Below, piece by piece: positions 1 through 64,000 of a stretch of DNA of 64,000 nt. A program made the position numbers and the translations under genes. Origin of the DNA: an uncultured Poribacteria bacterium (GTDB taxonomy: Bacteria; Poribacteria; WGA-4E; WGA-3G). Below the pieces are notes generated by a model. The model was not told the origin of the DNA. It saw only the letters and a list, made by a program, of their open reading frames with translations, and did no database searches. Within the stretch, counting starts at the first letter, position 1; every line of letters begins with the position of its first letter. The DNA lies in NCBI GenBank assembly GCA_951828385.1, contig OX639973.1, positions 4,889,200 through 4,953,199 of the forward strand, read 5' to 3'.

Positions 1-2
1 CA

Positions 3-212
3 GCACCACTTGAAGCATATATCGCCAGTGAAGGGATCACATGGCGGCAATACTGGGATAATGGTGGCAGGATTAGCGATATGTACAATGTTCGCGCAAT
101 TCCATCAACGTTTCTGATTGACGGTGCAGGTGTTGTCCGCCGAGTGAATCTCCGGGGTAGCGCGCTTGAGATGGCTGTGGCTGAACTCGTGCGCGAGAAT
201 TTGGAAAATTAA
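3..212 (+). CDS. TlpA/ResA-like thioredoxin protein, C-terminal 69 residues
   Basis: This is the 3' end of a gene that begins before the window; the reading frame is open from base 3 to a TAA. The fragment closely parallels the C-terminal half of the thioredoxin fold in the next gene: both have YWDN, then AIPSTFLIDG, a charged turn, NLRG and AVAELV. AIPSTFLID contains the cis-proline loop of thioredoxin-like proteins. The CxxC part lies outside the window. The two genes are therefore tandem paralogues, probably exported thiol-disulfide reductases. The family is clear; the substrate is unknown. Confidence 0.8.
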   Translation, partial: APLEAYIASEGITWRQYWDNGGRISDMYNVRAIPSTFLIDGAGVVRRVNLRGSALEMAVAELVRENLEN

Positions 213-297
213 ATACCGTTTTCGCTGGCGAGATTCTCATCAAATGTTGCTATAAACAAACAGGTAGGTTCAACAAAGCTGAGGAGGTTTAAATAAA

Positions 298-2043
298 ATG
301 TTCTCCCGAAATAAGATAAATTCACAACAGAGAGGAAACAGAGGTTTCCGTAATGTCCTCGTTGGTGCACTCACAAGTTTTGTGCTCATCGGGTTTTGTG
401 TTAACTTCGCTGGGGCTTACTCGGTAAAACCCGCTGACGAATATAAAGAAATTAAGGCGATTACGAAGAGCCTTCGGAAACAGAGCACATCTGAAGATTT
501 GGAGAAATTGGTTGAAAAGTCAAGAAATTTCGTTGCGGCGCATCCGGAATACAAACGGGTGGATGAAGTTTACTATCTTCTCGGTAACGCCTTAGTTCAG
601 TTGGACCGTGTTGAAGACGGGATTCAGGTCTTTGAAGCACTTATCAAGGACCGTCCGGATGCGCGCTACGTTGAACGCTGCCTATTAGAATTGGGTTTGG
701 CGTATGACAAACTCCAGAGGCATGACGCAGCGGATGGTGCCTATCAGAAATTAATAAATCACCCAAAATACGGTTCGCGATCGCAGGCGAAACTTGCGAA
801 AAAGATGCTTGAACAGGAGAGAACCGAACGGAAGGGCGAATTACCGAAACCCGCTGGCGCGCAACCCGCACCCGGAATGAATCCGAGTGAGTGGATCGGT
901 AAACCTGCGCTGGATTTCCATGTGACGGATGTGAACGGTGAAGCACTCTCCTTAGAACAATACCGAGGTCAGGTTGTACTGCTCGACTTCTGGGCGACGT
1001 GGTGTCCGCCTTGTATCGCAGAGATACCGAACGTTAAGAAGACTTATGAAAAATACAAGGATCAGAAGTTCCAAATCGTCGGTATCAGTCTCGACAGGTC
1101 GAAAGAACCACTTGAGGCTTATATTGAGAAAGAAAGTCTCACATGGCTACACTATTGGGACAACATCGGCAAGGTCAGCGATCTTTACAAAGTCGAAGCG
1201 ATTCCATCGACCTTTTTGATTGACGGTGAAGGTGTGATCCGAAAGACGAACCTCCGCGGTCATCGGCTTGAGACAGCTGTCGCTGAATTGGTGAAAGAAA
1301 ATCTCGCGCAACCGGCTGATACCCCTATAAATCCACCTTCCGACTCCCCTGACGGCACGCAAAATACGGAGCCGAATGTCAGCGAAATCATTGATGCTGC
1401 TATCGCTGCGCACGGCGGGCTTGAGAGACTACAAGCGGTGAAAAATATCGTGACGGAATCTCATAGCTTTGAACACTTTCCTGACGGGGATGTGCAGGAT
1501 GAGGGACGGTCTAAAGCCTACTTTTATCCTGACAAATTCCGCAGCGATTGGGATATAGATGGCGATGTAGGGAGTTTAATCTTTGACGGTCATTCTCTAT
1601 TTCGGGTAACTGACGGAGATGCCAAACCTGTTCCGCCTGAAGAGATTGCGTCTTATCTTATCTTTTTTAGAGATAGTCTTTTCCGAGAACCGATTTGGCT
1701 GTTACCAGCACTCGCAAAAGGCGATATTCCTGTGCAATACGCAGGCACAGAGGAGGTAAAGGGTATTCCGACATCCGTTCTCCTCGTTACGCAGCCTTCG
1801 GGGAAAAAGCTAAAGGTCTTCATTAGTAAAGAGACGCACTACGTAGTCCAGTTTAGTTATGAGGTTGGAATAGGCGGTGGCGTGGAAAACGTGGTAGCGT
1901 TCTTTGAAGATTATCGGGATGTGGATGGCGTTAAAGTCGCACATCATCGTGCCACAAAGAACGGGGAATATCGGCAAATCTTGATTACCGACATCGAATT
2001 GAACGCTGAAATTGACGAGGCACTGTTTCGTCCGGGAGAATAA
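298..2043 (+). CDS. Exported TPR-thioredoxin (TlpA-like) protein with LolA-like C-terminal domain
   Basis: 581 residues, preceded by a strong GAGGAGG ribosome site. Residues about 18-39 form a hydrophobic signal or anchor segment, so the rest should lie in the periplasm. Residues 45-165 look like TPR helices. Residues 195-335 are a TlpA/ResA thioredoxin fold with the active site WCPPC (Cys236 and Cys239) and the cis-Pro loop AIPSTFLID. A proline-rich linker follows. Residues about 360-581 begin with AAHGGLERLQAVKNI, a motif seen in LolA-like outer-membrane lipoprotein-sorting domains, and continue as beta-rich sequence. A thiol-disulfide reductase coupled to a lipid- or protein-binding module is a reasonable inference; the partner is unknown. 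Its thioredoxin half duplicates the gene just upstream. Confidence 0.85.
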   Translation: MFSRNKINSQQRGNRGFRNVLVGALTSFVLIGFCVNFAGAYSVKPADEYKEIKAITKSLRKQSTSEDLEKLVEKSRNFVAAHPEYKRVDEVYYLLGNALVQLDRVEDGIQVFEALIKDRPDARYVERCLLELGLAYDKLQRHDAADGAYQKLINHPKYGSRSQAKLAKKMLEQERTERKGELPKPAGAQPAPGMNPSEWIGKPALDFHVTDVNGEALSLEQYRGQVVLLDFWATWCPPCIAEIPNVKKTYEKYKDQKFQIVGISLDRSKEPLEAYIEKESLTWLHYWDNIGKVSDLYKVEAIPSTFLIDGEGVIRKTNLRGHRLETAVAELVKENLAQPADTPINPPSDSPDGTQNTEPNVSEIIDAAIAAHGGLERLQAVKNIVTESHSFEHFPDGDVQDEGRSKAYFYPDKFRSDWDIDGDVGSLIFDGHSLFRVTDGDAKPVPPEEIASYLIFFRDSLFREPIWLLPALAKGDIPVQYAGTEEVKGIPTSVLLVTQPSGKKLKVFISKETHYVVQFSYEVGIGGGVENVVAFFEDYRDVDGVKVAHHRATKNGEYRQILITDIELNAEIDEALFRPGE

Positions 2044-2154
2044 GACAAGGGACGTAACGCTCCCTTATACTTTTTTGTACCATAGGCTGTTAGCCTGTGG
2101 CAGTATAACACGCGACTTCACAGTTCGTGCTACCATACGAGTGTATAAGTAATT

Positions 2155-3243
2155 ATGGCACAGGTCACCTTGAAAGACGTCACTAAGATTTACGATGGTG
2201 ATGTCCTCGCAGTTGAACAGGCGGATTTTCAGATTCCAGATGAGTCGTTTACCGTGCTCGTCGGTCCGTCCGGATGCGGCAAATCGACGATGTTACGGAT
2301 GATTGCCGGGTTGGAAGAGATTACCGAAGGCGACATCTACATTGACGACGAACGCATCAACGATGTCCCTCCTAAAGACAGGGACATCGCCATGGTCTTC
2401 CAGAACTACGCCCTCTATCCACACATGACGGTGTCCAAGAACATGGCGTTCGGGCTGAAACTCCGTAAATATCCGAAAGCGGAGATTGAGCAGCGTGTCA
2501 ACGAAGCAGCGGAAATTCTAAGCATTTCGCATCTCTTGAACCGTAAACCGAAACATCTCTCCGGCGGTGAACGCCAGCGTGTTGCTGTGGGTAGGGCAAT
2601 CGTCCGACATCCGAAGGTGTTTCTATTTGATGAACCGTTGAGCAACCTTGATGCGAAGCTGCGTGTGCAAATGCGGATGGAAATCAGTCGGCTGCACGAC
2701 CGACTCAACGCGACCATCGTCTACGTCACACACGACCAAGTCGAAGCGATGACGATGGGGGACCAGATAGTGGTACTCAATGAGGGTAAAATCCAACAGA
2801 TTGCCGATCCGGGGACGCTCTATCACAAACCCGCGAACCAATTCGTCGGCGGCTTCATCGGCACACCACCCATGAACTTTATAGAGACGCACATTGTGAA
2901 TAACGGAGGTCCCTCAAAACTTCGGTTTGAGAGTTTTGAGATGGAACTAACGCCTCAACTCCAGTCGGTACTCATCAAACTTTCGGGAGACGCAGTAACG
3001 CTCGGTATCCGTCCAGAGGATATTCACCTCGGCGAAAACGAGACTTCTAATCGTGTTGAAACACAGGTGGAACTGGTTGAACCGCTCGGAAATCATGCAC
3101 TCTTATATTTGCGGACGGAAAAAAGCAACTTCGTTGCACAATCGGATCTTATCAATATGCCGCAACACAATACGCCATTGACAGTTAACTTCAACATGGA
3201 CAAAGCACACCTATTCCATCCAGAAACAGGCGAATCGCTTTAA
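2155..3243 (+). CDS. ABC transporter ATP-binding protein, MalK/UgpC type (sugar import)
   Basis: 362 residues. The nucleotide-binding domain shows Walker A GPSGCGKST at residues 37-45, a Q-loop (VFQNYALYPHMTV), the signature LSGGERQRV from residue 135, Walker B VFLFDEP, a D-loop (SNLDAKLR) and the switch histidine VTHDQ. The C-terminal third (GIRPEDI and following) is the OB/TOBE regulatory domain typical of MalK, UgpC and MsmX. Length and order fit this family, whose members power uptake of maltose, glycerol-3-phosphate or other sugars. No permease or binding protein is adjacent, so it may serve several distant carbohydrate importers, as MsmX does. The substrate cannot be assigned. Confidence 0.93.
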   Translation: MAQVTLKDVTKIYDGDVLAVEQADFQIPDESFTVLVGPSGCGKSTMLRMIAGLEEITEGDIYIDDERINDVPPKDRDIAMVFQNYALYPHMTVSKNMAFGLKLRKYPKAEIEQRVNEAAEILSISHLLNRKPKHLSGGERQRVAVGRAIVRHPKVFLFDEPLSNLDAKLRVQMRMEISRLHDRLNATIVYVTHDQVEAMTMGDQIVVLNEGKIQQIADPGTLYHKPANQFVGGFIGTPPMNFIETHIVNNGGPSKLRFESFEMELTPQLQSVLIKLSGDAVTLGIRPEDIHLGENETSNRVETQVELVEPLGNHALLYLRTEKSNFVAQSDLINMPQHNTPLTVNFNMDKAHLFHPETGESL

Positions 3244-3244
3244 C

Positions 3245-3533
3245 GTTTTTCAAGTATTTTCCTCACCCCGTATGAAGATTAAGAATTTAATCGGGTAATT
3301 TTCAGTTTTTTTATAGGACTCGGTGCGGTTAGGAAACCGCACCTACCGGACCTGGAGTAAATTACCCAGTTTATTTTTTAACCTTCATTAGGGGTGTTAT
3401 AGTGAATCCTAAAAATAAATAGACACATTCGTACCACAAACTTCCAGTTTGTGCCAGTCTGAATGCCTGTTATAGGTATTCAGACTGTTTGAGAGTGCCC
3501 AATTAATTCTAAACTTTACTATATGTCTATAGA
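3245..3533. repeat. Dispersed repeat with inverted 105-bp core (copy A), split by a MITE
   Basis: Copy A shares its left flank, its 14-bp ends (CACCCCGTATGAAG at 3264-3277 and CTTCATTAGGGGTG at 3383-3396) and the right-hand TATGTCTATAG with copy B at 47991-48156. The 105-bp core between the ends (3278-3382) is the near-exact reverse complement of the core of copy B. The core centre is a perfect hairpin, GGTGCGGTT-AGGA-AACCGCACC. The final TAG of the shared right end is the stop codon of the dehydrogenase gene on the other strand. Confidence 0.85.
3398..3523. mobile_element. MITE of about 122 bp flanked by TA, nested in repeat copy A
   Basis: The insert runs between duplicated TA dinucleotides and has imperfect ends: TAGTGAATCCTAAAAATAA on the left, and TAGTAAAGTTTAGAATTAA as the complement of the right end. 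It holds two internal hairpins, one around CTTCCAG and one around GTCTGAATGCC. A second copy lies at 30588-30713. The other copy of the host repeat (near 48143) lacks it and has a single TA, so it gives the empty site. A TA target is typical of elements moved by IS630/Tc1-mariner transposases; the parent element is not in the window. Confidence 0.75.
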
Positions 3534-4546
3534 GCCTGAATTTGCTCCCACGTCTCCGCGTCTATTGGAATACCTTCCCGTTCTCGCTTGCGTTGTTCCT
3601 CCCAACCGCGTTCCCCCGGCATCCGAATTGCCTCAACACCAGCAGCGCGTTTCGCCGATTTGAGATATTCTATAAACCGTTCTATCTCCGCACTGAACCC
3701 CGGAAACCCTCTAAAACTCGCAACGTTGATGACAAGCACAAACAACCCGTTGCCGACGCGGGCATCTTCGCCTTGGCTACACCCGGCACCTGTGAGCGCG
3801 CCTGCCAGAATATCAACAATGACACTCAGACCAAATCCTTTGTGTGCGGCAATCCCACCGAACGGCAATAAGGCAGCAGGTGGCACGCCATAAAAGTCGT
3901 CCGCATTTGTCGTTGACTCACCTTCTGCGTCAATCAACCAACCGTGTGGAAGTACCTCGTCTTGATGCTGCTTAACCCGAATTTTCCCCGATGCGACAAC
4001 ACTTGTGGACATATCCAACACGATTGGATCTTGCCCCTCAATCGGCACAGCACATGCGATAGGATTCGTAGAGAGCCTGCCTTCAACCCCGCCGTGTGGT
4101 GCAACACACGTACCACCCCCGTGGTCGTTTGCCATGAGCAATCCAATCATCTCCGCATCCGCTGCGAGACACGCATATCCACCTAACCGCCCTGCTTCAT
4201 TGCACCGTGAAACAGCAACGGAACTAATATCTGTCTGTTTTGCCTTCTCAATTGCCAATTCAACGGCGCGCGTCGCAATCACCGGACCGAACCCCCAATT
4301 CCCATCTAACACCGCAATGGATGCGGATTCGTGCAGCGTCTCTATTGGAGCATTGGGTTGAATTAACCCTGCTTCCAGTTCGCGTACATATTTTGCGAGA
4401 TGAATAACGCCGTGTGAATCGTGCCCGACACGGTTGGCATCCACCATAGAACGGGTTACGATTTCCGCTTCGGCTGCTGGGATGTTTAATTTTTGGAAGA
4501 CGTTAAGGCAAATAGCGGTAAGTTCTTCTGCTGAGAAATTCGGCAT
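3527..4546 (-). CDS. Malate/L-lactate dehydrogenase family (Ldh_2) oxidoreductase, copy 1 (intact)
   Basis: 339 residues of the YbiC/YlbC/ComC-type NAD(P)-dependent 2-oxoacid reductases, which are unrelated to classical LDH. Visible family features are the N-terminal three-helix region with AEIVTRSMVDANRVGHDSHG, the central GGTCVAPHGG and LSTNPIACAVP stretches, VLDMSTSVVASGKI, and PFGGIAAHKGFGLSVIVDILAGAL near the C-terminus. It is the only one of three copies with an undisturbed C-terminus (ending WEQIQAL) and is therefore the best candidate for the ancestral gene. The substrate may be malate, lactate, ureidoglycolate or a sugar-derived hydroxyacid. It points away from the sigma-factor locus, and its stop codon lies in a dispersed repeat. 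Confidence 0.9.
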   Translation of the reverse strand: MPNFSAEELTAICLNVFQKLNIPAAEAEIVTRSMVDANRVGHDSHGVIHLAKYVRELEAGLIQPNAPIETLHESASIAVLDGNWGFGPVIATRAVELAIEKAKQTDISSVAVSRCNEAGRLGGYACLAADAEMIGLLMANDHGGGTCVAPHGGVEGRLSTNPIACAVPIEGQDPIVLDMSTSVVASGKIRVKQHQDEVLPHGWLIDAEGESTTNADDFYGVPPAALLPFGGIAAHKGFGLSVIVDILAGALTGAGCSQGEDARVGNGLFVLVINVASFRGFPGFSAEIERFIEYLKSAKRAAGVEAIRMPGERGWEEQRKREREGIPIDAETWEQIQAL

Positions 4547-4629
4547 TGCACGGCTCCTTCGCTGGCGAGGTGTTTTTGCTTGGGTGTTTCCCCTAGTAGT
4601 CTGTCCAGTCTAAACCTGGGAGTAGCCCC

Positions 4630-4729
4630 GTTCGTAGTAGGGCAATTCATTGCCCGTTCTGACCGGTGGACGTGCGATAATGCACTTCGCATTTGGGTGA
4701 GTACACCGCAAAATCGCCCTACTACGAAC
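4630..4729. repeat. Long hairpin element with perfect 14-bp inverted ends (copy 1)
   Basis: GTTCGTAGTAGGGC at 4630-4643 is exactly complementary to GCCCTACTACGAAC at 4716-4729. The 72 bases between have further partial self-complementarity. The same element is at 14698-14797. Copy 2 of the locus lacks this whole stretch and joins the flanks directly, so it behaves as a small insertion. Confidence 0.75.
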
Positions 4730-4882
4730 CCATCTATCTACAATTTAAAGATGGACAGACCACAAGGAACCCCGCTATATGAGATGCTGCCATTTTACAA
4801 ATCCCCGTTGGTGTTGTCAAGCACAAATGACGAAAAAAGAATAAGACTTACGCAGCCTTAATTTTTACTAAAGTTTGGACAG

Positions 4883-5020
4883 TTTTTTGTACCATAGGAA
4901 ACCGTTAGTCTCCTGTGGCTCTTTTGTACCATAGGCTGTTAGCCTGTGGCTCTTTGTAGCATAGGAGACCGTTAGTTTCCTGTGGCTCTTTTGTACCATA
5001 GGAAACCGTTAGCCTGTGGC
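4883..5020. repeat. Tandem array of four 31-37 bp hairpin units
   Basis: Each unit reads TTTTGTACCATAGG, then a variable heart, then CCTGTGGC; CCATAGG pairs with CCTGTGG through one wobble pair. The hearts alternate between a short form (CTGTTAG) and a longer form (AAACCGTTAGTCT). Four units occur here, four in the identical array at 14951-15088, five at 11464-11632, and a single unit at about 2071-2101. Unit number therefore varies between copies of the same locus. Confidence 0.8.
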
Positions 5021-5303
5021 AAATTCGCAGTTACCATTATTTTTCAGCGAGTTCTGTGGCAGATGAAACACCAAAGAAAATCCTTTCAACCTTTGAGAAC
5101 GCAACTGAAATGCGACATGATGTCCAAACTACTGTAATTTATAGTTAGATATAGACTTTATAATTTTTTATTTCACAAACAAAAAAAATTGGCTTGTTGT
5201 GAGATTTTCCGACGAAATCTGCATTCATGTCTTATGAAAGCACAAAACCTTCGTCCTTTTGAGGTTTGCAATCCTGCTTTCAACTGGAGTGACTCTATGT
5301 CAA

Positions 5304-5918
5304 GTGACTAATGAACAAAGGCGAGATGCAGAACTCGTTCGCCAAATCCTATCTGGAGATGAAGGGGCTTTTGATGCACTTTATAAGCGGCACAAGCAGC
5401 GTATCCACGAATCTATTTTCAATAAAATAGGCGACTGGCACTATGCTGAGGAGCTTACTGATGACACGTTCCTCAAAGCAAAAGAGCATCTGAAAACGCT
5501 TAGAGCACCTGAGAAGGTTTTGAACTGGATGTTCCGCATTGCCAACCAGCTTATCGCGGGTTGGCATAGGGAAAACAAGAAAAAGAAGCGTGTTCTACTG
5601 GAATTCTTCGCTGATGTAGAAGTTACAGCCGCGAATCGGATAGCGGAGGATCACACGCCCTATAAAGAACGATATGAAAAGTTCTGTGAGGCGATAGGGC
5701 AACTGCCTGAATTAGAGCAGAAGATGCTCCATCTACAATTTGAAAACAAGAGTTACGAGGAAATTGCCGAAATATGTGATGTCTCTGTGGGATCTGTAAG
5801 AAATCGGTTGCCTCGGGCAAAGAAGAAACTCGAAGCCTGGGCGGCAGCTTGGAAAGCAGCGAACGCTGAAGGTCGAGACTTGGATTTCTCAGAGTTTGAC
5901 AAGGGAAAAGGTAAATAG
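5304..5918 (+). CDS. ECF-type RNA polymerase sigma factor, copy 1
   Basis: 204 residues from the GTG chosen as start. Region 2 is visible in GDEGAFDALYKRHKQRI and YAEELTDDTFLKA. Region 4 has the helix-turn-helix SYEEIAEICDVSVGSVRNRL after PELEQKMLHLQF. The GTG is preferred because similarity between copies 1 and 3 begins there and the frame upstream diverges. The only ATG with good Shine-Dalgarno spacing (5297) is in another frame and stops after four codons. ECF factors direct polymerase to a small regulon; the genes immediately downstream are the natural candidates. No anti-sigma gene is recognisable beside it. Confidence 0.88.
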   Translation: MTNEQRRDAELVRQILSGDEGAFDALYKRHKQRIHESIFNKIGDWHYAEELTDDTFLKAKEHLKTLRAPEKVLNWMFRIANQLIAGWHRENKKKKRVLLEFFADVEVTAANRIAEDHTPYKERYEKFCEAIGQLPELEQKMLHLQFENKSYEEIAEICDVSVGSVRNRLPRAKKKLEAWAAAWKAANAEGRDLDFSEFDKGKGK

Positions 5919-5998
5919 CACTGTTGTCTCGTTCGCGTCGCGTCTCAGTTGCCTATTGATTTATTTCTCTTTGACAAGAAAGTAAGGCGTGGTGTAAA

Positions 5999-6211
5999 AT
6001 GATTCTTAAGGCTTTATCTCGTATTTTGATTTTACTGTTTTGGGTCGCTGCTTTACCTTTTCAGGCAGCGGCTCACCCATAGCAAGAATTGGGTCGGGAA
6101 GCTTTAAGGAACGTTGTCCGTTATATTCTCATAGGGACCGGCACCCACTTGGGATGGATTGCCTGCGCCTTCCTTTTCTTTGTTGCGTTTGGGCAAGACT
6201 CCCATCCGTAG
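5999..6211 (+). pseudogene. Small membrane protein with in-frame amber (copy 1)
   Basis: A 70-codon frame with an N-terminal hydrophobic signal (ILILLFWVAALPFQAAA) is interrupted by TAG at codon 28 (6080-6082). The frame then continues through EELG-like sequence and a second membrane segment (HLGWIACAFLFFVAFG) to a stop just before the next gene. In the third copy the same place reads TCGTGGCAAG (Ser-Trp-Gln), so TGG became TAG here. Copy 2 carries the same amber. The intact version is at 16069. Function unknown. Confidence 0.65.
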
Positions 6212-6237
6212 AATTCAACCCATAAAGGAGAAATGCG

Positions 6238-6516
6238 ATGTTCCGCAAAATCTTTTTGATGCTTTTTCTGTGTGGACTGACCGGCTTCTCGATGCTGACG
6301 GAATACCGAACCAGTGCGGAGACGTATGCGTGTCAAGTCGCAGGGGGGTGTCGGTTTCCCGAAACACCGCCTGGGTCTCCGTGTGAGACGATCCCCTGTG
6401 TGCATCAAAAACCGATGACAGAACCCGTGATGCGACGTCCAGAAGTGTTTCCGCAAGGATCGACCGACGCTATGTTGTGTCGATGGTGTTCCCTTCGGAT
6501 GTCCTGCGCGCAGTGA
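6238..6516 (+). CDS. Small secreted cysteine-containing protein, copy 1
   Basis: 92 residues after an AAAGGAG ribosome site. The start MFRKIFLMLFLCGLTGFS is a signal peptide. The mature part has scattered cysteines (YACQVAGGC, PCETIPC) and a conserved end, STDAMLCRWCSLRMSC. No family was recognised. The intact relative at 16313 carries about 26 extra residues with further Cys and Pro (CAPSVQLPECEMPAC), so this copy looks internally shortened. It lies between the sigma factor and the anchored protein genes and should be exported with them. Confidence 0.6.
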   Translation: MFRKIFLMLFLCGLTGFSMLTEYRTSAETYACQVAGGCRFPETPPGSPCETIPCVHQKPMTEPVMRRPEVFPQGSTDAMLCRWCSLRMSCAQ

Positions 6517-6579
6517 GTTGATAACAACCGAACACCGACACAGACGTGTGTCGGTGCGAAATATAAAGGAGCATTTAAC

Positions 6580-7272
6580 ATGTTAAAAGACCTTTTCAGC
6601 AACCGCCTTTTTATAGGGGCGTTGGCGTTCTTTGTGTTGTGCGTCTGCGGCAGCCTGCTTTACATGCAGCATGTCAAGAAGCAGACAGCAGAGGATCTGG
6701 CAGCACATAAAGAACGCATCAAAGAACTCACCTCTGAACAGAAACCGACAACCGAAGCACCTGTTGGCGATACCTCGCAGGGTGGGCACGTCCACGCCGA
6801 CGGCACTTGGCACGGTGAACCACATGAGACCCCCTCGCCTGCGGAAGTCGATACGTCCAACCCCGTGCAGGTTTCTGATCTTTCAGCCCCCGCACTGCAA
6901 AGGAGTGACAACACAGGCGCGGGCAACCCGCCACCGTTTGAGAATGTTCCCGTAGACCTTTGGGACTTTGAAGCCACGAAAGCCGCGATGATAGAGAACA
7001 TCAACTTTGTCAAGGCGAACTGGGACCCGAAGGTGTATAACCGTGAAGTGAGCATCGCGAATGCAATCTCGCATAATATAGCGAATGCTACAATGTTGAA
7101 CATCTACACCGCTGAACAGGGACGAGAGTTAAGAGAGTTATTTTCAAACCTTTTGGAGTTTAAAGGTCATGAACCCGGACGTGTTCGGCAGCTCATAAAT
7201 GAAGGGCATACAAATGCTGAAGCGATCCGCATCGCCGCCGAAGAAACGCTACAGCGACAGGGGGTGAAATAA
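6580..7272 (+). CDS. Membrane-anchored protein with His-rich motif, copy 1
   Basis: 230 residues, preceded by AAAGGAG. Residues 8-30 form one membrane helix (RLFIGALAFFVLCVCGSLLYM), followed by a charged juxtamembrane helix. Residues 60-85 contain GDTSQGGHVHADGTWHGEPH, a His-rich motif shared with the copy-3 protein. A proline-rich linker leads to a helical C-terminal half (FVKANWDPKVYNREVS onward). The membrane helix is of the same type as in the proteins at 9330 and 12724, but the C-terminal halves differ, so the family is modular. It overlaps the next gene by one base (TAATG), which implies coupled translation. Function unknown; metal binding by the His motif is only a guess. Confidence 0.65.
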   Translation: MLKDLFSNRLFIGALAFFVLCVCGSLLYMQHVKKQTAEDLAAHKERIKELTSEQKPTTEAPVGDTSQGGHVHADGTWHGEPHETPSPAEVDTSNPVQVSDLSAPALQRSDNTGAGNPPPFENVPVDLWDFEATKAAMIENINFVKANWDPKVYNREVSIANAISHNIANATMLNIYTAEQGRELRELFSNLLEFKGHEPGRVRQLINEGHTNAEAIRIAAEETLQRQGVK

Positions 7273-8546
7273 TGCGACGTAAACATTTGATTTTCGCTGT
7301 TGCTATTTCTCTCCTACTCGGTAGTTTTGTGGCGTTGATTGCGGTTTCACAACAGAAGACCCTTCGCCAACTTGAAAACGAGATGGAAGCAGCGTGGAAC
7401 AACCTTTACAACCCTGAGTATGGTGCTTGGCCGATCTACAAGTCAGCGTTTGATAAGTTGGAGGGGAAGATAAAGAAGTTTATTGAGGATCATGAGAAGT
7501 TGCAGGGTATCAAGTTGTCTCCGAAGTTGGACTGGGCAAGCGCGCTTGTGGATGGTGTCAATAAGAATCTGGAGGCGAAACACTTGAGCACTTCCCTGAG
7601 ACAGCAGTTGTCAGCTATCGAAACGCTCGGCAATGAGGTTGAGTTTTTGTGGCTTGATGTCCAAGCGGCATGGTATGCCTACTATGATGCTGTTGGTGCG
7701 TATAATTATGCGATATCCCCAGAGGAGCGTATTGGTATCACGGAACCGACGAAACTGAGCCCGACGGCGATCTTTTTATGTGCGGGTTCGTGTGATGCGT
7801 TATTTGAGACGGCATCCTTAGCGCAGGTTTCGCATCAGGTGTATTGTCCGGAGAAGCATGGTACCTCAGGTACGACGGGTGTGACGCTTTATGTCTGCTC
7901 AGGCTCTTGCGATCGTTCCGATGAGCATTGGCGTGTCTGCGGTGGGACGTGTGGCAATAAGTATGCGCCGAAGAAGGTTCACCGTCAGGGTAATCATTAT
8001 GTTTGGGTAGCCAACTCCCCGCATCATGTGACGTGTTCGCATGAGTCGTGTGTGGAAACGTATTACACCTGCGAGCATTCGACGTGTCCGAATGCCTCAA
8101 ATCACATCAGTGGTGGAGGGACACCGCCAACGGGTGGCACCCCGTCGATGCATCCGTGTAATGTTCACAACACCACCGTGAGTGGGGATCATTCTTTACA
8201 ATCAAGTTGTTCATCGAGCAATGCCAATGGGACCTGCACCGTGACGAGTTTCTATGCGTGTCAGTCGCATACGCATGTCTACCCGCCGCCACCACCGCCG
8301 ACGGTGAGATGTGGTCGGTCGGCTTGCACGGCATCTGTGAGTTCCTCGACGGAGCATCAAAGCAGTCCGTGTGCTGCGGGGGATACGTATTACACGTGTA
8401 ATCCGAATGTGAATGTCTCGCAATGGGAAAACAGACACCGCGTTCGGACCTGTAGACGCAGTGGGTGCGGTAATACGTGGCAATTGTGTCAGAGTTCAAC
8501 ACCGAGTTGTTCCGCGAAATCGGGAAAACGTTGTTCGGCGCGTTAG
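7272..8546 (+). CDS. Exported cysteine-rich surface protein, copy 1
   Basis: 424 residues. Residues 5-27 are a signal peptide, and residues 35-150 are helical, probably coiled coil (QQKTLRQLENEMEAAWNNL). From about residue 165 the protein is built of Cys pairs spaced as in small disulfide or zinc modules: LCAGSCD, VYCPEKHG, YVCSGSCD, CGGTCGNKY, VTCSHESC, YTCEHSTCPN, then a shared end (VRCGRSACT, YTCNPNVN, RTCRRSGCGNTWQLC). The spacing recalls double-CxxC knuckles, but I cannot assign a family. The final 95 or so residues are nearly identical to those of the protein at 17356, while the middles differ. Its start overlaps the stop of the gene before it. Confidence 0.65.
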   Translation: MRRKHLIFAVAISLLLGSFVALIAVSQQKTLRQLENEMEAAWNNLYNPEYGAWPIYKSAFDKLEGKIKKFIEDHEKLQGIKLSPKLDWASALVDGVNKNLEAKHLSTSLRQQLSAIETLGNEVEFLWLDVQAAWYAYYDAVGAYNYAISPEERIGITEPTKLSPTAIFLCAGSCDALFETASLAQVSHQVYCPEKHGTSGTTGVTLYVCSGSCDRSDEHWRVCGGTCGNKYAPKKVHRQGNHYVWVANSPHHVTCSHESCVETYYTCEHSTCPNASNHISGGGTPPTGGTPSMHPCNVHNTTVSGDHSLQSSCSSSNANGTCTVTSFYACQSHTHVYPPPPPPTVRCGRSACTASVSSSTEHQSSPCAAGDTYYTCNPNVNVSQWENRHRVRTCRRSGCGNTWQLCQSSTPSCSAKSGKRCSAR

Positions 8547-8562
8547 TCGGTGTTTGTTAACG

Positions 8563-9085
8563 ATGTCTGAAACACAATCCACCTCTGACCTGAAACGCAG
8601 AAAAGACGCTGCGCGGGCGCGTGCCACCGGCAGCGTCTTTTCTTGTGGTCTTTTGATTGCGGGTGCGTTTGTCTTACTGGCGACCGTCTTTGGATTCCAG
8701 ACACCGCCGGCGATCGAGACTCCAAGCGTGAAGGGGATCGCACCGCCACCGCCGCGTCGCGTGGACTTCACCCCGCAAAGCGTCTTTGAGGTCTCCGAAA
8801 CCCACTATCGCCTCATCATAGAGAATAACCTGTTCCGTCCGTTAGGGTGGACACCGCCGCGCCCGATAGAACCCTATCGTCTCATCGGAGAACCCGAAAC
8901 TTGCGTCAGACGAGACCACACCCCCACAAGCAATTCTACAATCCACCACAGGACATCAAACATATATCGTGACATTAGGCTCAAACCTCGACGCGGACAC
9001 CGAAGTGGTAGACATCCAGTCGAAGCAGGTGACACTCTCCACGCGGGGGCAGCACCGCACACTAATGTTACCGATCGGTTTCTAA
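8563..9085 (+). pseudogene. GspC-like inner-membrane protein, frameshifted (copy 1)
   Basis: The first frame gives a cytoplasmic N-terminus, one membrane helix (VFSCGLLIAGAFVLLATVFGF), a proline linker and the motif YRLIIENNLFRPLGW...YRLIG. That motif resembles the homology region of type II secretion protein C and of pilus PilP-like proteins. Near 8890 homology moves to another frame, which continues ASDETTPPQAILQSTTGHQ, YIVTLGSNLDAD, and ends LMLPIGF at a TAA (9083). One small indel therefore breaks the gene. The copy at 18683 has the same break plus two more lesions. The role in secretion is inferred from the motif only. Confidence 0.6.
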
Positions 9086-9231
9086 CTTCTTTGGGCGAAA
9101 CGCCGACCTCTGGATCCAATGAAGGACCGCCAACGGAGCAGTGTTGGCAGATTTCGCGCTTTCCACTCACTATCTTATATTGCTTGCTTGCCTACGGATG
9201 CGTGATTCCAAAGTTCTATGTGTGTTTTTTG

Positions 9232-9260
9232 TTGACACGTTTTTTTATTTCTGCTATGCT
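9232..9260 (+). promoter_or_regulatory. Consensus-like sigma-70 promoter before the duplicated-domain protein
   Basis: TTGACA at 9232-9237, a 17-base spacer and TATGCT at 9255-9260 lie 70 bases before the ATG at 9330. The equivalent place in copy 2 (near 13475) reads TTCACA with TATCCT and is followed by unrelated sequence, so there the promoter has decayed. Confidence 0.65.
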
Positions 9261-9329
9261 ATTACTACTGCTGAGGTTTGGACGATTTTTTGGGCTTGAC
9301 TGGAAATCCCTCAGAATAGGAGCATAGAA

Positions 9330-10457
9330 ATGTTGCGAGAAGTTTTCAGGTCTCGTATGTTTTTTGTTGGTTTGTTGTTTTTTGTGTTGATAGTTGTGGG
9401 TAGAGTGTTTTATTTCAAGCATGCCGAGCGCGAAGCAGCCGAGGACTTGGTGCGTCTTCCAGAGAGAGTGAAACCGTTAACTGAGGCACAAAAACTGACG
9501 TATCACGCTGAACTCCTTGAGACCCATCCCGTGGAAGCCCTCCGACAGCAAGCCCGAGAATTAGGGCATTGGAGTTCGGAACACATCCCACCGTTCCCAC
9601 CCGAGGACCCAGAGGCTGCTAATTTCGCACGCGACTTATATATCATGAGGTACTATAAGTATACCGGACAGATAGACGACCCCGCATACCTCGCAGCTGA
9701 TCAAGCACAGGGTGAATTCCGCCACGCCTTAAGCGATCATGTCGTGGAAACCCCCTGGGAACATGCTCGGAAATTGGATTTAAAGAAGTTAACATGGCCG
9801 GATACGACCGGACTGTCGGGCTTAGCGACAACGTCCTGGGTGACAACCTTCACAGAGGGAATCAATCCCGAAAGCGCACGTTCCTTATATCCGATAGAAC
9901 TTGAGAACTCAAATTTGGGAAGGCGCGACAGCCAGCAACGCCCTGCAAAAACGGACACACCACAGGACGACATGTTGCCTGATACGGTTTCCAACCCCAC
10001 AGGGACATGGAAGCCACTGACGTATCACGTTGAACTTCTTGAGACACACCCTGTGGAAGCACTCCGTCAGCAAGCCTGGGAATTAGGGCATTGGAGTGCG
10101 GAACACATCCCACCGTTCCCACCAGAAGACCAAGAGGCAGCCGATTTCGCACGAAACACCTATCTGTTTCTATACTATATGCGAACAGGACAGACCGACC
10201 ACCCTGCCTACCTCGCAGCGATGAAAGCACGAAGAGATTTCTACCATACCATACGTCGCGACTATGATGCTGGTTTTAAAAACCCGTGGGAATTTGCCCG
10301 TAATTGTGATTTGCAGAAAATAACATGGAGCATGATCCCACCCTTGAACCCGAACCGCTGGCCGACAACCTTCACAGAGGGGATCAACCCCGAAAGCGCA
10401 CGCCCTCTACTTCCGTTTGAACTCGATGAGTCACTGTGGCGGCGAACATCTGACTGA
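9330..10457 (+). CDS. Membrane-anchored protein with two tandem 140-residue repeats
   Basis: 375 residues after AATAGGAGC. Residues 9-30 form one membrane helix (RMFFVGLLFFVLIVVGRVFYF) much like that of the proteins at 6580 and 12724. Two repeats follow, about residues 56-205 and 231-372. Each begins LTYHxELLETHPVEALRQQA, passes through HWS.EHIPPFPPED and YLAA, and ends TTFTEGINPESAR. The repeats differ at many positions, so the duplication is not recent. No family was recognised. It has its own promoter and has no counterpart in the other two copies of the locus. Confidence 0.65.
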   Translation: MLREVFRSRMFFVGLLFFVLIVVGRVFYFKHAEREAAEDLVRLPERVKPLTEAQKLTYHAELLETHPVEALRQQARELGHWSSEHIPPFPPEDPEAANFARDLYIMRYYKYTGQIDDPAYLAADQAQGEFRHALSDHVVETPWEHARKLDLKKLTWPDTTGLSGLATTSWVTTFTEGINPESARSLYPIELENSNLGRRDSQQRPAKTDTPQDDMLPDTVSNPTGTWKPLTYHVELLETHPVEALRQQAWELGHWSAEHIPPFPPEDQEAADFARNTYLFLYYMRTGQTDHPAYLAAMKARRDFYHTIRRDYDAGFKNPWEFARNCDLQKITWSMIPPLNPNRWPTTFTEGINPESARPLLPFELDESLWRRTSD

Positions 10458-10673
10458 AACGGTGCCGTGGATGTCGCAGAGGCTGCCAGGGAGAACGCGA
10501 AAGACAAAGCCGATATAGCATACGATACGATGCGGAATGCCAATGCTCGGAATATGAGTCGAACCAAGCCGACATCAACAACGGTGTCGTAGTTACGTCA
10601 GCAAAACTGGTGGCAGCAAGCGTGTCCGTCTATATCAGCGGCAACGTCTCGTCGAGAAGGGGTTGGATAATCC
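10458..10673. other. Debris between gene and second dehydrogenase copy
   Basis: No intact gene. Two short reading frames look like coding remains: AVDVAEAARENAKDKADIA (from 10463), and, in another frame, QADINNGVVVTSAKLVAAS continuing to GWIIPTERTCEGG. They read like pieces of a longer exported protein cut at the duplication junction near 10720. The source is not in the window. Confidence 0.4.
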
Positions 10674-11342
10674 CTACAGAGCGGACCTGTGAAGGTGGAA
10701 GAACTGATAACATAGACCTCTCAAGTCAATCAACCAACCGTGCGGAAGTGCCGCGTCCTGATGCCGTTTAACCCGAATCTTTCCCGATGCGACAGTGCTT
10801 GTAGACATATCCAACACGATCGGATCTTGCCTTTCAATCGGTACGGCACATGCGATCGGATTCGTAGAGAGCCTGCCTTCAACCCCGCCGTGTGGTACAA
10901 CACACGTACCACCCCCGTGATCGTTTGCCATGAGCAATCCAATCATCTCCGCATCCGCTGCGAGGCACGCATACCCGCCTAACCGCCCCACCTCATTGCA
11001 CCGTGAGACAGCAACGGAACTGATGTCCGTCTGTTTTGCCTTTGCAATCGCCAATTCAACGGCGAGCGTCGCAATCACAGGACCGAACCCCCAATTCCCA
11101 TCTAACACTGCAATGGGTGCGGATTCGTGCAGTGTCTCTATTGGAGTATTGGGTTGAATTAATCCTGCTTCCAGTTCGCGTACATATTTTGCGAGATGAA
11201 TAACGCCGTGTGAATCGTGCCCGACGCGATTCGCATCCACCATAGAACGGGTTACGATTTCCGCTTCCGCTGCTGGAATGTTTAATTTTTCAAAGACGTT
11301 AAGGCAAATAGCGATAAGTTCTTCTGCTGTAAAGTTCGGCAT
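10674..11342 (-). pseudogene. Ldh_2 family dehydrogenase, copy 2, C-terminally truncated
   Basis: From MPNFTAEEL at 11342 the product follows copies 1 and 3 to HGWLID (about residue 205), then runs into 16 unrelated residues and a stop. About 130 C-terminal residues are lost, including the PFGGIAAHKGFG substrate and cofactor region, so it should be inactive. It differs from copies 1 and 3 at more positions than they differ from each other, for example SMVDANR retained but LAVELAIAKAK for RAVELAIEKAK. It is the oldest or least homogenised of the three. Confidence 0.8.
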
Positions 11343-11463
11343 TGTGATGCGGCTCCTTGTATAAGGTGCCGCTATTTTACAAATCCCCGTTGGTGTTGTC
11401 AAGTGGAAATGACGAAAAAAGAATAAGACTTACGCAGCCTTAATTTTTACCAAGTTTGGACAG

Positions 11464-11632
11464 TTTTTTGTACCATAGGAAACCGTTAGCTTGTGGCTCT
11501 TTTGTACCATAGGAAACCGTTGGTCTCCTGTGGCTCTTTTGTACCATAGGCTGTTAGCCTGTGGCTCTTTTGTACCATAGGCTGTTAGCCTGTGGCTCTT
11601 TGTACCATAGGAGACCGTTGGTATCCTGTGGC
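11464..11632. repeat. Tandem array of five hairpin units (copy 2)
   Basis: These are the same CCATAGG...CCTGTGG units as at 4883, but five of them, ending directly at the truncated sigma gene. Here the array abuts codon EKV of the sigma factor, so the deletion that removed its first half used or created an end at the array. Confidence 0.75.
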
Positions 11633-11633
11633 A

Positions 11634-12046
11634 AAAAGGTTTTGAACTGGATGTTTCGCCTAGCCAACCAGCTTATCGCGGGTTGGCATAGAAAAAACAA
11701 GAAAAAGAAGTGTGTTCCACTGGAATTCTTCGCTGATGTAGAAGTTACAGCTGCCGACGCGAATTGGATAGCGGAGGATCACACGCCCTACGAAGAACGA
11801 TATGAAAAGTTCTGTGAGGCGATAGGGCAACTGCCTGAATTAGAGCAGCAGATGCTCCATCTACAATTTGAAAACAAGAGTTACAAGGAAATTGCCGAAA
11901 TATGTGATGTCTCTGTGGGATCTGTAAGAAATCGGTTGCCTCGGGCAAAGAAGAAACTCGAAGCCTGGGCGGCAGCTTGGAAAGCAGCGAACGCTGAAGG
12001 TCGAGACTTGGATTTCTCAGAGTTTGACAACGGAAAAGGTAAATAG
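11634..12046 (+). pseudogene. ECF sigma factor, copy 2, N-terminally deleted
   Basis: Sequence equivalent to residue 72 onward of the other copies (KVLNWMFRLANQ to the C-terminus). Region 4 and its helix-turn-helix (SYKEIAEICDVSVGSVRNRL) are intact, but most of region 2, which binds core polymerase and the -10 element, is missing. The frame is open upstream only because it reads through the hairpin array. It is not expected to function as a sigma factor. Confidence 0.8.
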
Positions 12047-12126
12047 CGCTGTTGTCTCGTTCGCGTCGCGTCTGAGTTGCCTATTGATTTATTTCTCTTT
12101 GACAAGAAAGTAAGGCGTGGTGTAAA

Positions 12127-12360
12127 ATGATTCTTAAGGCTTTATCTCGTATTTTGATTTTACTGTTTTTGGTCGCTGCTTTACCTTTTCAGGCAGCGGC
12201 TCATCCATAGCAAGAATTGGGTCGGGAAGCTTTAAGGAACGTTGTCCGTTATATTCTCATAGGGACCGGCACCCACTTGGGATGGATTGTCTGCGCCTTC
12301 CTTTTCTTTTTTCTTGCGTTCATAAGGCAATACCCCCAAAAAATTTTTTTTACCCCTAAA
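12127..12360 (+). pseudogene. Small membrane protein with in-frame amber (copy 2)
   Basis: The start and signal segment are as at 5999, and codon 28 is again TAG (12208-12210) where the intact copy 3 has TGG. Downstream the frame remains open (QELGREALRNVVRYILIG) through the second hydrophobic segment. Sharing this amber with copy 1 but not copy 3 shows that copies 1 and 2 are more closely related in this part. Confidence 0.6.
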
Positions 12361-12371
12361 GGAGAAATACG

Positions 12372-12658
12372 ATGTTCCGCAAAATCTTTTTGATTCTTTT
12401 TCTGTGTGGACTGACTGGCTTCTCGGTGTTGACGGAAGACCGCGGCAGTGCCGAGACGTATGCGTGTCAAGTCGCGGGGGTGTGTCGGTTTCCCGAAACA
12501 CCCCCGTCGTGTGAGACAAACCTTGTCGGTTTCCTTCTGTGCAGTGGCAAAAACAGATGACAGGCCCCGTGATGCGAAGTCCACAAGTGTTTCCTCAACA
12601 ATCGACCGACACCATGCTGTGTCGATGGTGTTCCCTTCGGATGTCATGCGCGCAATGA
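12372..12658 (+). pseudogene. Small secreted cysteine-containing protein, frameshifted (copy 2)
   Basis: It starts with the family signal peptide (MFRKIFLILFLCGLTGFS) and follows the copy-3 protein to FPETPP. A deletion then shifts the frame, so translation stops at 12560. The lost C-terminus (STDTMLCRWCSLRMSC) is still readable in another frame and ends at 12658. Confidence 0.6.
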
Positions 12659-12723
12659 GTCGATAGAACCCAAACGAAACCCGATACAGACGTGTGTCGG
12701 AACTCAAAACAGGAGTATTTACA

Positions 12724-13122
12724 ATGTTAAAAGACGTTTTCAGCAACCGCCTTTTTATACGCGCGTTAGCGTTCTTTGTGTTGTGCGTTGGCGGCAGCCT
12801 GCTTTACATGCAGCATGTCTCTAAGCAGTCCGCCCGTGAGTCTGATACCATGCAGGACCCCTCCGCTGAATCCTCACGCAGAGAGTGGAGAAAGTGGCAC
12901 GACGAATGGAGTCGATTGGCTAAGGAACATGTCCAAACCACTCAGGAATGGATAGACGCGCTGCCACAGACGCCAGAGGAGTTGGAACGCTTCAATACTG
13001 ACGAGAGTTACAAGCGAGAAGTGCAACGCCAACTGCAAGCGGCTATGGATAAAGATGCGAAGGCATACGTAAGGCTGCAAGAGCATGAGAAAACAAGACC
13101 TACGATTCCACCTACCCGGTAA
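12724..13122 (+). CDS. Chimeric membrane-anchored protein (copy 2)
   Basis: 132 residues after a CAGGAG site. Residues 1-36 (FSNRLFIRALAFFVLCV and the QHV end) match the anchor of the copy-1 protein at 6580. From SDTMQDPSAESSRREWRKWH to the end it matches the C-terminal half of the copy-3 protein at 16736 almost perfectly. The His-rich linker of both parents is missing. It is thus a fusion of two paralogues, formed by recombination or deletion between copies, and it keeps an open frame. Helical C-terminal domain of unknown function. Confidence 0.65.
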   Translation: MLKDVFSNRLFIRALAFFVLCVGGSLLYMQHVSKQSARESDTMQDPSAESSRREWRKWHDEWSRLAKEHVQTTQEWIDALPQTPEELERFNTDESYKREVQRQLQAAMDKDAKAYVRLQEHEKTRPTIPPTR

Positions 13123-13155
13123 TTCGGGTGACACTTCTCAAAGGAGTTAGGATAT

Positions 13156-13354
13156 ATGAAAATTAGAACATTTTTCAGTCTGCTGTCTCTTGGCACAAGA
13201 CCTCTCGCACCTGCAAGCGGGCGAATTGTGGTGCGAGTTATACCAAAGGTTCAAACCTTGACGCGGACACCCAAGTAGTAGACATCCAGTCGAAGCAGGG
13301 GACACTCTCCACGCAGGGCAGCACCGCACACTAATGCTACCGATCGGTTTCTAA
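13156..13354 (+). pseudogene. Remnant joining start of surface-protein gene to end of GspC-like gene
   Basis: The first 35 or so bases equal the start of the gene at 17356 (KIRTFFSLL). The sequence then jumps to the tail of the GspC-like pseudogene (LDADTQVVDIQSK onward to the TAA at 13352). About 1.6 kb has been deleted relative to copy 3. No function is expected. Confidence 0.7.
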
Positions 13355-13496
13355 CTTCTTTGGGCGAAACGCCGACCTCTGGATCCAATAGAGAACCGCC
13401 AGTCACTACCTTATATTGCTTGCCTGCCTACGGATGCGTAACCACAAAACCCTATGGGCATTTTTTCTTCACACGTTTTTTGTTTCTGCTATCCTA

Positions 13497-13635
13497 TTGC
13501 CTGCTCTAATAATTCTGCTAACTGATCAGCAAAGCGGAATTGGCTATCGTCCTCCGGCGCGTAGTCTATTACCTTCCGAGCGTTGGCAATGCTCCAAAAC
13601 TTGTGCGTATTATCGCTGATGCCATAAAAAATTCG
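13497..13635 (-). pseudogene. C-terminal fragment of the NAD-dependent epimerase
   Basis: On the minus strand this encodes IFYGISDNTHKFWSIANARK, then VIDYAPEDDSQFRFADQLAE and LLEQA, matching the last 46 or so residues of the epimerase at 19431 with several substitutions. It is fused at its upstream end to the dehydrogenase copy 3. It marks a duplication breakpoint: the unit that was copied ended inside the epimerase gene. Confidence 0.8.
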
Positions 13636-14614
13636 GAATACCTTCCCGTTCTCGTTTGCGTTGTTCCTCCCAACCGCGTTCCCCCGGCATCCGAATTGCG
13701 TCAACGCCAGCAACGCTTTTCGCCGATTTGAGATATGCTATAAACCGTTCTATCTCGGCACTGAACCCCGGAAACCCTCTAAAACTCGCAACGTTGATGA
13801 CAAGTACAAACAACCCATTACCGACGCGGGCATCCTCGCCTTGGCTACACCCGGCACCTGTGAGCGCGCCTGCCAGAATATCAACAATAACGCTTAGCCC
13901 AAATCCTTTGTGTGCAGCAATCCCACCGAACGGCAATAAAGCAGCCGGTGGCACGCCATAGAAGTCGTCCGCATTTGTCGTTGACTCACCTTCTGCGTCA
14001 ATCAACCAACCGTGCGGAAGTACCTCGTCCTGATGCTGTTTAACCCGAATTTTTCCCGATGCGACAACGCTTGTGGACATATCCAACACAATCGGATCTT
14101 GTCCCTCAATCGGCACAGCACATGCGATCGGATTCGTAGAGAGTCTGCCTTCAACCCCGCCGTGTGGTGCAACACACGTACCACCGCCGTGATCGTTTGC
14201 CGTGAGCAACGCGATCATTTCCGCCTCTGCTGCGAGGCACGCATATCCACCTAACCGCCCCACCTCATTGCACCGTGAGACAGCAACGGAACTGATGTCT
14301 GTCTGTTTTGCCTTCTCAATTGCCAATTCAACGGCGCGCGTCGCAATCACCGGACCAAACCCCCAATTCCCATCTAACACTGCAATGGATGCGGATTCGT
14401 GCAGTGTCTCTATTGGAGTATTGGGTTGAATTAATCCTGCTTCCAGTTCGCGTACATATTTTGCGAGATGAATAACGCCGTGTGAATCGTGCCCGACACG
14501 GTTGGCATCCACCATAGAACGGGTTACGATTTCCGCTTCGGCTGCTGGGATGTTTAATTTTTGGAAGACGTTAAGGCAAATAGCGGTAAGTTCTTCTGCT
14601 GAGAAATTCGGCAT
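13610..14614 (-). CDS. Ldh_2 family dehydrogenase, copy 3, with replaced C-terminal tail
   Basis: 334 residues, nearly identical to copy 1 through EEQRKREREGIP. The last 12 residues of copy 1 are replaced by NFLWHQR, read out of frame from the epimerase fragment next to it. All family stretches (VGHDSHG, GGTCVAPHGG, LDMSTSVVASGKI, GGIAAHKGFG) are kept, so activity is possible. The upstream region is identical to that of copy 1. Confidence 0.85.
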   Translation of the reverse strand: MPNFSAEELTAICLNVFQKLNIPAAEAEIVTRSMVDANRVGHDSHGVIHLAKYVRELEAGLIQPNTPIETLHESASIAVLDGNWGFGPVIATRAVELAIEKAKQTDISSVAVSRCNEVGRLGGYACLAAEAEMIALLTANDHGGGTCVAPHGGVEGRLSTNPIACAVPIEGQDPIVLDMSTSVVASGKIRVKQHQDEVLPHGWLIDAEGESTTNADDFYGVPPAALLPFGGIAAHKGFGLSVIVDILAGALTGAGCSQGEDARVGNGLFVLVINVASFRGFPGFSAEIERFIAYLKSAKSVAGVDAIRMPGERGWEEQRKREREGIPNFLWHQR

Positions 14615-14697
14615 TGCACGGCTCCTTCGCTGGCGAGGTGTTTTTGCTTGGGTGTTTCCCCTAGTAGTCTGTCCAGTCTAAACCTGGGAGTAGCCCC

Positions 14698-14797
14698 GTT
14701 CGTAGTAGGGCAATTCATTGCCCGTTCTGACCGGTGGACGTGCGATAATGCACTTCGCATTTGGGTGAGTACACCGCAAAATCGCCCTACTACGAAC
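14698..14797. repeat. Long hairpin element (copy 3)
   Basis: Second copy of the element at 4630-4729, with the same perfect 14-bp inverted ends. Confidence 0.75.
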
Positions 14798-14950
14798 CCA
14801 TCTATCTACAATTTAAAGATGGACAGACCACAAGGAACCCCGCTATATGAGATGCTGCCATTTTACAAATCCCCGTTGGTGTTGTCAAGCACAAATGACG
14901 AAAAAAGAATAAGACTTACGCAGCCTTAATTTTTACTAAAGTTTGGACAG

Positions 14951-15088
14951 TTTTTTGTACCATAGGAAACCGTTAGTCTCCTGTGGCTCTTTTGTACCAT
15001 AGGCTGTTAGCCTGTGGCTCTTTGTAGCATAGGAGACCGTTAGTTTCCTGTGGCTCTTTTGTACCATAGGAAACCGTTAGCCTGTGGC
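14951..15088. repeat. Tandem array of four hairpin units (copy 3)
   Basis: I see no difference from the array at 4883-5020. The rest of 14615-15373 holds no gene; it repeats the copy-1 intergenic region, with differences appearing only after about 15258. Confidence 0.8.
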
Positions 15089-15373
15089 AAATTCGCAGTT
15101 ACCATTATTTTTCAGCGAGTTCTGTGGCAGATGAAACACCAAAGAAAATCCTTTCAACCTTTGAGAACGCAACTGAAATGCGACATGATGTCCAAACTAC
15201 TGTAATTTATAGTTAGATATAGACTTTATAATTTTTTATTTCACAAACAAAAAAAATTTGCCCGTTGTGAGATTTTCCGACGAAATCTGCATTCATGTCT
15301 TATGAAAGCACAAAACCCTCATTTTGATTTTGAGGTTCGCAATTCTGCTTTCAACTGGAGGATTCTATGTCAG

Positions 15374-15988
15374 GTGACCGATGAACAAAGGCGAGATGCA
15401 GAACTCGTTCGCCAAATCCTATCTGGAGATGAAGGGGCTTTTGATGCACTTTATAAGCGGCACAAGCAGCGTATCCACGAATCTATTTTCAATAAAATAG
15501 GCGACTGGCACTATGCGGAGGAGCTTACTGATGACACGTTCCTCAAAGCGAAAGAGCATCTGAAAACGCTTAGAGCACCTGAGAAGGTTTTGAACTGGAT
15601 GTTTCGCCTCGCCAACCAGCTTATCGCGGGTTGGCATAGGGAAAACAACAAAAAGAAGCGTGTTCTACTGGAATTCTTCGCTGATGTAGAAGTTACAGCC
15701 GCGAATCGGATAGCGGAGGATCACACGCCCTATAAAGAACGATATGAAAAGTTCTGTGAGGCGATAGGGCAACTGCCTGAATTAGAGCAGCAGATGCTCC
15801 ATCTACAATTTGAAAACAAGAGTTACGAGGAAATTGCCGAAATATGTGATGTCTCTGTGGGATCTGTAAGAAATCGGTTGCCTCGGGCAAAGAAGAAACT
15901 CGAAGCCTGGGCGGCAGCTTGGGAAGAAGCAAACGCCGAAGGCCGAGACTTGGATTTCTCAGAGTTTCATGAGGGGACAGATAAGTAG
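15374..15988 (+). CDS. ECF-type RNA polymerase sigma factor, copy 3
   Basis: 204 residues from GTG, more than 95 percent like copy 1 by eye. Changes include MFRLANQ for MFRIANQ and a different last eight residues (FHEGTDK). Regions 2 and 4 are complete. As in copy 1, the well-spaced ATG (15367) leads only to a five-codon frame that overlaps the GTG. This copy heads the best-preserved set of downstream genes and is therefore the likeliest functional member. Confidence 0.88.
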   Translation: MTDEQRRDAELVRQILSGDEGAFDALYKRHKQRIHESIFNKIGDWHYAEELTDDTFLKAKEHLKTLRAPEKVLNWMFRLANQLIAGWHRENNKKKRVLLEFFADVEVTAANRIAEDHTPYKERYEKFCEAIGQLPELEQQMLHLQFENKSYEEIAEICDVSVGSVRNRLPRAKKKLEAWAAAWEEANAEGRDLDFSEFHEGTDK

Positions 15989-16068
15989 CACTGTTATCTC
16001 GTTCGCGTTGAGTCTTAGTTGCCTATTGATTTATTTCTCTTTGACAAGAAAGTAAGGCGTGGTGTGAA

Positions 16069-16404
16069 ATGATTATTAATCCCTTATCTTGTGTTTTGAT
16101 TTTACTGTTTTTAGGAGCCGCCTTGCCTTCTCTGGCAGTTGCTCACTCGTGGCAAGAATTGGGTCGGGAAGCTTTAAAGAACGTTGTCCGTTATATTCTC
16201 ATAGGGACCGGCACCCACTTGGGATGGATTGCCTGCGCCTTCCTTCTCTTTTTTTATTCCGGTCATAAGGCAATACCCCAAAAGTTTTTTCAACCCCTAA
16301 GGGAGAAATGCGATGTTCCGCAAAATCTTTTTGATTCTTTTTCTGTGTGGACTGACCGGTTTCTCGGTGCTGACGGAAGACCGCGGCAGTGCCGAGACGT
16401 ATGA
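16069..16404 (+). CDS. Small membrane protein, intact copy 3
   Basis: The only copy without the amber. It has a signal segment (LSCVLILLFLGAALPSLAVA), then HSWQELGREALKNVVRYILI, then a hydrophobic stretch (HLGWIACAFLLFFYSGHKA). In copy 1 the frame ends just before the next gene. Here it runs on 92 bases into the next gene in a different frame, so the natural C-terminus is probably about 75-80 residues and the tail is a by-product of a small indel. No family was recognised. It lies directly after the sigma factor. Confidence 0.5.
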   Translation: MIINPLSCVLILLFLGAALPSLAVAHSWQELGREALKNVVRYILIGTGTHLGWIACAFLLFFYSGHKAIPQKFFQPLREKCDVPQNLFDSFSVWTDRFLGADGRPRQCRDV

Positions 16405-16669
16405 GTGTCAAGTCGCGGGGGTGTGTCGGTTTCCCGAAACACCCCCGCCGTGTGAGATGATCCCCTGTGCGCCTTCTGTGCAACTGCCAGAGTGTGAGAT
16501 GCCCGCCTGTTCAGCCGTCCCGCATCCATTGGTTCACCGCCGGTGTGTGCCTTCGTGGCAAAAACAGATGACAGAACCCGTGATGCGAAGTCCAGAAGTG
16601 TTCCCTCAACGATCGACCGACGCCATGCTGTGTCGATGGTGTTCACTTCGGATGTCCTGCGGGCAATGA
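16313..16669 (+). CDS. Small secreted cysteine-rich protein, intact copy 3
   Basis: 118 residues with a GGGAGAA ribosome site. It has a signal peptide (MFRKIFLILFLCGLTGFS), then about a dozen cysteines in short Pro-rich stretches (CQVAGVCRFPETPPPC, IPCAPSV, PECEMPACSA) and the conserved end LCRWCSLRMSCGQ. The even number and spacing suggest disulfides after export. This is the longest of the three family members. No known family. Confidence 0.6.
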   Translation: MFRKIFLILFLCGLTGFSVLTEDRGSAETYECQVAGVCRFPETPPPCEMIPCAPSVQLPECEMPACSAVPHPLVHRRCVPSWQKQMTEPVMRSPEVFPQRSTDAMLCRWCSLRMSCGQ

Positions 16670-16735
16670 GTTGATAGAACCCAAACCGAACACCGACACC
16701 GACGTGTGTGGGTGTGCAAATCAAGGAGAACAACC

Positions 16736-17323
16736 ATGTTTATCCGAAAATACTGGCTACCGCTGTCGGTGTTTTTGGTGACAATCGCAGGCGTGGGACT
16801 TTACCTGCTCGCGACGCAGCCACCGAAAGAACCGATCAAGGTTTACAAACTTGTTGAACCGATAGAGAAACCGACAACCCAAGCACCTGTTGGCGATACC
16901 TCGCAAGGTGGACATGTCCACGCCGACGGCACTTGGCACGAGGGACCGCATGAACCGGTGGAACAGCCATCGACCGCAGATGGGAATCCACCGCAGTTGC
17001 ATGTGGAACCCCCATCGGTGATTGCACAAGGAAACCCAACCTCTGATACCATGCAGGACCCCTCCGCTGAATCCTCACGCAGAGAGTGGAGAAAGTGGCA
17101 CGACGAATGGAGTCGATTGGCTAAGGAACATGTCCAAACCACTCAGGAATGGATAGACGCGCTGCCACAGACGCCAGAGGAGTTGGAACGCTTCAATACT
17201 GACGAGAGTTACAAGCGAGAAGTGCAACGCCAACTGCAAGCGGCTATGGATAAAGATGCGAAGGCATACGTAAGGCTGCAAGAGCATAAGAAAACAAGAC
17301 CTGCGATTCCACCTACCCGGTAA
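16736..17323 (+). CDS. Membrane-anchored protein with His-rich motif, copy 3
   Basis: 195 residues from the ATG after AAGGAG. It has an N-terminal membrane helix (WLPLSVFLVTIAGVGLYLLA) unlike that of copies 1 and 2. It shares APVGDTSQGGHVHADGTWH with copy 1 and the C-terminal helical domain (SSRREWRKWHDEWSRLAKEH) with copy 2. It is therefore the donor of one half of the copy-2 chimera. The C-terminal domain is rich in Trp, Arg and Glu and probably all-helical. Function unknown. Confidence 0.65.
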   Translation: MFIRKYWLPLSVFLVTIAGVGLYLLATQPPKEPIKVYKLVEPIEKPTTQAPVGDTSQGGHVHADGTWHEGPHEPVEQPSTADGNPPQLHVEPPSVIAQGNPTSDTMQDPSAESSRREWRKWHDEWSRLAKEHVQTTQEWIDALPQTPEELERFNTDESYKREVQRQLQAAMDKDAKAYVRLQEHKKTRPAIPPTR

Positions 17324-17355
17324 TTCGGGTGACACCCTCAAAGGAGTTTAGATAT

Positions 17356-18666
17356 ATGAAAATTAGAACATTTTTCAGTCTGCTGTGTCTTGTTTTGATG
17401 ATGTTGCTGTTCTGCGGGGCTCCGCTGACTGTTCACGCCGACCCCTGTGCGTCATACAGAAGTGATTATGAAAGCAAAAATCTAGCGTTTTTATCAGCGC
17501 AATCTAATGCGCAGCGCATGAAAGTCGCAACCGCTAAAGCTACAAATACAAAAGTCGGTCCTGAACTAAAGGATTTAGAAGATGAATACGATGCAGGTCC
17601 ACAGTCTTTTTTGAAGAGCTTGCTGGACTCGGTGTCTGTGCATCCGAACGTATCCTCTAACGCTTCCGCGTTTTTCGGTTCACTTCTCAATAACATAAGC
17701 CAGGCGCAACTCTTTACAGCGGCTTTCTATGCAGGCCAAGCTTACACATCTGCCCAGTCTGCGCTCGTAGCCGCCGAAGCGGCACTCGCCAATTGTACCG
17801 GTCAGTCGATTCTGACGGTCTGGTGTGAAAGAGGTGCGAAATGCAAGACCCCGCCGGGCGTGAAGAATTACCCAAGAGATCATTACGTTACCGACTGCTC
17901 TAATGATGTTGAAGGGGCATTCAACCTCAATGTGGGGTGTCCGGGGGAGTGGTGGAAATGTGATGGCAAGAACGTCTGTCCTCGCAGTTCGGATCATGTT
18001 GTCACTTGTAAAGGTGCCCCGGAGTGTGATGATATGATTGGTCCTGACCGCCAGTCAAGTTACCATCAAATTCTTTGTGAAACGAATGAGGCGTTTATCG
18101 GCTGTGGTCAAAAGTATAGTATTTGCTCAAAATCGCAGAAGCAGGCACACAGGGGAGTCGGTAGATGTCCGCTGTCCAACAATTCTGGCAACCCGGGCGG
18201 CACCACCGGTACCAATCCTGTCACTGCAAATCCTCCGGCCGGCACGACGAACCCTCCCGCGGACCCCCCGCGTCCGTGTGGTCATAGCACGTCCGCGAGT
18301 GGAGATCATTCGCTCCAAGCGAGTTGCACTTCTACGGATGCCAACGGGAACTCCTGCACGGTGACGAGTTTCTATGCGTGTCAGTCGCATACGCATTCAT
18401 ATCCAGAACCGCCACCGCCGACGGTGAGATGTGGTCGTTCGGCTTGCACGGCATCTGTGAGTTCCTCGACGGAGCATCAAAGCAGTCCGTGTGCTGCGGG
18501 GGATACGTATTACACGTGTAATCCGAATGTGAATGTCTCGCAATGGGAAAACAGACACCGCGTTCGGACCTGTAGACGCAGTGGGTGCGGTAATACGTGG
18601 CAATTGTGTCAGAGTTCAACACCGAGCTGTTCCGCGAAATCGGGAAAACGTTGTTCGGCGCGTTAG
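17356..18666 (+). CDS. Exported cysteine-rich surface protein, copy 3
   Basis: 436 residues from the ATG after AAGGAGTTT. Signal peptide (FFSLLCLVLMMLLFCGAPLT), a helical part (residues 30-145), then Cys-rich modules: VWCERGAKC, VTDCSND, GCPGEWWKCDGKNVCP, VTCKGAPEC, then a Gly/Thr/Pro linker with NPPAGTTNPPADPP. The last 110 or so residues equal those of the protein at 7272. The N-terminal two thirds are unrelated or very divergent, so the conserved part is the C-terminal cap, perhaps a sorting or assembly domain. No family was recognised. Confidence 0.65.
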   Translation: MKIRTFFSLLCLVLMMLLFCGAPLTVHADPCASYRSDYESKNLAFLSAQSNAQRMKVATAKATNTKVGPELKDLEDEYDAGPQSFLKSLLDSVSVHPNVSSNASAFFGSLLNNISQAQLFTAAFYAGQAYTSAQSALVAAEAALANCTGQSILTVWCERGAKCKTPPGVKNYPRDHYVTDCSNDVEGAFNLNVGCPGEWWKCDGKNVCPRSSDHVVTCKGAPECDDMIGPDRQSSYHQILCETNEAFIGCGQKYSICSKSQKQAHRGVGRCPLSNNSGNPGGTTGTNPVTANPPAGTTNPPADPPRPCGHSTSASGDHSLQASCTSTDANGNSCTVTSFYACQSHTHSYPEPPPPTVRCGRSACTASVSSSTEHQSSPCAAGDTYYTCNPNVNVSQWENRHRVRTCRRSGCGNTWQLCQSSTPSCSAKSGKRCSAR

Positions 18667-18682
18667 TCGGTGTTTGTTAACG

Positions 18683-19207
18683 ATGTCTGAAACACAATCC
18701 ACCTCTGACCTGAAACGCAGAAAAGACGCTGCGCGGGCGCGTGCCACCGGCAGCGTCTTTTCTTGTAGTCTTTTGATTGCGGGTGCGTTTGTCTTACTGG
18801 CGACCGTCTTGGACTCCAGGCACCGCCGGCGATCAAGACTCCAAGCGTGAAGGGGATCGCACCGCCACCGCCGCGTCGCGTGGACTTCACCCCGTAAAGC
18901 GTCTTTGAGGTCTCCGAAACCTACTATCGCCTCATCATAGAGAATAACCTGTTCCGTCCGTTAGGATACCGGACACCGCCGCGCCCGATAGAACCCTATC
19001 GGCTCATCGGAGAACTCGAAACTTGCGTCAGACGAGACCACACCCCCACAAGCAATTCTACAATCCACCACAGGACATCAAACATATATCGTGACATTAG
19101 GTTCAAATCTCGATGCGGACACCCAAGTGGTAGACATCCAGTCGAAGCAGGTGACACTCTCCACGCGGGGGCAGCACCGCACACTAATGTTACCGATCGG
19201 TTTCTAA
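18683..19207 (+). pseudogene. GspC-like inner-membrane protein, frameshifted (copy 3)
   Basis: It carries the same frameshift after RLIG as the copy at 8563. It also has a one-base loss in the run after ACCGTC (near 18812) and a stop where copy 1 has CAA (CCCCGTAAAG near 18894). The start, membrane helix and NNLFRPLG motif are still readable. It is clearly dead. Confidence 0.65.
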
Positions 19208-19430
19208 CTTCTTTGGGCGAAACGCCGACCTCTGGATCCAATGAAGGAGCACCAACGGAGCAGTGCTGGTAGATTTCGCGCATTCCACTCACCACCTTTT
19301 ATACTTTCTGCTTGCTACAACTGGTTCAAAGCCTCCATGTGAAAAGTGTCATGCACCTTACAAGTCGTTAATTTCTTCAGATGGAATCGCGGCCAGAGGT
19401 CGCTCCTACAGAAAGAAGGGGAATTGCACG

Positions 19431-20258
19431 CTACGTCTCTTTCGCCTGCTCTAATAATTCTGCTAATCGATCAGCGAAACGGAGTTGACTGTCGTCCTCT
19501 GGTTCATAACCAATTACCTTCCGGGCGTTGGCAATACTCCAAAATTTGTGCGTATTATCGCTGATACCGTAGAAAATGTGGAAGGGGATGCCGTTCTCGT
19601 CCTCTATATTCTCCGTCTCAATGCTCTTGACGAAAAGTTGCACCTGATCCCGGATACTCAAATACGCGCCGAGTCCACGGTGCATCGCCTTCAAATCGTC
19701 TGCTGACGCATTCGCCATATCTGTCTCCCGCGGACCACCGATCCGTAATTGGACGTTCTGTAGTTTCTTACCGTCAACATGTCCCGTAGCAAAAACAAAA
19801 CCGAGATGTTCATACGCCTCTTTTGCCCAGCCGTAGAAGTTATCTGACAACGGACGCATCTCTGGTGTTACCACATCCCACTTATCTGTCCAAATAAGCC
19901 GTTCATAATAGTCGGCAGCGTGGTTAGAACTACAGACGACAACGCGTCGGACATCCGTTTCAACACAGGTTTGGTAGAGGTTGTACGCCATCTGAACGTT
20001 GGCAAGTTCGTTCTCAAAACTCCCGCCCTTAAAAGCACAGTGAACGACAGCATCAACACCCTTGAAATAGTGACGATATGCGTCTTGGTCGGAATCGGTG
20101 AGTTCAGCAATCTGAATCCCTTCAACCTCTTCTCCCTGTCGATTCGTGGTTCTCACGTCCAACAGTACGAGTTCATAGCGTTCGCGAAACTCAGGGAGCA
20201 TCCGTCCAGCGATATAGCCAGAGGCTCCAGTGATAAGGACTTTTCTACGGTTTTGCAT
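19431..20258 (-). CDS. NAD-dependent epimerase/dehydratase (extended SDR)
   Basis: 275 residues. The Rossmann motif GASGYIAGRML follows the first strand VLITG, and the catalytic Tyr-Lys pair is in NFYGWAKEAYEHLG. The motif CSSNHAADYYE precedes it. Length and the GGPRETD region suit the sugar-nucleotide or uronate dehydrogenase-like branch of the family, but the substrate is not determined. It lies leftward at the end of the triplicated locus, and its own 3' end was copied into the copy 2/3 junction at 13497. In the spacer 19208-19430 I see only degraded sequence. Confidence 0.85.
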   Translation of the reverse strand: MQNRRKVLITGASGYIAGRMLPEFRERYELVLLDVRTTNRQGEEVEGIQIAELTDSDQDAYRHYFKGVDAVVHCAFKGGSFENELANVQMAYNLYQTCVETDVRRVVVCSSNHAADYYERLIWTDKWDVVTPEMRPLSDNFYGWAKEAYEHLGFVFATGHVDGKKLQNVQLRIGGPRETDMANASADDLKAMHRGLGAYLSIRDQVQLFVKSIETENIEDENGIPFHIFYGISDNTHKFWSIANARKVIGYEPEDDSQLRFADRLAELLEQAKET

Positions 20259-20349
20259 TGTTTTTGGATTCTCCTTCTGTGGTTGTTTTGAAGGCTATCA
20301 TAGGACAGATATTTGTGCTGTAATTTTTTGTTCTATTTCCTGTATTAAC

Positions 20350-21081
20350 CTATTCATCAAATATTAACCTATTCATCAAAGGATGGGAAGGAGTCATCTT
20401 AAACGCAATTTCATACAGTCCTTGATAACTATACTTGGCAGATCGGTTAGGTGCACTAAGAAATCGAACTAACACTTGAAAAAGTTGTTTCCCTCTAAGT
20501 TGAAGTTGATATGCGTTTCTTATTTGTTGTTCAAGTTCTGAATTGGGCTGGCGGAATCCTCGGCGTTGGCGAAAGCCGTTGTCCATTTCAGTTTGACCTT
20601 GAGGAACAACCTCATTACAATGGTGATTAAACTCTGGCGTTCTACCGTCCAAAAATTCCTCAACTTCAAAAGCAAACCATTCAATGATTGTATCTAATAG
20701 TTGTCTATGCTCAGCTGCTTCCTGAGGATCCATCAAGTTTTCTAAACTTGGATCAGCACCCGCATACAAATCGTTCTCAATGCTATATCCTTGTGTCCAA
20801 ATGATATTCTCATACCCAACCGGAAGGTGTGTGAACAATTCTTTATCTCGATCCGCGATAAAAGCAACAGGTAAATGGGAAAATTCGCTTCTTCTGTCAT
20901 AAACGGCAAATAGATTAGGTCTTCCACCTACGCCAAGAATATCAACTGTGTGAATCTTAAGGAGACCTTCCATCCACCGGAAGATCTGCATATCATCTCT
21001 ACCTTCCACAACAACCGTTGGCAGTTTTGATCTACGAAGAGTAGCAACCAATTCGTCCACCGTAGGGTGTTCCTGTAGCAT
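20350..21081 (-). CDS. DUF4435 (TOPRIM-like) protein, AriB-like partner of the AAA ATPase
   Basis: 243 residues. TOPRIM signs are VVVEGRDD (Glu26, Asp29-30) after the first strand and AFIADRDKE (Asp77, Asp79). They are followed by QGYSIENDLY (99-105), the hallmark of DUF4435. The helical C-terminal part includes ELEQQIRNAYQLQLRGKQLF. The gene starts at the stop of the upstream ATPase (21081), so translation is coupled. In PARIS the DUF4435 protein AriB is held by the ATPase AriA and released on sensing a phage anti-restriction protein; it then acts as a toxic nuclease. Assignment to PARIS rests on architecture and order only. Confidence 0.78.
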   Translation of the reverse strand: MLQEHPTVDELVATLRRSKLPTVVVEGRDDMQIFRWMEGLLKIHTVDILGVGGRPNLFAVYDRRSEFSHLPVAFIADRDKELFTHLPVGYENIIWTQGYSIENDLYAGADPSLENLMDPQEAAEHRQLLDTIIEWFAFEVEEFLDGRTPEFNHHCNEVVPQGQTEMDNGFRQRRGFRQPNSELEQQIRNAYQLQLRGKQLFQVLVRFLSAPNRSAKYSYQGLYEIAFKMTPSHPLMNRLIFDE

Positions 21082-22256
21082 TAACTTTCTCCGCGATCTT
21101 CGTCTAACAGAAATTCTTTGTCGGGGTACTTTGTATATATGAAAGGTGAATGTGTGGCGGCGAAAAACTGATTATTTTGCCCTTGTTCCAGCAAAGTTGG
21201 AAATAAACGCCTTTGCCAATCTACGTGCAGGCTTAATTCCGGTTCATCAATGAAAATAGACGTATCTTTGCTAAAGGCGTTGTAACACAAAAAACTGAGC
21301 ATCTGTTTCTCACCTGCAGAAAGCTTGTTGGAGAAGATAGCATTTGATATGGATTCCGTACTATGGCCAAGGGTAATATTTTCAGTGATACGAATTCCGT
21401 AATCTTTAAAAAAGGCATTGACATATTCATCTAATACTGAAATAGGTTGAAAAAGCACCTCTTGTTCTTTATCAACCTTTTCAAGGCTTTTCTGAATGTT
21501 ATCTAATAAGAGTGTAGCTTCTTGAAGGTCTTGGGTGTCAGTTTCCTCTCCTTTGCTGAAGTAGTCTCGGATTTTTTGTGTAATCTCGTCTGATGTATTC
21601 CGATGACGTTTATTTGCCTCACCAGAGATCTCAGAATGTTTCTGCTCTACCAGCCTAACTATATCATGTGTTGAAATTGAAGCAACGAACTTATGGTCTT
21701 CAACTGATACTGTATCTAAGAGTTCCGAAATTGCCTCTTGAAGCATTCCAGCCACCCGATATGGAGACCTGCGGGCAATCCGTCTGAATTGATATTCTCT
21801 TGTGTCAACCTCAATGTATTCAGAAGAAATAGAAAAACCACCCTCAATTCTTCTAAAGGTTGGGAAGAATAGACTCCGCTTAGTTGTTCGCGCGATACGC
21901 TTTTCAAGCGCATTTACCCAATCCACATCCTTTCGGTTGATACTTCCGGTCTCCGCGTCTATGACAATAAATTCGTCCGCTCCTTCTTCTTTACCAAAGC
22001 TGCAATCAAGCGTAACTTGGTCAGGTTTAACTCGTTCCATGCTCAAAGCGAACAGATCCGTTTGGATTGCAATGGAACGAAACGGAATTTCAACAAGGAT
22101 TTGCTCAAGGTGTCCGCTGATGAGATACCACAGCAACTTGAGGAGCGTCGTTTTACCTGAGCCGTTTGCGCCAGTAAAAATGTTCAAGTCTTCATTGAAC
22201 TCAAATTCACCATCAAGCCGCTTATTGAGTCCCTTAACTTTAAGATATTGTATCAT
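21081..22256 (-). CDS. AAA/OLD-type ABC ATPase, AriA-like
   Basis: 391 residues. Walker A GANGSGKTT at 29-37, ABC signature LSAGEKQ at 312-318, Walker B SIFIDEPELSLH (Asp337, Glu338) and switch histidine ATHSP (His369). Between them lies a mostly helical insert (residues 190-290). This is the AAA_15/AAA_21 SMC-like head found in OLD, RloC and AriA proteins, without a fused TOPRIM domain. That domain is supplied by the next gene, which overlaps by one base. The pair fits the two-gene PARIS design: ATPase sensor plus DUF4435 effector. A different housekeeping or defence role of a related ATPase-TOPRIM pair remains possible. Confidence 0.85.
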   Translation of the reverse strand: MIQYLKVKGLNKRLDGEFEFNEDLNIFTGANGSGKTTLLKLLWYLISGHLEQILVEIPFRSIAIQTDLFALSMERVKPDQVTLDCSFGKEEGADEFIVIDAETGSINRKDVDWVNALEKRIARTTKRSLFFPTFRRIEGGFSISSEYIEVDTREYQFRRIARRSPYRVAGMLQEAISELLDTVSVEDHKFVASISTHDIVRLVEQKHSEISGEANKRHRNTSDEITQKIRDYFSKGEETDTQDLQEATLLLDNIQKSLEKVDKEQEVLFQPISVLDEYVNAFFKDYGIRITENITLGHSTESISNAIFSNKLSAGEKQMLSFLCYNAFSKDTSIFIDEPELSLHVDWQRRLFPTLLEQGQNNQFFAATHSPFIYTKYPDKEFLLDEDRGES

Positions 22257-22301
22257 CTGTTTTACCTCACAGAGGTAGTTCGCAACCTAAAATCTGAATG
22301 T

Positions 22302-23981
22302 CTATGGAATCTCTAACTTTTCTTTACACTGCCGCGCGAGTGTCTTCATCTCCGAGATAACCTGCACCTCAGTTCTCATCAGTTGGTTAAAGAGAGGTGG
22401 CACAGGTTGCCTATTGAAAAGTCTGTCAAAGAAACTTCGCTGCGCGTATGCGGGTATGCCAGAATGCGAAACGCTGGCACGTGACGAGTCCATCCCTAAG
22501 TATTCGATTGAGAGATAATGCGCAACATCCTCTTGCGTAATTTTGTCTTCGTGGATGCTGCCCGTATTCCTGCGTCCGTAACTCACAGCATAGACTCTAC
22601 CGCTCATTTGGCTGAGTATAGTGTAACCACCAGCATCAACATTTTCGTTCCAACACTTCTCAAACCCATTTTTCGGCAGACGTTCTCGGAGTTCTTCGGC
22701 AGAACGCACCACAAATCTGTTCTGATGCGGCGTTTTGATAATAAGGAAACCTTCATCTTGTGCTTCCACTGGCGATTGCCCTGTGAGGAGATCAACGGAG
22801 TCCAAGGTCCAGACAATACCATCTCGGATGCCTTTTGCCATGTTATGATGTCTCTCAACAAATTCGCCATTCAGTGGATGCAAGCGATAGCCACCCGTCG
22901 TGTTAAAGGTCTCCCGCAATTTTCGACGATGTTCTATGACAGAGAACCGCTTGTTAGGGACCGGTATCTCTAATTGAAGCGTATATCCCGTCTGTAAATC
23001 AGTTGTGAGATTCAGTTGTGTTTGACGGAGTTCGGCTAAGCGTGTCAGTGCTGTCTGGCTTTTGGATAAGACGCGTCCAATTAGATACTCACGGCGGAGT
23101 CCCGGAATTTCTGTGGCAAGCCGATCAAGCGTTGGCGCGTCTAACGCCTCCAACATAATCTTGTGTTCCCATCGAGTGCCGCGCTCGTGTGCAAGGATTT
23201 GGAACTGCTGCATATCGCCAGCGGTTCGGATATACCCGAGGGCTGTCCATGGGTCAAAGGTCGCACGATAGTTACCGCTGCTTTCCGCATCTCCATTCGC
23301 CAAGACGCAATCTCGCCGTTCATATCGAGAATAGAGCCCGAATTGAAACTCAAAGTCTTCGTACGGTGATAACGCCTCTCGCAAATCGCGTGCGAACTCG
23401 CTGCCACGTGCAAACCGTTTGAAAATTTGTTCGGTCTGTTTCGGCTGATTCAAGGCATCAAGGAACGTTCCGATACGGATGCCCCCCTCTTCTACACCTT
23501 CGTCTTCACTTTTTCCAAAGACCTTAGTTTTCGTTTTGAAAGGTGGATTCCGGAGAGAGACATCGCGTTGTGAGACCAATTGCAACGCCGCATCATCTGC
23601 TATATCCCTGAGCGCAGGCGCATCACCGAGGATCTCCGCGAGCTTGGCATCGTCAATCTTTTCCGTTAGATCAACGCCACGTTTCAGTTCAGCGAAATGG
23701 ATAATATCGTCGAGGTTGTACTGGAGCGGTGCACTTGAAGAAAGATTATCGTAGTTAGAGCGATGGAATCGGATGCGCGGCTTGATGCGAAAGACCGGCG
23801 TGAGGCCATAATCTTTCAGCAACACATACAACGTGACGGTATAGGAGTCCTCGTGCACCTTCTGTGCCAGAATGCCGTCGCGCTTTGCGTCATCTTCCAC
23901 GATTAACCGCTCTTGAACGAGACGGCTATCGTTGCCGAAAATCATCATCCGATGTTCTTCTCTGTTATCATCAACTAACAT
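22302..23981 (-). CDS. Unrecognised 559-residue protein upstream of the ATPase pair
   Basis: Start chosen at 23981 (MLVDDNREEHRMMIFG), which follows GGGAGGGAG; the frame is open further but lies in a direct repeat. No signal peptide or membrane segment, rich in charged residues, apparently cytoplasmic. Noticeable stretches are LKDYGLTPVFRIKPRIRFH, a tandem of acidic helices (residues 100-150), EFQFGLYSRYERRDC and YTLQLEIPVPNKRFSVIEHR. I recognise no family. It is transcribed in the same direction as the ATPase with a 45-base gap, so it may be a third component of that system or merely a neighbour. Confidence 0.6.
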   Translation of the reverse strand: MLVDDNREEHRMMIFGNDSRLVQERLIVEDDAKRDGILAQKVHEDSYTVTLYVLLKDYGLTPVFRIKPRIRFHRSNYDNLSSSAPLQYNLDDIIHFAELKRGVDLTEKIDDAKLAEILGDAPALRDIADDAALQLVSQRDVSLRNPPFKTKTKVFGKSEDEGVEEGGIRIGTFLDALNQPKQTEQIFKRFARGSEFARDLREALSPYEDFEFQFGLYSRYERRDCVLANGDAESSGNYRATFDPWTALGYIRTAGDMQQFQILAHERGTRWEHKIMLEALDAPTLDRLATEIPGLRREYLIGRVLSKSQTALTRLAELRQTQLNLTTDLQTGYTLQLEIPVPNKRFSVIEHRRKLRETFNTTGGYRLHPLNGEFVERHHNMAKGIRDGIVWTLDSVDLLTGQSPVEAQDEGFLIIKTPHQNRFVVRSAEELRERLPKNGFEKCWNENVDAGGYTILSQMSGRVYAVSYGRRNTGSIHEDKITQEDVAHYLSIEYLGMDSSRASVSHSGIPAYAQRSFFDRLFNRQPVPPLFNQLMRTEVQVISEMKTLARQCKEKLEIP

Positions 23982-24006
23982 GGATGCTCCCTCCCTCAAT
24001 TTTGGC

Positions 24007-24076
24007 GCAGCTTGCAGGTTTCCAAAACTTGCTATAGAAATGTGGTGCAGCTTGCAGGTTTCCAAAACTTGCTATA
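24007..24076. repeat. Direct repeat, two perfect 30-bp copies 40 bp apart
   Basis: GCAGCTTGCAGGTTTCCAAA and the following ACTTGCTATA occur at 24007-24036 and 24047-24076, separated by GAAATGTGGT. A related single sequence ending ACTTGCTATTC is before the M50 gene (27495-27530). It lies between two minus-strand genes and could serve as a regulator site or be a mobile repeat. Confidence 0.6.
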
Positions 24077-24107
24077 CAAAGTATAACGCTGCTGCCTCTC
24101 TGTTACC

Positions 24108-25082
24108 CTATGTTGCTGTAGCCCGTTGTCGCGCCAGTGCTGCTGCGCCAAGAATACCGGAATTGTCGCCGAGTTTCGCTCGCACAATCTGGACCCCATC
24201 TAATGTATTCGGGAGTGCATATTTTTCTGCCGCTGCACGGATATTATCTAAAAACGTATCGTCAAGAGCCTCAACGACACCGCCGCCTAATACAATCATC
24301 TCAGGATTTAAGAAATTCACGATAGAGCCAATGCCGACACCGAGGTATTTTGTCACTTTTTTGAAAATTTTCAAGGTGAGTTTATCGTTTGAGCGAATCG
24401 CCTTCGCCAAGACACCACTCCGAATAGCACTCAGATCGCCGTCGGTGAGTTTGGAGATCACACTCTTTTTTCCTTTTTTCTTGATAGCCTTCTGGAACTG
24501 CTTTGTCATCGCGGTTCGGCTTGCGAGTGCCTCTAAACAGCCACGTGTACCGCATCCGCATCTCGGTCCACCGGCTTTAACAATAATATGCCCGATTTCG
24601 CCAGCCGTCTTACTCGCACCGTGGAACAACTCACCTTGGAGGATAATGCCGCCACCAATACCAGTGCCTACGAAAATTCCGACGACGTTCTGTACCCCTT
24701 TTCCCGCGCCGAACGCATGCTCGCCGAGCGTTCCAACGTTCACATCGTTGTCAACGAAAGTCGGAATGCCGACGCGTGCTTCAAGTTCAGCCTTCAGGGG
24801 GACATCCCGCCAACCGAGGTTCGGCGCAAAAATAACAACGCCTGTCTCTGGATCAAGCGGTCCCGGCGCGCCGATCCCGACGGCTTCAATGGACGCTTCA
24901 CTAACGCCTGATGCGTCAATAGCCTGTTGAATAGAGTCGGCGATCCGATCAATGACAACAGATGCACCTGCGTCCGCCTTCGTTGGAACTTTGGCTGTAC
25001 CCAAAATATTGCCTTCCGCGTCTATGACAGCCGAAAGTATCTTAGTGCCACCCATATCAACACCGATAACATTGTTGCTCAT
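24108..25082 (-). CDS. ROK family sugar kinase (glucokinase-like)
   Basis: 324 residues. N-terminal phosphate-1 motif VIGVDMGGTK (residues 5-14), catalytic region VDNDVN (Asp111-Asp113), FVGTGIGGG, then GEIGH and the ROK zinc signature CGCGTRGCLE (Cys175, Cys177, Cys182 with His165). Length and motifs match bacterial ROK glucokinases, which phosphorylate glucose; related members use fructose, ManNAc or allose. There is no N-terminal helix-turn-helix, so it is a kinase and not an XylR/NagC-type repressor. Confidence 0.9.
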   Translation of the reverse strand: MSNNVIGVDMGGTKILSAVIDAEGNILGTAKVPTKADAGASVVIDRIADSIQQAIDASGVSEASIEAVGIGAPGPLDPETGVVIFAPNLGWRDVPLKAELEARVGIPTFVDNDVNVGTLGEHAFGAGKGVQNVVGIFVGTGIGGGIILQGELFHGASKTAGEIGHIIVKAGGPRCGCGTRGCLEALASRTAMTKQFQKAIKKKGKKSVISKLTDGDLSAIRSGVLAKAIRSNDKLTLKIFKKVTKYLGVGIGSIVNFLNPEMIVLGGGVVEALDDTFLDNIRAAAEKYALPNTLDGVQIVRAKLGDNSGILGAAALARQRATAT

Positions 25083-25136
25083 CTTAACAATCTCCTATAC
25101 GCACGTTTTCCACGTGTTCTTTTGGAATTGAATTGA

Positions 25137-25685
25137 TTATGATGCCAACTTTTTAATAGCAAGTTTCGGTTTGCAAGCGGCACCGAAAAAGGATAATAAT
25201 TTCTGTTTGAAATCTATTGCAGATAGATATTCCCATTTTTCCAAAAATGTTTTGTAATCCGCGTTTCGGGTTTCTCTTGTCTGAGCAGTGAGTTTAGCAA
25301 TACCTGATGTCACAGTCTCGTGTCCCGGTTGCATCCCATAATCGGTTAGGACCTCTAAGACGACATCACAGTCGTGGATGTCGCCGAGTATCTCTTGCAA
25401 ATCGACAATTACCCCGAGGAATTCAGCAAAACCTTTGTCGTCCACCGCAGTAACTTCTCTGGAATCCTTTTTTGGAGACCCGTAAGCGACACGAAAAAGT
25501 TCCATCGTATACCGGAGACGTTTAATCGAAATTCGCATATTATGAAGTTCTTCGCGCCGTGCTGCGTCCCGAATGAACGGTTCCCATGTGTAAACCTCTT
25601 CAACCTTCTGTGGAAGAATAATATGTGCGTTTTCGCGGTAGCTGTATAGCGGTTTAACGCCGGTGATTTTATGTGCTTTCGCCAT
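25137..25685 (-). CDS. Second half of a split CHAD domain
   Basis: 182 residues from the ATG at 25685, which has AGGA eight bases before it. HNMRISIKRLRYTMELF is the basic histidine-arginine helix of the second CHAD four-helix bundle, and LQEILGDIHDCDVV is its usual companion. The first bundle is encoded by the gene just upstream, 23 bases away. CHAD proteins bind polyphosphate through these conserved basic residues. The usual arrangement is a single chain; here the two bundles come from two cistrons and would have to pair. Confidence 0.78.
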   Translation of the reverse strand: MAKAHKITGVKPLYSYRENAHIILPQKVEEVYTWEPFIRDAARREELHNMRISIKRLRYTMELFRVAYGSPKKDSREVTAVDDKGFAEFLGVIVDLQEILGDIHDCDVVLEVLTDYGMQPGHETVTSGIAKLTAQTRETRNADYKTFLEKWEYLSAIDFKQKLLSFFGAACKPKLAIKKLAS

Positions 25686-25708
25686 TTTTTTTCCTAAACA
25701 GAGCAATG

Positions 25709-26302
25709 CTAACATCCTTCATCGGAGTTACAAGCCCCTCCTACAAAGAATTCCAAAAACTCGGTTTCAAAATCGGTCTCTTCAAGTTTCGCGAAAAGTG
25801 TTAGCATCGGTTTTCGAGCGTTTTCGTGTTCTTGCTGTAAATGTTCTATTAACCCACGGATATCTGCTTGTTCGGCTTCAGGTAAAGTGACGAATTCTTT
25901 TTTAAATCGGGCGATAAGGACATCCAAATCACGTACGGCTCCCAATGTTCGGGTTATCGATTTTACTTGTTTATAGTGTTTATTAAACGCCTTCTCAGGA
26001 AAACAGTCAACGAAATTGTCCAGTGCGGCACGCAAGCGACGCGAGGTGACGCGCATCTCATGGACAAATTCAATATCGTTACCCGCCTTGGCACCTTCTT
26101 TATAGGACATCATTTGATGAAAATAGTTAACAATGATCCGCCGCGCGCAAACTTCCAGCGTTTCATCGGGTGAGATATTCTCGGTTTTCGGTGCTGTGGT
26201 TTCCATTGTCCTATGCTTCCGCGGCTCCGCTAAAAAAGGAAAGTCTTCGCCAATAAACAGTTCATCGACATCGTGTGTGGTTATAATTGTTTGCCCCTGC
26301 AT
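25709..26302 (-). CDS. First half of a split CHAD domain
   Basis: 197 residues. Start at 26302 chosen because it overlaps the aroC stop as TGATG; the alternative ATG is at 26206. After a variable N-terminus, residues 65-190 hold the first CHAD bundle: VHEMRVTSRRLRAALDNF followed by LGAVRDLDVLIARFKKE, the typical HxMR...RR and RDLDV motifs. It ends with a Cys-containing tail (GGACNSDEGC). No CYTH domain is fused. It forms an operon with aroC and the second CHAD half; the link between chorismate synthesis and polyphosphate binding is probably only positional. Confidence 0.8.
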   Translation of the reverse strand: MQGQTIITTHDVDELFIGEDFPFLAEPRKHRTMETTAPKTENISPDETLEVCARRIIVNYFHQMMSYKEGAKAGNDIEFVHEMRVTSRRLRAALDNFVDCFPEKAFNKHYKQVKSITRTLGAVRDLDVLIARFKKEFVTLPEAEQADIRGLIEHLQQEHENARKPMLTLFAKLEETDFETEFLEFFVGGACNSDEGC

Positions 26303-27387
26303 CAAGATTTCGCACGGTGGCGGAGCAGATGATCTGTGAGGACAAGTGCCGCCATCGCCTCCACAATTGCAGGCGCACGCACTAACACACACGGATCGTG
26401 CCGTCCGCTTGCCTCTAACGTTACCGCGTTTCCGTCTATATCAACCGTCTGTTGCGGCTTGCCGATCGTTGCTGTCGGTTTGAAGGCGATTTGGAAGACG
26501 ATATTTTCGCCGTTTGAGATACCGCCTTGTGTGCCACCGGAATTGTTCGTGCGCGTCCGAATTCGCCCCGCCGCGTCGCTTTTTTCTACATAAAATGCAT
26601 CGTTGTGTTCGGAACCCGTCATCGTAATCCCGTCAAACCCCGATCCGATTTGGAAACCCATTGTCGCGGGCAGGGACATCATCGCTTTCGCCAAATCCGC
26701 TTTGAGTTTATCAAAAACTGGCTCGCCGAGCCCAACAGGGACGTTACGCGCAACCGATTCAATGATACCGCCAAGAGAATCTCGGTCCCGCCGCGCCTGA
26801 TCAATGCGTTCCGCCATTTTTGGACTCACAATCGGGTCAGGACACCGCACAAGACTTTCTTCTATCTGTTCGAGCGTCACTGTGTCTGTGTTCACTTCGG
26901 CTGATAGTGTATGAATCTGTTTGACATAAGCGAGGGTCTCAGTTCCAGCGTTCTCGCGTAAAATTTGCTTCGCAATCGCACCCCCAGCGACGCGGCCGAT
27001 GGTCTCCCGCGCACTCGCCCTACCACCGCCCTGCCAGTTTCGGATACCGTACTTCTGTTGATACGTGAAATCGGCATGTGACGGACGATAAAGGTCTTTC
27101 AGATGGTCGTAGGCTGAAGGACGAGCATCCTTATTCCATACCAGCATGGAGATAGGCGTTCCGAGTGTTTTGCCTTCAAAGACCCCAGAAAGTATTTCGA
27201 CTTCATCACCTTCTTGACGCTGTGTCGTGAGACGGCTTTGCCCCGGCTTCCGCCGGTCAAGTTCAAATTGTATTGCGGATATATCTACGTCGATTTGCGG
27301 CGGGCAGCCATCAACCACAACGCCGACAGCACCACCGTGCGACTCACCCCAAGTCGTAATCCGAAAAAGATGACCGAACGTATTCAT
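26302..27387 (-). CDS. aroC: Chorismate synthase
   Basis: 361 residues, the normal family length. It converts 5-enolpyruvylshikimate-3-phosphate to chorismate with reduced FMN, the last step of the shikimate pathway in the cytoplasm. All signatures are present: [12 protein letters not shown] at the N-terminus, [10 protein letters not shown]-like [43 protein letters not shown] and the C-terminal [18 protein letters not shown]. It is the first gene of a leftward operon with the two CHAD genes and overlaps the next start by one base. Confidence 0.97.
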
Positions 27388-27548
27388 TTTTAATTAGATA
27401 GGCACTTTGGAAGCGCGCCTTTTGCTTTTAGAATTGTATATTTTAAACATCTTGTGATACACTATAGCAGATGCTGTCGTAAAAGGCAAGCAATTTTCGG
27501 TGCCGCTCGCAAACCGAAAACTTGCTATTCAAAAGAAGAGGACTTATC

Positions 27549-28241
27549 ATGTCATTTTTTAAACGCTATATTGCCCTGGTTCTGATTTTTATAGGTATTG
27601 TGTTCTTGTGGGATACACTGTTTGTGTATCCGCTCAAAATCTTCGTGGTGTTCATGCATGAAGTGAGTCACGGGCTTGCTGCAATCGTGACCGGCGGTAA
27701 GATCGTCGAAATTCAGATTAACCCACAGCAGGGTGGGCATGCACTTACACAAGGCGGTTCTCGGTTTTGGACGTTGACTGCAGGTTATCTCGGCAGCCTA
27801 CTGTGGGGTGGGCTTATCCTGCTTTTGGCAGCGAGGACGCACCTTGATAAGGCGATTAGCGTGCTTATCGGTTTGGGCATGGTCGCAATCTCTATCGGGT
27901 TCGGCGAAAGCACATTTACCTATCTATTCGGCATAGGCTTCGGAGTTGTGCTGCTCGCTGTCGGGTTTTTTCTACCAGAGGGCGTCAACGATTGGATCCT
28001 ACGCGTCATCGGTGTAACAAGCTGTCTCTACGCGATTCTTGACATCAAGAGCGATATCCTTGACAGATCTCATCTGCGTTCAGATGCACGGATGCTCTCA
28101 GAAGTGACAGGCTTTCCAACGGAGTTCTGGGGCATACTCTGGATTCTCATCGCGATCGGTCTCACGTTATGGTTCCTCTACCTTGCAGGTAAACCCATCA
28201 CAGCCGCTGAACCAACCGCTACCGAAGAAGAAGATCTCTAA
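27549..28241 (+). CDS. M50-type membrane metallopeptidase
   Basis: 230 residues from the ATG after AGAGGAC. Hydrophobic helices throughout; the zinc motif is HEVSH (His37, Glu38, His41) in the second helix, followed by GLAAIVTGGKI. The pattern matches the M50B-like (Spo0M/YfjX-type) site-2-protease relatives that keep HExxH close to the N-terminus. No PDZ domain. A second metal-binding Asp is not obvious, so catalysis is not certain. It stands alone and reads away from aroC. Confidence 0.7.
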   Translation: MSFFKRYIALVLIFIGIVFLWDTLFVYPLKIFVVFMHEVSHGLAAIVTGGKIVEIQINPQQGGHALTQGGSRFWTLTAGYLGSLLWGGLILLLAARTHLDKAISVLIGLGMVAISIGFGESTFTYLFGIGFGVVLLAVGFFLPEGVNDWILRVIGVTSCLYAILDIKSDILDRSHLRSDARMLSEVTGFPTEFWGILWILIAIGLTLWFLYLAGKPITAAEPTATEEEDL

Positions 28242-28281
28242 TTGTGCTATAGAACGCTCACGTCTACTCAGGAATTCCGTA

Positions 28282-28503
28282 TCAACCAAATGGGCTGAAG
28301 TTTTCAGATGACACGCCACTGAAGAAAATAAACCACACACAGAGACCTAATAAAAAAAGCGGAACACAGATAAGCACAATGAGGATGAAAAATCCCCATA
28401 TCCACGAATTTTTGGATTTAGCAATCGTTGCCAGACGTGCAAGTAACATGCCGCCACATATCATAATTATAACAACGAGACCGAATACCGCCATTGTCAG
28501 CAT
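28282..28503 (-). CDS. Small two-helix membrane protein
   Basis: 73 residues from the ATG at 28503, which follows GGAAGGAG. Two membrane helices: MAVFGLVVIIMICGGMLLA and WGFFILIVLICVPLFLLGLC, with a short basic loop (IAKSKNSW). Phospholipase D nuclease N-terminal-like or SHOCT-less membrane stubs look similar, but no family can be assigned. It is divergent from the next gene, whose start lies 46 bases away. Confidence 0.5.
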   Translation of the reverse strand: MLTMAVFGLVVIIMICGGMLLARLATIAKSKNSWIWGFFILIVLICVPLFLLGLCVWFIFFSGVSSENFSPFG

Positions 28504-28548
28504 TTTTGTTATCTCCTTCCAAGCGTCTAACTTGCAACCCTCGCTAAT

Positions 28549-30498
28549 ATGAGACACCCTTCAAAAAGTCCCATCACCCTACGCGCAACGCTGATCGGCA
28601 TCATCCTCATACCCTTTAATAGTTACTGGGTGCTACATCTCAGTTATATCTGGGATTCCAACCGTCCCACGAGTTTGGCGTTGCTGTTCAATGTGTTGTT
28701 TACCTTGCTTGTGCTTATTGGTGTCGGTGCGATACTCAGGCGTTTGCGTCCCACATTGGCGTTCACGCAGAGCGAATTGCTAACGATCTATGCGATGCTC
28801 TGCCAAGCCTCTGTTTTCGCTGGGCGCGATATGTTACAAGTCTTAGTGCCATTGATGGGCAACGGCTTTTGGTACGCGACAACCGAAAACGAATGGGCAC
28901 AACTCTTTCATCAGCATCTCCCCGAATGGCTTGTCGTCGGAAAGCAAGAGGTGTTACGCGGTTTCTATGAAGGTGAATCCACGCTCTATCTTCAGACACA
29001 CCTCCAAGCATGGCTGCTGCCGACGCTGATCTGGGTCGGTTTCTGCCTCGTCATCGGCGTAACAATGCTCTGCCTGAATGTACTTTTACGCAAACAGTGG
29101 CAGGAGCACGAGCGACTTACCTACCCCATCGCGCAACTCCCTTATGAAATTACACGCGCAGCAGTGAATGTCGGCAATCTCCGAACCGCGCCGCATCTGT
29201 TTTTTAATCGACGGATGATGGTTGTCGGTTTAAGCATCGCCGCTCTCCTAAACCTGCTCTATAGTTTACACCAGATTGACCCTGTTTTTCCAACAATTCC
29301 GCTCTATCGCGGGTTTCGACTTCCCGACAAACCGTGGAGCGCGATGAATAACCCCGGCTTCCGTATCAGTTTCTTCCCGTTTGCTATCGGAGTCGGTTTC
29401 CTAATACCGCTTGATTTAGGGTTCTCTTGCTGGTTTTTTCATCTGTTTTGGCACTTTCAAAGGATTATTGGCGAGAGTTTCGGGTGGCGCGGCGCTATCG
29501 GATTTCCGAAAGAGATGGCACAAATTCGGGGTGTGTGGATGGCTCTATTTCTCTGGACACTATGGATGGGACGCGCACATGTCAAGGTAGTGCTGCGAAC
29601 CGTTTTCGGTAGGGGCGGGGTTACACCGCCCCTACGACACGATGAAGGTGAAGCGTTGCGTTATCGGACAGCGACAATTGGAGTAATCATCGGATTTATT
29701 TTGATTCTGGCGTTCTGCATCAAGGCAGGGATGTCCGTCTGGTTTGCATTCCTATTTTTCGCGCTCTATTTCGCGATGTCGGTGACAATCACTCGTATCC
29801 GTGCGGAACTCGGTCCGCCCGCACACGACCTTTACAACGCCGGTCCTGATCTGCTCCTAACAGATGCACTCGGCACACGCCGCATCGGCAACCGGAACCT
29901 CTCGGTCATGTCGCTTTTCTTTTGGATAAACCACCTTTCTTACCGCGCGCACCCGATGCCGCATCAGTTGGAGGGGTTGAAACTCGCGCATCAAACCCGT
30001 TTCAATCCGACCCAACTGCTCTGGGTATTAGCGATTGCTATTTTCGTAGGGGCACTCTCCGCTGCGTGGGGACACTTACATCTTTCCTACCAAGTCGGCT
30101 TAGAACAAGCGCGTTCGTGGTATGCCCGCGCTGCTTTCAACAGGCTTGCGGGGTGGCTCTATAACCCCAGTGAAACGAGCATCAGTGGTATGCTCTATAC
30201 CACTGGTGGATTTGCTTTTGCTGTGAGTCTCCTGCTCTTACGATGGCGGTTCATTCAGTGGCCCCTACATCCTGTCGGATATGTCGTTTCAAGCTGGTGG
30301 ACCTTTACTGGGTTGTGGTTCCCGCTTTTAATCAGTTGGACAATCAAACGGGTTCTACTCTCAACAGGGGGTGTGCGCTTATACCGCCGTTCAATCCCAT
30401 TTTTCATCGGGTTGGTTATCGGTGATGTGATTGTTGCGTCCATAATAAGCATTTTGGGATTGATTTTTGATTTCCGCGTTGTTTACCTGAGCTGGTAA
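28549..30498 (+). CDS. Polytopic membrane protein (DUF6785/DUF6784-like)
   Basis: 649 residues with about a dozen hydrophobic helices spread along the chain. The soluble stretches carry family-like motifs: RDMLQVLVPLMG, WQEHERLTYPIAQLP, FRLPDKPWSAMNNPGFRISF, ITRIRAELGPPAHDLYNAGP and MPHQLEGLKLA. I believe such proteins are annotated as DUF6785 and DUF6784 in Poribacteria, Planctomycetes and relatives, with unknown function and an oligopeptide-transporter-like fold suspected; this is from memory. A hairpin repeat is inserted in frame in a loop (29609-29635). The CDS begins within the leader of the small divergent gene. Confidence 0.65.
   Translation: MRHPSKSPITLRATLIGIILIPFNSYWVLHLSYIWDSNRPTSLALLFNVLFTLLVLIGVGAILRRLRPTLAFTQSELLTIYAMLCQASVFAGRDMLQVLVPLMGNGFWYATTENEWAQLFHQHLPEWLVVGKQEVLRGFYEGESTLYLQTHLQAWLLPTLIWVGFCLVIGVTMLCLNVLLRKQWQEHERLTYPIAQLPYEITRAAVNVGNLRTAPHLFFNRRMMVVGLSIAALLNLLYSLHQIDPVFPTIPLYRGFRLPDKPWSAMNNPGFRISFFPFAIGVGFLIPLDLGFSCWFFHLFWHFQRIIGESFGWRGAIGFPKEMAQIRGVWMALFLWTLWMGRAHVKVVLRTVFGRGGVTPPLRHDEGEALRYRTATIGVIIGFILILAFCIKAGMSVWFAFLFFALYFAMSVTITRIRAELGPPAHDLYNAGPDLLLTDALGTRRIGNRNLSVMSLFFWINHLSYRAHPMPHQLEGLKLAHQTRFNPTQLLWVLAIAIFVGALSAAWGHLHLSYQVGLEQARSWYARAAFNRLAGWLYNPSETSISGMLYTTGGFAFAVSLLLLRWRFIQWPLHPVGYVVSSWWTFTGLWFPLLISWTIKRVLLSTGGVRLYRRSIPFFIGLVIGDVIVASIISILGLIFDFRVVYLSW
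29609..29635. repeat. Palindromic repeat inserted in a coding sequence
   Basis: GTAGGGGCGG-GGTTACA-CCGCCCCTAC is a perfect 10-bp hairpin inside the membrane-protein gene, in frame, encoding GRGGVTPPLR in a soluble loop. Its layout (GTAGG...CCTAC, seven-base loop) resembles the free-standing hairpins elsewhere in the window. Confidence 0.7.
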
Positions 30499-30587
30499 CC
30501 CTTCTCGCTGATAGAATAGAAAAAATCACTTGACATCCGAGGTATATTGCTGCTAAATTTTCTATGCAGGACTGAAGGGATGCTTTT

Positions 30588-30713
30588 TATAATGAATCCG
30601 AAAAATAAATAGACATCTTTGTAGCATAACCTGTTAGGTTGTGCCAGTCTGAATGCCTGTTATAGGCATTCAGACTGTTTGAGTGTGCCCAATTAATTAT
30701 AGATTTTACTGTA
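30588..30713. mobile_element. MITE, second copy
   Basis: Same 120-bp element as at 3398-3523, with about 85-90 percent identity by eye. Its ends are TATAATGAATCC on the left and TACAGTAAAATC as the complement of the right end. The heart contains GTAGCATAACCTGTTAGGTTG and the GTCTGAATGCC hairpin. In the remaining spacer 30499-30753 I see nothing else except the ribosome site of the next gene. Confidence 0.72.
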
Positions 30714-30753
30714 ACATACTTCAAATAAAGTACCATCTGAAGGAGCGTGTGCT

Positions 30754-30999
30754 ATGAAACGGCACCATATTGTTGGTATTATTGCAGGAATATGTGGGAT
30801 AGGTTTGACAGTACGCCATGCCCTATCGGCAGATATCATCGAAGCACTCATAACGTTCACCCTGTTCTCTTTTTTAACCATTTCAACCTTTTTTAAGGAT
30901 AGATTGCCACCAAGATGGGACCACCAGATATGGCCATTCTGGATATGTGTTATTGTAGTCTGCCTCATATTGCTTGAACTGGCTGATTATCTTCTCTAA
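30754..30999 (+). CDS. Small membrane protein
   Basis: 81 residues after GAAGGAG. Three hydrophobic segments: IVGIIAGICGIGLTV, IIEALITFTLFSFLTISTFF and WPFWICVIVVCLILLELADY. No family was recognised. It lies 29 bases before pyrD and could be co-transcribed with it. Confidence 0.55.
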   Translation: MKRHHIVGIIAGICGIGLTVRHALSADIIEALITFTLFSFLTISTFFKDRLPPRWDHQIWPFWICVIVVCLILLELADYLL

Positions 31000-31028
31000 A
31001 GCAGCAAGACCACTGTCATTTATATAAA

Positions 31029-31958
31029 ATGGATACAACAGACTTATCACTCAGTGTGAATATCGGCGGGATACAGATGCGGAACCCCGTCATGACGGCA
31101 TCTGGCACATTCGGCTACGGCTCTGAATACGCCGATTTCGTGGACCTGAATCGGCTCGGCGCGGTGGTCGTTAAAGGCGTTACGAGTGTGCCGTGGCCCG
31201 GCAACCCGATGCAGCGCATCATGGAAACGCCCTCCGGTATGCTCAATGCGATTGGGCTACAGAACGTCGGCGTAGACGGCTTTATTTCACAGAAACTTCC
31301 GTACTTACGCGATTTTGATGTACCGGTCATCGTTAACGTCTGCGGCAAAACCGTTGAAGAATACTTGACGGTCGTTGAGAAGCTAAATACAGCAGAGGGT
31401 GTTGCGGGTGTAGAACTCAATATTTCCTGCCCAAACCTGGATTGCGGCGGTATGAGTTTCGGTGTTGACGCAACGTTGGCGCATCAACTTGTCAAAGAAG
31501 TCCGTTCAGAAACGCGTTTACCGCTACTGGTGAAACTATCCCCAAACGTCACAGATATTACCGTAATCGCACACGCCGTTGAAGATGCCGGGGCGAACGC
31601 ACTCTCTGCCATCAATACACTTCTCGGTATGGCGATTAATGCGGAAACGCGGAAACCAGAACTCGCAAACGTTACAGGCGGTCTCTCTGGTCCTGCGATA
31701 AAACCAGTAGCACTGCGATTGGTCTGGGAGGTCTACAAAAGTGTCTCTATCCCAATTGTCGGAATGGGAGGCATTATGACTGCGACAGATGCTATAGAAT
31801 TTTTCATCGCCGGAGCATCCGCTATAGCGGTCGGGACAGCAAACTTCGTCAATCCACAAGCATCAATGGAAGTCGTAAAAGGCATACATGCCTATCTCAA
31901 TCAAGCAAATATGAAGTCGGTTAAAGAATTGATCGGAAGTCTGAAGGTTGATTCATAA
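31029..31958 (+). CDS. pyrD: Dihydroorotate dehydrogenase, class 1B type
   Basis: 309 residues. It oxidises dihydroorotate to orotate in pyrimidine synthesis. Close to Bacillus PyrD in layout: NPVMTASGTFGYGSEYADF, MLNAIGLQNVG, the catalytic-cysteine stretch VELNISCPN, VKLSPNVTDI, INTLLGMAI, GGLSGPAIKPVALR and the FMN-binding end VGMGGI...ASAIAVGTAN. Class 1B enzymes work with an iron-sulfur partner, PyrK, which is not in the window. pyrB follows 1.1 kb downstream, after an intruding gene. Confidence 0.93.
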   Translation: MDTTDLSLSVNIGGIQMRNPVMTASGTFGYGSEYADFVDLNRLGAVVVKGVTSVPWPGNPMQRIMETPSGMLNAIGLQNVGVDGFISQKLPYLRDFDVPVIVNVCGKTVEEYLTVVEKLNTAEGVAGVELNISCPNLDCGGMSFGVDATLAHQLVKEVRSETRLPLLVKLSPNVTDITVIAHAVEDAGANALSAINTLLGMAINAETRKPELANVTGGLSGPAIKPVALRLVWEVYKSVSIPIVGMGGIMTATDAIEFFIAGASAIAVGTANFVNPQASMEVVKGIHAYLNQANMKSVKELIGSLKVDS

Positions 31959-31973
31959 TTACTGCTGAAAAAA

Positions 31974-32003
31974 TTGATATTTTCTGGCAATCTGGTGTAT
32001 AAT
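31974..32003 (+). promoter_or_regulatory. Promoter placed for a leaderless transcript of the Rpn-like gene
   Basis: TTGATA at 31974-31979, an 18-base spacer and TATAAT at 31998-32003. The ATG at 32010 starts seven bases after the -10 element, exactly where transcription should begin. There is no Shine-Dalgarno sequence before it, so the mRNA is probably leaderless. Confidence 0.65.
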
Positions 32004-32009
32004 AACGAT

Positions 32010-33002
32010 ATGGCACAATACTTTGACAGTGCAGCGAAATATATCATGCTGGAATACTCACAGGAATTCGCAGAATTCATGGTGGGACATTCAAATATCA
32101 CAGTTCTGGAGAAACTCGAAACCGAAGAACCGACACTCAAGACGCATCAAAACGATAGTACGTTGAAAGTGCAGCTCGGCAACGAAACAGTGATACTCCA
32201 TACCGAGGTGCAGACAGATAATAGCAGAAAACCGATGTGGTCCCGCGTTGTGGGATATAACGGTTTTCTCATGAACTTACATGAGATACCCGTCTATTCC
32301 AATGTCCTCTATCTGCACCCGAAGGCAGGTAGAGATGATAAAGGTTATTATGCTTACAAGGGACACGGCTATGAATATACATTGCGCTACAAAGTAATCA
32401 GGTTGATTCAGATAGATGGACAATCTGTTTTGGAAATGCAGGCACCTGGGTTACTGCCTTTCACACCGTTAATGAAACCGCCAGAAGGAATAAATCCGAA
32501 TCACTGGTTGGAAAGATGTGTTGATGTAACGGCGTCGGCGCGCACAGACCAGCATACACGGGATACCTTATTGGCAGCATTAGGTGTTTTTAGCGGTTTG
32601 GTTTACGAACCACAGTTAATTAAACGCCTTTTACCGGAGGGCATCATGCAAGAATCTCCTTTTTTTCAACACTACATCCAAGAGGCAAAAGCAGAGGCTA
32701 AACAAGAAGGTCTTAAAGAAGGTCTCAAAGAAGGCATTGAGCAAGGCATTGAACAAGGCATTGAACAAGGCATTGAACAAGGCATTGAACAAGGCATTGA
32801 ACAAGGCATTGAGCAAGGTGAGAGAAAAGGCATGATCGAAAGCATTATCGTATTGCTTGGGGTGCAATTCAAGACTGATGCAGTTCAAGCCTTAAAGCCA
32901 GCACTTGAATCTATAGACGATTTGCAGGATCTCAAGCGATTGTTACTTACAGTTCCTCAATCTGACAGCCTTGAAGGGTTCATGCAATCTCTCAATAGGT
33001 AG
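32010..33002 (+). CDS. Rpn/PD-(D/E)XK nuclease family protein with EGIEQ tandem repeat
   Basis: 330 residues from the ATG at 32010. The N-terminal 200 residues match the cyanobacterial and poribacterial group of recombination-promoting nuclease (Rpn)/DUF4351-type proteins: YFDSAAKYIML, then LKVQLGNETVILHTEVQTD, where the acidic and Gln-rich strand HTEVQTD corresponds to the ExK-type catalytic core, and SRVVGYNGFLM. The C-terminal helix is a run of GIEQ units coded by a 12-bp repeat, as is common in this family, then a short helical tail. Rpn proteins cut DNA and promote recA-independent recombination, and have been linked to phage defence. It sits between pyrD and pyrB as an apparent insertion. 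Confidence 0.72.
   Translation: MAQYFDSAAKYIMLEYSQEFAEFMVGHSNITVLEKLETEEPTLKTHQNDSTLKVQLGNETVILHTEVQTDNSRKPMWSRVVGYNGFLMNLHEIPVYSNVLYLHPKAGRDDKGYYAYKGHGYEYTLRYKVIRLIQIDGQSVLEMQAPGLLPFTPLMKPPEGINPNHWLERCVDVTASARTDQHTRDTLLAALGVFSGLVYEPQLIKRLLPEGIMQESPFFQHYIQEAKAEAKQEGLKEGLKEGIEQGIEQGIEQGIEQGIEQGIEQGIEQGERKGMIESIIVLLGVQFKTDAVQALKPALESIDDLQDLKRLLLTVPQSDSLEGFMQSLNR
32733..32816 (+). repeat. Seven tandem copies of a 12-bp coding repeat
   Basis: GGCATTGARCAA is repeated seven times, encoding Gly-Ile-Glu-Gln each time in a predicted charged helix. Two less exact units (EGLK) precede it. The length changes by multiples of four residues without shifting the frame, so it can vary by slippage. Confidence 0.9.
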
Positions 33003-33054
33003 AAACTTTAGCCATTCAGAGGATATACTTACAAAATGCGTCCAGAGGAGGAAA

Positions 33055-34134
33055 ATGCGGCATCTGGTAACACTCGACGATTTGTCGAATTTTGAAATTG
33101 AACAGATTTTTCGACTCGCAGCAGGCATGCAGTCGCAACAAGAGACGTGGGCAGGGATTTGCCGAGGTAAATTGCTCGCAACCCTTTTCTATGAACCGAG
33201 CACACGCACCCGGCTTTCGTTTGAGAGTGCTATGGAACGGCTCAACGGTAGAACCCTCGGCTTCTCTGATCCGCGTGCAACCTCGGCAACTAAAGGCGAA
33301 ACCCTTGCCGATACTGCACGGATGGTGACGAATTACGCCGATCTCATTGTCGTACGACATAACTGGGCGGGTTCGGCACGTGTCATTGCACAGCACGCAC
33401 ATGTTCCGGTCATCAACGGTGGTGACGGCAGCCACACGCATCCAACACAGGCACTCGCGGATCTCTATACGATTATGCGACGGAAATCGCAGATACACGG
33501 GTTAACCGTCGGTGTCTGCGGCGATCTTCAGTTTGGACGGGCGGCACACTCCTTTTCTCTTGCCGTCGCGCGATTCGGTGGGAACTTGGTTCACATCGCG
33601 CCGAAACCGCTACAGATGCCGCCGTGGGTACTTGCACAACTCGAACAGTGTCACGGACAAAAACCCCTTGAGGTAGAAAGCGTTACAGAGGTGATTGATA
33701 AGCTTGATGTCATCTATGTCAATCGACTGCAAGAAGAACGACTTCCACCGAATATGGATGCCGCCGCTGTACGTGGAAGTTATCTGTTGAATGCCGCGGT
33801 GATGAAACATGCCAAACCCGATGCAATGATTATGCATCCGCTCCCCCGCGTCAACGAACTCGCTTATGAATTAGACGACGACCCACGTGCCGCTTATTTC
33901 GAGCAATCCGCGAACGCTGTCCCGGTTCGGATGGCACTGATCGCCAGTCTCATGGGGTTGGAACAACTCATCTTAACACAACCCCCAGAGCGAGGCATCG
34001 CTGCTTCCACACGTACGTGTGAAAACGCAAATTGCGTCACTAATTATGAGACCTACTTGACTCCGGAGTGTGAAACGTTTAACGGGGATGCCAAATTAGA
34101 TGCTTGCGCGTATTGCGGAAATCTACTTTCGTAA
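33055..34134 (+). CDS. pyrB: Aspartate carbamoyltransferase with C-terminal PyrI-like zinc domain
   Basis: 359 residues from the ATG after GAGGAGGAAA. It condenses carbamoyl phosphate with aspartate at the start of pyrimidine synthesis. Carbamoyl-phosphate motif STRTRLSFE (residues 49-57), DGSHTHPTQALADLYTI, and MHPLPRVNELAYELDDDPRAAYFEQ are canonical. Catalytic chains normally end near residue 310. Here a 45-residue tail has C322-x4-C327 ... C351-x2-C354, with the spacing of the zinc domain of the regulatory chain PyrI (CxxxxC...CxxC). No separate pyrI is present. The tail may tie catalytic trimers together or permit contact with a distant regulatory chain. Confidence 0.93.
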   Translation: MRHLVTLDDLSNFEIEQIFRLAAGMQSQQETWAGICRGKLLATLFYEPSTRTRLSFESAMERLNGRTLGFSDPRATSATKGETLADTARMVTNYADLIVVRHNWAGSARVIAQHAHVPVINGGDGSHTHPTQALADLYTIMRRKSQIHGLTVGVCGDLQFGRAAHSFSLAVARFGGNLVHIAPKPLQMPPWVLAQLEQCHGQKPLEVESVTEVIDKLDVIYVNRLQEERLPPNMDAAAVRGSYLLNAAVMKHAKPDAMIMHPLPRVNELAYELDDDPRAAYFEQSANAVPVRMALIASLMGLEQLILTQPPERGIAASTRTCENANCVTNYETYLTPECETFNGDAKLDACAYCGNLLS

Positions 34135-34206
34135 AGCGACCAACCTAATAATACGCTTTAGTGCCGTTATCATCACTTTACTCGGAAGCATCCGACAACT
34201 TCAAAA

Positions 34207-34446
34207 TCAGATCTTCGCGTCGCTCCCCGACTTTGAGTACAAAGACCTCCGACGTTGCGCAAAACCAACGTCGCAGGGTATAATGACTAACGCAAGTCCA
34301 GCAACCGGATTTCCAGCTTCATCAACAACGCGTCCTGAAAAACTCGCCCTGTCTATTTCTATAGTTTCACTACAACCCAGCAAAGCACAAATTGTAATCG
34401 CAAGGCAAAGCACCACAATTCTATGTAAAAGGTTTCGGAAGTTCAC
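34207..34446 (-). CDS. Truncated lipoprotein with start of carboxypeptidase-regulatory-like domain
   Basis: 79 residues. The lipobox is LLGC at the end of a signal peptide (IVVLCLAITICALLGC). SFSGRVVDEAGNPVAGLAL is the first strand pair of the domain that opens every protein of the next cluster. Homology stops after VIIPCDVGFA. It is the last and broken member of the leftward cluster, next to the end of pyrB. Confidence 0.6.
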   Translation of the reverse strand: MNFRNLLHRIVVLCLAITICALLGCSETIEIDRASFSGRVVDEAGNPVAGLALVIIPCDVGFAQRRRSLYSKSGSDAKI

Positions 34447-34616
34447 AGGGGCTTCTCCTTTTTCTGTGGGCGGCTTGCCAAATATCGTTTTGGTCGGAAA
34501 TGGATAACTTGGCCTCTAACACATCATAAATTTTGTGGTAATGATTGGTAGTATTAATCGAAAAATTGTAGGTGGGGTAGGGAACCGGGACCTAAATAGC
34601 CCCGGTTTACAAACTA

Positions 34617-35921
34617 TTATTTTTCTTCGGTGGGAGAGTTCTCAGACACATCTGCTTTTTCAAGGATCGTCATCTTTGTCATACGCCAGAACAGGTCGCC
34701 GGGACCGACAGCATGCCATTGCCCATCTATAAACGTCATGACAGCACTGTCTTTCTTTTCTGGTGAAAGCGTACTGCGCGGAAAACTGTGCTTGGCACCC
34801 CAATTCGTATAAGTAAGCCGTTCACCGTTCTGCCATACCCATTCCCCCTCTTTTTCCGCATCGCTGAGTCCGATCCAGTACAAGTGATTCCCAAAAAACC
34901 CTAAAAGCCATTCCTGCTCTGCTTTGTCGTTAATAGCGACGAGATACGCACCTTCAGCAGCAGCGCGGTCTTTTGCGTCATCCAGACTTCTGCACCGTAT
35001 CTTTTTATAGGCGTGCCCATTTGCAGGGTTTACAGCCCATACACCGATCTCCGAAAGGGACCGTATCTGCTTAACAGGGGTATGTACGCTTTCAAGGATT
35101 GCCGCTTTGAGAAAAGGGGTATGTGTACCGCCAGGGGCAACTGCCTGCCATGCGTCGCCCCAGTCAGAGATGACGTAATCGTTCATCTCGGTATTACCAC
35201 CGTATTGTTGATTCTCTGCCCAGTTGGTATACGTAACCGGTTCACCGCTGTGCCAGACCCACTGCCCCTCTTCAGCGGAATCGCTGAGCCCCATCCAAAA
35301 GCTATCTCGGTCAAAGACTTCCAATATCCATGCCTCTTCTGCTGCATCGTTGATGGAAACGAGATAAGCATTTTCTGCAGTGGCAAGGGGCATTGCATCC
35401 ATTATATCTGAGCAATAAATCCTTTTGTAAGCATGTCCATTTGTCGGGTTCACTACCCATACCGGCGGTGGTTCAAGAAATCCTTCTAATGCAGTGAATA
35501 CTTGATGAGGGTTCCATCTGTCTGCTGGAACGCCATTGTCATCAAGTGTCAGAAGCAGATGAACTTGCGGTTGTCCTTTATGCAAAATAAAAGGCAGTGC
35601 CTTCGCGAAACGCCCCTGATATGCAACACCGATCATATAGAATTCATCATCATTTCCGTCAAGGGTTTCCACAAAGTATCCGGCAGAATCGGTCTGCGTT
35701 GTACCTCCTGAATTTCCGAAGCCACTTCCATCAAAGTCTCTGTCTGCCACCAGAACATATATATTCGCGTTCACAAGCGGTGTCCCATCGGTAAAGACGA
35801 CTCGCGCGCGAACCTGCGGACGATTATCTGTTTGCGCTGCCGTAACGACGTTAAAGGAGAATACTATAACCGCGGCGAAAATGCCAAGTTTTAGACTGAG
35901 ACGTTGAAGATTCATAGTCAA
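34617..35921 (-). CDS. Secreted protein with one regulatory-like beta domain and two C-type-lectin-like domains
   Basis: 434 residues. Signal peptide (LGIFAAVIVFSFNVVTAAQ). Residues 35-130 form a carboxypeptidase-regulatory-like beta sandwich (VRARVVFTDGTPLVNANIYV, DSAGYFVE). Two C-type-lectin-like domains follow, about 155-280 and 295-415. Each starts WxVNPxNGHAYKKI, then YLVxINDxAEEAW, FWMGLSDSAEEGQWVWHSGE, VTYTNW and ends AILE. This is the only member of the cluster with two lectin-like domains. Ligand unknown; the calcium-site EPN/QPD triplets are not seen, so carbohydrate binding is uncertain. Confidence 0.8.
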   Translation of the reverse strand: MTMNLQRLSLKLGIFAAVIVFSFNVVTAAQTDNRPQVRARVVFTDGTPLVNANIYVLVADRDFDGSGFGNSGGTTQTDSAGYFVETLDGNDDEFYMIGVAYQGRFAKALPFILHKGQPQVHLLLTLDDNGVPADRWNPHQVFTALEGFLEPPPVWVVNPTNGHAYKRIYCSDIMDAMPLATAENAYLVSINDAAEEAWILEVFDRDSFWMGLSDSAEEGQWVWHSGEPVTYTNWAENQQYGGNTEMNDYVISDWGDAWQAVAPGGTHTPFLKAAILESVHTPVKQIRSLSEIGVWAVNPANGHAYKKIRCRSLDDAKDRAAAEGAYLVAINDKAEQEWLLGFFGNHLYWIGLSDAEKEGEWVWQNGERLTYTNWGAKHSFPRSTLSPEKKDSAVMTFIDGQWHAVGPGDLFWRMTKMTILEKADVSENSPTEEK

Positions 35922-35978
35922 TTCCCTTTTTCAAATGCTGAAACATCCAGCGGGCAACAAATCACCCGACGCTAACTA

Positions 35979-37337
35979 TTATTGCCCATCAAGCATATCT
36001 GCTTTTTCAAGGATCGCCATCGCAGTCATCCGCAAGAGTATACTTTTAGGACTAACGGCATACCATTTCCCGTCTGTGAAGGTCGTGACGGCGTAGTCTC
36101 TTTCATTGGCATCAGCGGATTCAGAAAAGAAATCGTCGGGTAACCAATTTTCATAAGTGACAGGTTCGCCGTTATCCCACTGCCACTGTCCTTCTTTTTC
36201 AGCATCGCTAAGCCCTATCCAATAGAACTCATTTCCAAAAACAGCGGTTAACCATGCCTGCTCTGCTACGTCGTTAATAGTGACAAGATGCGCTTTTTCT
36301 TCTGTCGCTTGGGCAACAGCAGCGTCCCGAGACTCACACGGAATCTTTTTATAGGCGTGTCCATTTGTGGGATTGACGATCCAAACCGTTTCAAACGTTG
36401 GAATTGATATAGGTTTGGGTGCCGGTGGCGTAGCGGACGGATTGAATGGCATTTTATCAGGTGGTTTGGGGGCAATCGGTTTGCTGTCAAAAGTGAAAGT
36501 GAGTCCATCAAGTCGATCCCCCGGCTTAAGAAGCACAGGTCCAGCTGTCGCCTCAACTTCTTGGTACTCCACCGAAAATGTGTAGTTTGCAGTATCGTCT
36601 TTCTCGTCTAAATAAAAGAGAAAGTAGCCATCAGCATCTGTTCGGGGTTTTCCGCCTGAACTTCCGTGTCCCTGTCCATCTTCACGAATGTAATTGAAAC
36701 CAAGGCGGAGCCGCGCGTTGCGGAGCGGTGTCCCGTCTTTGAAAAGCACGCGTCCCCGAATCCGCATCCGAGGTTGCACAATGACTTTCACGTTTTTAAT
36801 ATGCAACCCCCGTTCAACACTAAACCCGATCCGACTAAAATCATTACGCGGATAGAAGGTTATACCGCGGATGTCAATAGATATAACCTCAAAGTCGGGT
36901 TCAAAATCGTCCCTTTCCATCTCTGTAACCCGACTCGTGTGTATCGTAGCGAAATCCTTCTCTTCTATAGCTTTCGCAATTTTTGTCTCGAGATCCTTTG
37001 GAAACAGTACATCCACGTTACGCGGGAGGGCACTGAAGTACGACATCCTTGCGGCGATACCTGTAATGGAAAACCGTCCGTCTGCATCTGTGAGGGCGCG
37101 TCGCGTAATCGGATAATTCGTTGGGAAGAAAGCAGATCGAATCCCGGGTCCGATAGGCATCGTGGGTCCAATCATAACGGGTAACTCTGCAACCGGATTC
37201 CCTTCTACATCGACAACGCGTCCAGAGAAAGTTCCTGTCTCCTCTTCCGCAGCAATGCTCTGTGAACCGAAGCCGATGAAAAGCGAAACAACTGTTATTA
37301 ACAAAGAAAAACCTTTTGTGTAGGATGAACGTTTCAT
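35979..37337 (-). CDS. Secreted carboxypeptidase-regulatory-like / C-type-lectin-like protein
   Basis: 452 residues. Signal peptide (GFSLLITVVSLFIGFGSQSIA). Two beta domains: GTFSGRVVDVEGNPVAELPV (residues 35-120) and IRGRVLFKDGTPLRNARLRL (about 205-290). Between them is the cluster-specific sequence DIRGITFYPRNDFSRIGFSVER. A Pro-rich linker leads to one lectin-like domain (WIVNPTNGHAYKKI, FYWIGLSDAEKEGQWQW, VTYENW, DYAVTTF, ending AILEKADML). Same order as its neighbours; each gene has its own ribosome site, and gaps are 31-57 bases. Confidence 0.8.
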   Translation of the reverse strand: MKRSSYTKGFSLLITVVSLFIGFGSQSIAAEEETGTFSGRVVDVEGNPVAELPVMIGPTMPIGPGIRSAFFPTNYPITRRALTDADGRFSITGIAARMSYFSALPRNVDVLFPKDLETKIAKAIEEKDFATIHTSRVTEMERDDFEPDFEVISIDIRGITFYPRNDFSRIGFSVERGLHIKNVKVIVQPRMRIRGRVLFKDGTPLRNARLRLGFNYIREDGQGHGSSGGKPRTDADGYFLFYLDEKDDTANYTFSVEYQEVEATAGPVLLKPGDRLDGLTFTFDSKPIAPKPPDKMPFNPSATPPAPKPISIPTFETVWIVNPTNGHAYKKIPCESRDAAVAQATEEKAHLVTINDVAEQAWLTAVFGNEFYWIGLSDAEKEGQWQWDNGEPVTYENWLPDDFFSESADANERDYAVTTFTDGKWYAVSPKSILLRMTAMAILEKADMLDGQ

Positions 37338-37368
37338 AATTTTTCTCCTTTTGCGTAGAACATAAAAC

Positions 37369-39384
37369 TTACTGCTTCACCGGCAAATTTTCTTTCTCGA
37401 TCAGTGCTGTCCGAATTAGGGATATTCCCCCATGTCCGGAGCCAAAGTCTTCCCATTTCCCTGAAGGCCCTATAATAACATAATCCTCTGCTCCGATACT
37501 GGTATCACCGGGTTCTTGAAGTCCCCAGTTTGCGTAGGTTACCGGTTCGCCGTTGTCCCAGATCCATTGTCCCTCTTGCGCGATGTCGTTAAGTCCAATC
37601 CAACTCGGTTCACCCCCCAAAACGACTTGCAGCCATTTCTGTTCCGTTTCGTCATTAATTGTAACGAGATACGCACCTTCGGCAGCAGCTTGGGCTTGAG
37701 CGTCTTCCTAATCCTCACACTGAATTTTTTTGTAAGCATGCCCATTTTCTGGACTGACAACCCATACATTATGCGCACGGGAACTTGTTGAAGCCGACGC
37801 TCTTGCGAATCCGGGATGCCGCCCAGGCAAAGGCCGCTCTGGCATAGTCTCAAACGTGAAAATAACCTCGTGGGTTTGATCGCCGGGTTTAAGAATAATC
37901 GGTTTTGCATTCACCGTCTGTGTCTGATGTCCGACAGACAGCATGTAAAATGTTGGTCCCCCTAAATCCCTCTTGGTATAGTACGTAAAGTACCCTTCGG
38001 CATCTGTCCGAGCACTCCCATCGCTGGAAGAATTTCCGTATAAACTCACTGTTCGTAAACGGAGCTCGACTTTCGTATTGACGATGGGTGTTCCGTCTGT
38101 ATACTGCACCCTTCCACGGATGTGTGGGTGTTGTACGATTACTTTAATGTTTTCAATACGTCTCCCCGGACTCGTGGCAAACACAATGCCACGATCGCCC
38201 ATTCCACTCGGATAAAAAAATGATGCTCCGATTTGAACTTTTAAAATTCGGACATCCGATCTGTGGAATGGAAATAGCGACAATAGCACGGGACCATCAA
38301 TAACGCTGGTGATAGTGAAATGACCCGCTGCATCGCTTTCCGCTTGAGATGACGCGGCGTTGCCTTCTCGAATCCGGAACCAAGCTCCATTGCCATCTAC
38401 AACAGGTGTAACGGCTATCTTGATCCCGGATACCGGTTCCCCCGCTTCATCAAGAATATGACCGGAGGCAGAAGGAAATAAAGTTGCGTCAGGTTTCTGG
38501 TTGACCTTACTGTTTTTATTCCTTGTATCCGCATTACCGAACTGATTCCGCACGTCCGGTTTAGCCGCAAGGTTTAGCACGACTGGGGCTTCAATTAATT
38601 CAATCGTCATCTCTGACATCGCATCGAAACTATACGGTTTTTGGAAACGCGATAAGTATTGATTACTGGCACCTAACATCACAAATACTAAGGCTACCGT
38701 AGAAGCAGCGATCGCCCAAGGTACCAGCGGTCTACCGCCGGACGGAACTGCAGGTTTCAAACGTGAAATCTCTCGCATGATGTCTTCCGGGAGATGCGGT
38801 GTGATTTGAAAATTGTCTAAAACCTCTCGAATCATTGGCGCCTCCTTCTTTAAACGCTGTTGCGCACGGCGGAGGCGACTCCTAATCGTATTTTCCGATA
38901 CACCTAAAAACGCCCCAATCTCTACACTGGACATTTCACCGAAGTAATGCAGTGTGATGACGGTACGTTCACTCTCTTGGAGTGTCGCAAGCAATTGTTT
39001 GACAGCTTCGCGTCGGGTTTCTACGGCTGTCTGTTCGTTCTCTTGAATAACATATCCCGAGTACGTTGCCTTTTCTAACTGCGCGCTGCTCGTTTCTTCA
39101 AGGGATTGTGTCCGTAGACGCTTTTTACGCAGCCACGTGCTGCAGTGATTCGCAGCAATCACATAAAGCCAACTCGCAAAACTCTGCGGTTTTTTCAGCG
39201 TTGCCAATCCCTGATATGCCTTTAGGAATGTATCCTGTGTAATCTCCTCGGCGATGTGGAAATCTCCAACCTTACGCCACACCAGCGCGTGAACCGGCTT
39301 TTGGTACTTTTTCACAAGTTCACTGAAGGCAGTATCATCACCATCAAGAACACGGTGGATAAGTTCAACATCGATATTTTTCAT
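37369..39384 (-). CDS. ECF sigma factor fused to membrane helix, beta domains and lectin-like domain (amber inside)
   Basis: Residues 10-80 are sigma region 2 (DDTAFSELVKKYQKPVHALV, EEITQDTFLKAYQGL). Residues 128-178 are region 4 (SSVEIGAFLGVSENTIRSRL). Residues 221-240 form a membrane helix (VPWAIAASTVALVFVMLGAS). After that come two carboxypeptidase-regulatory-like domains (ASGHILDEAGEPVSGIKIAV; IRGRVQYTDGTPIVNTKVEL) and a lectin-like domain starting VWVVSPENGHAYKKIQCED. Codon 559 is TAG (37708-37710), where the paralogue at 40826 has Trp. The frame then continues cleanly through YLVTINDETEQKWL, WIGLNDIAQEGQWIWDNGE and VTYANW to 37369. It therefore looks like a membrane-tethered sigma factor carrying its own extracytoplasmic sensor. 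A GGAGGTGA ribosome site precedes it. Confidence 0.8.
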
Positions 39385-39470
39385 AAATCACCTCCGATTG
39401 CCCTATAGTGACGCTTGTTAAGGGTCAAATCGGTGCATAATCAGAAAAAAATAAGAGTGTGTCTATATAT

Positions 39471-40790
39471 TTATTCAGGTGCGCCAGCGATGAAGTTTTC
39501 TTTTTCCAGAATCGCTTTCTCAATTAGACCCGCAACGGAGCTCCCTTGACGCACCAGCTGCCACTTGCCTATGCTTCCAATGAGGACAGTGTAGTGCTGA
39601 TTCACATCACCATTTTGACTGTGGACAGTGTCTTCAACAATCTTCTGTGGAGAATGCCAGTTGGTATAAGTGACCGGTTCGCCGTTATCCCAGTATAAGT
39701 TTCCTTCTTTTATCTCGTCAGAGAGTCCAATCCAAAGACTCTCTTGCCCAAAGGTTTTGAGATTCCATCGCTGCTCTATTTTATCATTCAACAGCCTTTT
39801 TTGTCCAAAGACCTCAAAGAGCCAATGCTGTTCTGCTGCGTCATTGATAGCGACAAGGTGCGCACCTTGTGCCGTTGCTTGTGCTTCTGCCGCCTCACGG
39901 GTTTTGCAGTGAATCACTTTGTAGGCGTGTCGGTTATCAGGATTGATTGCCCACATGCCTTCACGCTCTCGTTGCCGCGCGGCTTCAGCACTTTGTGGGT
40001 CATGGGCGCGAGGCGGTATCACGACCTTCGGTTTGACTGGCGGTTCGGGTGCGGCTAACACTGCCGGTTTAAATACCGGTTTCACCACGGTTTTTGAAGG
40101 GGACTGCGCATTGGGATCATCGCTAAGTGTTAAGACAAGTTCATCAAGCCGCTGTCCATCTTCAAGTAAAATTTTCTTGGATTCTGCAAACTGTCCTTGA
40201 TACGCTACGGTGACAGTGTAAAAAGCCGGTCCCTCCACGTATTCAACAAAGTAACCCTCAGCATCAAGATTTCTTGGACTACTGTTGCTTCTTGTGTGTC
40301 TACCGTTTGTGCTGCGTTGGTTTATCTCAAACTGAACCTTAGCATCGCGAAGTGGCGTGCCGTCTGCAGACAAGACGCGCCCCCGGATACGCATCCGAAG
40401 ACGCACGGTTATCTCTACATCTTTAACATCTGCCCCCGGCTCAATCGCAATAGGGAATCTATTGTCATACCAAGGGGGACGCAGTGGATCAAAGTAGAAG
40501 GTTACGCCCTCAATTTCAACGGCGCGTATTTCATAATCTACCTGAATTACAGGCAATAACATCAGGGACCTAACGGAAGATGGAGCAACGTCGGTCATTG
40601 AGAATACACCTGTTTCGTCTGTCTCGGCGGATTGCGGCGGAAGAGCTACAGTGACACCTGAGACGGGTACTCCGGCTTCATCAACCACTTTGCCTGAAAA
40701 ACTTGCTGCAACACTCGGCAAAGATGTCAGAAGCGAAAGTATAACACTTCCGACGAAAATTAAAAGCGGAATGCGGTAAGCACGTTTCAT
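39471..40790 (-). CDS. Secreted carboxypeptidase-regulatory-like / C-type-lectin-like protein
   Basis: 439 residues. Signal peptide (IPLLIFVGSVILSLLTSLPS), beta domain 1 (SFSGKVVDEAGVPVSGVTVA), cluster linker (YEIRAVEIEGVTFYF), beta domain 2 (MRIRGRVLSADGTPLRDAKV), Pro/Val linker, then one lectin-like domain (MWAINPDNRHAYKVIHCKTR, LWIGLSDEIKEGNLYWDNGE, VTYTNW, ending AILEKENF). A short internal duplication is visible in the lectin domain: AEQHWLFEVFGQKRL is followed by IEQRWNLKTFGQESLW. It sits between the sigma fusion and the gene at 40826. Confidence 0.8.
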   Translation of the reverse strand: MKRAYRIPLLIFVGSVILSLLTSLPSVAASFSGKVVDEAGVPVSGVTVALPPQSAETDETGVFSMTDVAPSSVRSLMLLPVIQVDYEIRAVEIEGVTFYFDPLRPPWYDNRFPIAIEPGADVKDVEITVRLRMRIRGRVLSADGTPLRDAKVQFEINQRSTNGRHTRSNSSPRNLDAEGYFVEYVEGPAFYTVTVAYQGQFAESKKILLEDGQRLDELVLTLSDDPNAQSPSKTVVKPVFKPAVLAAPEPPVKPKVVIPPRAHDPQSAEAARQREREGMWAINPDNRHAYKVIHCKTREAAEAQATAQGAHLVAINDAAEQHWLFEVFGQKRLLNDKIEQRWNLKTFGQESLWIGLSDEIKEGNLYWDNGEPVTYTNWHSPQKIVEDTVHSQNGDVNQHYTVLIGSIGKWQLVRQGSSVAGLIEKAILEKENFIAGAPE

Positions 40791-40825
40791 TTTTAAACTC
40801 CCCCAGTAAAATATGCAAAGATAAC

Positions 40826-42322
40826 TTACTCATCATCGGACTTTTCCGCAGCAGGTGCTTTGGAAACCAATCCATCTTTTTCGATGATTGCCTCTCGTGT
40901 CATTTGCCAGAAATGGCTTTCGGGACCGATGGACTGCCATTCGCCATCTCTAAATGTAATCACAACATAGTCTTTTTCGGTCTCTGGTTGTCCGTCGGGG
41001 AAAACGGGTTGGGTTGCCCAGTTGGTGTAGGTAACGGGTTCACCGCTATCCCACTGCCATGTCCCCTCTTTTTCTACATCGGTAAGTCCAATCCATGTGG
41101 AGTGGCTCCGAAAGATCACCTGCAGCCAATGCTGTTCATCTTCGTCGTTAATAGAGACGAGATGCGCGCCTTCTTCAACAGCCTTCTGTTGCGCATCGTG
41201 CCAGTCCTGACACTGAATCTTTTTGTAGGCGTGCCCATTTGCCGGGTTAATGACCCACACGCTTTTCGGCGGCTTTGGTGCTTGCGGTGGGACAACCGCT
41301 CGGACTTTCGGCTGGACTTTAATCTGTTCAATAATAACGTTTTCAGCACCAGCAGGGACTTTACCCTTTTCAATCTGACCACCGACACCCACTTTCTGAT
41401 CAGTGGGTCGTTCGACATCAGGCGGATTACCGTCAAGTGTTATAACCAGGTTCTCGGGTGCCACGCCCTCTTTGAACAGGAAAGGACCGGCGCCGCCAGA
41501 GAGTCCGTTATATTCGGCAGAAAGTGTGTAAAATCCTGGCTCATCTCTATATTCGGTAAAGTAACCATCGGCGTCGGTAAAGAAGTCTGTATTGGAGCTG
41601 CCGCCGCTGTTCGGGTTCGTCTCATCGCGTTGTCGCGTTCTGAGGCGTCCGTTGGCACTGACAAGCGGCGTTCCATCTGCATAAACGATTCGCGCACGGA
41701 TTCGCTGCCGCGACTTAACAGTAATCTTGAGGTTTTCAAGCGTCACACCAGGTTTCAGCGCAAACGTGAAGCCTTTCATAAAATGAGGAACGTGCCTCTC
41801 ACTCTTACTAAAAAAGGTGACTTTCCCTATTTGAATAGAGAGAATCTCCATCTCTGGCTCAAGTCTGTCAAACCGCATCAATTCTTGCGGAATCTGCGCG
41901 CCTTGTCGAATTTCCTCAGGGTCAAACTTTTCAATTGCATCCAATGTAGCACTCGAAACAGCGTTTAATTGGACAAGCCCGGGGTGGATGTTGGTGGCAG
42001 TGAAGGTTCCATCTGGATCGGTTTTCACCCGACTCGTAGTCCGTGGCATTCCCGGACCTTCCATGCCTTCAGGAGGCACCTGAAATCGGGGCATAAAACC
42101 GCCTTCGGGTTGTAGATGCCCGTCGCGGAACCGCATAGGTTGAATCGCAAATGTGAACCCTGCAACAGGGTTTCCTTCTGCGTCAACGACTTTGCCCGAC
42201 ATGCCACTCGGTGGTTGTAACGCTGGATTCTCAGGATCTTGTGCCGCTGCGATGCTTATGACGGTGAACAAAAGTGTCAACGCTAACACCGCGAGTTTTT
42301 GTGTCGTGTAGGTACGATCCAT
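40826..42322 (-). CDS. Secreted carboxypeptidase-regulatory-like / C-type-lectin-like protein
   Basis: 498 residues from the ATG at 42322 after AAGGAGATAT; the frame is open further upstream but the ribosome site decides the start. Signal peptide (LAVLALTLLFTVISIAAAQ), beta domain 1 (MSGKVVDAEGNPVAGFTFAI), linker (MEILSIQIGKVTFFSKSERH), beta domain 2 (IRARIVYADGTPLVSANGRL), then a long linker and a lectin-like domain (VWVINPANGHAYKKIQCQDW, TWIGLTDVEKEGTWQWDSGE, VTYTNW, ending AIIEKDGL). The Trp of CQDW marks the place of the amber in the sigma fusion. C-terminal tail is acidic. Confidence 0.8.
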   Translation of the reverse strand: MDRTYTTQKLAVLALTLLFTVISIAAAQDPENPALQPPSGMSGKVVDAEGNPVAGFTFAIQPMRFRDGHLQPEGGFMPRFQVPPEGMEGPGMPRTTSRVKTDPDGTFTATNIHPGLVQLNAVSSATLDAIEKFDPEEIRQGAQIPQELMRFDRLEPEMEILSIQIGKVTFFSKSERHVPHFMKGFTFALKPGVTLENLKITVKSRQRIRARIVYADGTPLVSANGRLRTRQRDETNPNSGGSSNTDFFTDADGYFTEYRDEPGFYTLSAEYNGLSGGAGPFLFKEGVAPENLVITLDGNPPDVERPTDQKVGVGGQIEKGKVPAGAENVIIEQIKVQPKVRAVVPPQAPKPPKSVWVINPANGHAYKKIQCQDWHDAQQKAVEEGAHLVSINDEDEQHWLQVIFRSHSTWIGLTDVEKEGTWQWDSGEPVTYTNWATQPVFPDGQPETEKDYVVITFRDGEWQSIGPESHFWQMTREAIIEKDGLVSKAPAAEKSDDE

Positions 42323-42350
42323 TTCTATATCTCCTTGTGTGTTGATGTGC

Positions 42351-43640
42351 TCAACGCTTTTCGGTATCATCCTCTACCTCAGGCGCGCCGATGATGAAAT
42401 TCTTTTTCTCCAGAATCGCTCTCTGCGTCATACGTATCAGTGGGTTGCCCGGACGTGCCACCCGCCATTTTCCTAACATTCCAACAAGGACAATGTAATT
42501 CGGGTTCGCATCGCTGTCTTGAGCGGGTTTGGTGATCTTGGCAGCCTCCTGTGGCGAGATCCAGTTTGTATAAGTGATCGGTTCGCCGTTATCCCACTGT
42601 TGTTTCCCTTCTTCTGAACCGTTGATCAATCCAATCCAAAAGTTTTCTCGTTTTCCAAAGACTTCGAGAAGCCATTCTTGTTCGGCTTTGTCATTAATAG
42701 TAAGGAGGTGTGCACCTTGAGCGGCTGCTTGTTCCTGTGCTTCTTCACGGGTTTCACAGCGGATCATTTTGTAGGCGTGTCGATTGTCAGGGTTGATTGC
42801 CCACATGCCTTCGCGTTCGCGTCTTCGCGCCGCCTCAAAACGTGCTGGATCGTGGACGCGAGCGGGAGGGGCTACAACGACTCTCTCAGGTTGAGGCAGT
42901 TCGGTAGACTCACCTGCAAGCTTCAAAACGAGTCCATCCATTCGCTGTCCTTCCTCAAGCAGAATCTCCTCGGATTCCACGGTCTGTCCTTGGTATGTTA
43001 CAGTGACGGTGTAATAGGCATTTCCATCATCCACGTAGTCCACGAAGTAACCATCGGCATCAAGCGTTCTTGTACCGCCGCCACTGCCGCTGCCTCTGCC
43101 ATCTACATCGCGATGTTTGACCATAAGGTTAACGCGTGCATTGTGGAGCGGAGTGCCATCCGCAGACAGAACGCGCCCCCGAATACGCATCCGAAGACGC
43201 ACGGTTATCTCCACGTCTTTAATATCTGTCTCCGGCGCTATGGCGAAATTGAGTCCACCAAAATGCTGCTGGTGTTGATCGAGGTAGAAGGCTATCCCTT
43301 CAATCTCAATAGAGCGGATTTCATAATCTGAATTGCGTTCAGGGAACAGTGCTAATCGACTCACCGAAGGTGTAGCAATATTCTTAATTGAAAACATACC
43401 TGTTGCGTCTGTCTCGCTGGGTTGGGCTGGTGGGAACATACCTTGAAAGCGTTGGTGTTGATGTGGGGGCGTATTGCCTGGGAATGAGGGAAGGGCTATG
43501 ATGAGACCTTCAACAGGTTGCCCCGCCTCGTCAACAACTCTGCCTGAGAAACTTGACGCTACGCTCGGCAGAGCGGTCGCAAGTAGAAACGCGACGCTTC
43601 CAACGAAAACTACAAAGGCAGTGAGGTAGGATCGTTTCAT
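42351..43640 (-). CDS. Secreted carboxypeptidase-regulatory-like / C-type-lectin-like protein, first gene of cluster
   Basis: 429 residues, with an AAGGAGAG site. Signal peptide (FVVFVGSVAFLLATALPSVA), beta domain 1 (SFSGRVVDEAGQPVEGLIIA), linker (YEIRSIEIEGIAFYLDQHQQ), beta domain 2 (MRIRGRVLSADGTPLHNARV) and a lectin-like domain (MWAINPDNRHAYKMIRCETR, FWIGLINGSEEGKQQWDNGE, ITYTNW, ending AILEKKNFI). Very close to the protein at 39471 in both ends, so these two are the youngest pair. No clear promoter seen upstream; an IS200/IS605 element lies 240 bases before it. Confidence 0.8.
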   Translation of the reverse strand: MKRSYLTAFVVFVGSVAFLLATALPSVASSFSGRVVDEAGQPVEGLIIALPSFPGNTPPHQHQRFQGMFPPAQPSETDATGMFSIKNIATPSVSRLALFPERNSDYEIRSIEIEGIAFYLDQHQQHFGGLNFAIAPETDIKDVEITVRLRMRIRGRVLSADGTPLHNARVNLMVKHRDVDGRGSGSGGGTRTLDADGYFVDYVDDGNAYYTVTVTYQGQTVESEEILLEEGQRMDGLVLKLAGESTELPQPERVVVAPPARVHDPARFEAARRREREGMWAINPDNRHAYKMIRCETREEAQEQAAAQGAHLLTINDKAEQEWLLEVFGKRENFWIGLINGSEEGKQQWDNGEPITYTNWISPQEAAKITKPAQDSDANPNYIVLVGMLGKWRVARPGNPLIRMTQRAILEKKNFIIGAPEVEDDTEKR

Positions 43641-43884
43641 TGTGAATCTCTCCTTGTGTGGGTTTGGATGAAAAGTTGGTGTGAATGTATGTTACACATA
43701 TATTGTAACATTTGTGTGGGTTATTGACAACATTAATCATCTAATCGTGCTAAAGACTCTCTAATGCGTACAACTCGTTTGCCGAGACCCTATACTTTCG
43801 TTGACGCACCTGTTCGTCGGTAAATTCTATGCGCTTTCGTTACAGCGTATCTCTTCTACAAATGATGGGTCCAATTGTTTAGTC

Positions 43885-43977
43885 ATAGGTACCCACTACC
43901 TGAAGGTAGGGGAAACTTGTGCTTCCTCGCGACTGCGCTTTTCTCTAAGAGAAAACCCGTCTTAGTATCGCTCCACT
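43885..43977 (-). ncRNA. Candidate omegaRNA / right end of the IS605-type element
   Basis: Downstream of tnpB on the same strand are two hairpins: a perfect 7-bp stem (TTTTCTC-TAA-GAGAAAA, 43939-43955) and a 5-bp stem (CTACC-TGAA-GGTAG, 43896-43909). In TnpB systems this region, overlapping the end of tnpB, is transcribed into the guide RNA, with the guide copied from sequence beyond the element end. The position fits; sequence alone does not prove an RNA. Confidence 0.45.
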
Positions 43978-45090
43978 TTAGGCGGCCAAGCCCGCCCGTT
44001 TGATATTGATAGCAGCGTTTACGTCTCTATCATGGTGAGAACCACATTCCGGACATGTCCACTGTCTATCAGAAAGAGAGAGTTCTTGATTATGGTATCC
44101 ACAATCACTGCACGGTTTTGTTGTTGCTGTCCATTGACTGATTTTCACAAGTTTTTTACCATGTTTCGCACACTTCTGCTTCAATATCTCTATGAACTGA
44201 TAGAAGGCATGGTCAGAAACTTTGCGTCCCCAAAGCCGTTTCATACCGTCAAGGTTCAGGGTTTCAAAACAGAGCGTATCAAACTCCGTGCAAAGTTCGT
44301 CAGCAAGTTTCCACTGCCAATCTTCTCTTTGGCGGGCGACTTTTCTGTGGTGCCTCGCCAAAGCACGACACGCACGATAATAGTTGTTAGAACCTTTGAC
44401 TTTACGACTGACTGCTTTGCTCAGGGATCGCAACGTTTTCAGGGAGTGTTTGAAAAACTGCGGAGATTCTATCTTGTTGCCTTCGTCGCTTGTAAGGAAT
44501 GTTTTATTTCCGTAATCAAACCCTGCGCTCTTACCCGTCTTGGGTTTCGGTTCCGAATCGTCAACATTCTCACACGAAAAGCATATCCAATAGTCTCCGC
44601 ACCTGTCACGTTTGAGTGTGATCGTCTTGATTGTCCCGTTGATTTCACGGTGTTTGTGGAAGGAGAACCACGTATCTATACAGTTGATTTTGATACGATT
44701 GTTTTCAAGTGTGTAGCCCGCTTGTGTGAACGTCATAGAGGTGTATTTGTGTCTCGGTTTGATTTTCGGTCTACCCACTTTACGTCTCGTCTTACCTGCT
44801 TTGCGGTCTTCTATGTTTTGGAAAAATGTGTCTTGTGATTTGCCATATCGCAGAACAACGTCTTGCACAACTTGACTCGGCAAGTCTGCCCAATGTGGTT
44901 TTGTGCGTTTTTTGAGTTTCGCAATATGTTTGTTGATCCGAGATGCGGACAGGTTTTTACCGAACATGCGATAATACCTACGCTGTAAAAGCATGATATG
45001 CAGGTGTATCTGCCACATATCGTCAAGCATATTGCCGATTTTGACGATGTTCGATTGATTCTGAAGTTTGAACTTGCTGGCTTTTCTCAT
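43978..45090 (-). CDS. tnpB: TnpB, RNA-guided nuclease of IS605 type
   Basis: 370 residues, normal for the shorter TnpB proteins. The RuvC-like triad can be seen: Asp in SAGFDYGNKTF, Glu in LCFETLNLDGMKR and Asp in HHDRDVNAAINIKRAG. The zinc ribbon is CSDCG...CPECG just before the last Asp. N-terminal helices are basic. TnpB cuts the donor joint left after transposition using its omegaRNA and so keeps the element in place. The ATG overlaps the tnpA stop (ATGA), so the two are translated together. All catalytic residues appear intact. Confidence 0.92.
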   Translation of the reverse strand: MRKASKFKLQNQSNIVKIGNMLDDMWQIHLHIMLLQRRYYRMFGKNLSASRINKHIAKLKKRTKPHWADLPSQVVQDVVLRYGKSQDTFFQNIEDRKAGKTRRKVGRPKIKPRHKYTSMTFTQAGYTLENNRIKINCIDTWFSFHKHREINGTIKTITLKRDRCGDYWICFSCENVDDSEPKPKTGKSAGFDYGNKTFLTSDEGNKIESPQFFKHSLKTLRSLSKAVSRKVKGSNNYYRACRALARHHRKVARQREDWQWKLADELCTEFDTLCFETLNLDGMKRLWGRKVSDHAFYQFIEILKQKCAKHGKKLVKISQWTATTKPCSDCGYHNQELSLSDRQWTCPECGSHHDRDVNAAINIKRAGLAA

Positions 45091-45512
45091 TGTCCACTTT
45101 GACCTTCAATATAGTCCTTCATGACTTGGAACGTTACGCCACCACAGGAACTGACAAACTTTGAACGTGTCCACAGAGAGGGTAAACGACTTTTCAATGA
45201 AGGATATTCTTCTCGCAAAACTTTAGCGGTATAGCCTTTGATTTTGCCAACGATTTTATCAATAGAATGTATTGGCATTGGCGGTATTTCTATTAGCAAA
45301 TGGACATGTTCAGGTTGAGTTTCAACCTCGCAGATTTGATATTCATACGCGTCCTGTTTTTCTCGTATGAGTTGTTTCAGACGCCCTTGTATCTGTGTAT
45401 CCAAAACCTTACGACGATACTTGGTACACCAAATCACGTGATATTGACAACTATAGATTGTCTTGTTGCTTGTTTTGTAATTACGTTTCTTATTAGCGAT
45501 TTTGAGAGGCAT
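45087..45512 (-). CDS. tnpA: TnpA, Y1 HUH transposase
   Basis: 141 residues. The metal-binding motif is PEHVHLL (His69 and His71), and the nucleophile is Tyr134 in MKDYIEGQ. YHVIWCTKYRRKVL and KYxxKVL-type starts are typical of IS200/IS605 transposases. It moves the element as single-stranded DNA by recognising subterminal hairpins. A consensus promoter lies directly upstream, and tnpB overlaps downstream. Confidence 0.95.
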   Translation of the reverse strand: MPLKIANKKRNYKTSNKTIYSCQYHVIWCTKYRRKVLDTQIQGRLKQLIREKQDAYEYQICEVETQPEHVHLLIEIPPMPIHSIDKIVGKIKGYTAKVLREEYPSLKSRLPSLWTRSKFVSSCGGVTFQVMKDYIEGQSGQ

Positions 45513-45545
45513 AATATCTTACCTTTCTATTAGAGTGTATAGTAT

Positions 45546-45574
45546 ATTATACCACATTATGATTAGATTGTCAA
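45546..45574 (-). promoter_or_regulatory. Perfect sigma-70 promoter of tnpA
   Basis: On the minus strand TTGACA (45574-45569), 17 bases and TATAAT (45551-45546), ending 33 bases before the tnpA start. Both hexamers are consensus, unusual for a transposase gene, whose expression is mostly kept low. Confidence 0.8.
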
Positions 45575-45888
45575 CTATATTTTCTATCAGGGTCTTCGCC
45601 GTCTACATCCCGCAAGCTAAAGCATGGGGATTTGACGGGGGAGCGTTAAAGACGCAATTTGGAGGCGAAAAAGGTGCATAATCTCAGACGACCTAATTCA
45701 GACAGTATTAATCTTTATGAAAACGTCTCTACTGACAACTATTCCTCTGATAACTGGATACCCCGAACGCAACTATTAATTCTGTTGACAAAATTCAGGG
45801 TGGATGCTAACATAACATTTAAAGTTTACGAAAGTCCGTTTCGGGCTGCAGGCTGCTGCTTGCAAGCCATATTCTTTTGAGGAACTCG

Positions 45889-46992
45889 ATGAAGATAACA
45901 AAATTGGAAACATTTCTGGTGCAACCGCGCTGGCTTTTCCTTAAAATCCATACAGATGAAGGGTTAGTAGGACTCGGGGAACCCATTTTAGAAGGTCGTG
46001 CGAAAACGTGTGCCCAAGCCGTTGACGAACTCGCACCCTACCTCATCGGCGAAGATCCGAGACGTGTTGTCCACCACTGGCAGGCGATGTACCGTCATGC
46101 ATTTTACCGCGGCGGTCCTATCCTGACAAGCGCACTCAGCGGCGTAGAGCAGGCACTTTGGGATCTTGCTGGGAAATCGCTCGGCGTTCCTGTCTATCAA
46201 CTCTTCGGCGGACCGACGCGCGACCGCATCAGACTCTACAAAGGCGGCGGCGATCCAGACGGTATCAAAGAGTGGATTGATAAAGGCTTTACCGCCTTTA
46301 AAACAGGTGTTGCAGGCGGCAGACCCGCACGTATCATTGAAAACAAAGCCTTCATTGACAGAGCCGTAGATCACTTCGCAGCCCTGCGGGAAGCTGCAGG
46401 CACAGAAGTTGATCTCGCAATCGATTTTCACGGGGCAGTCAGCCCACAGACCGCAAAAGTGCTTATTAAAGCGTTAGAGCCTTACCAGCCGATGTTCGTT
46501 GAGGAACCGATCCAGTGCCAAAATGTGGACACACTCGCCGAAATCGCGCGAAGCACCCATCTCCCAATTGCAACAGGCGAACGGGTTTTCACGAAGTGGG
46601 GATTCCGTGAAATCTTAGAGAAACAGGCAGCATCCATCCTCCAACCCGATCTCTGTCACGCGGGTGGCATCAATGAAGTGCGTATCATTGCAGGCATGGC
46701 GGAGGCTTACTACGGCGGGATCGCACCGCACAATCCGCTCGGTCCCATCTCCTTAGCGGCGTGTATCCAGTTAGATGCCTCTATCCCGAACTTCCTGATG
46801 CAGGAACATACGACGCTCGGTGAAGGGTATCTCAAGAACCCCTTCGTCTTCAAAGACGGATTCGTTGAACTACCGACCGGTCCCGGACTCGGCATAGAAC
46901 TCGATGAGGACGCACTCGAAGATAAGATCGACCACGATTGGCAGAACCCAACGTCCTATCACCCTGATGACGGCTCCGTCGTCGATTGGTAA
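45889..46992 (+). CDS. dgoD: D-galactonate dehydratase family enolase-superfamily protein
   Basis: 367 residues from the ATG at 45889. It belongs to the mandelate racemase/muconate lactonizing group. It starts MKITKLETFLVQPRWLFLKI, has KTGVAGG, metal ligands in LAIDFHGAVS, FVEEPI and TGERVFTKW, and the general acid-base histidine in LCHAGGINE. GlnHxxGG-like HNPLGPIS and the C-terminal PTGPGLGIELD are as in DgoD, which turns D-galactonate into 2-keto-3-deoxygalactonate. The two TIM-barrel isomerase genes downstream fit a sugar-acid pathway. Related dehydratases with other sugar acids are possible. Confidence 0.85.
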   Translation: MKITKLETFLVQPRWLFLKIHTDEGLVGLGEPILEGRAKTCAQAVDELAPYLIGEDPRRVVHHWQAMYRHAFYRGGPILTSALSGVEQALWDLAGKSLGVPVYQLFGGPTRDRIRLYKGGGDPDGIKEWIDKGFTAFKTGVAGGRPARIIENKAFIDRAVDHFAALREAAGTEVDLAIDFHGAVSPQTAKVLIKALEPYQPMFVEEPIQCQNVDTLAEIARSTHLPIATGERVFTKWGFREILEKQAASILQPDLCHAGGINEVRIIAGMAEAYYGGIAPHNPLGPISLAACIQLDASIPNFLMQEHTTLGEGYLKNPFVFKDGFVELPTGPGLGIELDEDALEDKIDHDWQNPTSYHPDDGSVVDW

Positions 46993-47000
46993 GGAATAGT

Positions 47001-47120
47001 CATCAGTTATCGGTTGTCAGTTATCAGTTAAGAGCCTCTTGTAGCAGTCCAGTTAACTGTTTTCTCTACAACAACCCTCTTTAACTGACAACTGAAGACT
47101 GACAACTGACAACTAATAAC
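47001..47120. repeat. Large inverted repeat built of GTCAGTT/AACTGAC units
   Basis: The left arm (47001-47033) carries CAGTTATCGGTTGTCAGTTA, and the right arm (47080-47118) carries the complement, several AACTGACAACTGA units. It can fold into a long imperfect hairpin between dgoD and the isomerase gene. A short piece of the same sort (ACTAACAACCGACAACCAAC) precedes the dehydrogenase at 56825. Confidence 0.7.
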
Positions 47121-47127
47121 AACTATT

Positions 47128-47928
47128 ATGCAATTTATCATGTTCACAAAACATCTGGAAGGGTTAGAAATTCCAGAGATTATCACCGCCTTACAATCGG
47201 TAGGTGTCAGTGGCGCGGATCTATGTGTCCGTCCGGGTTATCCGGTAAACCCAGAAAATGCCACAGAAGCATTACCCGCCGCCGCTAAGCAACTTGCGGA
47301 TGCAGGTCTATCCATCCCTCTTATTACAACGCCGGGCGATTTTCTTGATCCGGCACAGGAAGAGACACGTCGGGTCTACGCCGCTGCCGGCGAAGCAGGT
47401 GTCGAAAATATCAAATTGGGATACTGGCATTGGCACGCCGAAGATGGCGGCTATTGGGCACAAGTCGATTTTATCCGATCGCAGTTGGAAGGATTCGCGA
47501 AGCTCTCCGAACAATACGGACCCCGGACATGCATCCATAACCATTCTGGTACTTCCATGGGTCTGAATTCGTGTGCAGTGATGAACCTTGTCAGGGATTT
47601 CAACCCACAACATGTTGGCGTTTTTGCCGACACTGGGCATCTCTCTATTGTTGGGGAACCGATTAACATGGCACTCGATATCGTCAAATCGCATCTCGCG
47701 GTTATAGCGTTTAAGGACTTGGCGCGTGCCCCCGGCGCACGGGGTGGCAGCGTTGTCCGAATGGGAAAAGGTTTCGTTGACTGGGAAACGACGGTGAATA
47801 CATTACAGACCATTGGCTATTCAGGTCCCATCAGTTTCCATAGCGAATACAGCGGAGAACCCGTGGACACCGTCATCGATCTCGCCCGCGTAGATGTCCG
47901 CTTCATTAACAGTTTATTAGAGAAGTAA
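47128..47928 (+). CDS. Sugar phosphate isomerase/epimerase (xylose isomerase-like TIM barrel)
   Basis: 266 residues of the AP-endonuclease-2 / xylose isomerase-like fold. Metal-ligand regions are visible: GYWHWHAEDG, CIHNHSG, GVFADTGHLSI, IAFKDLARA and ISFHSEYSG, with Glu, Asp, His, Glu in the usual order. No signal peptide. Members epimerise or isomerise keto-sugars, inosose or hydroxypyruvate. It lies 136 bases after dgoD and is probably part of the same sugar-use group, despite the inverted repeat in between. Confidence 0.85.
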   Translation: MQFIMFTKHLEGLEIPEIITALQSVGVSGADLCVRPGYPVNPENATEALPAAAKQLADAGLSIPLITTPGDFLDPAQEETRRVYAAAGEAGVENIKLGYWHWHAEDGGYWAQVDFIRSQLEGFAKLSEQYGPRTCIHNHSGTSMGLNSCAVMNLVRDFNPQHVGVFADTGHLSIVGEPINMALDIVKSHLAVIAFKDLARAPGARGGSVVRMGKGFVDWETTVNTLQTIGYSGPISFHSEYSGEPVDTVIDLARVDVRFINSLLEK

Positions 47929-47990
47929 TCCAAGTTGCCACTAACAAATTTTGGTGTTTTTGCTTGAGTATTTCTGCGTATTTCCACGAT

Positions 47991-48152
47991 GTTTTTCAAG
48001 TATTTTCCTCACCCCGTATGAAGGTTAAAAAATAAACTGGGTAATTTACTCCAGGTCCGGTAGGTGCGGTTTCCTAACCGCACCGGGTCCGACAAAAGAA
48101 CTGAAAATTACCCGATTAAATTCTTAATCTTCATTAGGGGTGGTATGTCTAT
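47991..48152. repeat. Dispersed repeat with inverted core (copy B, without MITE)
   Basis: Left flank and 14-bp end CACCCCGTATGAAG (48010-48023), core 48024-48128 (105 bp), right end CTTCATTAGGGGTG (48129-48142), then GGTATGTCTATAG. The core is the reverse complement of that of copy A (3278-3382), while the ends and left flank have the same orientation. The single TA at 48144-48145 is the empty site of the MITE. Confidence 0.85.
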
Positions 48153-48190
48153 AGATAAGTAGCCAGCGTTAGAAAAATAAAGGAACATAA

Positions 48191-49003
48191 ATGTCACAAT
48201 TTCAGTTAGGCTTAAATACAAGCACTATCCGCCCTGCTGGGTTAATGGATAAAATTCGGATCGCTGCCGAAACCGGCTATTCAGCGATTGAGTTATGGAA
48301 CGACGATTTAACGGCTCACGAAGAACAAGGTGGTTCGCTCTCGGACGTCAAAAAGGCACTTGACGATTACGGACTCTCAGTGCCTACCGTTATCGCCTTA
48401 CACGGTTGGCTCAATACCACAGGTACCGAGCATCAGGAAGCGATTGAAGAGGCAAAACGACGGATGGCACAAGCCGCCGCTGTCGGTTCGACCTATATTA
48501 TCTCAAGTCCGCCGCGTGAGATAGCAGACCTCCAATTAGGCGGTGAGAACTACCGCCAGCTCCTTGAACTCGGACGTGAATTTGGCGTTAAGCCCGCCAT
48601 GGAATTTCTCGGTTTCGTGGACGGTGTCAACCAAGTCAAGCATGCATGGGAAGTGATGGAAGTCGCAGATCATCCGGATAGCACAATTGTGCTTGACCCG
48701 TTCCATATCTATCGCGGCGGCGGAGAAATAGAAGATATGGAAGGCATCCCCGGCGAAAAAATAGCAGTTTTCCATTTTAACGACGCACCCGCACAACCCG
48801 CACGCGAAGCGCAATCGGATGCAGACAGGGTGTACCCCGGTGACGGTATCCTTGACCTCGGAAAGATGATCGCTATCCTAAAAGATGCCGGATATGAAGG
48901 TGTCATCTCGTTGGAACTGTTTAATCCGAGTTACTGGGAACAAGACTCCGCAGAAGTCGCACGCATCGGCTTAGAAAAGATGCAGGCTGCCCTACAGTCC
49001 TGA
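48191..49003 (+). CDS. Sugar phosphate isomerase/epimerase (TIM barrel)
   Basis: 270 residues after AAAGGAAC. Same fold as the gene at 47128 but only distantly similar. Residues LGLNTSTIR, YSAIELWNDDL, AMEFLGFVDG, IVLDPFHIYRGGG, IAVFHFNDAPA and VISLELFNPSY carry the usual barrel strands and metal ligands (Glu, Asp, His, Glu). PFHIYRGGGEIED is typical of the hydroxypyruvate isomerase/inosose dehydratase-like IolE/IolH branch. The substrate is not fixed by sequence. Confidence 0.85.
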   Translation: MSQFQLGLNTSTIRPAGLMDKIRIAAETGYSAIELWNDDLTAHEEQGGSLSDVKKALDDYGLSVPTVIALHGWLNTTGTEHQEAIEEAKRRMAQAAAVGSTYIISSPPREIADLQLGGENYRQLLELGREFGVKPAMEFLGFVDGVNQVKHAWEVMEVADHPDSTIVLDPFHIYRGGGEIEDMEGIPGEKIAVFHFNDAPAQPAREAQSDADRVYPGDGILDLGKMIAILKDAGYEGVISLELFNPSYWEQDSAEVARIGLEKMQAALQS

Positions 49004-49160
49004 TATAATTTTTGATTTAATCACCATTTGTTTTTGTAGCATTTCTGCTGTAATTTGTGATACAATAGTCCTGATATGGTTTTTGGTTTAATCACTATTT
49101 CTTCGCTAATCCGCAGCCGAGGTTACTTTAAGCGATTGTAAAGATTAAGGGGGAAGGGAA

Positions 49161-49400
49161 ATGTCTATAGAGATAGGTGAACGTCTGACACTCGATGAAA
49201 TGACAGATCAGTATCCCGACCAGTGGCTATTTATTGTTGATCCTGAAATCAATAATGAAACTTCAGAACTTATATCAGGCATAGTTACTGCCCGTAGTGA
49301 TTTAAGGGATAATGTTTATAGTGAACTGAGCACCCTTAAAGGCGGTGCTGTTATACGTTATACTGGAGAGATTCCAAAAGGGAGATTGTGCCTGTTATAA
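49161..49400 (+). CDS. Small acidic protein of unknown function
   Basis: 79 residues after GGGAAGGG. Pattern: LTLDEMTDQYPDQWLFIVDP, then SGIVTARSDLRDNVYSEL and AVIRYTGEIPKG. This resembles small proteins that are common in cyanobacteria and often stand before a retropepsin-like protease gene. No such protease follows here; 49401-49565 holds only a doubtful frame. Cytoplasmic; function unknown. Confidence 0.55.
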   Translation: MSIEIGERLTLDEMTDQYPDQWLFIVDPEINNETSELISGIVTARSDLRDNVYSELSTLKGGAVIRYTGEIPKGRLCLL

Positions 49401-49565
49401 TGCGTCAGACACGTTTTGAGTTGAGCCCTGACAGATTGATAAGTTGGCGAAGATCTAAGAGGGACCAGCGGATGAGGAGTCGTCGGAAAGTGGAGGCAGA
49501 AATGGCGTGGTTGGCAGATGAAATCTCCCAAATGCGTCTCGCCTGTCCGGCGATAAGGAGACATC

Positions 49566-49844
49566 ATGAGAAACGTTGAACTTAAACAACAAGCAATTGC
49601 TTATATTGAGCAACTTTCGACTGAAAAGCTCGAGACCGCCCTTAACTACCTCGCTGCTCTTCGGAATTCTAATCTTCGGGCAGCCAAAGCGGAGTCGGAA
49701 AAACAAAAAATTTCGGATAAAGCAGCGCCACTCCTTTCGTTGGCAGGGACGTTGGAATGTGACGAGGAGAACATCAGTGATCGCCACGATGAGTTGATCA
49801 GTGATGGCTTACTAACAGAGTTATGCGGGCGTGCCGATGAATGA
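49566..49844 (+). CDS. Orphan antitoxin-like protein (VapB role)
   Basis: 92 residues after AAGGAGACATC. N-terminal helix ELKQQAIAYIEQLSTEKLET and ALNYLAALRNSNL, then an acidic tail (LECDEENISDRHDELISDGL). This is the layout of DUF2281-like antitoxins in cyanobacteria and similar phyla, where a PIN toxin follows with a short overlap. Here the overlap is present but the toxin is cut to ten codons, so the antitoxin is an orphan. Confidence 0.6.
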   Translation: MRNVELKQQAIAYIEQLSTEKLETALNYLAALRNSNLRAAKAESEKQKISDKAAPLLSLAGTLECDEENISDRHDELISDGLLTELCGRADE

Positions 49845-49869
49845 GGTCTTTGCGGATACATCACTTTGA
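49837..49869 (+). pseudogene. PIN-domain (VapC) toxin remnant
   Basis: Starting in the last codons of the antitoxin, the sequence reads MNEVFADTS and then a stop after Leu. FADTS with its first catalytic Asp is the standard beginning of PIN toxins. Nothing of the remaining 120 or so residues is recognisable downstream (49870-50050), so the toxin was deleted. Confidence 0.55.
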
Positions 49870-50050
49870 GCAGGCTGGCTTTGTCCCGCTTCTTTTCTGA
49901 TTTGAAATAAGGTTGCCCACTTTTGGATTTGGCGAAGGTGTTGTATTGTCTATTGCTTTTTTAAGCGTATGTGCTATAATTGATGGCAAGAAATCATCTT
50001 TTGAATACTGCGTACAATCGCAGCGTCATGTATAGTAGGAAATTAAACTT

Positions 50051-51199
50051 ATGGCTTATATTGACGGATTATTGTCATCGTTGACACGTCTCAAGAACGC
50101 ACGCTCATTACGCTCCGCCTCTTGGGACACCACAGGCAGAAATAACGATGCATGGAATGTCGAACCCGGTGAAACCCGTGTTATCGCAGACATTCAAGGG
50201 CCGGGGTGTATCAATCATATCTGGATGACCCAGCCAAACGGTTACCGAAACGTACTGATTCGGATGTTCTGGGACGATGAAGAACACCCAAGTGTCCTCT
50301 GTCCACTGGGCGACTTCTTCGGACTCGGCAACGAAATCGTTAATTCTTACGATTCCATCCCATTCTCCGCCTCCACACACCAAAACAATATATTCAATAC
50401 AGGCTGCGCACTCAACAGTTACTTACAAATGCCTTTTAACCGCAGCGCGAGGATTGAACTCGTCAACGAAGGCGATACAACCCATCGTCAATACTTCTAT
50501 GTTGATTATGAACTGTACCCCGAACCACACGACGATGATGTCGCCTATTTTCACGCACAATTTCATCGTGAGAACCCATGTGACGGGTGGGGACATGAAA
50601 TTACTGTGAATACCCCGGAAGCCAATATCATCAATGCGGAACGGCTCGCTTGGGACAACAATTACCTCATCCTATCCGCCGAAGGCAGAGGACACTATAT
50701 CGGTTGTAACCTATCGGTTACCAACTTCCAAGGCACGTGGTGGGGCGAAGGCGATGATATGATTTGGGTAGACGGCTATAAGTGGCCCCCTGACTTACAC
50801 GGCACCGGTTCAGAGGATTATCTCAACCAAGCCTGGGGGATGCAACAGAACGCCTTTGCACACAACGGCTCCTCTATCCACGAAAATAATACCGACGGTT
50901 ACCAGACATCTTATGTCTATCACATCGAGAATCCCATCCGTTTTGAGAAGGAAATTCGGGTGACGATTGAGCACGGACACGGTAACCACCTCAGCAATGA
51001 AATGTCTTCTGTCGCCTATTGGTACCAAATTGAACCGCATGCCCCCTTCGGCATTTTACCCGTCGCACAACGCAAGCCCGTGCTAAAGGATGAATCTGGT
51101 GCATGGCAGATTGAGGCATCCGCACAAACACCATCAGCGGAACTCGTGCTCAACGATGAGATGAAGCAGATGAAACAGAAATGGAGCGAAAAAAAATAA
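50051..51199 (+). CDS. DUF2961 / GH172 family protein
   Basis: 382 residues, no signal peptide. Family stretches are SWDTTGRNNDAW, GPGCINHIWMT, VLCPLGDFFG, NSYLQMPFNRSARIEL, GTWWGEGDDMIWVDG and HGTGSEDYLNQAWG; the acidic residues of the last two belong to the active site in GH172. Known GH172 enzymes act on fructofuranose dianhydride and arabinofuranosides, and build ring-shaped oligomers. The protein has the usual double jelly-roll length. The stop codon touches the start of the next gene (TAAATG), so the two are one operon. Confidence 0.88.
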   Translation: MAYIDGLLSSLTRLKNARSLRSASWDTTGRNNDAWNVEPGETRVIADIQGPGCINHIWMTQPNGYRNVLIRMFWDDEEHPSVLCPLGDFFGLGNEIVNSYDSIPFSASTHQNNIFNTGCALNSYLQMPFNRSARIELVNEGDTTHRQYFYVDYELYPEPHDDDVAYFHAQFHRENPCDGWGHEITVNTPEANIINAERLAWDNNYLILSAEGRGHYIGCNLSVTNFQGTWWGEGDDMIWVDGYKWPPDLHGTGSEDYLNQAWGMQQNAFAHNGSSIHENNTDGYQTSYVYHIENPIRFEKEIRVTIEHGHGNHLSNEMSSVAYWYQIEPHAPFGILPVAQRKPVLKDESGAWQIEASAQTPSAELVLNDEMKQMKQKWSEKK

Positions 51200-54100
51200 A
51201 TGCGCACCGGTTTTCAACAGTTTTTAGCCGCATGCATCGGACACACAGAGGAAGAGACGGATCAACCCGACGATGCACAGCGCGATGACGAATCCCAAAC
51301 GGAATTAGAAATCGCAACCGATAATAATTCCGTAGATGATACTGACCCAACGGTTGACGCGGTTTCCGAAAACCCAGTAACCGAAGAAAATGATACACCG
51401 GCCCCGCTGGTGGACGATACTCCGGTTGTCACTATAGATGAGGACGCTGAAACACTTGTAGACAGCAATGCCGAGACTGACGAACCAGGTGCTGACACCG
51501 TTTCTGATGAATCAAGTGACGAGGTTTCCGATGCCGCGCCCGCCGAGGGTGATCAGCCGCCCCAATCCTCAGAAAACGCTGATTCGGTTTCCGAAGACGA
51601 TACAGAATCCGAACCAGAGAGTGCCTCACCTGAACAGGAAACTGAGGACAGTCCACAAGCTGCCGATAGCGAAAACGCAGAAACTGAAACGCAAGAAACC
51701 GACGAAATAGATAAAAGCGATGCTGCCGAAACAGCACCTGAACCTCCACAAGTGGAACTCGGAATTGTTGAGGAGATTTACGACTTTGTGGAGATGTTTG
51801 GACAAAGCACTGTTTCGGGGACGGAGCAGGCATCCGCAAGTGGGACAGATTGCGCAGGCGGTATTATGAAACCTGCGATCTTTGAGCATCCAACGCCAAC
51901 AGAAACCGCGAAAATTGACTATACCCTCTCACTTCCCGATGTTGATGCCAAAGAAAAACTTTTCTTACACTTTTCCATCGGCTTGCGAGACGGGGTTGTG
52001 TTTGACGACGCAGCGCGACAGCCCGGTGGTGTGAAATTCGCTATTGAAGTTTTTGACCTGCACGATAATGTCGGTTTGGAAGCGGTACCGGATAGATGTT
52101 TTGAAGCAGTATCTACGGAGTGTCGCTGGGCGGAAAAAGGCGTTGAGCTCACGCGCTACGCAGGCAAAGAAATCGTCGTATCATTTTTGACGGAATGCAA
52201 CGTAGAGGGCAATAGCAACTACGCTTGGGCGTTATGGGGCAAACCGCAGCTACGTAAACCCAAACAGACCACCCTCCAAAAAAGAAAAAGAGATGCCGAA
52301 CCAGAACTCCGATGCGGCCTTGCAATCCTACACTTCAACGATGAGCGCACACAGTTCCTTGAGTTCAACCAACCAACATCAACAGCCGTTTCCGCGCTCA
52401 CTGACTTTTGCATCGAATCCATAGCATCAGAAGCACCGCCCGTCAAAATATCGCTTTATACAGCACTCCCCAAATTAGAGATTGTAAGTGTCGGTGCGAC
52501 GACAGCTATCGTCGCTGCGGGTGAAGATTTTGAGATACAATGTACACTTCGGAATACCGGCACCGCGCCGCTCGGTAAGACGGACGATGTCCGAATCTCT
52601 ATTAACGGTGTAAAGTTAAGGCGTGGACGACCGAGACAAACTGTTAGAGAACTTGAACCGGGCGAAGAAACGTCTCTTTTCTGGGTCGCGCGTCGTTTTC
52701 CACAACCGACTGTCGCAACCGCCTCAGTTTCGCTCAAATCCCAAACCGCAGCCGGTGAAACGCGGGACACAGTTCAAGGCAGTGTCGCGATTCGTACTGC
52801 ACCTCCCAAACTTGAATCCAAAGTGGTGAAAGAACTATACACCTACACTGCGGAAGACGGTAGCGTTGTCATCGGAAATAAAAATCTGCGTATCCTTTTT
52901 GTGCGAGGCTCTGAAACTACAGAAAAAACCGATGACAGAGAAGCTAAAGATACTGCCGATCTTGACGAAAACGCTACGGACAGCGGCTTTGAATACTATG
53001 TGTTATCTGTCACGAAAGGTGGCAATTATCAACAGGTGGCAACCTGTCCAGCACTCTCTGAGGTTACCTACCTTGATGCATCACAAAACCGTCAAACACT
53101 TCAACTGGTTCCAACGGCGTATCAACTTGCGGGGAACAGTCGCGGTGAATCCGTCATTCGGCTAAGCGGTGCAGATATGGATGCTGATGGCGTGAAATGG
53201 AACTATGAGATGCAGTGGACGCTTGATGAAGATGCAAAGCGGATTAAAACAGAATGTCAGTTACAAACTGATGACAACAGAGAACTTCTCGCCTTCCGCG
53301 GGCCGATGCTTTATGCCGGGCAGGGACGGAATCGCGAAAAGAAGACAGCAGCACTCTTCCCTGGACTTGAATTCTTGGAGAGCGATGAACGCTCTTCAAG
53401 CGCGCGGGATGCAGCGCCGCCGCTTGACAACCGTCTCGTACCACATCCGTGTAAAATTACGGTGCCGGTCCTGGCGGTAGAGATGCAAAAGACGCTCGTC
53501 GGTATTATCTGGAATCCGTTGGAAACTTGGGACGGGGAAAACCAGATGCTTTCTGCGATATTCGCCTCACCCAATTGGCATCAGCGTCAGAAAAACCATG
53601 CACTCGGTGTGTTCTTACCGACCATACCGACCTGGGTTCAGGAGAATCAAACAGAGGCTTCTATTCCGTACCCGCTGACAGCGTCGCGTCCAGTATCCAT
53701 CAACACCGAAATCATTGTTGATGGAAATGCCTCTATTTTAGATGCTGTGGCACACTGGACGGATGCTTATGGTACCCCTGAGCCGCTGCAACCCCCTCGC
53801 AGTGATGAAGAAGAAGTACTGCTTTCACGGCACGGATTTATGCACACGACGTGGGACGAAAGTACTCGAAAATCCCGCCATTGTATCGACTGGGCAGCGC
53901 ACAACGAACCCGGTTTCGGCACGCTACTCTGGTACGACTACCTCGCTACTAAAGATGAGCAGGTCAAGGAACGGGTGCAAGAAATTATAAGTCATACCGT
54001 AGCCGATGCGGGGCCAGGAGGCTTAGCGGCACGTGGCTCCTGTCACATCTTGAGATGGGAGTTCCCGTTCTATATCGGCAGTCTTGATGCCGCGTTAACT

Positions 54101-55231
54101 TACATGGAAGCAGAGGCGCAGCAACGCATCGCTACACAAGAATCGGATGGAAGTTGGCGGTGGCATCCGACCAACGAAAAAACTGCTATCCTCGGAAAAG
54201 CAGGTGAAGCGGTACTCGGCACCTGTGCCGAATCGGCACTTCTACTCCTCAAACACGCCCGGATTACCGGAAACAAAACCTCGCGTGAGGCGGGTTTGAA
54301 GGCACTTGAATTCATGAAACAATTCTCCGTTCCACGGGGCGCACAAATGTGGGAATGCCCGATGTACCAACCGGATGTGCTCGCAGCTGCACACGCAATC
54401 GGGGCTTATGTTGAAGCTTTTGAACTGACCCAACAGAAAGGGTACTTCAAGCGGGCAACCCATTGGGCAGAAACCGCACTACCGTTCCTCTACCATTGGC
54501 ATCTGCCTGACCGACCCGGTATGCATTTCGCTTCAATTCCCGTTTTCGGAACGACTTTCTATACACACCCTTGGTTTGGCGTACCTGTCCAATGGAACGG
54601 ATTAGTGCTTGCGTATTATTTACAACGCTTGAATCAACACACTGAAGATGAACGATGGCATCAGATCGCTGAAGGCATTACCGTGAGTGCGATGTATCAG
54701 CAGTGGGAGGATGGCGAACGCAAAGGCACTTACCCCGATGGGTTCTACGGTTTCTGTACCGAAGGCAAGGGACCGCATCTGAATCCTGAGGATATTATGG
54801 TTAACGTTTATACGCTCCGAGGGCTTGATCCCCGTATTAAAACCGCTATCACGGGTGATATACACCTCAGTTCTGGAGCGCAGGTAGATGCCCTCACCTC
54901 AACCAACGACGGTCAACTGAACTGGCAGCTCAATTACGCCGAAAACGAGATAAGTTATGCCCTCATTGTTGGGTACGGACGTGTCCCACAAGCACTTCGG
55001 GCAAGATACCAATTCGCATTGTCTTCGGATGACACCGCAACCGCTACAGGGGAGGAGTCTCCGAGTGATCCTGAATCTGTCAACGGATCCGGTAAATATG
55101 CCGAAACTGAGATTCCGCTTGTACAAACGCTTGAGGATGTTGAATCCGGATGGCGTTATATTGAAGATAAGGATGCCATATTCGTAAAGTACCTGCACCC
55201 TACCGCGGATGTGCAGTTTGAAATTTCTTAA
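51200..55231 (+). CDS. 1343-residue protein: acidic linker, beta domains and (alpha/alpha)6-like region
   Basis: Residues 1-14 are followed by an extremely acidic, disordered stretch (15-190, mainly Asp, Glu, Ser, Thr). Residues 195-350 form a jelly-roll-like part (EEIYDFVEMFGQ; WALWGKPQL). Residues 415-535 look like CARDB-type adhesive beta sandwich (FEIQCTLRNTGTAPLG). Residues 545-830 are a beta-rich part (WNYEMQWTLDEDAKRIKTEC). From 870 to 1190 helices with Trp and Gly motifs (GSWRWHPTNEK, FLYHWHLPDRPGM) suggest a six-hairpin glycosidase-like barrel. There is no N-terminal signal. It follows GH172 without a gap, so a shared glycan substrate is likely; the activity is not known. Confidence 0.65.
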   Translation: MRTGFQQFLAACIGHTEEETDQPDDAQRDDESQTELEIATDNNSVDDTDPTVDAVSENPVTEENDTPAPLVDDTPVVTIDEDAETLVDSNAETDEPGADTVSDESSDEVSDAAPAEGDQPPQSSENADSVSEDDTESEPESASPEQETEDSPQAADSENAETETQETDEIDKSDAAETAPEPPQVELGIVEEIYDFVEMFGQSTVSGTEQASASGTDCAGGIMKPAIFEHPTPTETAKIDYTLSLPDVDAKEKLFLHFSIGLRDGVVFDDAARQPGGVKFAIEVFDLHDNVGLEAVPDRCFEAVSTECRWAEKGVELTRYAGKEIVVSFLTECNVEGNSNYAWALWGKPQLRKPKQTTLQKRKRDAEPELRCGLAILHFNDERTQFLEFNQPTSTAVSALTDFCIESIASEAPPVKISLYTALPKLEIVSVGATTAIVAAGEDFEIQCTLRNTGTAPLGKTDDVRISINGVKLRRGRPRQTVRELEPGEETSLFWVARRFPQPTVATASVSLKSQTAAGETRDTVQGSVAIRTAPPKLESKVVKELYTYTAEDGSVVIGNKNLRILFVRGSETTEKTDDREAKDTADLDENATDSGFEYYVLSVTKGGNYQQVATCPALSEVTYLDASQNRQTLQLVPTAYQLAGNSRGESVIRLSGADMDADGVKWNYEMQWTLDEDAKRIKTECQLQTDDNRELLAFRGPMLYAGQGRNREKKTAALFPGLEFLESDERSSSARDAAPPLDNRLVPHPCKITVPVLAVEMQKTLVGIIWNPLETWDGENQMLSAIFASPNWHQRQKNHALGVFLPTIPTWVQENQTEASIPYPLTASRPVSINTEIIVDGNASILDAVAHWTDAYGTPEPLQPPRSDEEEVLLSRHGFMHTTWDESTRKSRHCIDWAAHNEPGFGTLLWYDYLATKDEQVKERVQEIISHTVADAGPGGLAARGSCHILRWEFPFYIGSLDAALTYMEAEAQQRIATQESDGSWRWHPTNEKTAILGKAGEAVLGTCAESALLLLKHARITGNKTSREAGLKALEFMKQFSVPRGAQMWECPMYQPDVLAAAHAIGAYVEAFELTQQKGYFKRATHWAETALPFLYHWHLPDRPGMHFASIPVFGTTFYTHPWFGVPVQWNGLVLAYYLQRLNQHTEDERWHQIAEGITVSAMYQQWEDGERKGTYPDGFYGFCTEGKGPHLNPEDIMVNVYTLRGLDPRIKTAITGDIHLSSGAQVDALTSTNDGQLNWQLNYAENEISYALIVGYGRVPQALRARYQFALSSDDTATATGEESPSDPESVNGSGKYAETEIPLVQTLEDVESGWRYIEDKDAIFVKYLHPTADVQFEIS

Positions 55232-55313
55232 CTATGGACCCTGTTCGGGGCTCCCGTCGTCAAGACCAATGTTTTCTGACAAGGTCCATATATTGCGCCA
55301 AGGAGACTACAAA

Positions 55314-55652
55314 ATGGCTAAAAAAATTGTTTTCACCACGTTCGTTCTGGTTACCGTAGCGATTGTTGCGCTTGTTATGTTCACGCATAATGCAAATGCC
55401 CAAGCTGACGCGGCTGCGGCAGATCCGCCGATGGTAGACTTCAAAATCTTGGGCGGTTTTATCGTTGAAGGCGTTGTTTTTAGTATCGTCGGATTAATAA
55501 TTCTGATGGTAGGCTACAAAGTCTTTGACGTAGCGACACCGTACGACCTAAACCGCCAGATCGCTGAAGAGAATAACGTCGCTGCAGGTGTCGCTGTTGC
55601 AGGGGTCCTCGTCTCCCTCGGCATCATCGTCGCAGCTGCAATGGGCGGATAA
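55314..55652 (+). CDS. Small DUF350-like membrane protein
   Basis: 112 residues from the ATG after AAGGAGACTAC. Signal-like helix 1 (VFTTFVLVTVAIVALVMF), then two helices with the DUF350 arrangement: GFIVEGVVFSIVGLIILMVGYKVFDVATPYDLNRQIAEENN and VAAGVAVAGVLVSLGIIVAAA (the motif PYDLNRQIAEENNVAAG is typical). The function of the family is unknown. It lies in the gap after the glycan genes. Confidence 0.8.
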   Translation: MAKKIVFTTFVLVTVAIVALVMFTHNANAQADAAAADPPMVDFKILGGFIVEGVVFSIVGLIILMVGYKVFDVATPYDLNRQIAEENNVAAGVAVAGVLVSLGIIVAAAMGG

Positions 55653-55689
55653 AGTTGTCGTGGCAGTACTGAACATGCACACTTCACAA

Positions 55690-55713
55690 GCGGCGCGATC
55701 AAAATCGCGCCGC
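55690..55713. terminator. Perfect hairpin, possible terminator or repeat
   Basis: GCGGCGCGAT-CAAA-ATCGCGCCGC is a perfect 10-bp stem with a 4-base loop, placed between the DUF350 and PhyH genes. No run of T follows, so it may be a dispersed hairpin rather than an intrinsic terminator. Confidence 0.45.
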
Positions 55714-55771
55714 AACCGACGAAATTGTATTGATCTATATCCACGCGCAAAAAACGAAGGAAGATAGAGCA

Positions 55772-56581
55772 ATGGCACAAACAACTTACTTGGCAGATCA
55801 GGTTGTCAGCGATGAACAGATACAGGAATGGGTTGAGACATTCAACCAGCAAGGCTGCCTATTCTTGCAAAATGTCTTAACACCTGAGCACTGTGCCCAA
55901 CTTCGCAAAGATTTAGAGTGGGCACTCAAAAACGATCCGAATGGCTTAAATGGTGGAAATCCGACAAGTCGCATGCACTTGAGCCATCGAATGTTTGAAC
56001 ACAGCGAAGCCAATCGCCGATTGTTTGATCTCGAACCGATTGTCTCCTTCGCTGAGGCACTTGTCGCGGAAAATTGCCACGTTATTCACAACAATTCGTT
56101 TCAAACCTTCCCCGGCGGCGGAATCACCTCTTGGCACCAAGACGATGCACCGCACTATATCGTTACGGAGGGCGAACCGCCAAAGAACATCCGGTTGCCA
56201 GTCCTACTCTTTACAGCGAATTATTACCTCACCGATGTCACCGAGATTGAACACGGTGGGACAGAAGTTGTCCCGGGCTCACATCTTTTTGGCGCATCAC
56301 CGCCGAATCCGATAGACGGAACAGAGTGGGAAGAAAAAATTCAGTATAATCTTGGCAAAGCCGGAAGCGTTATCATGTTCAACAATCAGGTCTGGCATCG
56401 CGGCGGGCCCAACCAGAGCCAGCGTATCCGATATATTACGCAGGTGACTTACGCACGCCGACTCGTCGGGCACAAATATTATCCGTTTATGAACTACAAT
56501 ATGCCGGATTCTGTCTACAGAGACGCAAGTCCGCGTTTACGTCGATTACTCGGCTTCCTCAATCACGGTGCTTATGGATAG
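55772..56581 (+). CDS. Phytanoyl-CoA dioxygenase family (PhyH) oxygenase
   Basis: 269 residues from the ATG after AAGGAAGA. Fe(II)/2-oxoglutarate enzyme: the iron motif HxD is in SWHQDDAPHY (His122, Asp124), and the distal His is in NQVWHRGGPNQS, followed by the 2-oxoglutarate-binding Arg (QSQRIRYITQVTY). GGTEVVPGSHLFG is the usual strand before it. Many such genes occur in Poribacteria. The substrate may be a small hydroxylated metabolite and is not defined here. Confidence 0.9.
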   Translation: MAQTTYLADQVVSDEQIQEWVETFNQQGCLFLQNVLTPEHCAQLRKDLEWALKNDPNGLNGGNPTSRMHLSHRMFEHSEANRRLFDLEPIVSFAEALVAENCHVIHNNSFQTFPGGGITSWHQDDAPHYIVTEGEPPKNIRLPVLLFTANYYLTDVTEIEHGGTEVVPGSHLFGASPPNPIDGTEWEEKIQYNLGKAGSVIMFNNQVWHRGGPNQSQRIRYITQVTYARRLVGHKYYPFMNYNMPDSVYRDASPRLRRLLGFLNHGAYG

Positions 56582-56679
56582 TTTCCCTTTCCAAAACCCC
56601 GTTGTGTGGTTATAGATTCTACCGCACCATAGGTGTCAATTTTAGAAAAGAATTATGTGTTGAATATACCAGGCCGGTA

Positions 56680-56701
56680 GATGCGGTTTCCTAACCGCAT
56701 C
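56680..56701. repeat. Short hairpin related to the core of the invertible repeat
   Basis: GATGCGGTT-TCCT-AACCGCATC. Compared with GGTGCGGTT/AACCGCACC in the repeats at 3245 and 47991, one pair has changed on both arms (G-C to A-T), so pairing is kept. The rest of 56582-56824 shows no gene, only the short CGACAACC-type repeat just before the next start. Confidence 0.65.
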
Positions 56702-56824
56702 GGATTCTCCGCGAAAACCTTCAGCTACAGCGTTTGCTAAACAGGGTTTCCGCTAAACAAGAAACCGAGGACCCAGTTCGGATAAATCCGTTTCGGTACT
56801 GAAAACTAACAACCGACAACCAAC

Positions 56825-57871
56825 ATGAAAGCAATTGTTTTCTCAGAACAAGGCAGCACGGAGGTGCTTCGGTATACAGATGTGCCGAAGCCAACAATTG
56901 ATGCTGACGAAGTGCTCGTTAAAGTCGCAGCCTGCGCCGTGAACTACCTGGACCTCCATGCACGACGAAACCGACCCGAGATAGCGGAGAAATTCCAACG
57001 CGGCGAGACACCCCATATACTCGGATCTGACATCGCTGGGACAATCGCAGAGATTGGAAACACAGCCCGCGGTGTCGCGGTTGGAGATCGGGTTGTCCTC
57101 GCACCCTGTATTCCGTGCGGGGTCTGTAGCGACTGCCGCACCGGTACGGAAAACTTGTGTGACACGCAGGAACTCATCGGCTTCCAAACCAACGGTGGCT
57201 ACGCAGAATATGTGAAAGCACCTGCCCGAAATGCCATTCAAATACCGGACGCCCTGTCATTCGTTAACGCCGCTGCGATGCCGATTGCGTATCTCACGGC
57301 ATGGCACATGCTAATGACACGTGCCGTGCTGCGGCCTGGGGAGGATATCTTAATTCTTGGCGTAGGCGGTGGTGTCGGCAGCGCGGGGCTACAAATCGCA
57401 AAGTTGACCGGGGCAAAAGTCTTTGCTACCGCAAGTAGTGATGAGAAACTTGCACGCGCACGCGAGATGGGGGCAGACATTACCATTAACTACAAAGACA
57501 TGGATTTCTCAGAGGTTGTGCTTGAGGCAACGGACGGACGAGGCGTGGACGTTGTGCTTGAACATGTCGGTGCTGCGACGTGGGAGCAAAGCATTGCGAG
57601 CTTGGCTAAAAATGGTAGACTCGTCTCTTGTGGTGTTACAACAGGCAACATCGGGACAATTAACATCCGAAAACTGTATCAGAAGCAGCTAACCGTAATG
57701 GGATCAGCGCTCGGCACAGTAACTGAGCTCCGGACGCTTGTCCATCTCGCTGCACAAGAAAAATTAGAGCCTATTATAGACCGAACTTTGCCGCTACAGC
57801 GTGCAAGTGAGGCACATTTATTGTTAGAGAATCGCAGAAATTTCGGTAAAGTGGTTTTACGCAATGCTTAG
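56825..57871 (+). CDS. Zinc-dependent medium-chain alcohol dehydrogenase / quinone oxidoreductase
   Basis: 348 residues. GroES-like start with LGSDIAGTIAEIG, a structural zinc loop APCIPCGVCSDCRTGTENLCD (four Cys), and the NAD(P) motif LGVGGGVGSAGLQIAKLTGA with DxTINYKDMDF, then VVLEHVGAATWEQSI. The region between resembles crotonyl-CoA carboxylase-like and QOR-type members, so the substrate may be an alcohol or quinone. Four Cys suggest a bound structural zinc; the catalytic His/Cys pair is less clear. Monocistronic by position. Confidence 0.9.
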   Translation: MKAIVFSEQGSTEVLRYTDVPKPTIDADEVLVKVAACAVNYLDLHARRNRPEIAEKFQRGETPHILGSDIAGTIAEIGNTARGVAVGDRVVLAPCIPCGVCSDCRTGTENLCDTQELIGFQTNGGYAEYVKAPARNAIQIPDALSFVNAAAMPIAYLTAWHMLMTRAVLRPGEDILILGVGGGVGSAGLQIAKLTGAKVFATASSDEKLARAREMGADITINYKDMDFSEVVLEATDGRGVDVVLEHVGAATWEQSIASLAKNGRLVSCGVTTGNIGTINIRKLYQKQLTVMGSALGTVTELRTLVHLAAQEKLEPIIDRTLPLQRASEAHLLLENRRNFGKVVLRNA

Positions 57872-58057
57872 AACCGCACATATCCTGTAATGCCCGAAAT
57901 AAAACTGTGTAAATCTCGCCAAACTCTTTTGAAGCAAGATAAAAAGGCAATGCGTCCAGGACTGTACAGATCCAAGCAAAGGTGAATTGGGGGCATCTTC
58001 TATACTAAAATCGCGTCTTCGCGCAACGGTTGAATGCGTAGACTGCTATTCCGTATC

Positions 58058-58444
58058 CTAAGATGTTTCTTCTGTTGATGCCGCTTGTGTTTCCGCTTTC
58101 GTTTTCAGGAATTCATAGAACTCGTAGAGCGTCTCTTTGTCTTTCTCTGTAAATTTCATCATGCCTTTGAACATGGCGTTGATCTTCGGGTCGGCTAAGA
58201 GATCATTGTGGCTTTTCTCTGCTTTTCCGAGTAGATAGTCGGTCGTAACTTTTAAAGCGTCAGAGAGGCTGGAAAGCGTCTTGAACGACGGCTTACGAGT
58301 TCCCGATTCAAATTGCGAGATTGCGGCAGGCGTTAGATTCGCTTCTTTAGCGAGTTCTGTTTGTGTTAACTTCAATTCACGACGACGCATCTTTATGCGT
58401 GAAACGACTTTGTCGACCTTTGTTTCTTCAGGTGCTTTGTTCAC
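58058..58444 (-). CDS. XRE/Cro-CI family transcriptional regulator
   Basis: 128 residues from a GTG preceded by AAGGAG. HTH_3 domain at residues 15-72: KMRRRELKLTQTELAKEANL, TPAAISQFESGTRKPSFKTL and ALKVTTDYLLG, very typical of phage-repressor-like regulators. The C-terminal part (FTEKDKETLYEFYEFLKTKA) is a helical tail, no sensor domain. It reads away from the giant exported protein and may control it or itself, which is an inference. Confidence 0.9.
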   Translation of the reverse strand: MNKAPEETKVDKVVSRIKMRRRELKLTQTELAKEANLTPAAISQFESGTRKPSFKTLSSLSDALKVTTDYLLGKAEKSHNDLLADPKINAMFKGMMKFTEKDKETLYEFYEFLKTKAETQAASTEETS

Positions 58445-58901
58445 GTTTGACTCCTTTGCTCAGACAGGCAGGCATCGTTGAACTGCCTCTAAGTTCTTTT
58501 GTAATGTTGGCATCGCTTCCATGATTGTTATGAAGTGCAGTTTTATTTGTAGTGTATGCTGCTTCAGTGGAGAGACGCAGGCGTGAATTATATTTTAACC
58601 CAAAAAAAACGTAAATGCAAATTTTAATTTGACAAAAATTGCAGTAATAGTATAAAATATATCTAATTATTGCCAAGATGATATTACAAAAGACTCCGAA
58701 AAGCAGATATTTCGAGAAATCAAGGGTGCCGAGTCGGTAAAAAAAAAGATCAACAGGTCACATATTTTACATTAACAAACCAGTGGCGAATACGTTTCGT
58801 ACAATGTGGCTTTGTAGGTTTTATAGGTGCCCTCGGCAAAATACCCCAATGTGCTATTGTGGGAAATGTGAGAAACCAGAAAAGTGGGAGACTTTAACAA
58901 T
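58445..58901. promoter_or_regulatory. Divergent regulatory region with promoter at 58629-58656
   Basis: No gene of more than 60 codons looks real here. The plus strand has TTGACA (58629-58634), 16 bases and TATAAA (58651-58656), embedded in AT-rich DNA. It points to the large exported protein at 58902 and leaves an untranslated leader of about 240 bases, long enough for regulatory RNA structure. The XRE gene lies on the other side. Confidence 0.5.
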
Positions 58902-61900
58902 ATGAGAATTCGTAGGCGTCGCAAATATTGCTCACGACACTTCACCGCCCTAATAAGTGTATTAACATTTTTTCTTTCTGCCATGCTGGTGAGCCAGTTG
59001 CATCATCCCCTGCATGCGCAAACAGTTTCCAGTACCGGTATGAAAACTGCTGCTATCCAGATCCGGGATGACCTCTCTATCGGTAACATCCGCAAGGACA
59101 TCGCACGTCTGTCAAGTCTTGAAACTCGTGTGACAGGCTACCCGCAAGCCGCAAGTGGCAGCAAATACATCTTTGACCGGTTCGTCGAAATCGGTTTGCA
59201 AAACGTCGAGAGCCGCGAATTTCCGGTCACTGTACCCATTGACCACGGTGATAGTGTTATTGAAGTGATCTCGCCTGACGCTACGGTCCTACATACCTTT
59301 AAACTCACACCCCTCTGGCCCAACCTTGTCCGTACTTCACTGTTAGCAGATGGAATTAAACATACCGTGTTGGCAGGCGAAACACTGCAAGACATCGCCG
59401 AAAGTTACCAAGTTGACGCAGCCACGATCCTCGCCGAAAGCCGAAACGAATTTTTGGCGAGCCCTGTTGTTGAAGGGAGTACCGTGTTTATTCCGACGGG
59501 CGGTTTATCCGGGCCCCTCCTTTACGGCGACGATGGCGAACTCGCCGATTTTAACGGCACTAATATCGGCGGATTCTGGTACGAACTCCAAGATGGCGAT
59601 ACCCTCACAACGCTCGCGCGACGCTATCGAATCACTGAAGCCAGTATCACTGATGATATACTCAACGAACACCTACAAAAAGCGTCCGACGGCATTGATA
59701 ACGATGAGGATGGCACTATTGATGAATACGGCGAGATCCCGCTCCTCTCTGAAATTCGAGGATGGGCAACTGATGGTATTGACAACGATGCCGACGGTTG
59801 GACAGATGAAACCCCTGGTGACGCTACTGATGGCGTTGATAACAACGAAGACGGGCAAATTGATGAGTCCGGTGAATTCGTCGCTGCCAGCGAATCAAAT
59901 GTCTTTATCCCGAAAGGTGCGATCGTACTCCTCGACTTTAACTCCAGCACCCGATACATCAACGCCGCAATGCTCGGCGGCACCGCTGTTATCTTCATCC
60001 AACCTGAAACAACCATTCGCGGCGAAGCAGAAAATAAGTTTGGCACCGTCCCCGCCAATATACCGCGATTTTGGATCTCTAAAGCAGATGCCGACGTGCT
60101 CAGGAATGTACTTGAAGAACAGCACGCACAAGGGAATCAGGTGAATGTCCGGGTCAGAGGTAAAATGACGTGGGAACGCCGCGTCGGACAGAATATACGC
60201 GGATTTTTGGAAGGTGGAGACCCGACACTGCGCGATGAACTCGTCGTTATCACCGCTTATTACGATGCCATGTCTGTGGTGCCAGCGATGGCACCTGGCG
60301 CAGATCCGACCTGCGGCATCGCAACCCTCATGGAACTCGCACGCCTCTTTAGTCAGATACAGTATCGTCCAGGTTACTCCGTCCTGTTTGTCGCAGTTGA
60401 CGGGCATTTCCAAGGACTTGCTGGCATGCGTGCCTTCATGGAAGGTGTCGGGCAGGATATTGTCGGTGCTGCGACAGACTCACCCGGGACACCGACAATG
60501 CACGGGCTCCGCCGTGGACTCTCTACCGACATCATCGAATTTGAAGAATTAGGCAGAAGGCTCCTACTTTCTATTGACCGGAGTGTACTCGTTGATCTCC
60601 CCGCCGATTTTTTCCACGGTATACACAACGTAAAAGAAGATCTGGAATCGCTGGGGATAACGCTTGACGGTTTGGCAAAAACGCGTTCTGAAATTGAAAA
60701 TCTCACGAATCAACAGCGTGACTTCTCAGAGCGCCAGAAGAAGCAGGCAGACCGGAACCGAAAACGGGAAAAGCAAGATTTTACCGGTGAAGAGAAGAGT
60801 CGGTTGTTGGCAAATCTTGCGCGTTCTAAGAAAGAGGCTTTACAAACAACGCACTTCCTCCGAGACATTGTTAAAAGGTTAGCTGAAGTCCGCACCGAAG
60901 CACTTCGCACCAGCCGTGAAGCGCAGCACGAATTAATTGTGGAGTTGGCACTGCCGATCGCCCGACTTGATATATGGGCGGTGGATAAGCTCATTCGCGC
61001 TGTAGAAGCAGGTGATATCGACGAATATGCTAAGCATCCGAAGGACGCATATCTTCTGCCTGTACAACAGGGGTCGGACTGGCATATACCGGTGCCTGAA
61101 GATCTCCCCGAAGAACTCGTGCCTGATATTGAAACGCTTAACAAAGTCCTCGCAAACTGGGAGATGAGCGATAAACGTAAGTTTGCCTTGATGTGGACCC
61201 CTGAAAAAGTACTCGACCGGCATCTCGATTTACATTCACTCAATAAAGCGAAAGAGTCGCGCAGCGTTTTGCGCAATGCCACCGACACCCAAGCAGCGGC
61301 AATCCAACGCGAAACTGAATTACTTCAGAAGGTACTTTCACAAATCCCAAACAGCCAACCCGTTGAAGATGAAATTAAGGCAAGCATTCGGGGACTCAAG
61401 GCAACAGTATTGCCGCCAGTACCGAATAAAAGGATTTACGGTGGGGAGTTCTTATCGAAAGCCGGTGTAGAACGACTCAACACTATTGATACCCAACTCC
61501 GACAACGCTTAGCCGAATCCGAAGACACTGCTGACACCGGTATACTCACAGCGGATCTGCTCAAGGACAAACAGGGTATCTTTGAAATAGCACTTCGGAA
61601 CGCTCGGTTGGAGCGTACACGGATTGAAAATTTACTCGCAACTGCCGGCACATTAGGACGCGAATATTTGGCTGAAGAACACCTCATTTTGGAAAACTAT
61701 CTATCAGATGATGAGATAGACCAGGTACTGAAACTCCGTTTACGCATCGCAGCATACATTAATGAGACAGAACTCTTAGCGACCGTTAAAAAGCGAGCAG
61801 ATACCGACATTGTAGCACTCGAAAATCTTCTCGAGCGGCTGCCGACATTGTATACAGATTTCGATGAAGAAACGAAGACCCTCCTACGCGATAACATGCT

Positions 61901-64000
61901 AACGCTCCGAAATGCCCGCTTCCGTAACATCCAGAGTCGCATTGAAAAAATGTTGCGGATTGATACAAGTGAGTACAATCGGAAACTCGGGCAGATTGAG
62001 GCAGCTATCGCTCTCCAAGACCTATTCAACCGTTATTATACTTCACTCTATATTAGCATTGACCTCTCGTCTCAATCCAATCAGTTCGGTGTATTCAATA
62101 AAGGATGGTTCTACGACCAACAACCTGAATTTGTACTGCGGCGTGAATTTGCCAGTATCGGTAATAAACTCGCTACCTACGCACAAGATGCCGACTTCGG
62201 TGTCCGGATCCGAAAACTTTGGCAGTGGACAGATGACCAGATCCGGCAAGCAGTGATGGCACGCCAATGGACGGTCGCAAATGGGATTTCCGATAAAACC
62301 GCACTCGAAGGAAAGACACTTGAAACGCTACTCAGCTCACACTTCAACAAACTCACTGGACTCAGCGGTGTGAGTCGATTGATGAAGATGCAGTTTGAGC
62401 AGTGGCGCAATCAAGGCGAACCTTCCGAGGATATGCTTAAGGATATGGATTATATCCGAAAAGAGGTTGAGCGTTTCATCCGAAACGATGTACGCACCGC
62501 AAAGAAAAATCGGAAGAACAGCATTCGTGCACGCGAGAAACTCGACACGATGCTCCGACTCCGGCACGAGGATCCTGATACCTTCTCCGAAGATGAGATT
62601 GAGGACATCAAAACCCTCATTTCAATCGCTGGGCTCGGCGGACAATCCAACTTCGTTAACGCCATATCTGCAAGCGGTGGAAAGACATGGAAAACATACA
62701 TTCCCGGTAAAATCGCCTTTGACAGCGAGGTCGCAACGCTTGTTGGGAAAACCGGAATCGCTTTCGCAACGATTGAAGACGCACGCGTCTTAACGGATAC
62801 CCCACTCGACACAATTGATCGCGTCGATTTGCGCGAAGGCGGTAATCTCCATCAGCAAGCACAGACATTGGCTTCACTCCTCATTCAAGCACTCCGAGAT
62901 GAAGAGATGCCTACCGCGGCTCGCGTCGGTAATTTCTACTGCAACCTCTTCGGTGATGTCGTCGAATTTGATGCACGTGAGTCCGCGCTTCCCAATAAAC
63001 CGGTACCTTATCCCATCTTGACACTTCGCAGAAAACATAAAACTATGATGGGTGTACGCGGCGACCTGTTCGTCATGGGCGATAACAAAGGCAACTTTGA
63101 GGTGGCGGGTTTAGCCATGGAAGGGAGAGCAACACGCCGACTCGGGGGCGCACAAGAGGTCGAAGCATATATTCTTGACAAGGATTCAGGCGACATCGTC
63201 TTCGCACCCGATTTGGGGAACTATGGTGCAAAACTTCTCCCGAATAAAGTACCTATTAATACACGGAGGCGTGGGTGCCGGGTCGTAACATTCCCCTGTG
63301 TCTCCACGACGATCTATGATTTGGTCGACCAGCGGTATCTCCGAACCTTGCGCGAGCTCGAAATTTATGACGCACTCACCGATAGCGCACCGGAGAAATA
63401 TGGAATGTCCAAACCCTGGCAACAGGAAGGTGTCTCCGCAGCTGAACCGATCGCCCTCGTCTACAGCGAACCGAACACCCGGATTAAAATCGGAATGGCT
63501 TACGGGCAGATCGGGAAACGACTCCTCCTCATCAAAGCCACGAAGAGCGGTATGAAGAACCCCACGCTTTACACTGGCGAAGGGTTCGTCGTGCGTGAAA
63601 ATGGACGCATCCGTCTCACACCCTACGTCGTTGTTCGAGATATGTGGTGGCTTGATGAGAACCGATCACGCCTCTATAAACGTTTCGGTATCTCCAGCGA
63701 CCGGCTCGACAAACTACATCAATTCGCCAATGAATACCTCGCACGCGCCGAGACTGAACTCCTCCAAAGTGACTATCAACAGGCACTCAAACTTGCACGT
63801 GCCGCATGGGGATATGAATCTCGTGCATACCCTGACGTCAAACAGACCGGTAACGATGTCGTCAACGGTGTAATGTTCTATCTCGCATTGTTGATGCCGT
63901 TCGCCTACTTTATGGAACGGCTCATCTTCGGCTTCCCAAATATCCATAAGCAAATTCTTGGCTCGTTCGGTATCTTTTTACTCGTGTTCTTCTTCTTAAG
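58902..64000 (+). CDS. Giant exported protein with LysM-like motif, acidic repeats and degenerate M28-like domain (partial)
   Basis: At least 1699 residues, running off the window. Start after GGGAG. Signal peptide in residues 15-42 (LISVLTFFLSAMLVSQL). Residues 153-200 resemble LysM (HTVLAGETLQDIAESYQV, VVEGSTVFIPTG). Residues 263-325 hold three acidic motifs, DGIDNDEDGTIDE, DGIDNDADGWTDE and DGVDNNEDGQIDE, of Ca-binding type. Residues 445-515 resemble an M28 peptidase core (ELVVITAYYDAM, APGADPTCGIATLMELARLF), but the metal ligands His, second Asp and Glu-Glu are replaced (AYYD, GADPT, VDGHFQG). A long helical region (580-1270) follows. The visible end has a membrane helix (VMFYLALLMPFAYFMERLIF), so more membrane helices, perhaps an FtsX-like permease, are expected beyond the window. 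Confidence 0.7.
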   Translation, partial: MRIRRRRKYCSRHFTALISVLTFFLSAMLVSQLHHPLHAQTVSSTGMKTAAIQIRDDLSIGNIRKDIARLSSLETRVTGYPQAASGSKYIFDRFVEIGLQNVESREFPVTVPIDHGDSVIEVISPDATVLHTFKLTPLWPNLVRTSLLADGIKHTVLAGETLQDIAESYQVDAATILAESRNEFLASPVVEGSTVFIPTGGLSGPLLYGDDGELADFNGTNIGGFWYELQDGDTLTTLARRYRITEASITDDILNEHLQKASDGIDNDEDGTIDEYGEIPLLSEIRGWATDGIDNDADGWTDETPGDATDGVDNNEDGQIDESGEFVAASESNVFIPKGAIVLLDFNSSTRYINAAMLGGTAVIFIQPETTIRGEAENKFGTVPANIPRFWISKADADVLRNVLEEQHAQGNQVNVRVRGKMTWERRVGQNIRGFLEGGDPTLRDELVVITAYYDAMSVVPAMAPGADPTCGIATLMELARLFSQIQYRPGYSVLFVAVDGHFQGLAGMRAFMEGVGQDIVGAATDSPGTPTMHGLRRGLSTDIIEFEELGRRLLLSIDRSVLVDLPADFFHGIHNVKEDLESLGITLDGLAKTRSEIENLTNQQRDFSERQKKQADRNRKREKQDFTGEEKSRLLANLARSKKEALQTTHFLRDIVKRLAEVRTEALRTSREAQHELIVELALPIARLDIWAVDKLIRAVEAGDIDEYAKHPKDAYLLPVQQGSDWHIPVPEDLPEELVPDIETLNKVLANWEMSDKRKFALMWTPEKVLDRHLDLHSLNKAKESRSVLRNATDTQAAAIQRETELLQKVLSQIPNSQPVEDEIKASIRGLKATVLPPVPNKRIYGGEFLSKAGVERLNTIDTQLRQRLAESEDTADTGILTADLLKDKQGIFEIALRNARLERTRIENLLATAGTLGREYLAEEHLILENYLSDDEIDQVLKLRLRIAAYINETELLATVKKRADTDIVALENLLERLPTLYTDFDEETKTLLRDNMLTLRNARFRNIQSRIEKMLRIDTSEYNRKLGQIEAAIALQDLFNRYYTSLYISIDLSSQSNQFGVFNKGWFYDQQPEFVLRREFASIGNKLATYAQDADFGVRIRKLWQWTDDQIRQAVMARQWTVANGISDKTALEGKTLETLLSSHFNKLTGLSGVSRLMKMQFEQWRNQGEPSEDMLKDMDYIRKEVERFIRNDVRTAKKNRKNSIRAREKLDTMLRLRHEDPDTFSEDEIEDIKTLISIAGLGGQSNFVNAISASGGKTWKTYIPGKIAFDSEVATLVGKTGIAFATIEDARVLTDTPLDTIDRVDLREGGNLHQQAQTLASLLIQALRDEEMPTAARVGNFYCNLFGDVVEFDARESALPNKPVPYPILTLRRKHKTMMGVRGDLFVMGDNKGNFEVAGLAMEGRATRRLGGAQEVEAYILDKDSGDIVFAPDLGNYGAKLLPNKVPINTRRRGCRVVTFPCVSTTIYDLVDQRYLRTLRELEIYDALTDSAPEKYGMSKPWQQEGVSAAEPIALVYSEPNTRIKIGMAYGQIGKRLLLIKATKSGMKNPTLYTGEGFVVRENGRIRLTPYVVVRDMWWLDENRSRLYKRFGISSDRLDKLHQFANEYLARAETELLQSDYQQALKLARAAWGYESRAYPDVKQTGNDVVNGVMFYLALLMPFAYFMERLIFGFPNIHKQILGSFGIFLLVFFFL

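Follow-up and report, generated by a model that had tools for sequence, protein, structure and literature searches.

A three-copy sigma factor island in a Poribacteria hotspot carries a mosaic module of variable membrane and putatively exported proteins

The window analyzed here, a stretch of 64,000 nucleotides from a Candidatus Poribacteria genome (a phylum known from sponges), contains three side-by-side copies of an ECF sigma factor locus, inserted in an accessory-island hotspot between a dehydrogenase gene (Ldh2) and an epimerase gene. The copies are mosaics, two of them share a long conversion tract, and they carry a recurrent gene module, A-B-C-D, in which the adjacent proteins B and C are each built of a constant and a variable part, the variable parts co-varying; sigma-class regulators lie upstream of such modules, and intact relatives of D have a predicted GspC-type fold. 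The best reading of this module is a horizontally traded, cassette-swapping unit, often with its own regulator, that by prediction serves export. With moderate confidence, we favor the explanation that an island (regulator plus A-B-C-D) was inserted at the hotspot, supplemented from relatives and partly overwritten by conversion, protein C probably being exported.

Three unequal copies at an accessory-island hotspot

Self-BLAST and a repeat search of the window bore out the three copies described in the sequence-only reading (copy 1, 3527-10457; copy 2, 10725-13634; copy 3, 13635-19302; Table 1). In the self-BLAST, copies 1 and 3 are 94.5% identical over 2847 bp (3567-6403 vs. 13635-16472) and 93.8% identical over a second block of 1037 bp (8150-9180 vs. 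18270-19302), and copy 2 matches both blockwise at 86-98%. About 1.5 kb of copy 1 (6.7-8.15 kb) cannot be aligned with the corresponding part of copy 3, and related modules occur elsewhere in the genome; neither feature was part of the sequence-only reading. The content that it gave for each copy was found, i.e., a minus-strand dehydrogenase of the Ldh_2 family (PF02615), a hairpin array and an ECF sigma factor (PF04542, PF08281), with small membrane and putatively secreted proteins downstream, as was the unequal decay: in copy 2, Ldh2 and the sigma factor are truncated and C is deleted. Today copies 1 and 3 are nearly complete and copy 2 is a wreck. The hairpin pattern matches 11 times in the window against 0 expected, and exact matches number 20 in the genome (including those 11) and 21 in genome G003; since the array is thus a dispersed repeat, we rejected it as a locus-specific regulator.

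Table 1. Features of the three-copy island, with positions in the window
Feature	Position	Strand	Basis or remark
Ldh2 copy 1, malate/L-lactate dehydrogenase family, full length	3527..4546	-	PF02615 2-333/333, E 1e-104
Copy 1 tract identical to copy 3 14436-15258, recent conversion	4368..5190	.	Alignment and permutation
Hairpin array copy 1, from a dispersed repeat family that is not locus-specific	4885..5022	+	
ECF sigma factor copy 1, start codon uncertain	5259..5918	+	PF04542/PF08281, TIGR02937
A1, 92 aa, hydrophobic segment at N-terminus, Cys/Pro tail	6238..6516	+	
B1, one membrane helix at the N-terminus, HxHxDGTxH linker, C-terminal half variable	6580..7272	+	
C1, start resembling a signal peptide, N-half variable, C-terminal domain (8151-8546) constant and Cys/His-rich	7272..8546	+	
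D1, GspC/PilP-like, frameshift between ~8890 and ~8915	8563..9082	+	
E1, B-like membrane protein, internally duplicated B-type variable domain	9330..10457	+	
Ldh2 copy 2, C-terminal third lost; homology from 10725	10674..11402	-	
Hairpin array copy 2	11466..11634	+	
Sigma factor copy 2 without its N-terminal region; open frame 11561-12046 enters from array	11636..12046	+	
B2, hybrid of copy 1-like and copy 3-like parts	12694..13122	+	
Remnants of C2 (first codons) and D2	13158..13350	+	
Epimerase 3' fragment, diverged allele, joined to copy 3 Ldh2	13494..13634	-	82-85% to local epimerase
Ldh2 copy 3; junction at 13635 replaces last codons	13610..14614	-	
Hairpin array copy 3	14953..15090	+	
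ECF sigma factor copy 3	15302..15988	+	
A3, 118 aa	16313..16669	+	
B3, constant and variable parts both unlike B1	16706..17323	+	
C3, N-half not related to that of C1; C-terminal domain (18271-18666) shares 91% identity with C1	17329..18666	+	
D3, broken by frameshifts	18683..19204	+	
Epimerase, intact	19431..20258	-	PF01370, synteny

In genomes without the island, the epimerase directly precedes Ldh2 on the same strand. The two are direct neighbors in eight congeners (gap of 31-59 bp), and 11 other genomes hold varying cargo between them (1.9-5.8 kb, differing); this gap is therefore an accessory-island hotspot between two neighboring housekeeping genes. Copy 1 Ldh2 has orthologues in congeners at 82-90% DNA identity. 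A PARIS-like defense pair adjoins the hotspot.

Conversion among the copies and their origin

An identical 700 bp in copies 1 and 3 had been taken as a sign of gene conversion. The identity is real and its extent larger: the tract measures 823 bp, covers the first 59 codons of Ldh2 besides the intergenic stretch and sits in otherwise ~5% divergent sequence. When the differences were permuted, the longest identical run was at most 214 in 5000 trials, so that conversion between these copies holds. Per-copy divergence, proposed as a check, ranges from dS 0 (C-terminus of the sigma factor, copies 1 and 2) to 0.29 (Ldh2, copies 1 and 2) within about 2 kb, and in a three-way comparison the partner grouping passes from 13|2 at the 5' end of Ldh2 (17:0:0) to 12|3 at the C-terminus of the sigma factor (up to 18:1:1), 23|1 in A and 12|3 at the start of B. 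Such sharp partner changes point to repeated conversion. B2 is itself a hybrid, with a copy 1-like N-terminus and a C-terminus 98% identical to copy 3.

The fragment of an epimerase gene at the junction of copies 2 and 3 bears on where the copies came from. Over 136 bp it has 22 differences from the local gene, 17 of them at third codon positions (dS 1.4, dN 0.04), and the local gene is no closer to it than are other species' genes. Judging by this pattern, the fragment most likely acquired its differences while it still belonged to a functional gene of another lineage; its divergence under purifying selection makes import from relatives a better explanation than simple duplication in place. 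The epimerase fragment of genome G018 is 91% identical to the gene of G019 and 77% identical to G018's own. The earlier idea of a single locus multiplying in place is weakened by these third-position differences, by the divergence of the Ldh2 copies (dS 0.2-0.29, dN/dS about 0.06-0.16) and by the relatives, in which the site is empty or holds other cargo. The low dN/dS of the full-length Ldh2 copies is also compatible with a duplication that took place here long ago and after which both copies stayed functional.

A possible, if doubtful, alternative is that a single resident locus was simply duplicated in tandem and that its copies then decayed and underwent gene conversion, with no outside DNA involved. 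The Ldh2 sequences of the three copies and of L038, a dispersed locus in the same genome, cluster apart from those of other species (support 87/80), the junction between the 3' ends of the epimerase and of Ldh2 is clean, with GGAA microhomology, and the conversion tract of copies 1 and 3 agrees with this account; but the epimerase fragment is too diverged and too selected for a locally born scrap, and the B/C blocks of copies 1 and 3 are unrelated. Insertion at the hotspot with supplementation from relatives is the reading that we prefer.

A module with exchangeable regulators and cassettes

The order A-B-C-D recurs: among 33 loci, some of them on cut contigs, about 22 have B upstream of C and 15 have D downstream. 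The dispersed modules have retained a B start and a C signal peptide of their own and often a regulator as well. A, open in copies 1 and 3, is probably a short secreted protein (homologues of A1 lie upstream of B at loci L039 and L042), and the “surface protein” of the sequence-only reading has a predicted signal-peptide-like N-terminus. C varies in its N-half and B in its C-half, and in the constant domain of C 14 invariant positions are Cys or His. E1 has a 99.7% identical protein at L038. B1 and C1 have no significant match in Pfam or NCBIfam, and B, C and D match no toxin, nuclease or defense family in Pfam, NCBIfam or PADLOC; a PDB sequence-profile search with the constant part of C and with D gave nothing real, and C stands without an assigned fold because the AlphaFold model of C1 (14 sequences) was poor (pLDDT 47, no meaningful Foldseek match). 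B and C occur widely within one Poribacteria genus, and since they match no Pfam or NCBIfam family, the present description gives a name to genes that annotation pipelines class as hypothetical.

The ECF assignment of the island's sigma factor lies above the cut-offs (PF04542, 33.5 bits against 24; PF08281, 52.2 against 25.7; TIGR02937, 73 against 42.9). This genome has 97 ECF matches, and within it the island's ECF type is found only in the island; in other modules its place is taken by group-3 sigma factors or sigma-54 activators. Of 30 loci, 15 have a sigma-class regulator, belonging to one of four kinds, immediately upstream of B; the corresponding counts were 0 of 27 on the downstream side and 1 of 300 for random windows, a contrast in which some queries were drawn from the loci themselves and the controls used the same queries, so that the bias is not fully removed. 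About half of the modules have no recognized upstream regulator. The sigma factor is not the multiplying unit that it had been thought to be, as A-B-C-D modules elsewhere have other regulators or none. The cytoplasmic end of B is very short, and no anti-sigma family in Pfam or NCBIfam matched B, C or E (A was checked only as its L039 homologue).

The variable parts of B and C co-vary (Mantel r 0.61; partial Mantel r 0.33, p 2e-4, with both constant parts controlled) in a sample of 26-27 loci from few genomes, in which shared descent of the loci is only partly removed. L038 is a clear case of cassette exchange: from B to the start of the constant part of C it is 82.7% identical over 2019 bp to L052, a locus of another species, and beyond that start it is 96.9% identical to copy 1. 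The variable B/C block is bounded by constant sequence on both sides, with recombination tracts.

Antigenic or adhesive variation, in which silent and expressed copies recombine and change a surface protein, would also suit the constant/variable build, the partial copies at dispersed sites, the conversion tracts and the exchange of cassettes. We consider this improbable here: each module resembles a stand-alone operon, often with its own regulator, rather than a silent donor; the modules keep their own starts and signal peptides instead of forming one expression site with silent donors; and the B/C variation is observed between loci and species, not in one strain through time. B and C might, with still lower probability, be a toxin/immunity or competition pair that spreads like polymorphic toxins, considering that variable domains of adjacent genes co-vary, that the islands are accessory and that the hotspot adjoins the PARIS-like pair; yet B, C and D lack the family matches of such systems, and the layout is reversed, the secreted partner being constant at its C-terminus and the other partner lying upstream and membrane-anchored. 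Least probable, and very unlikely, is an assembly artefact in which sequences of co-existing strains were strung into one contig: the ~5% divergence outside the converted tract does resemble strain alleles and the relatives are metagenome assemblies of uncultured bacteria, but the copies carry private cargo inside a single 6.66-Mb contig, which argues against a simple artefact, the mosaic L038 elsewhere in the genome shares pieces of copy 1 and of Ldh2, and independent assemblies hold related islands with epimerase scraps.

A putative export module and known systems

Intact relatives of D are predicted to have the GspC/PilP HR fold, with a single membrane helix at the N-terminus, a linker and an HR-type domain of six strands. 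In an AF2 model the HR part has pLDDT above 90, and the top Foldseek matches are PilP, LspC, GspC HR and PulC HR (3oss_C, TMt 0.81, and 6hcg_e, 0.74; probability 1.0, E-values 0.005-0.018); sequence scores stay below cut-off (15.7-26.0 bits against 27 for the T2SSC/GspC family PF11356; 19 against 150 for NF041515). A D homologue is present in 50 of 50 relatives, with a copy number that tracks C (rho 0.62), and a form of ~270-370 aa, as at locus L179, recurs across the genus. The sole secretin gene of the genome lies at L175, beside PilM-like and T2SSK genes, and the D homologues lie outside this locus. L177 was dropped as a candidate core GspC; among the matches listed, it has 92-93% orthologues only in genomes G010, G020 and G029. 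Because D is broken in copies 1, 2 and 3 (and in L038), the module here works without its own D, borrows another or decays.

In the reading that we favor, the sigma factor would drive its own A-B-C-D, C would be exported, and B, anchored in the membrane, would be the partner (chaperone, receptor or anchor) that fits C's variable part, while D, an additional clamp of GspC/PilP type, would couple B and C to the secretin machine of the cell. Since constant sequence flanks both sides, homologous recombination in the flanks may swap the B/C block as a unit, yielding new exported proteins with pairing and export kept. More tentatively, and rather unlikely in full, each island may be a self-contained retooling kit for one shared secretin, often under its own sigma-class regulator, with an exchangeable D clamp and a new substrate, B matched to the variable part of C, the Cys/His-rich end of C as export or anchoring tag, and B/C swaps across loci and species.

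The combination of a sigma factor, a variable secreted protein, a variable membrane partner and a part resembling an export machine was not found described in the open-access literature, to which our search was confined (subscription papers were not covered) and which yielded no account of the A-B-C-D module. Its elements have known counterparts. Intact D relatives share helix, linker and HR-type domain with GspC of type II secretion and PilP of type IV pili; unlike these, D occurs in many copies beside a putatively secreted protein and outside the secretin operon, and it is too short for a PDZ or coiled-coil part and scores under the family cut-offs. How type II secretion chooses its substrates is a long-standing open question, with GspC among the suspected readers, and GspC-type proteins multiplied beside variable secreted proteins would offer natural matched and mismatched pairs for testing this choice. 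Lif is a membrane-anchored steric chaperone paired with a lipase exported by type II secretion; B and C may be analogous, as an adjacent one-helix periplasmic protein and a matched exported protein, but they have no family match, B lies upstream of C, and both vary as a block.

The island's sigma factor has the standard domains of ECF sigma factors, which are expanded in many environmental bacteria, and belongs to a large genomic complement, but its type is confined to the island and other modules use group-3 sigma factors or sigma-54 activators. In the gene-conversion cassette systems pilE/pilS and vlsE, constant ends guide the recombination that swaps a variable block, as the flanks of B/C may do by analogy; the modules differ in having a two-gene block, often their own regulators, and no silent array with a single expression site. 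Exchanging cassettes between constant flanks, and swapping regulator types too, may be one way for an uncultured symbiont phylum to diversify its exports toward the sponge host.

Copies of the island and their mosaic structure

The sequence-only reading had described three side-by-side copies of the locus, and a BLAST of the window against itself bore this out. Copies c1 and c3 are 94.5% identical across 2847 bp and 93.8% identical across a second block of 1037 bp, with approximately 1.5 kb between the two blocks that is not alignable. Inside the first block are 823 bp without a difference: the intergenic stretch previously put at 700 bp is indeed identical, but it is slightly longer than supposed and runs into the gene for Ldh2 (malate/L-lactate dehydrogenase family). 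When the 159 differences were permuted, the longest identical run was at most 214.

A three-way alignment showed partner switches along the copies: 13|2 at the Ldh2 5' end, 12|3 at the sigma factor C-terminus, 23|1 in A (a short secreted protein) and 12|3 at the start of B (a one-helix protein). The C-terminal 79 sigma codons carry zero synonymous differences between c1 and c2, against a dS of 0.29 (dN 0.033) in Ldh2 of the same pair, and the B of c2 resembles c1 at its start and is 98% c3-like in the remainder. Such a mosaic is the expected trace of repeated conversion.

Coordinates of features in the window and at other loci
Feature	Position	Remark
c1	3527-10457	
c2	10725-13634	
c3	13635-19302	
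Identical c1/c3 tract	4368-5190 = 14436-15258	
MITE-like repeat	4592-4766	inverted ends TTCGTAGTAGGGC...GCCCTACTACGAA; occurs in many congeners
Two intergenic repeats	3264-3523	other copies at 48010-48142 and 30587-30713
Segment matched by L038	8142-10834	98% identity
E1, B-like membrane protein of c1	9330-10457	
Internal duplication in E1	9494-9731 / 10016-10253	78%
AriA/AriB-like pair	20350-22256 (-)	
AAA_35 ATPase, hotspot cargo	L141 9905-11527	
AAA_35 ATPase, hotspot cargo	L144 10249-11844	
AAA_35 ATPase, hotspot cargo	L147 9280-10875	
Hairpin array	L043 6236-6355	adjoins transposase-like gene, 6396-7364
Further module (L176)	G000:C1:3.600-3.612 Mb	order ECF sigma, B, C-like, D, B-like

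The hotspot and the origin of the copies

The window occupies 4.889-4.953 Mb of a single-contig genome of 6.66 Mb, and its Ldh2-epimerase gap is 14.9 kb. In eight congeners these genes lie 31-59 bp apart on the same strand, an empty site; 11 others carry cargo beside Ldh2 (in three, the epimerase is beyond the fetched stretch): A-B-C-D modules, assorted secreted or coiled-coil proteins together with a sigma factor, or, in three congeners, an AAA_35 ATPase. A search of a collection covering 84,980 species for the C-terminal domain of C (a secreted, Cys/His-rich protein) gave 33 loci, all of them in Candidatus Poribacteria, and among whole genomes the matches fall in one genus only. The window also holds an AAA ATPase paired with a TOPRIM-like protein, similar to AriA/AriB of the PARIS defense system (PADLOC E 4e-28 and 7e-8). 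The pair varies in presence among congeners and has an identity of about 35-80%, versus about 85-95% for its neighbors.

Ldh2 from all three copies clusters, with moderate support, with the fragment at L038 (a dispersed mosaic locus of the same genome); between c1 and c3 its dS is 0.196 (0.245 excluding the identical tract) and its dN 0.012. At the c2/c3 junction, a 3' fragment of the epimerase is fused at GGAA to the Ldh2 3' end. Compared with the local epimerase, this fragment has 22 differences in 136 sites, 17 at third positions, and it is equally close to other species and to the local gene; since protein-level selection is impossible on a scrap, it most likely diverged within a working gene elsewhere. 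A like scrap in another genome (G018) is 91% identical to the gene of G019 and 77% identical to its own. An old duplication in place is a possible source of the copies, but the two scraps favor import of the island and its flanking DNA through recombination.

The B and C pair and its putative regulators

C starts with a signal-peptide-like sequence and varies in its N-half; its Cys/His-rich C-terminus is constant, and the genome has seven copies of it. In B, an HxHxDGTxH linker stands between a single N-terminal helix and the variable C-half. Neither matched a family in Pfam or NCBIfam. In other Poribacteria, B lies upstream of C at about 22 of the 33 loci and D follows at 15, some of the contigs scored being cut. 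Loci that are similar in the variable part of B tend to be similar in that of C as well (Mantel r 0.61, p 2e-4, 26-27 loci; rank-based r 0.33, p 2e-4, and still 0.33 controlling for both constant parts). From B through the start of the C constant part, L038 (6.22 Mb) is 82.7% identical to L052, a locus of another species, and past that point 96.9% identical to c1, a direct display of cassette exchange. Elsewhere, the domain duplicated in E1 makes up the variable half of B, and the C-like protein of L176 is without the constant C-terminal domain.

Thirty loci had sufficient upstream sequence, and at 15 of them a same-strand sigma-class gene ends 270-1030 bp upstream of B. Two of these genes are remnants, and the tandem copies in the window account for three of the 15. 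The types are the ECF type of the window, other ECF types, group-3 sigma-70 and a sigma-54 activator. As controls, 27 stretches of 1.1 kb taken downstream of C gave no match to the same queries, and 300 random stretches gave one. ECF-type hits number 97 across the genome. Many of these are long fusion proteins of a different kind, in open frames near 1000 aa (e.g., L016, L019, L007), where an ECF sigma domain and a membrane helix are combined with a long extracytoplasmic part that resembles a beta-propeller.

D and the proposed export module

The most likely mechanism would be an accessory export module in which a matched, co-diversifying B/C pair works with an extra GspC-type part (D), often under its own regulator; the module would spread via recombination at flanking genes and be reshaped by cassette exchange. 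Its genomic part is directly observed in these loci; its secretory part we infer. The antigenic variation proposed earlier is compatible with this, and surface exposure, switching and a single expression site would be hypothetical parts of it.

Homologues of D were found in 50 of 50 genomes searched: exactly one in half of the congeners without C, and 3-20 in genomes with C. Frameshifts disrupt D in c1, c3 and L038. The genome has a single secretin, adjoining PilM-like and T2SSK genes. The sequence similarity of D to GspC is weak; its predicted fold matches the HR domains of PilP, LspC, GspC and PulC with probability 1.0, the HR part having a pLDDT above 90.
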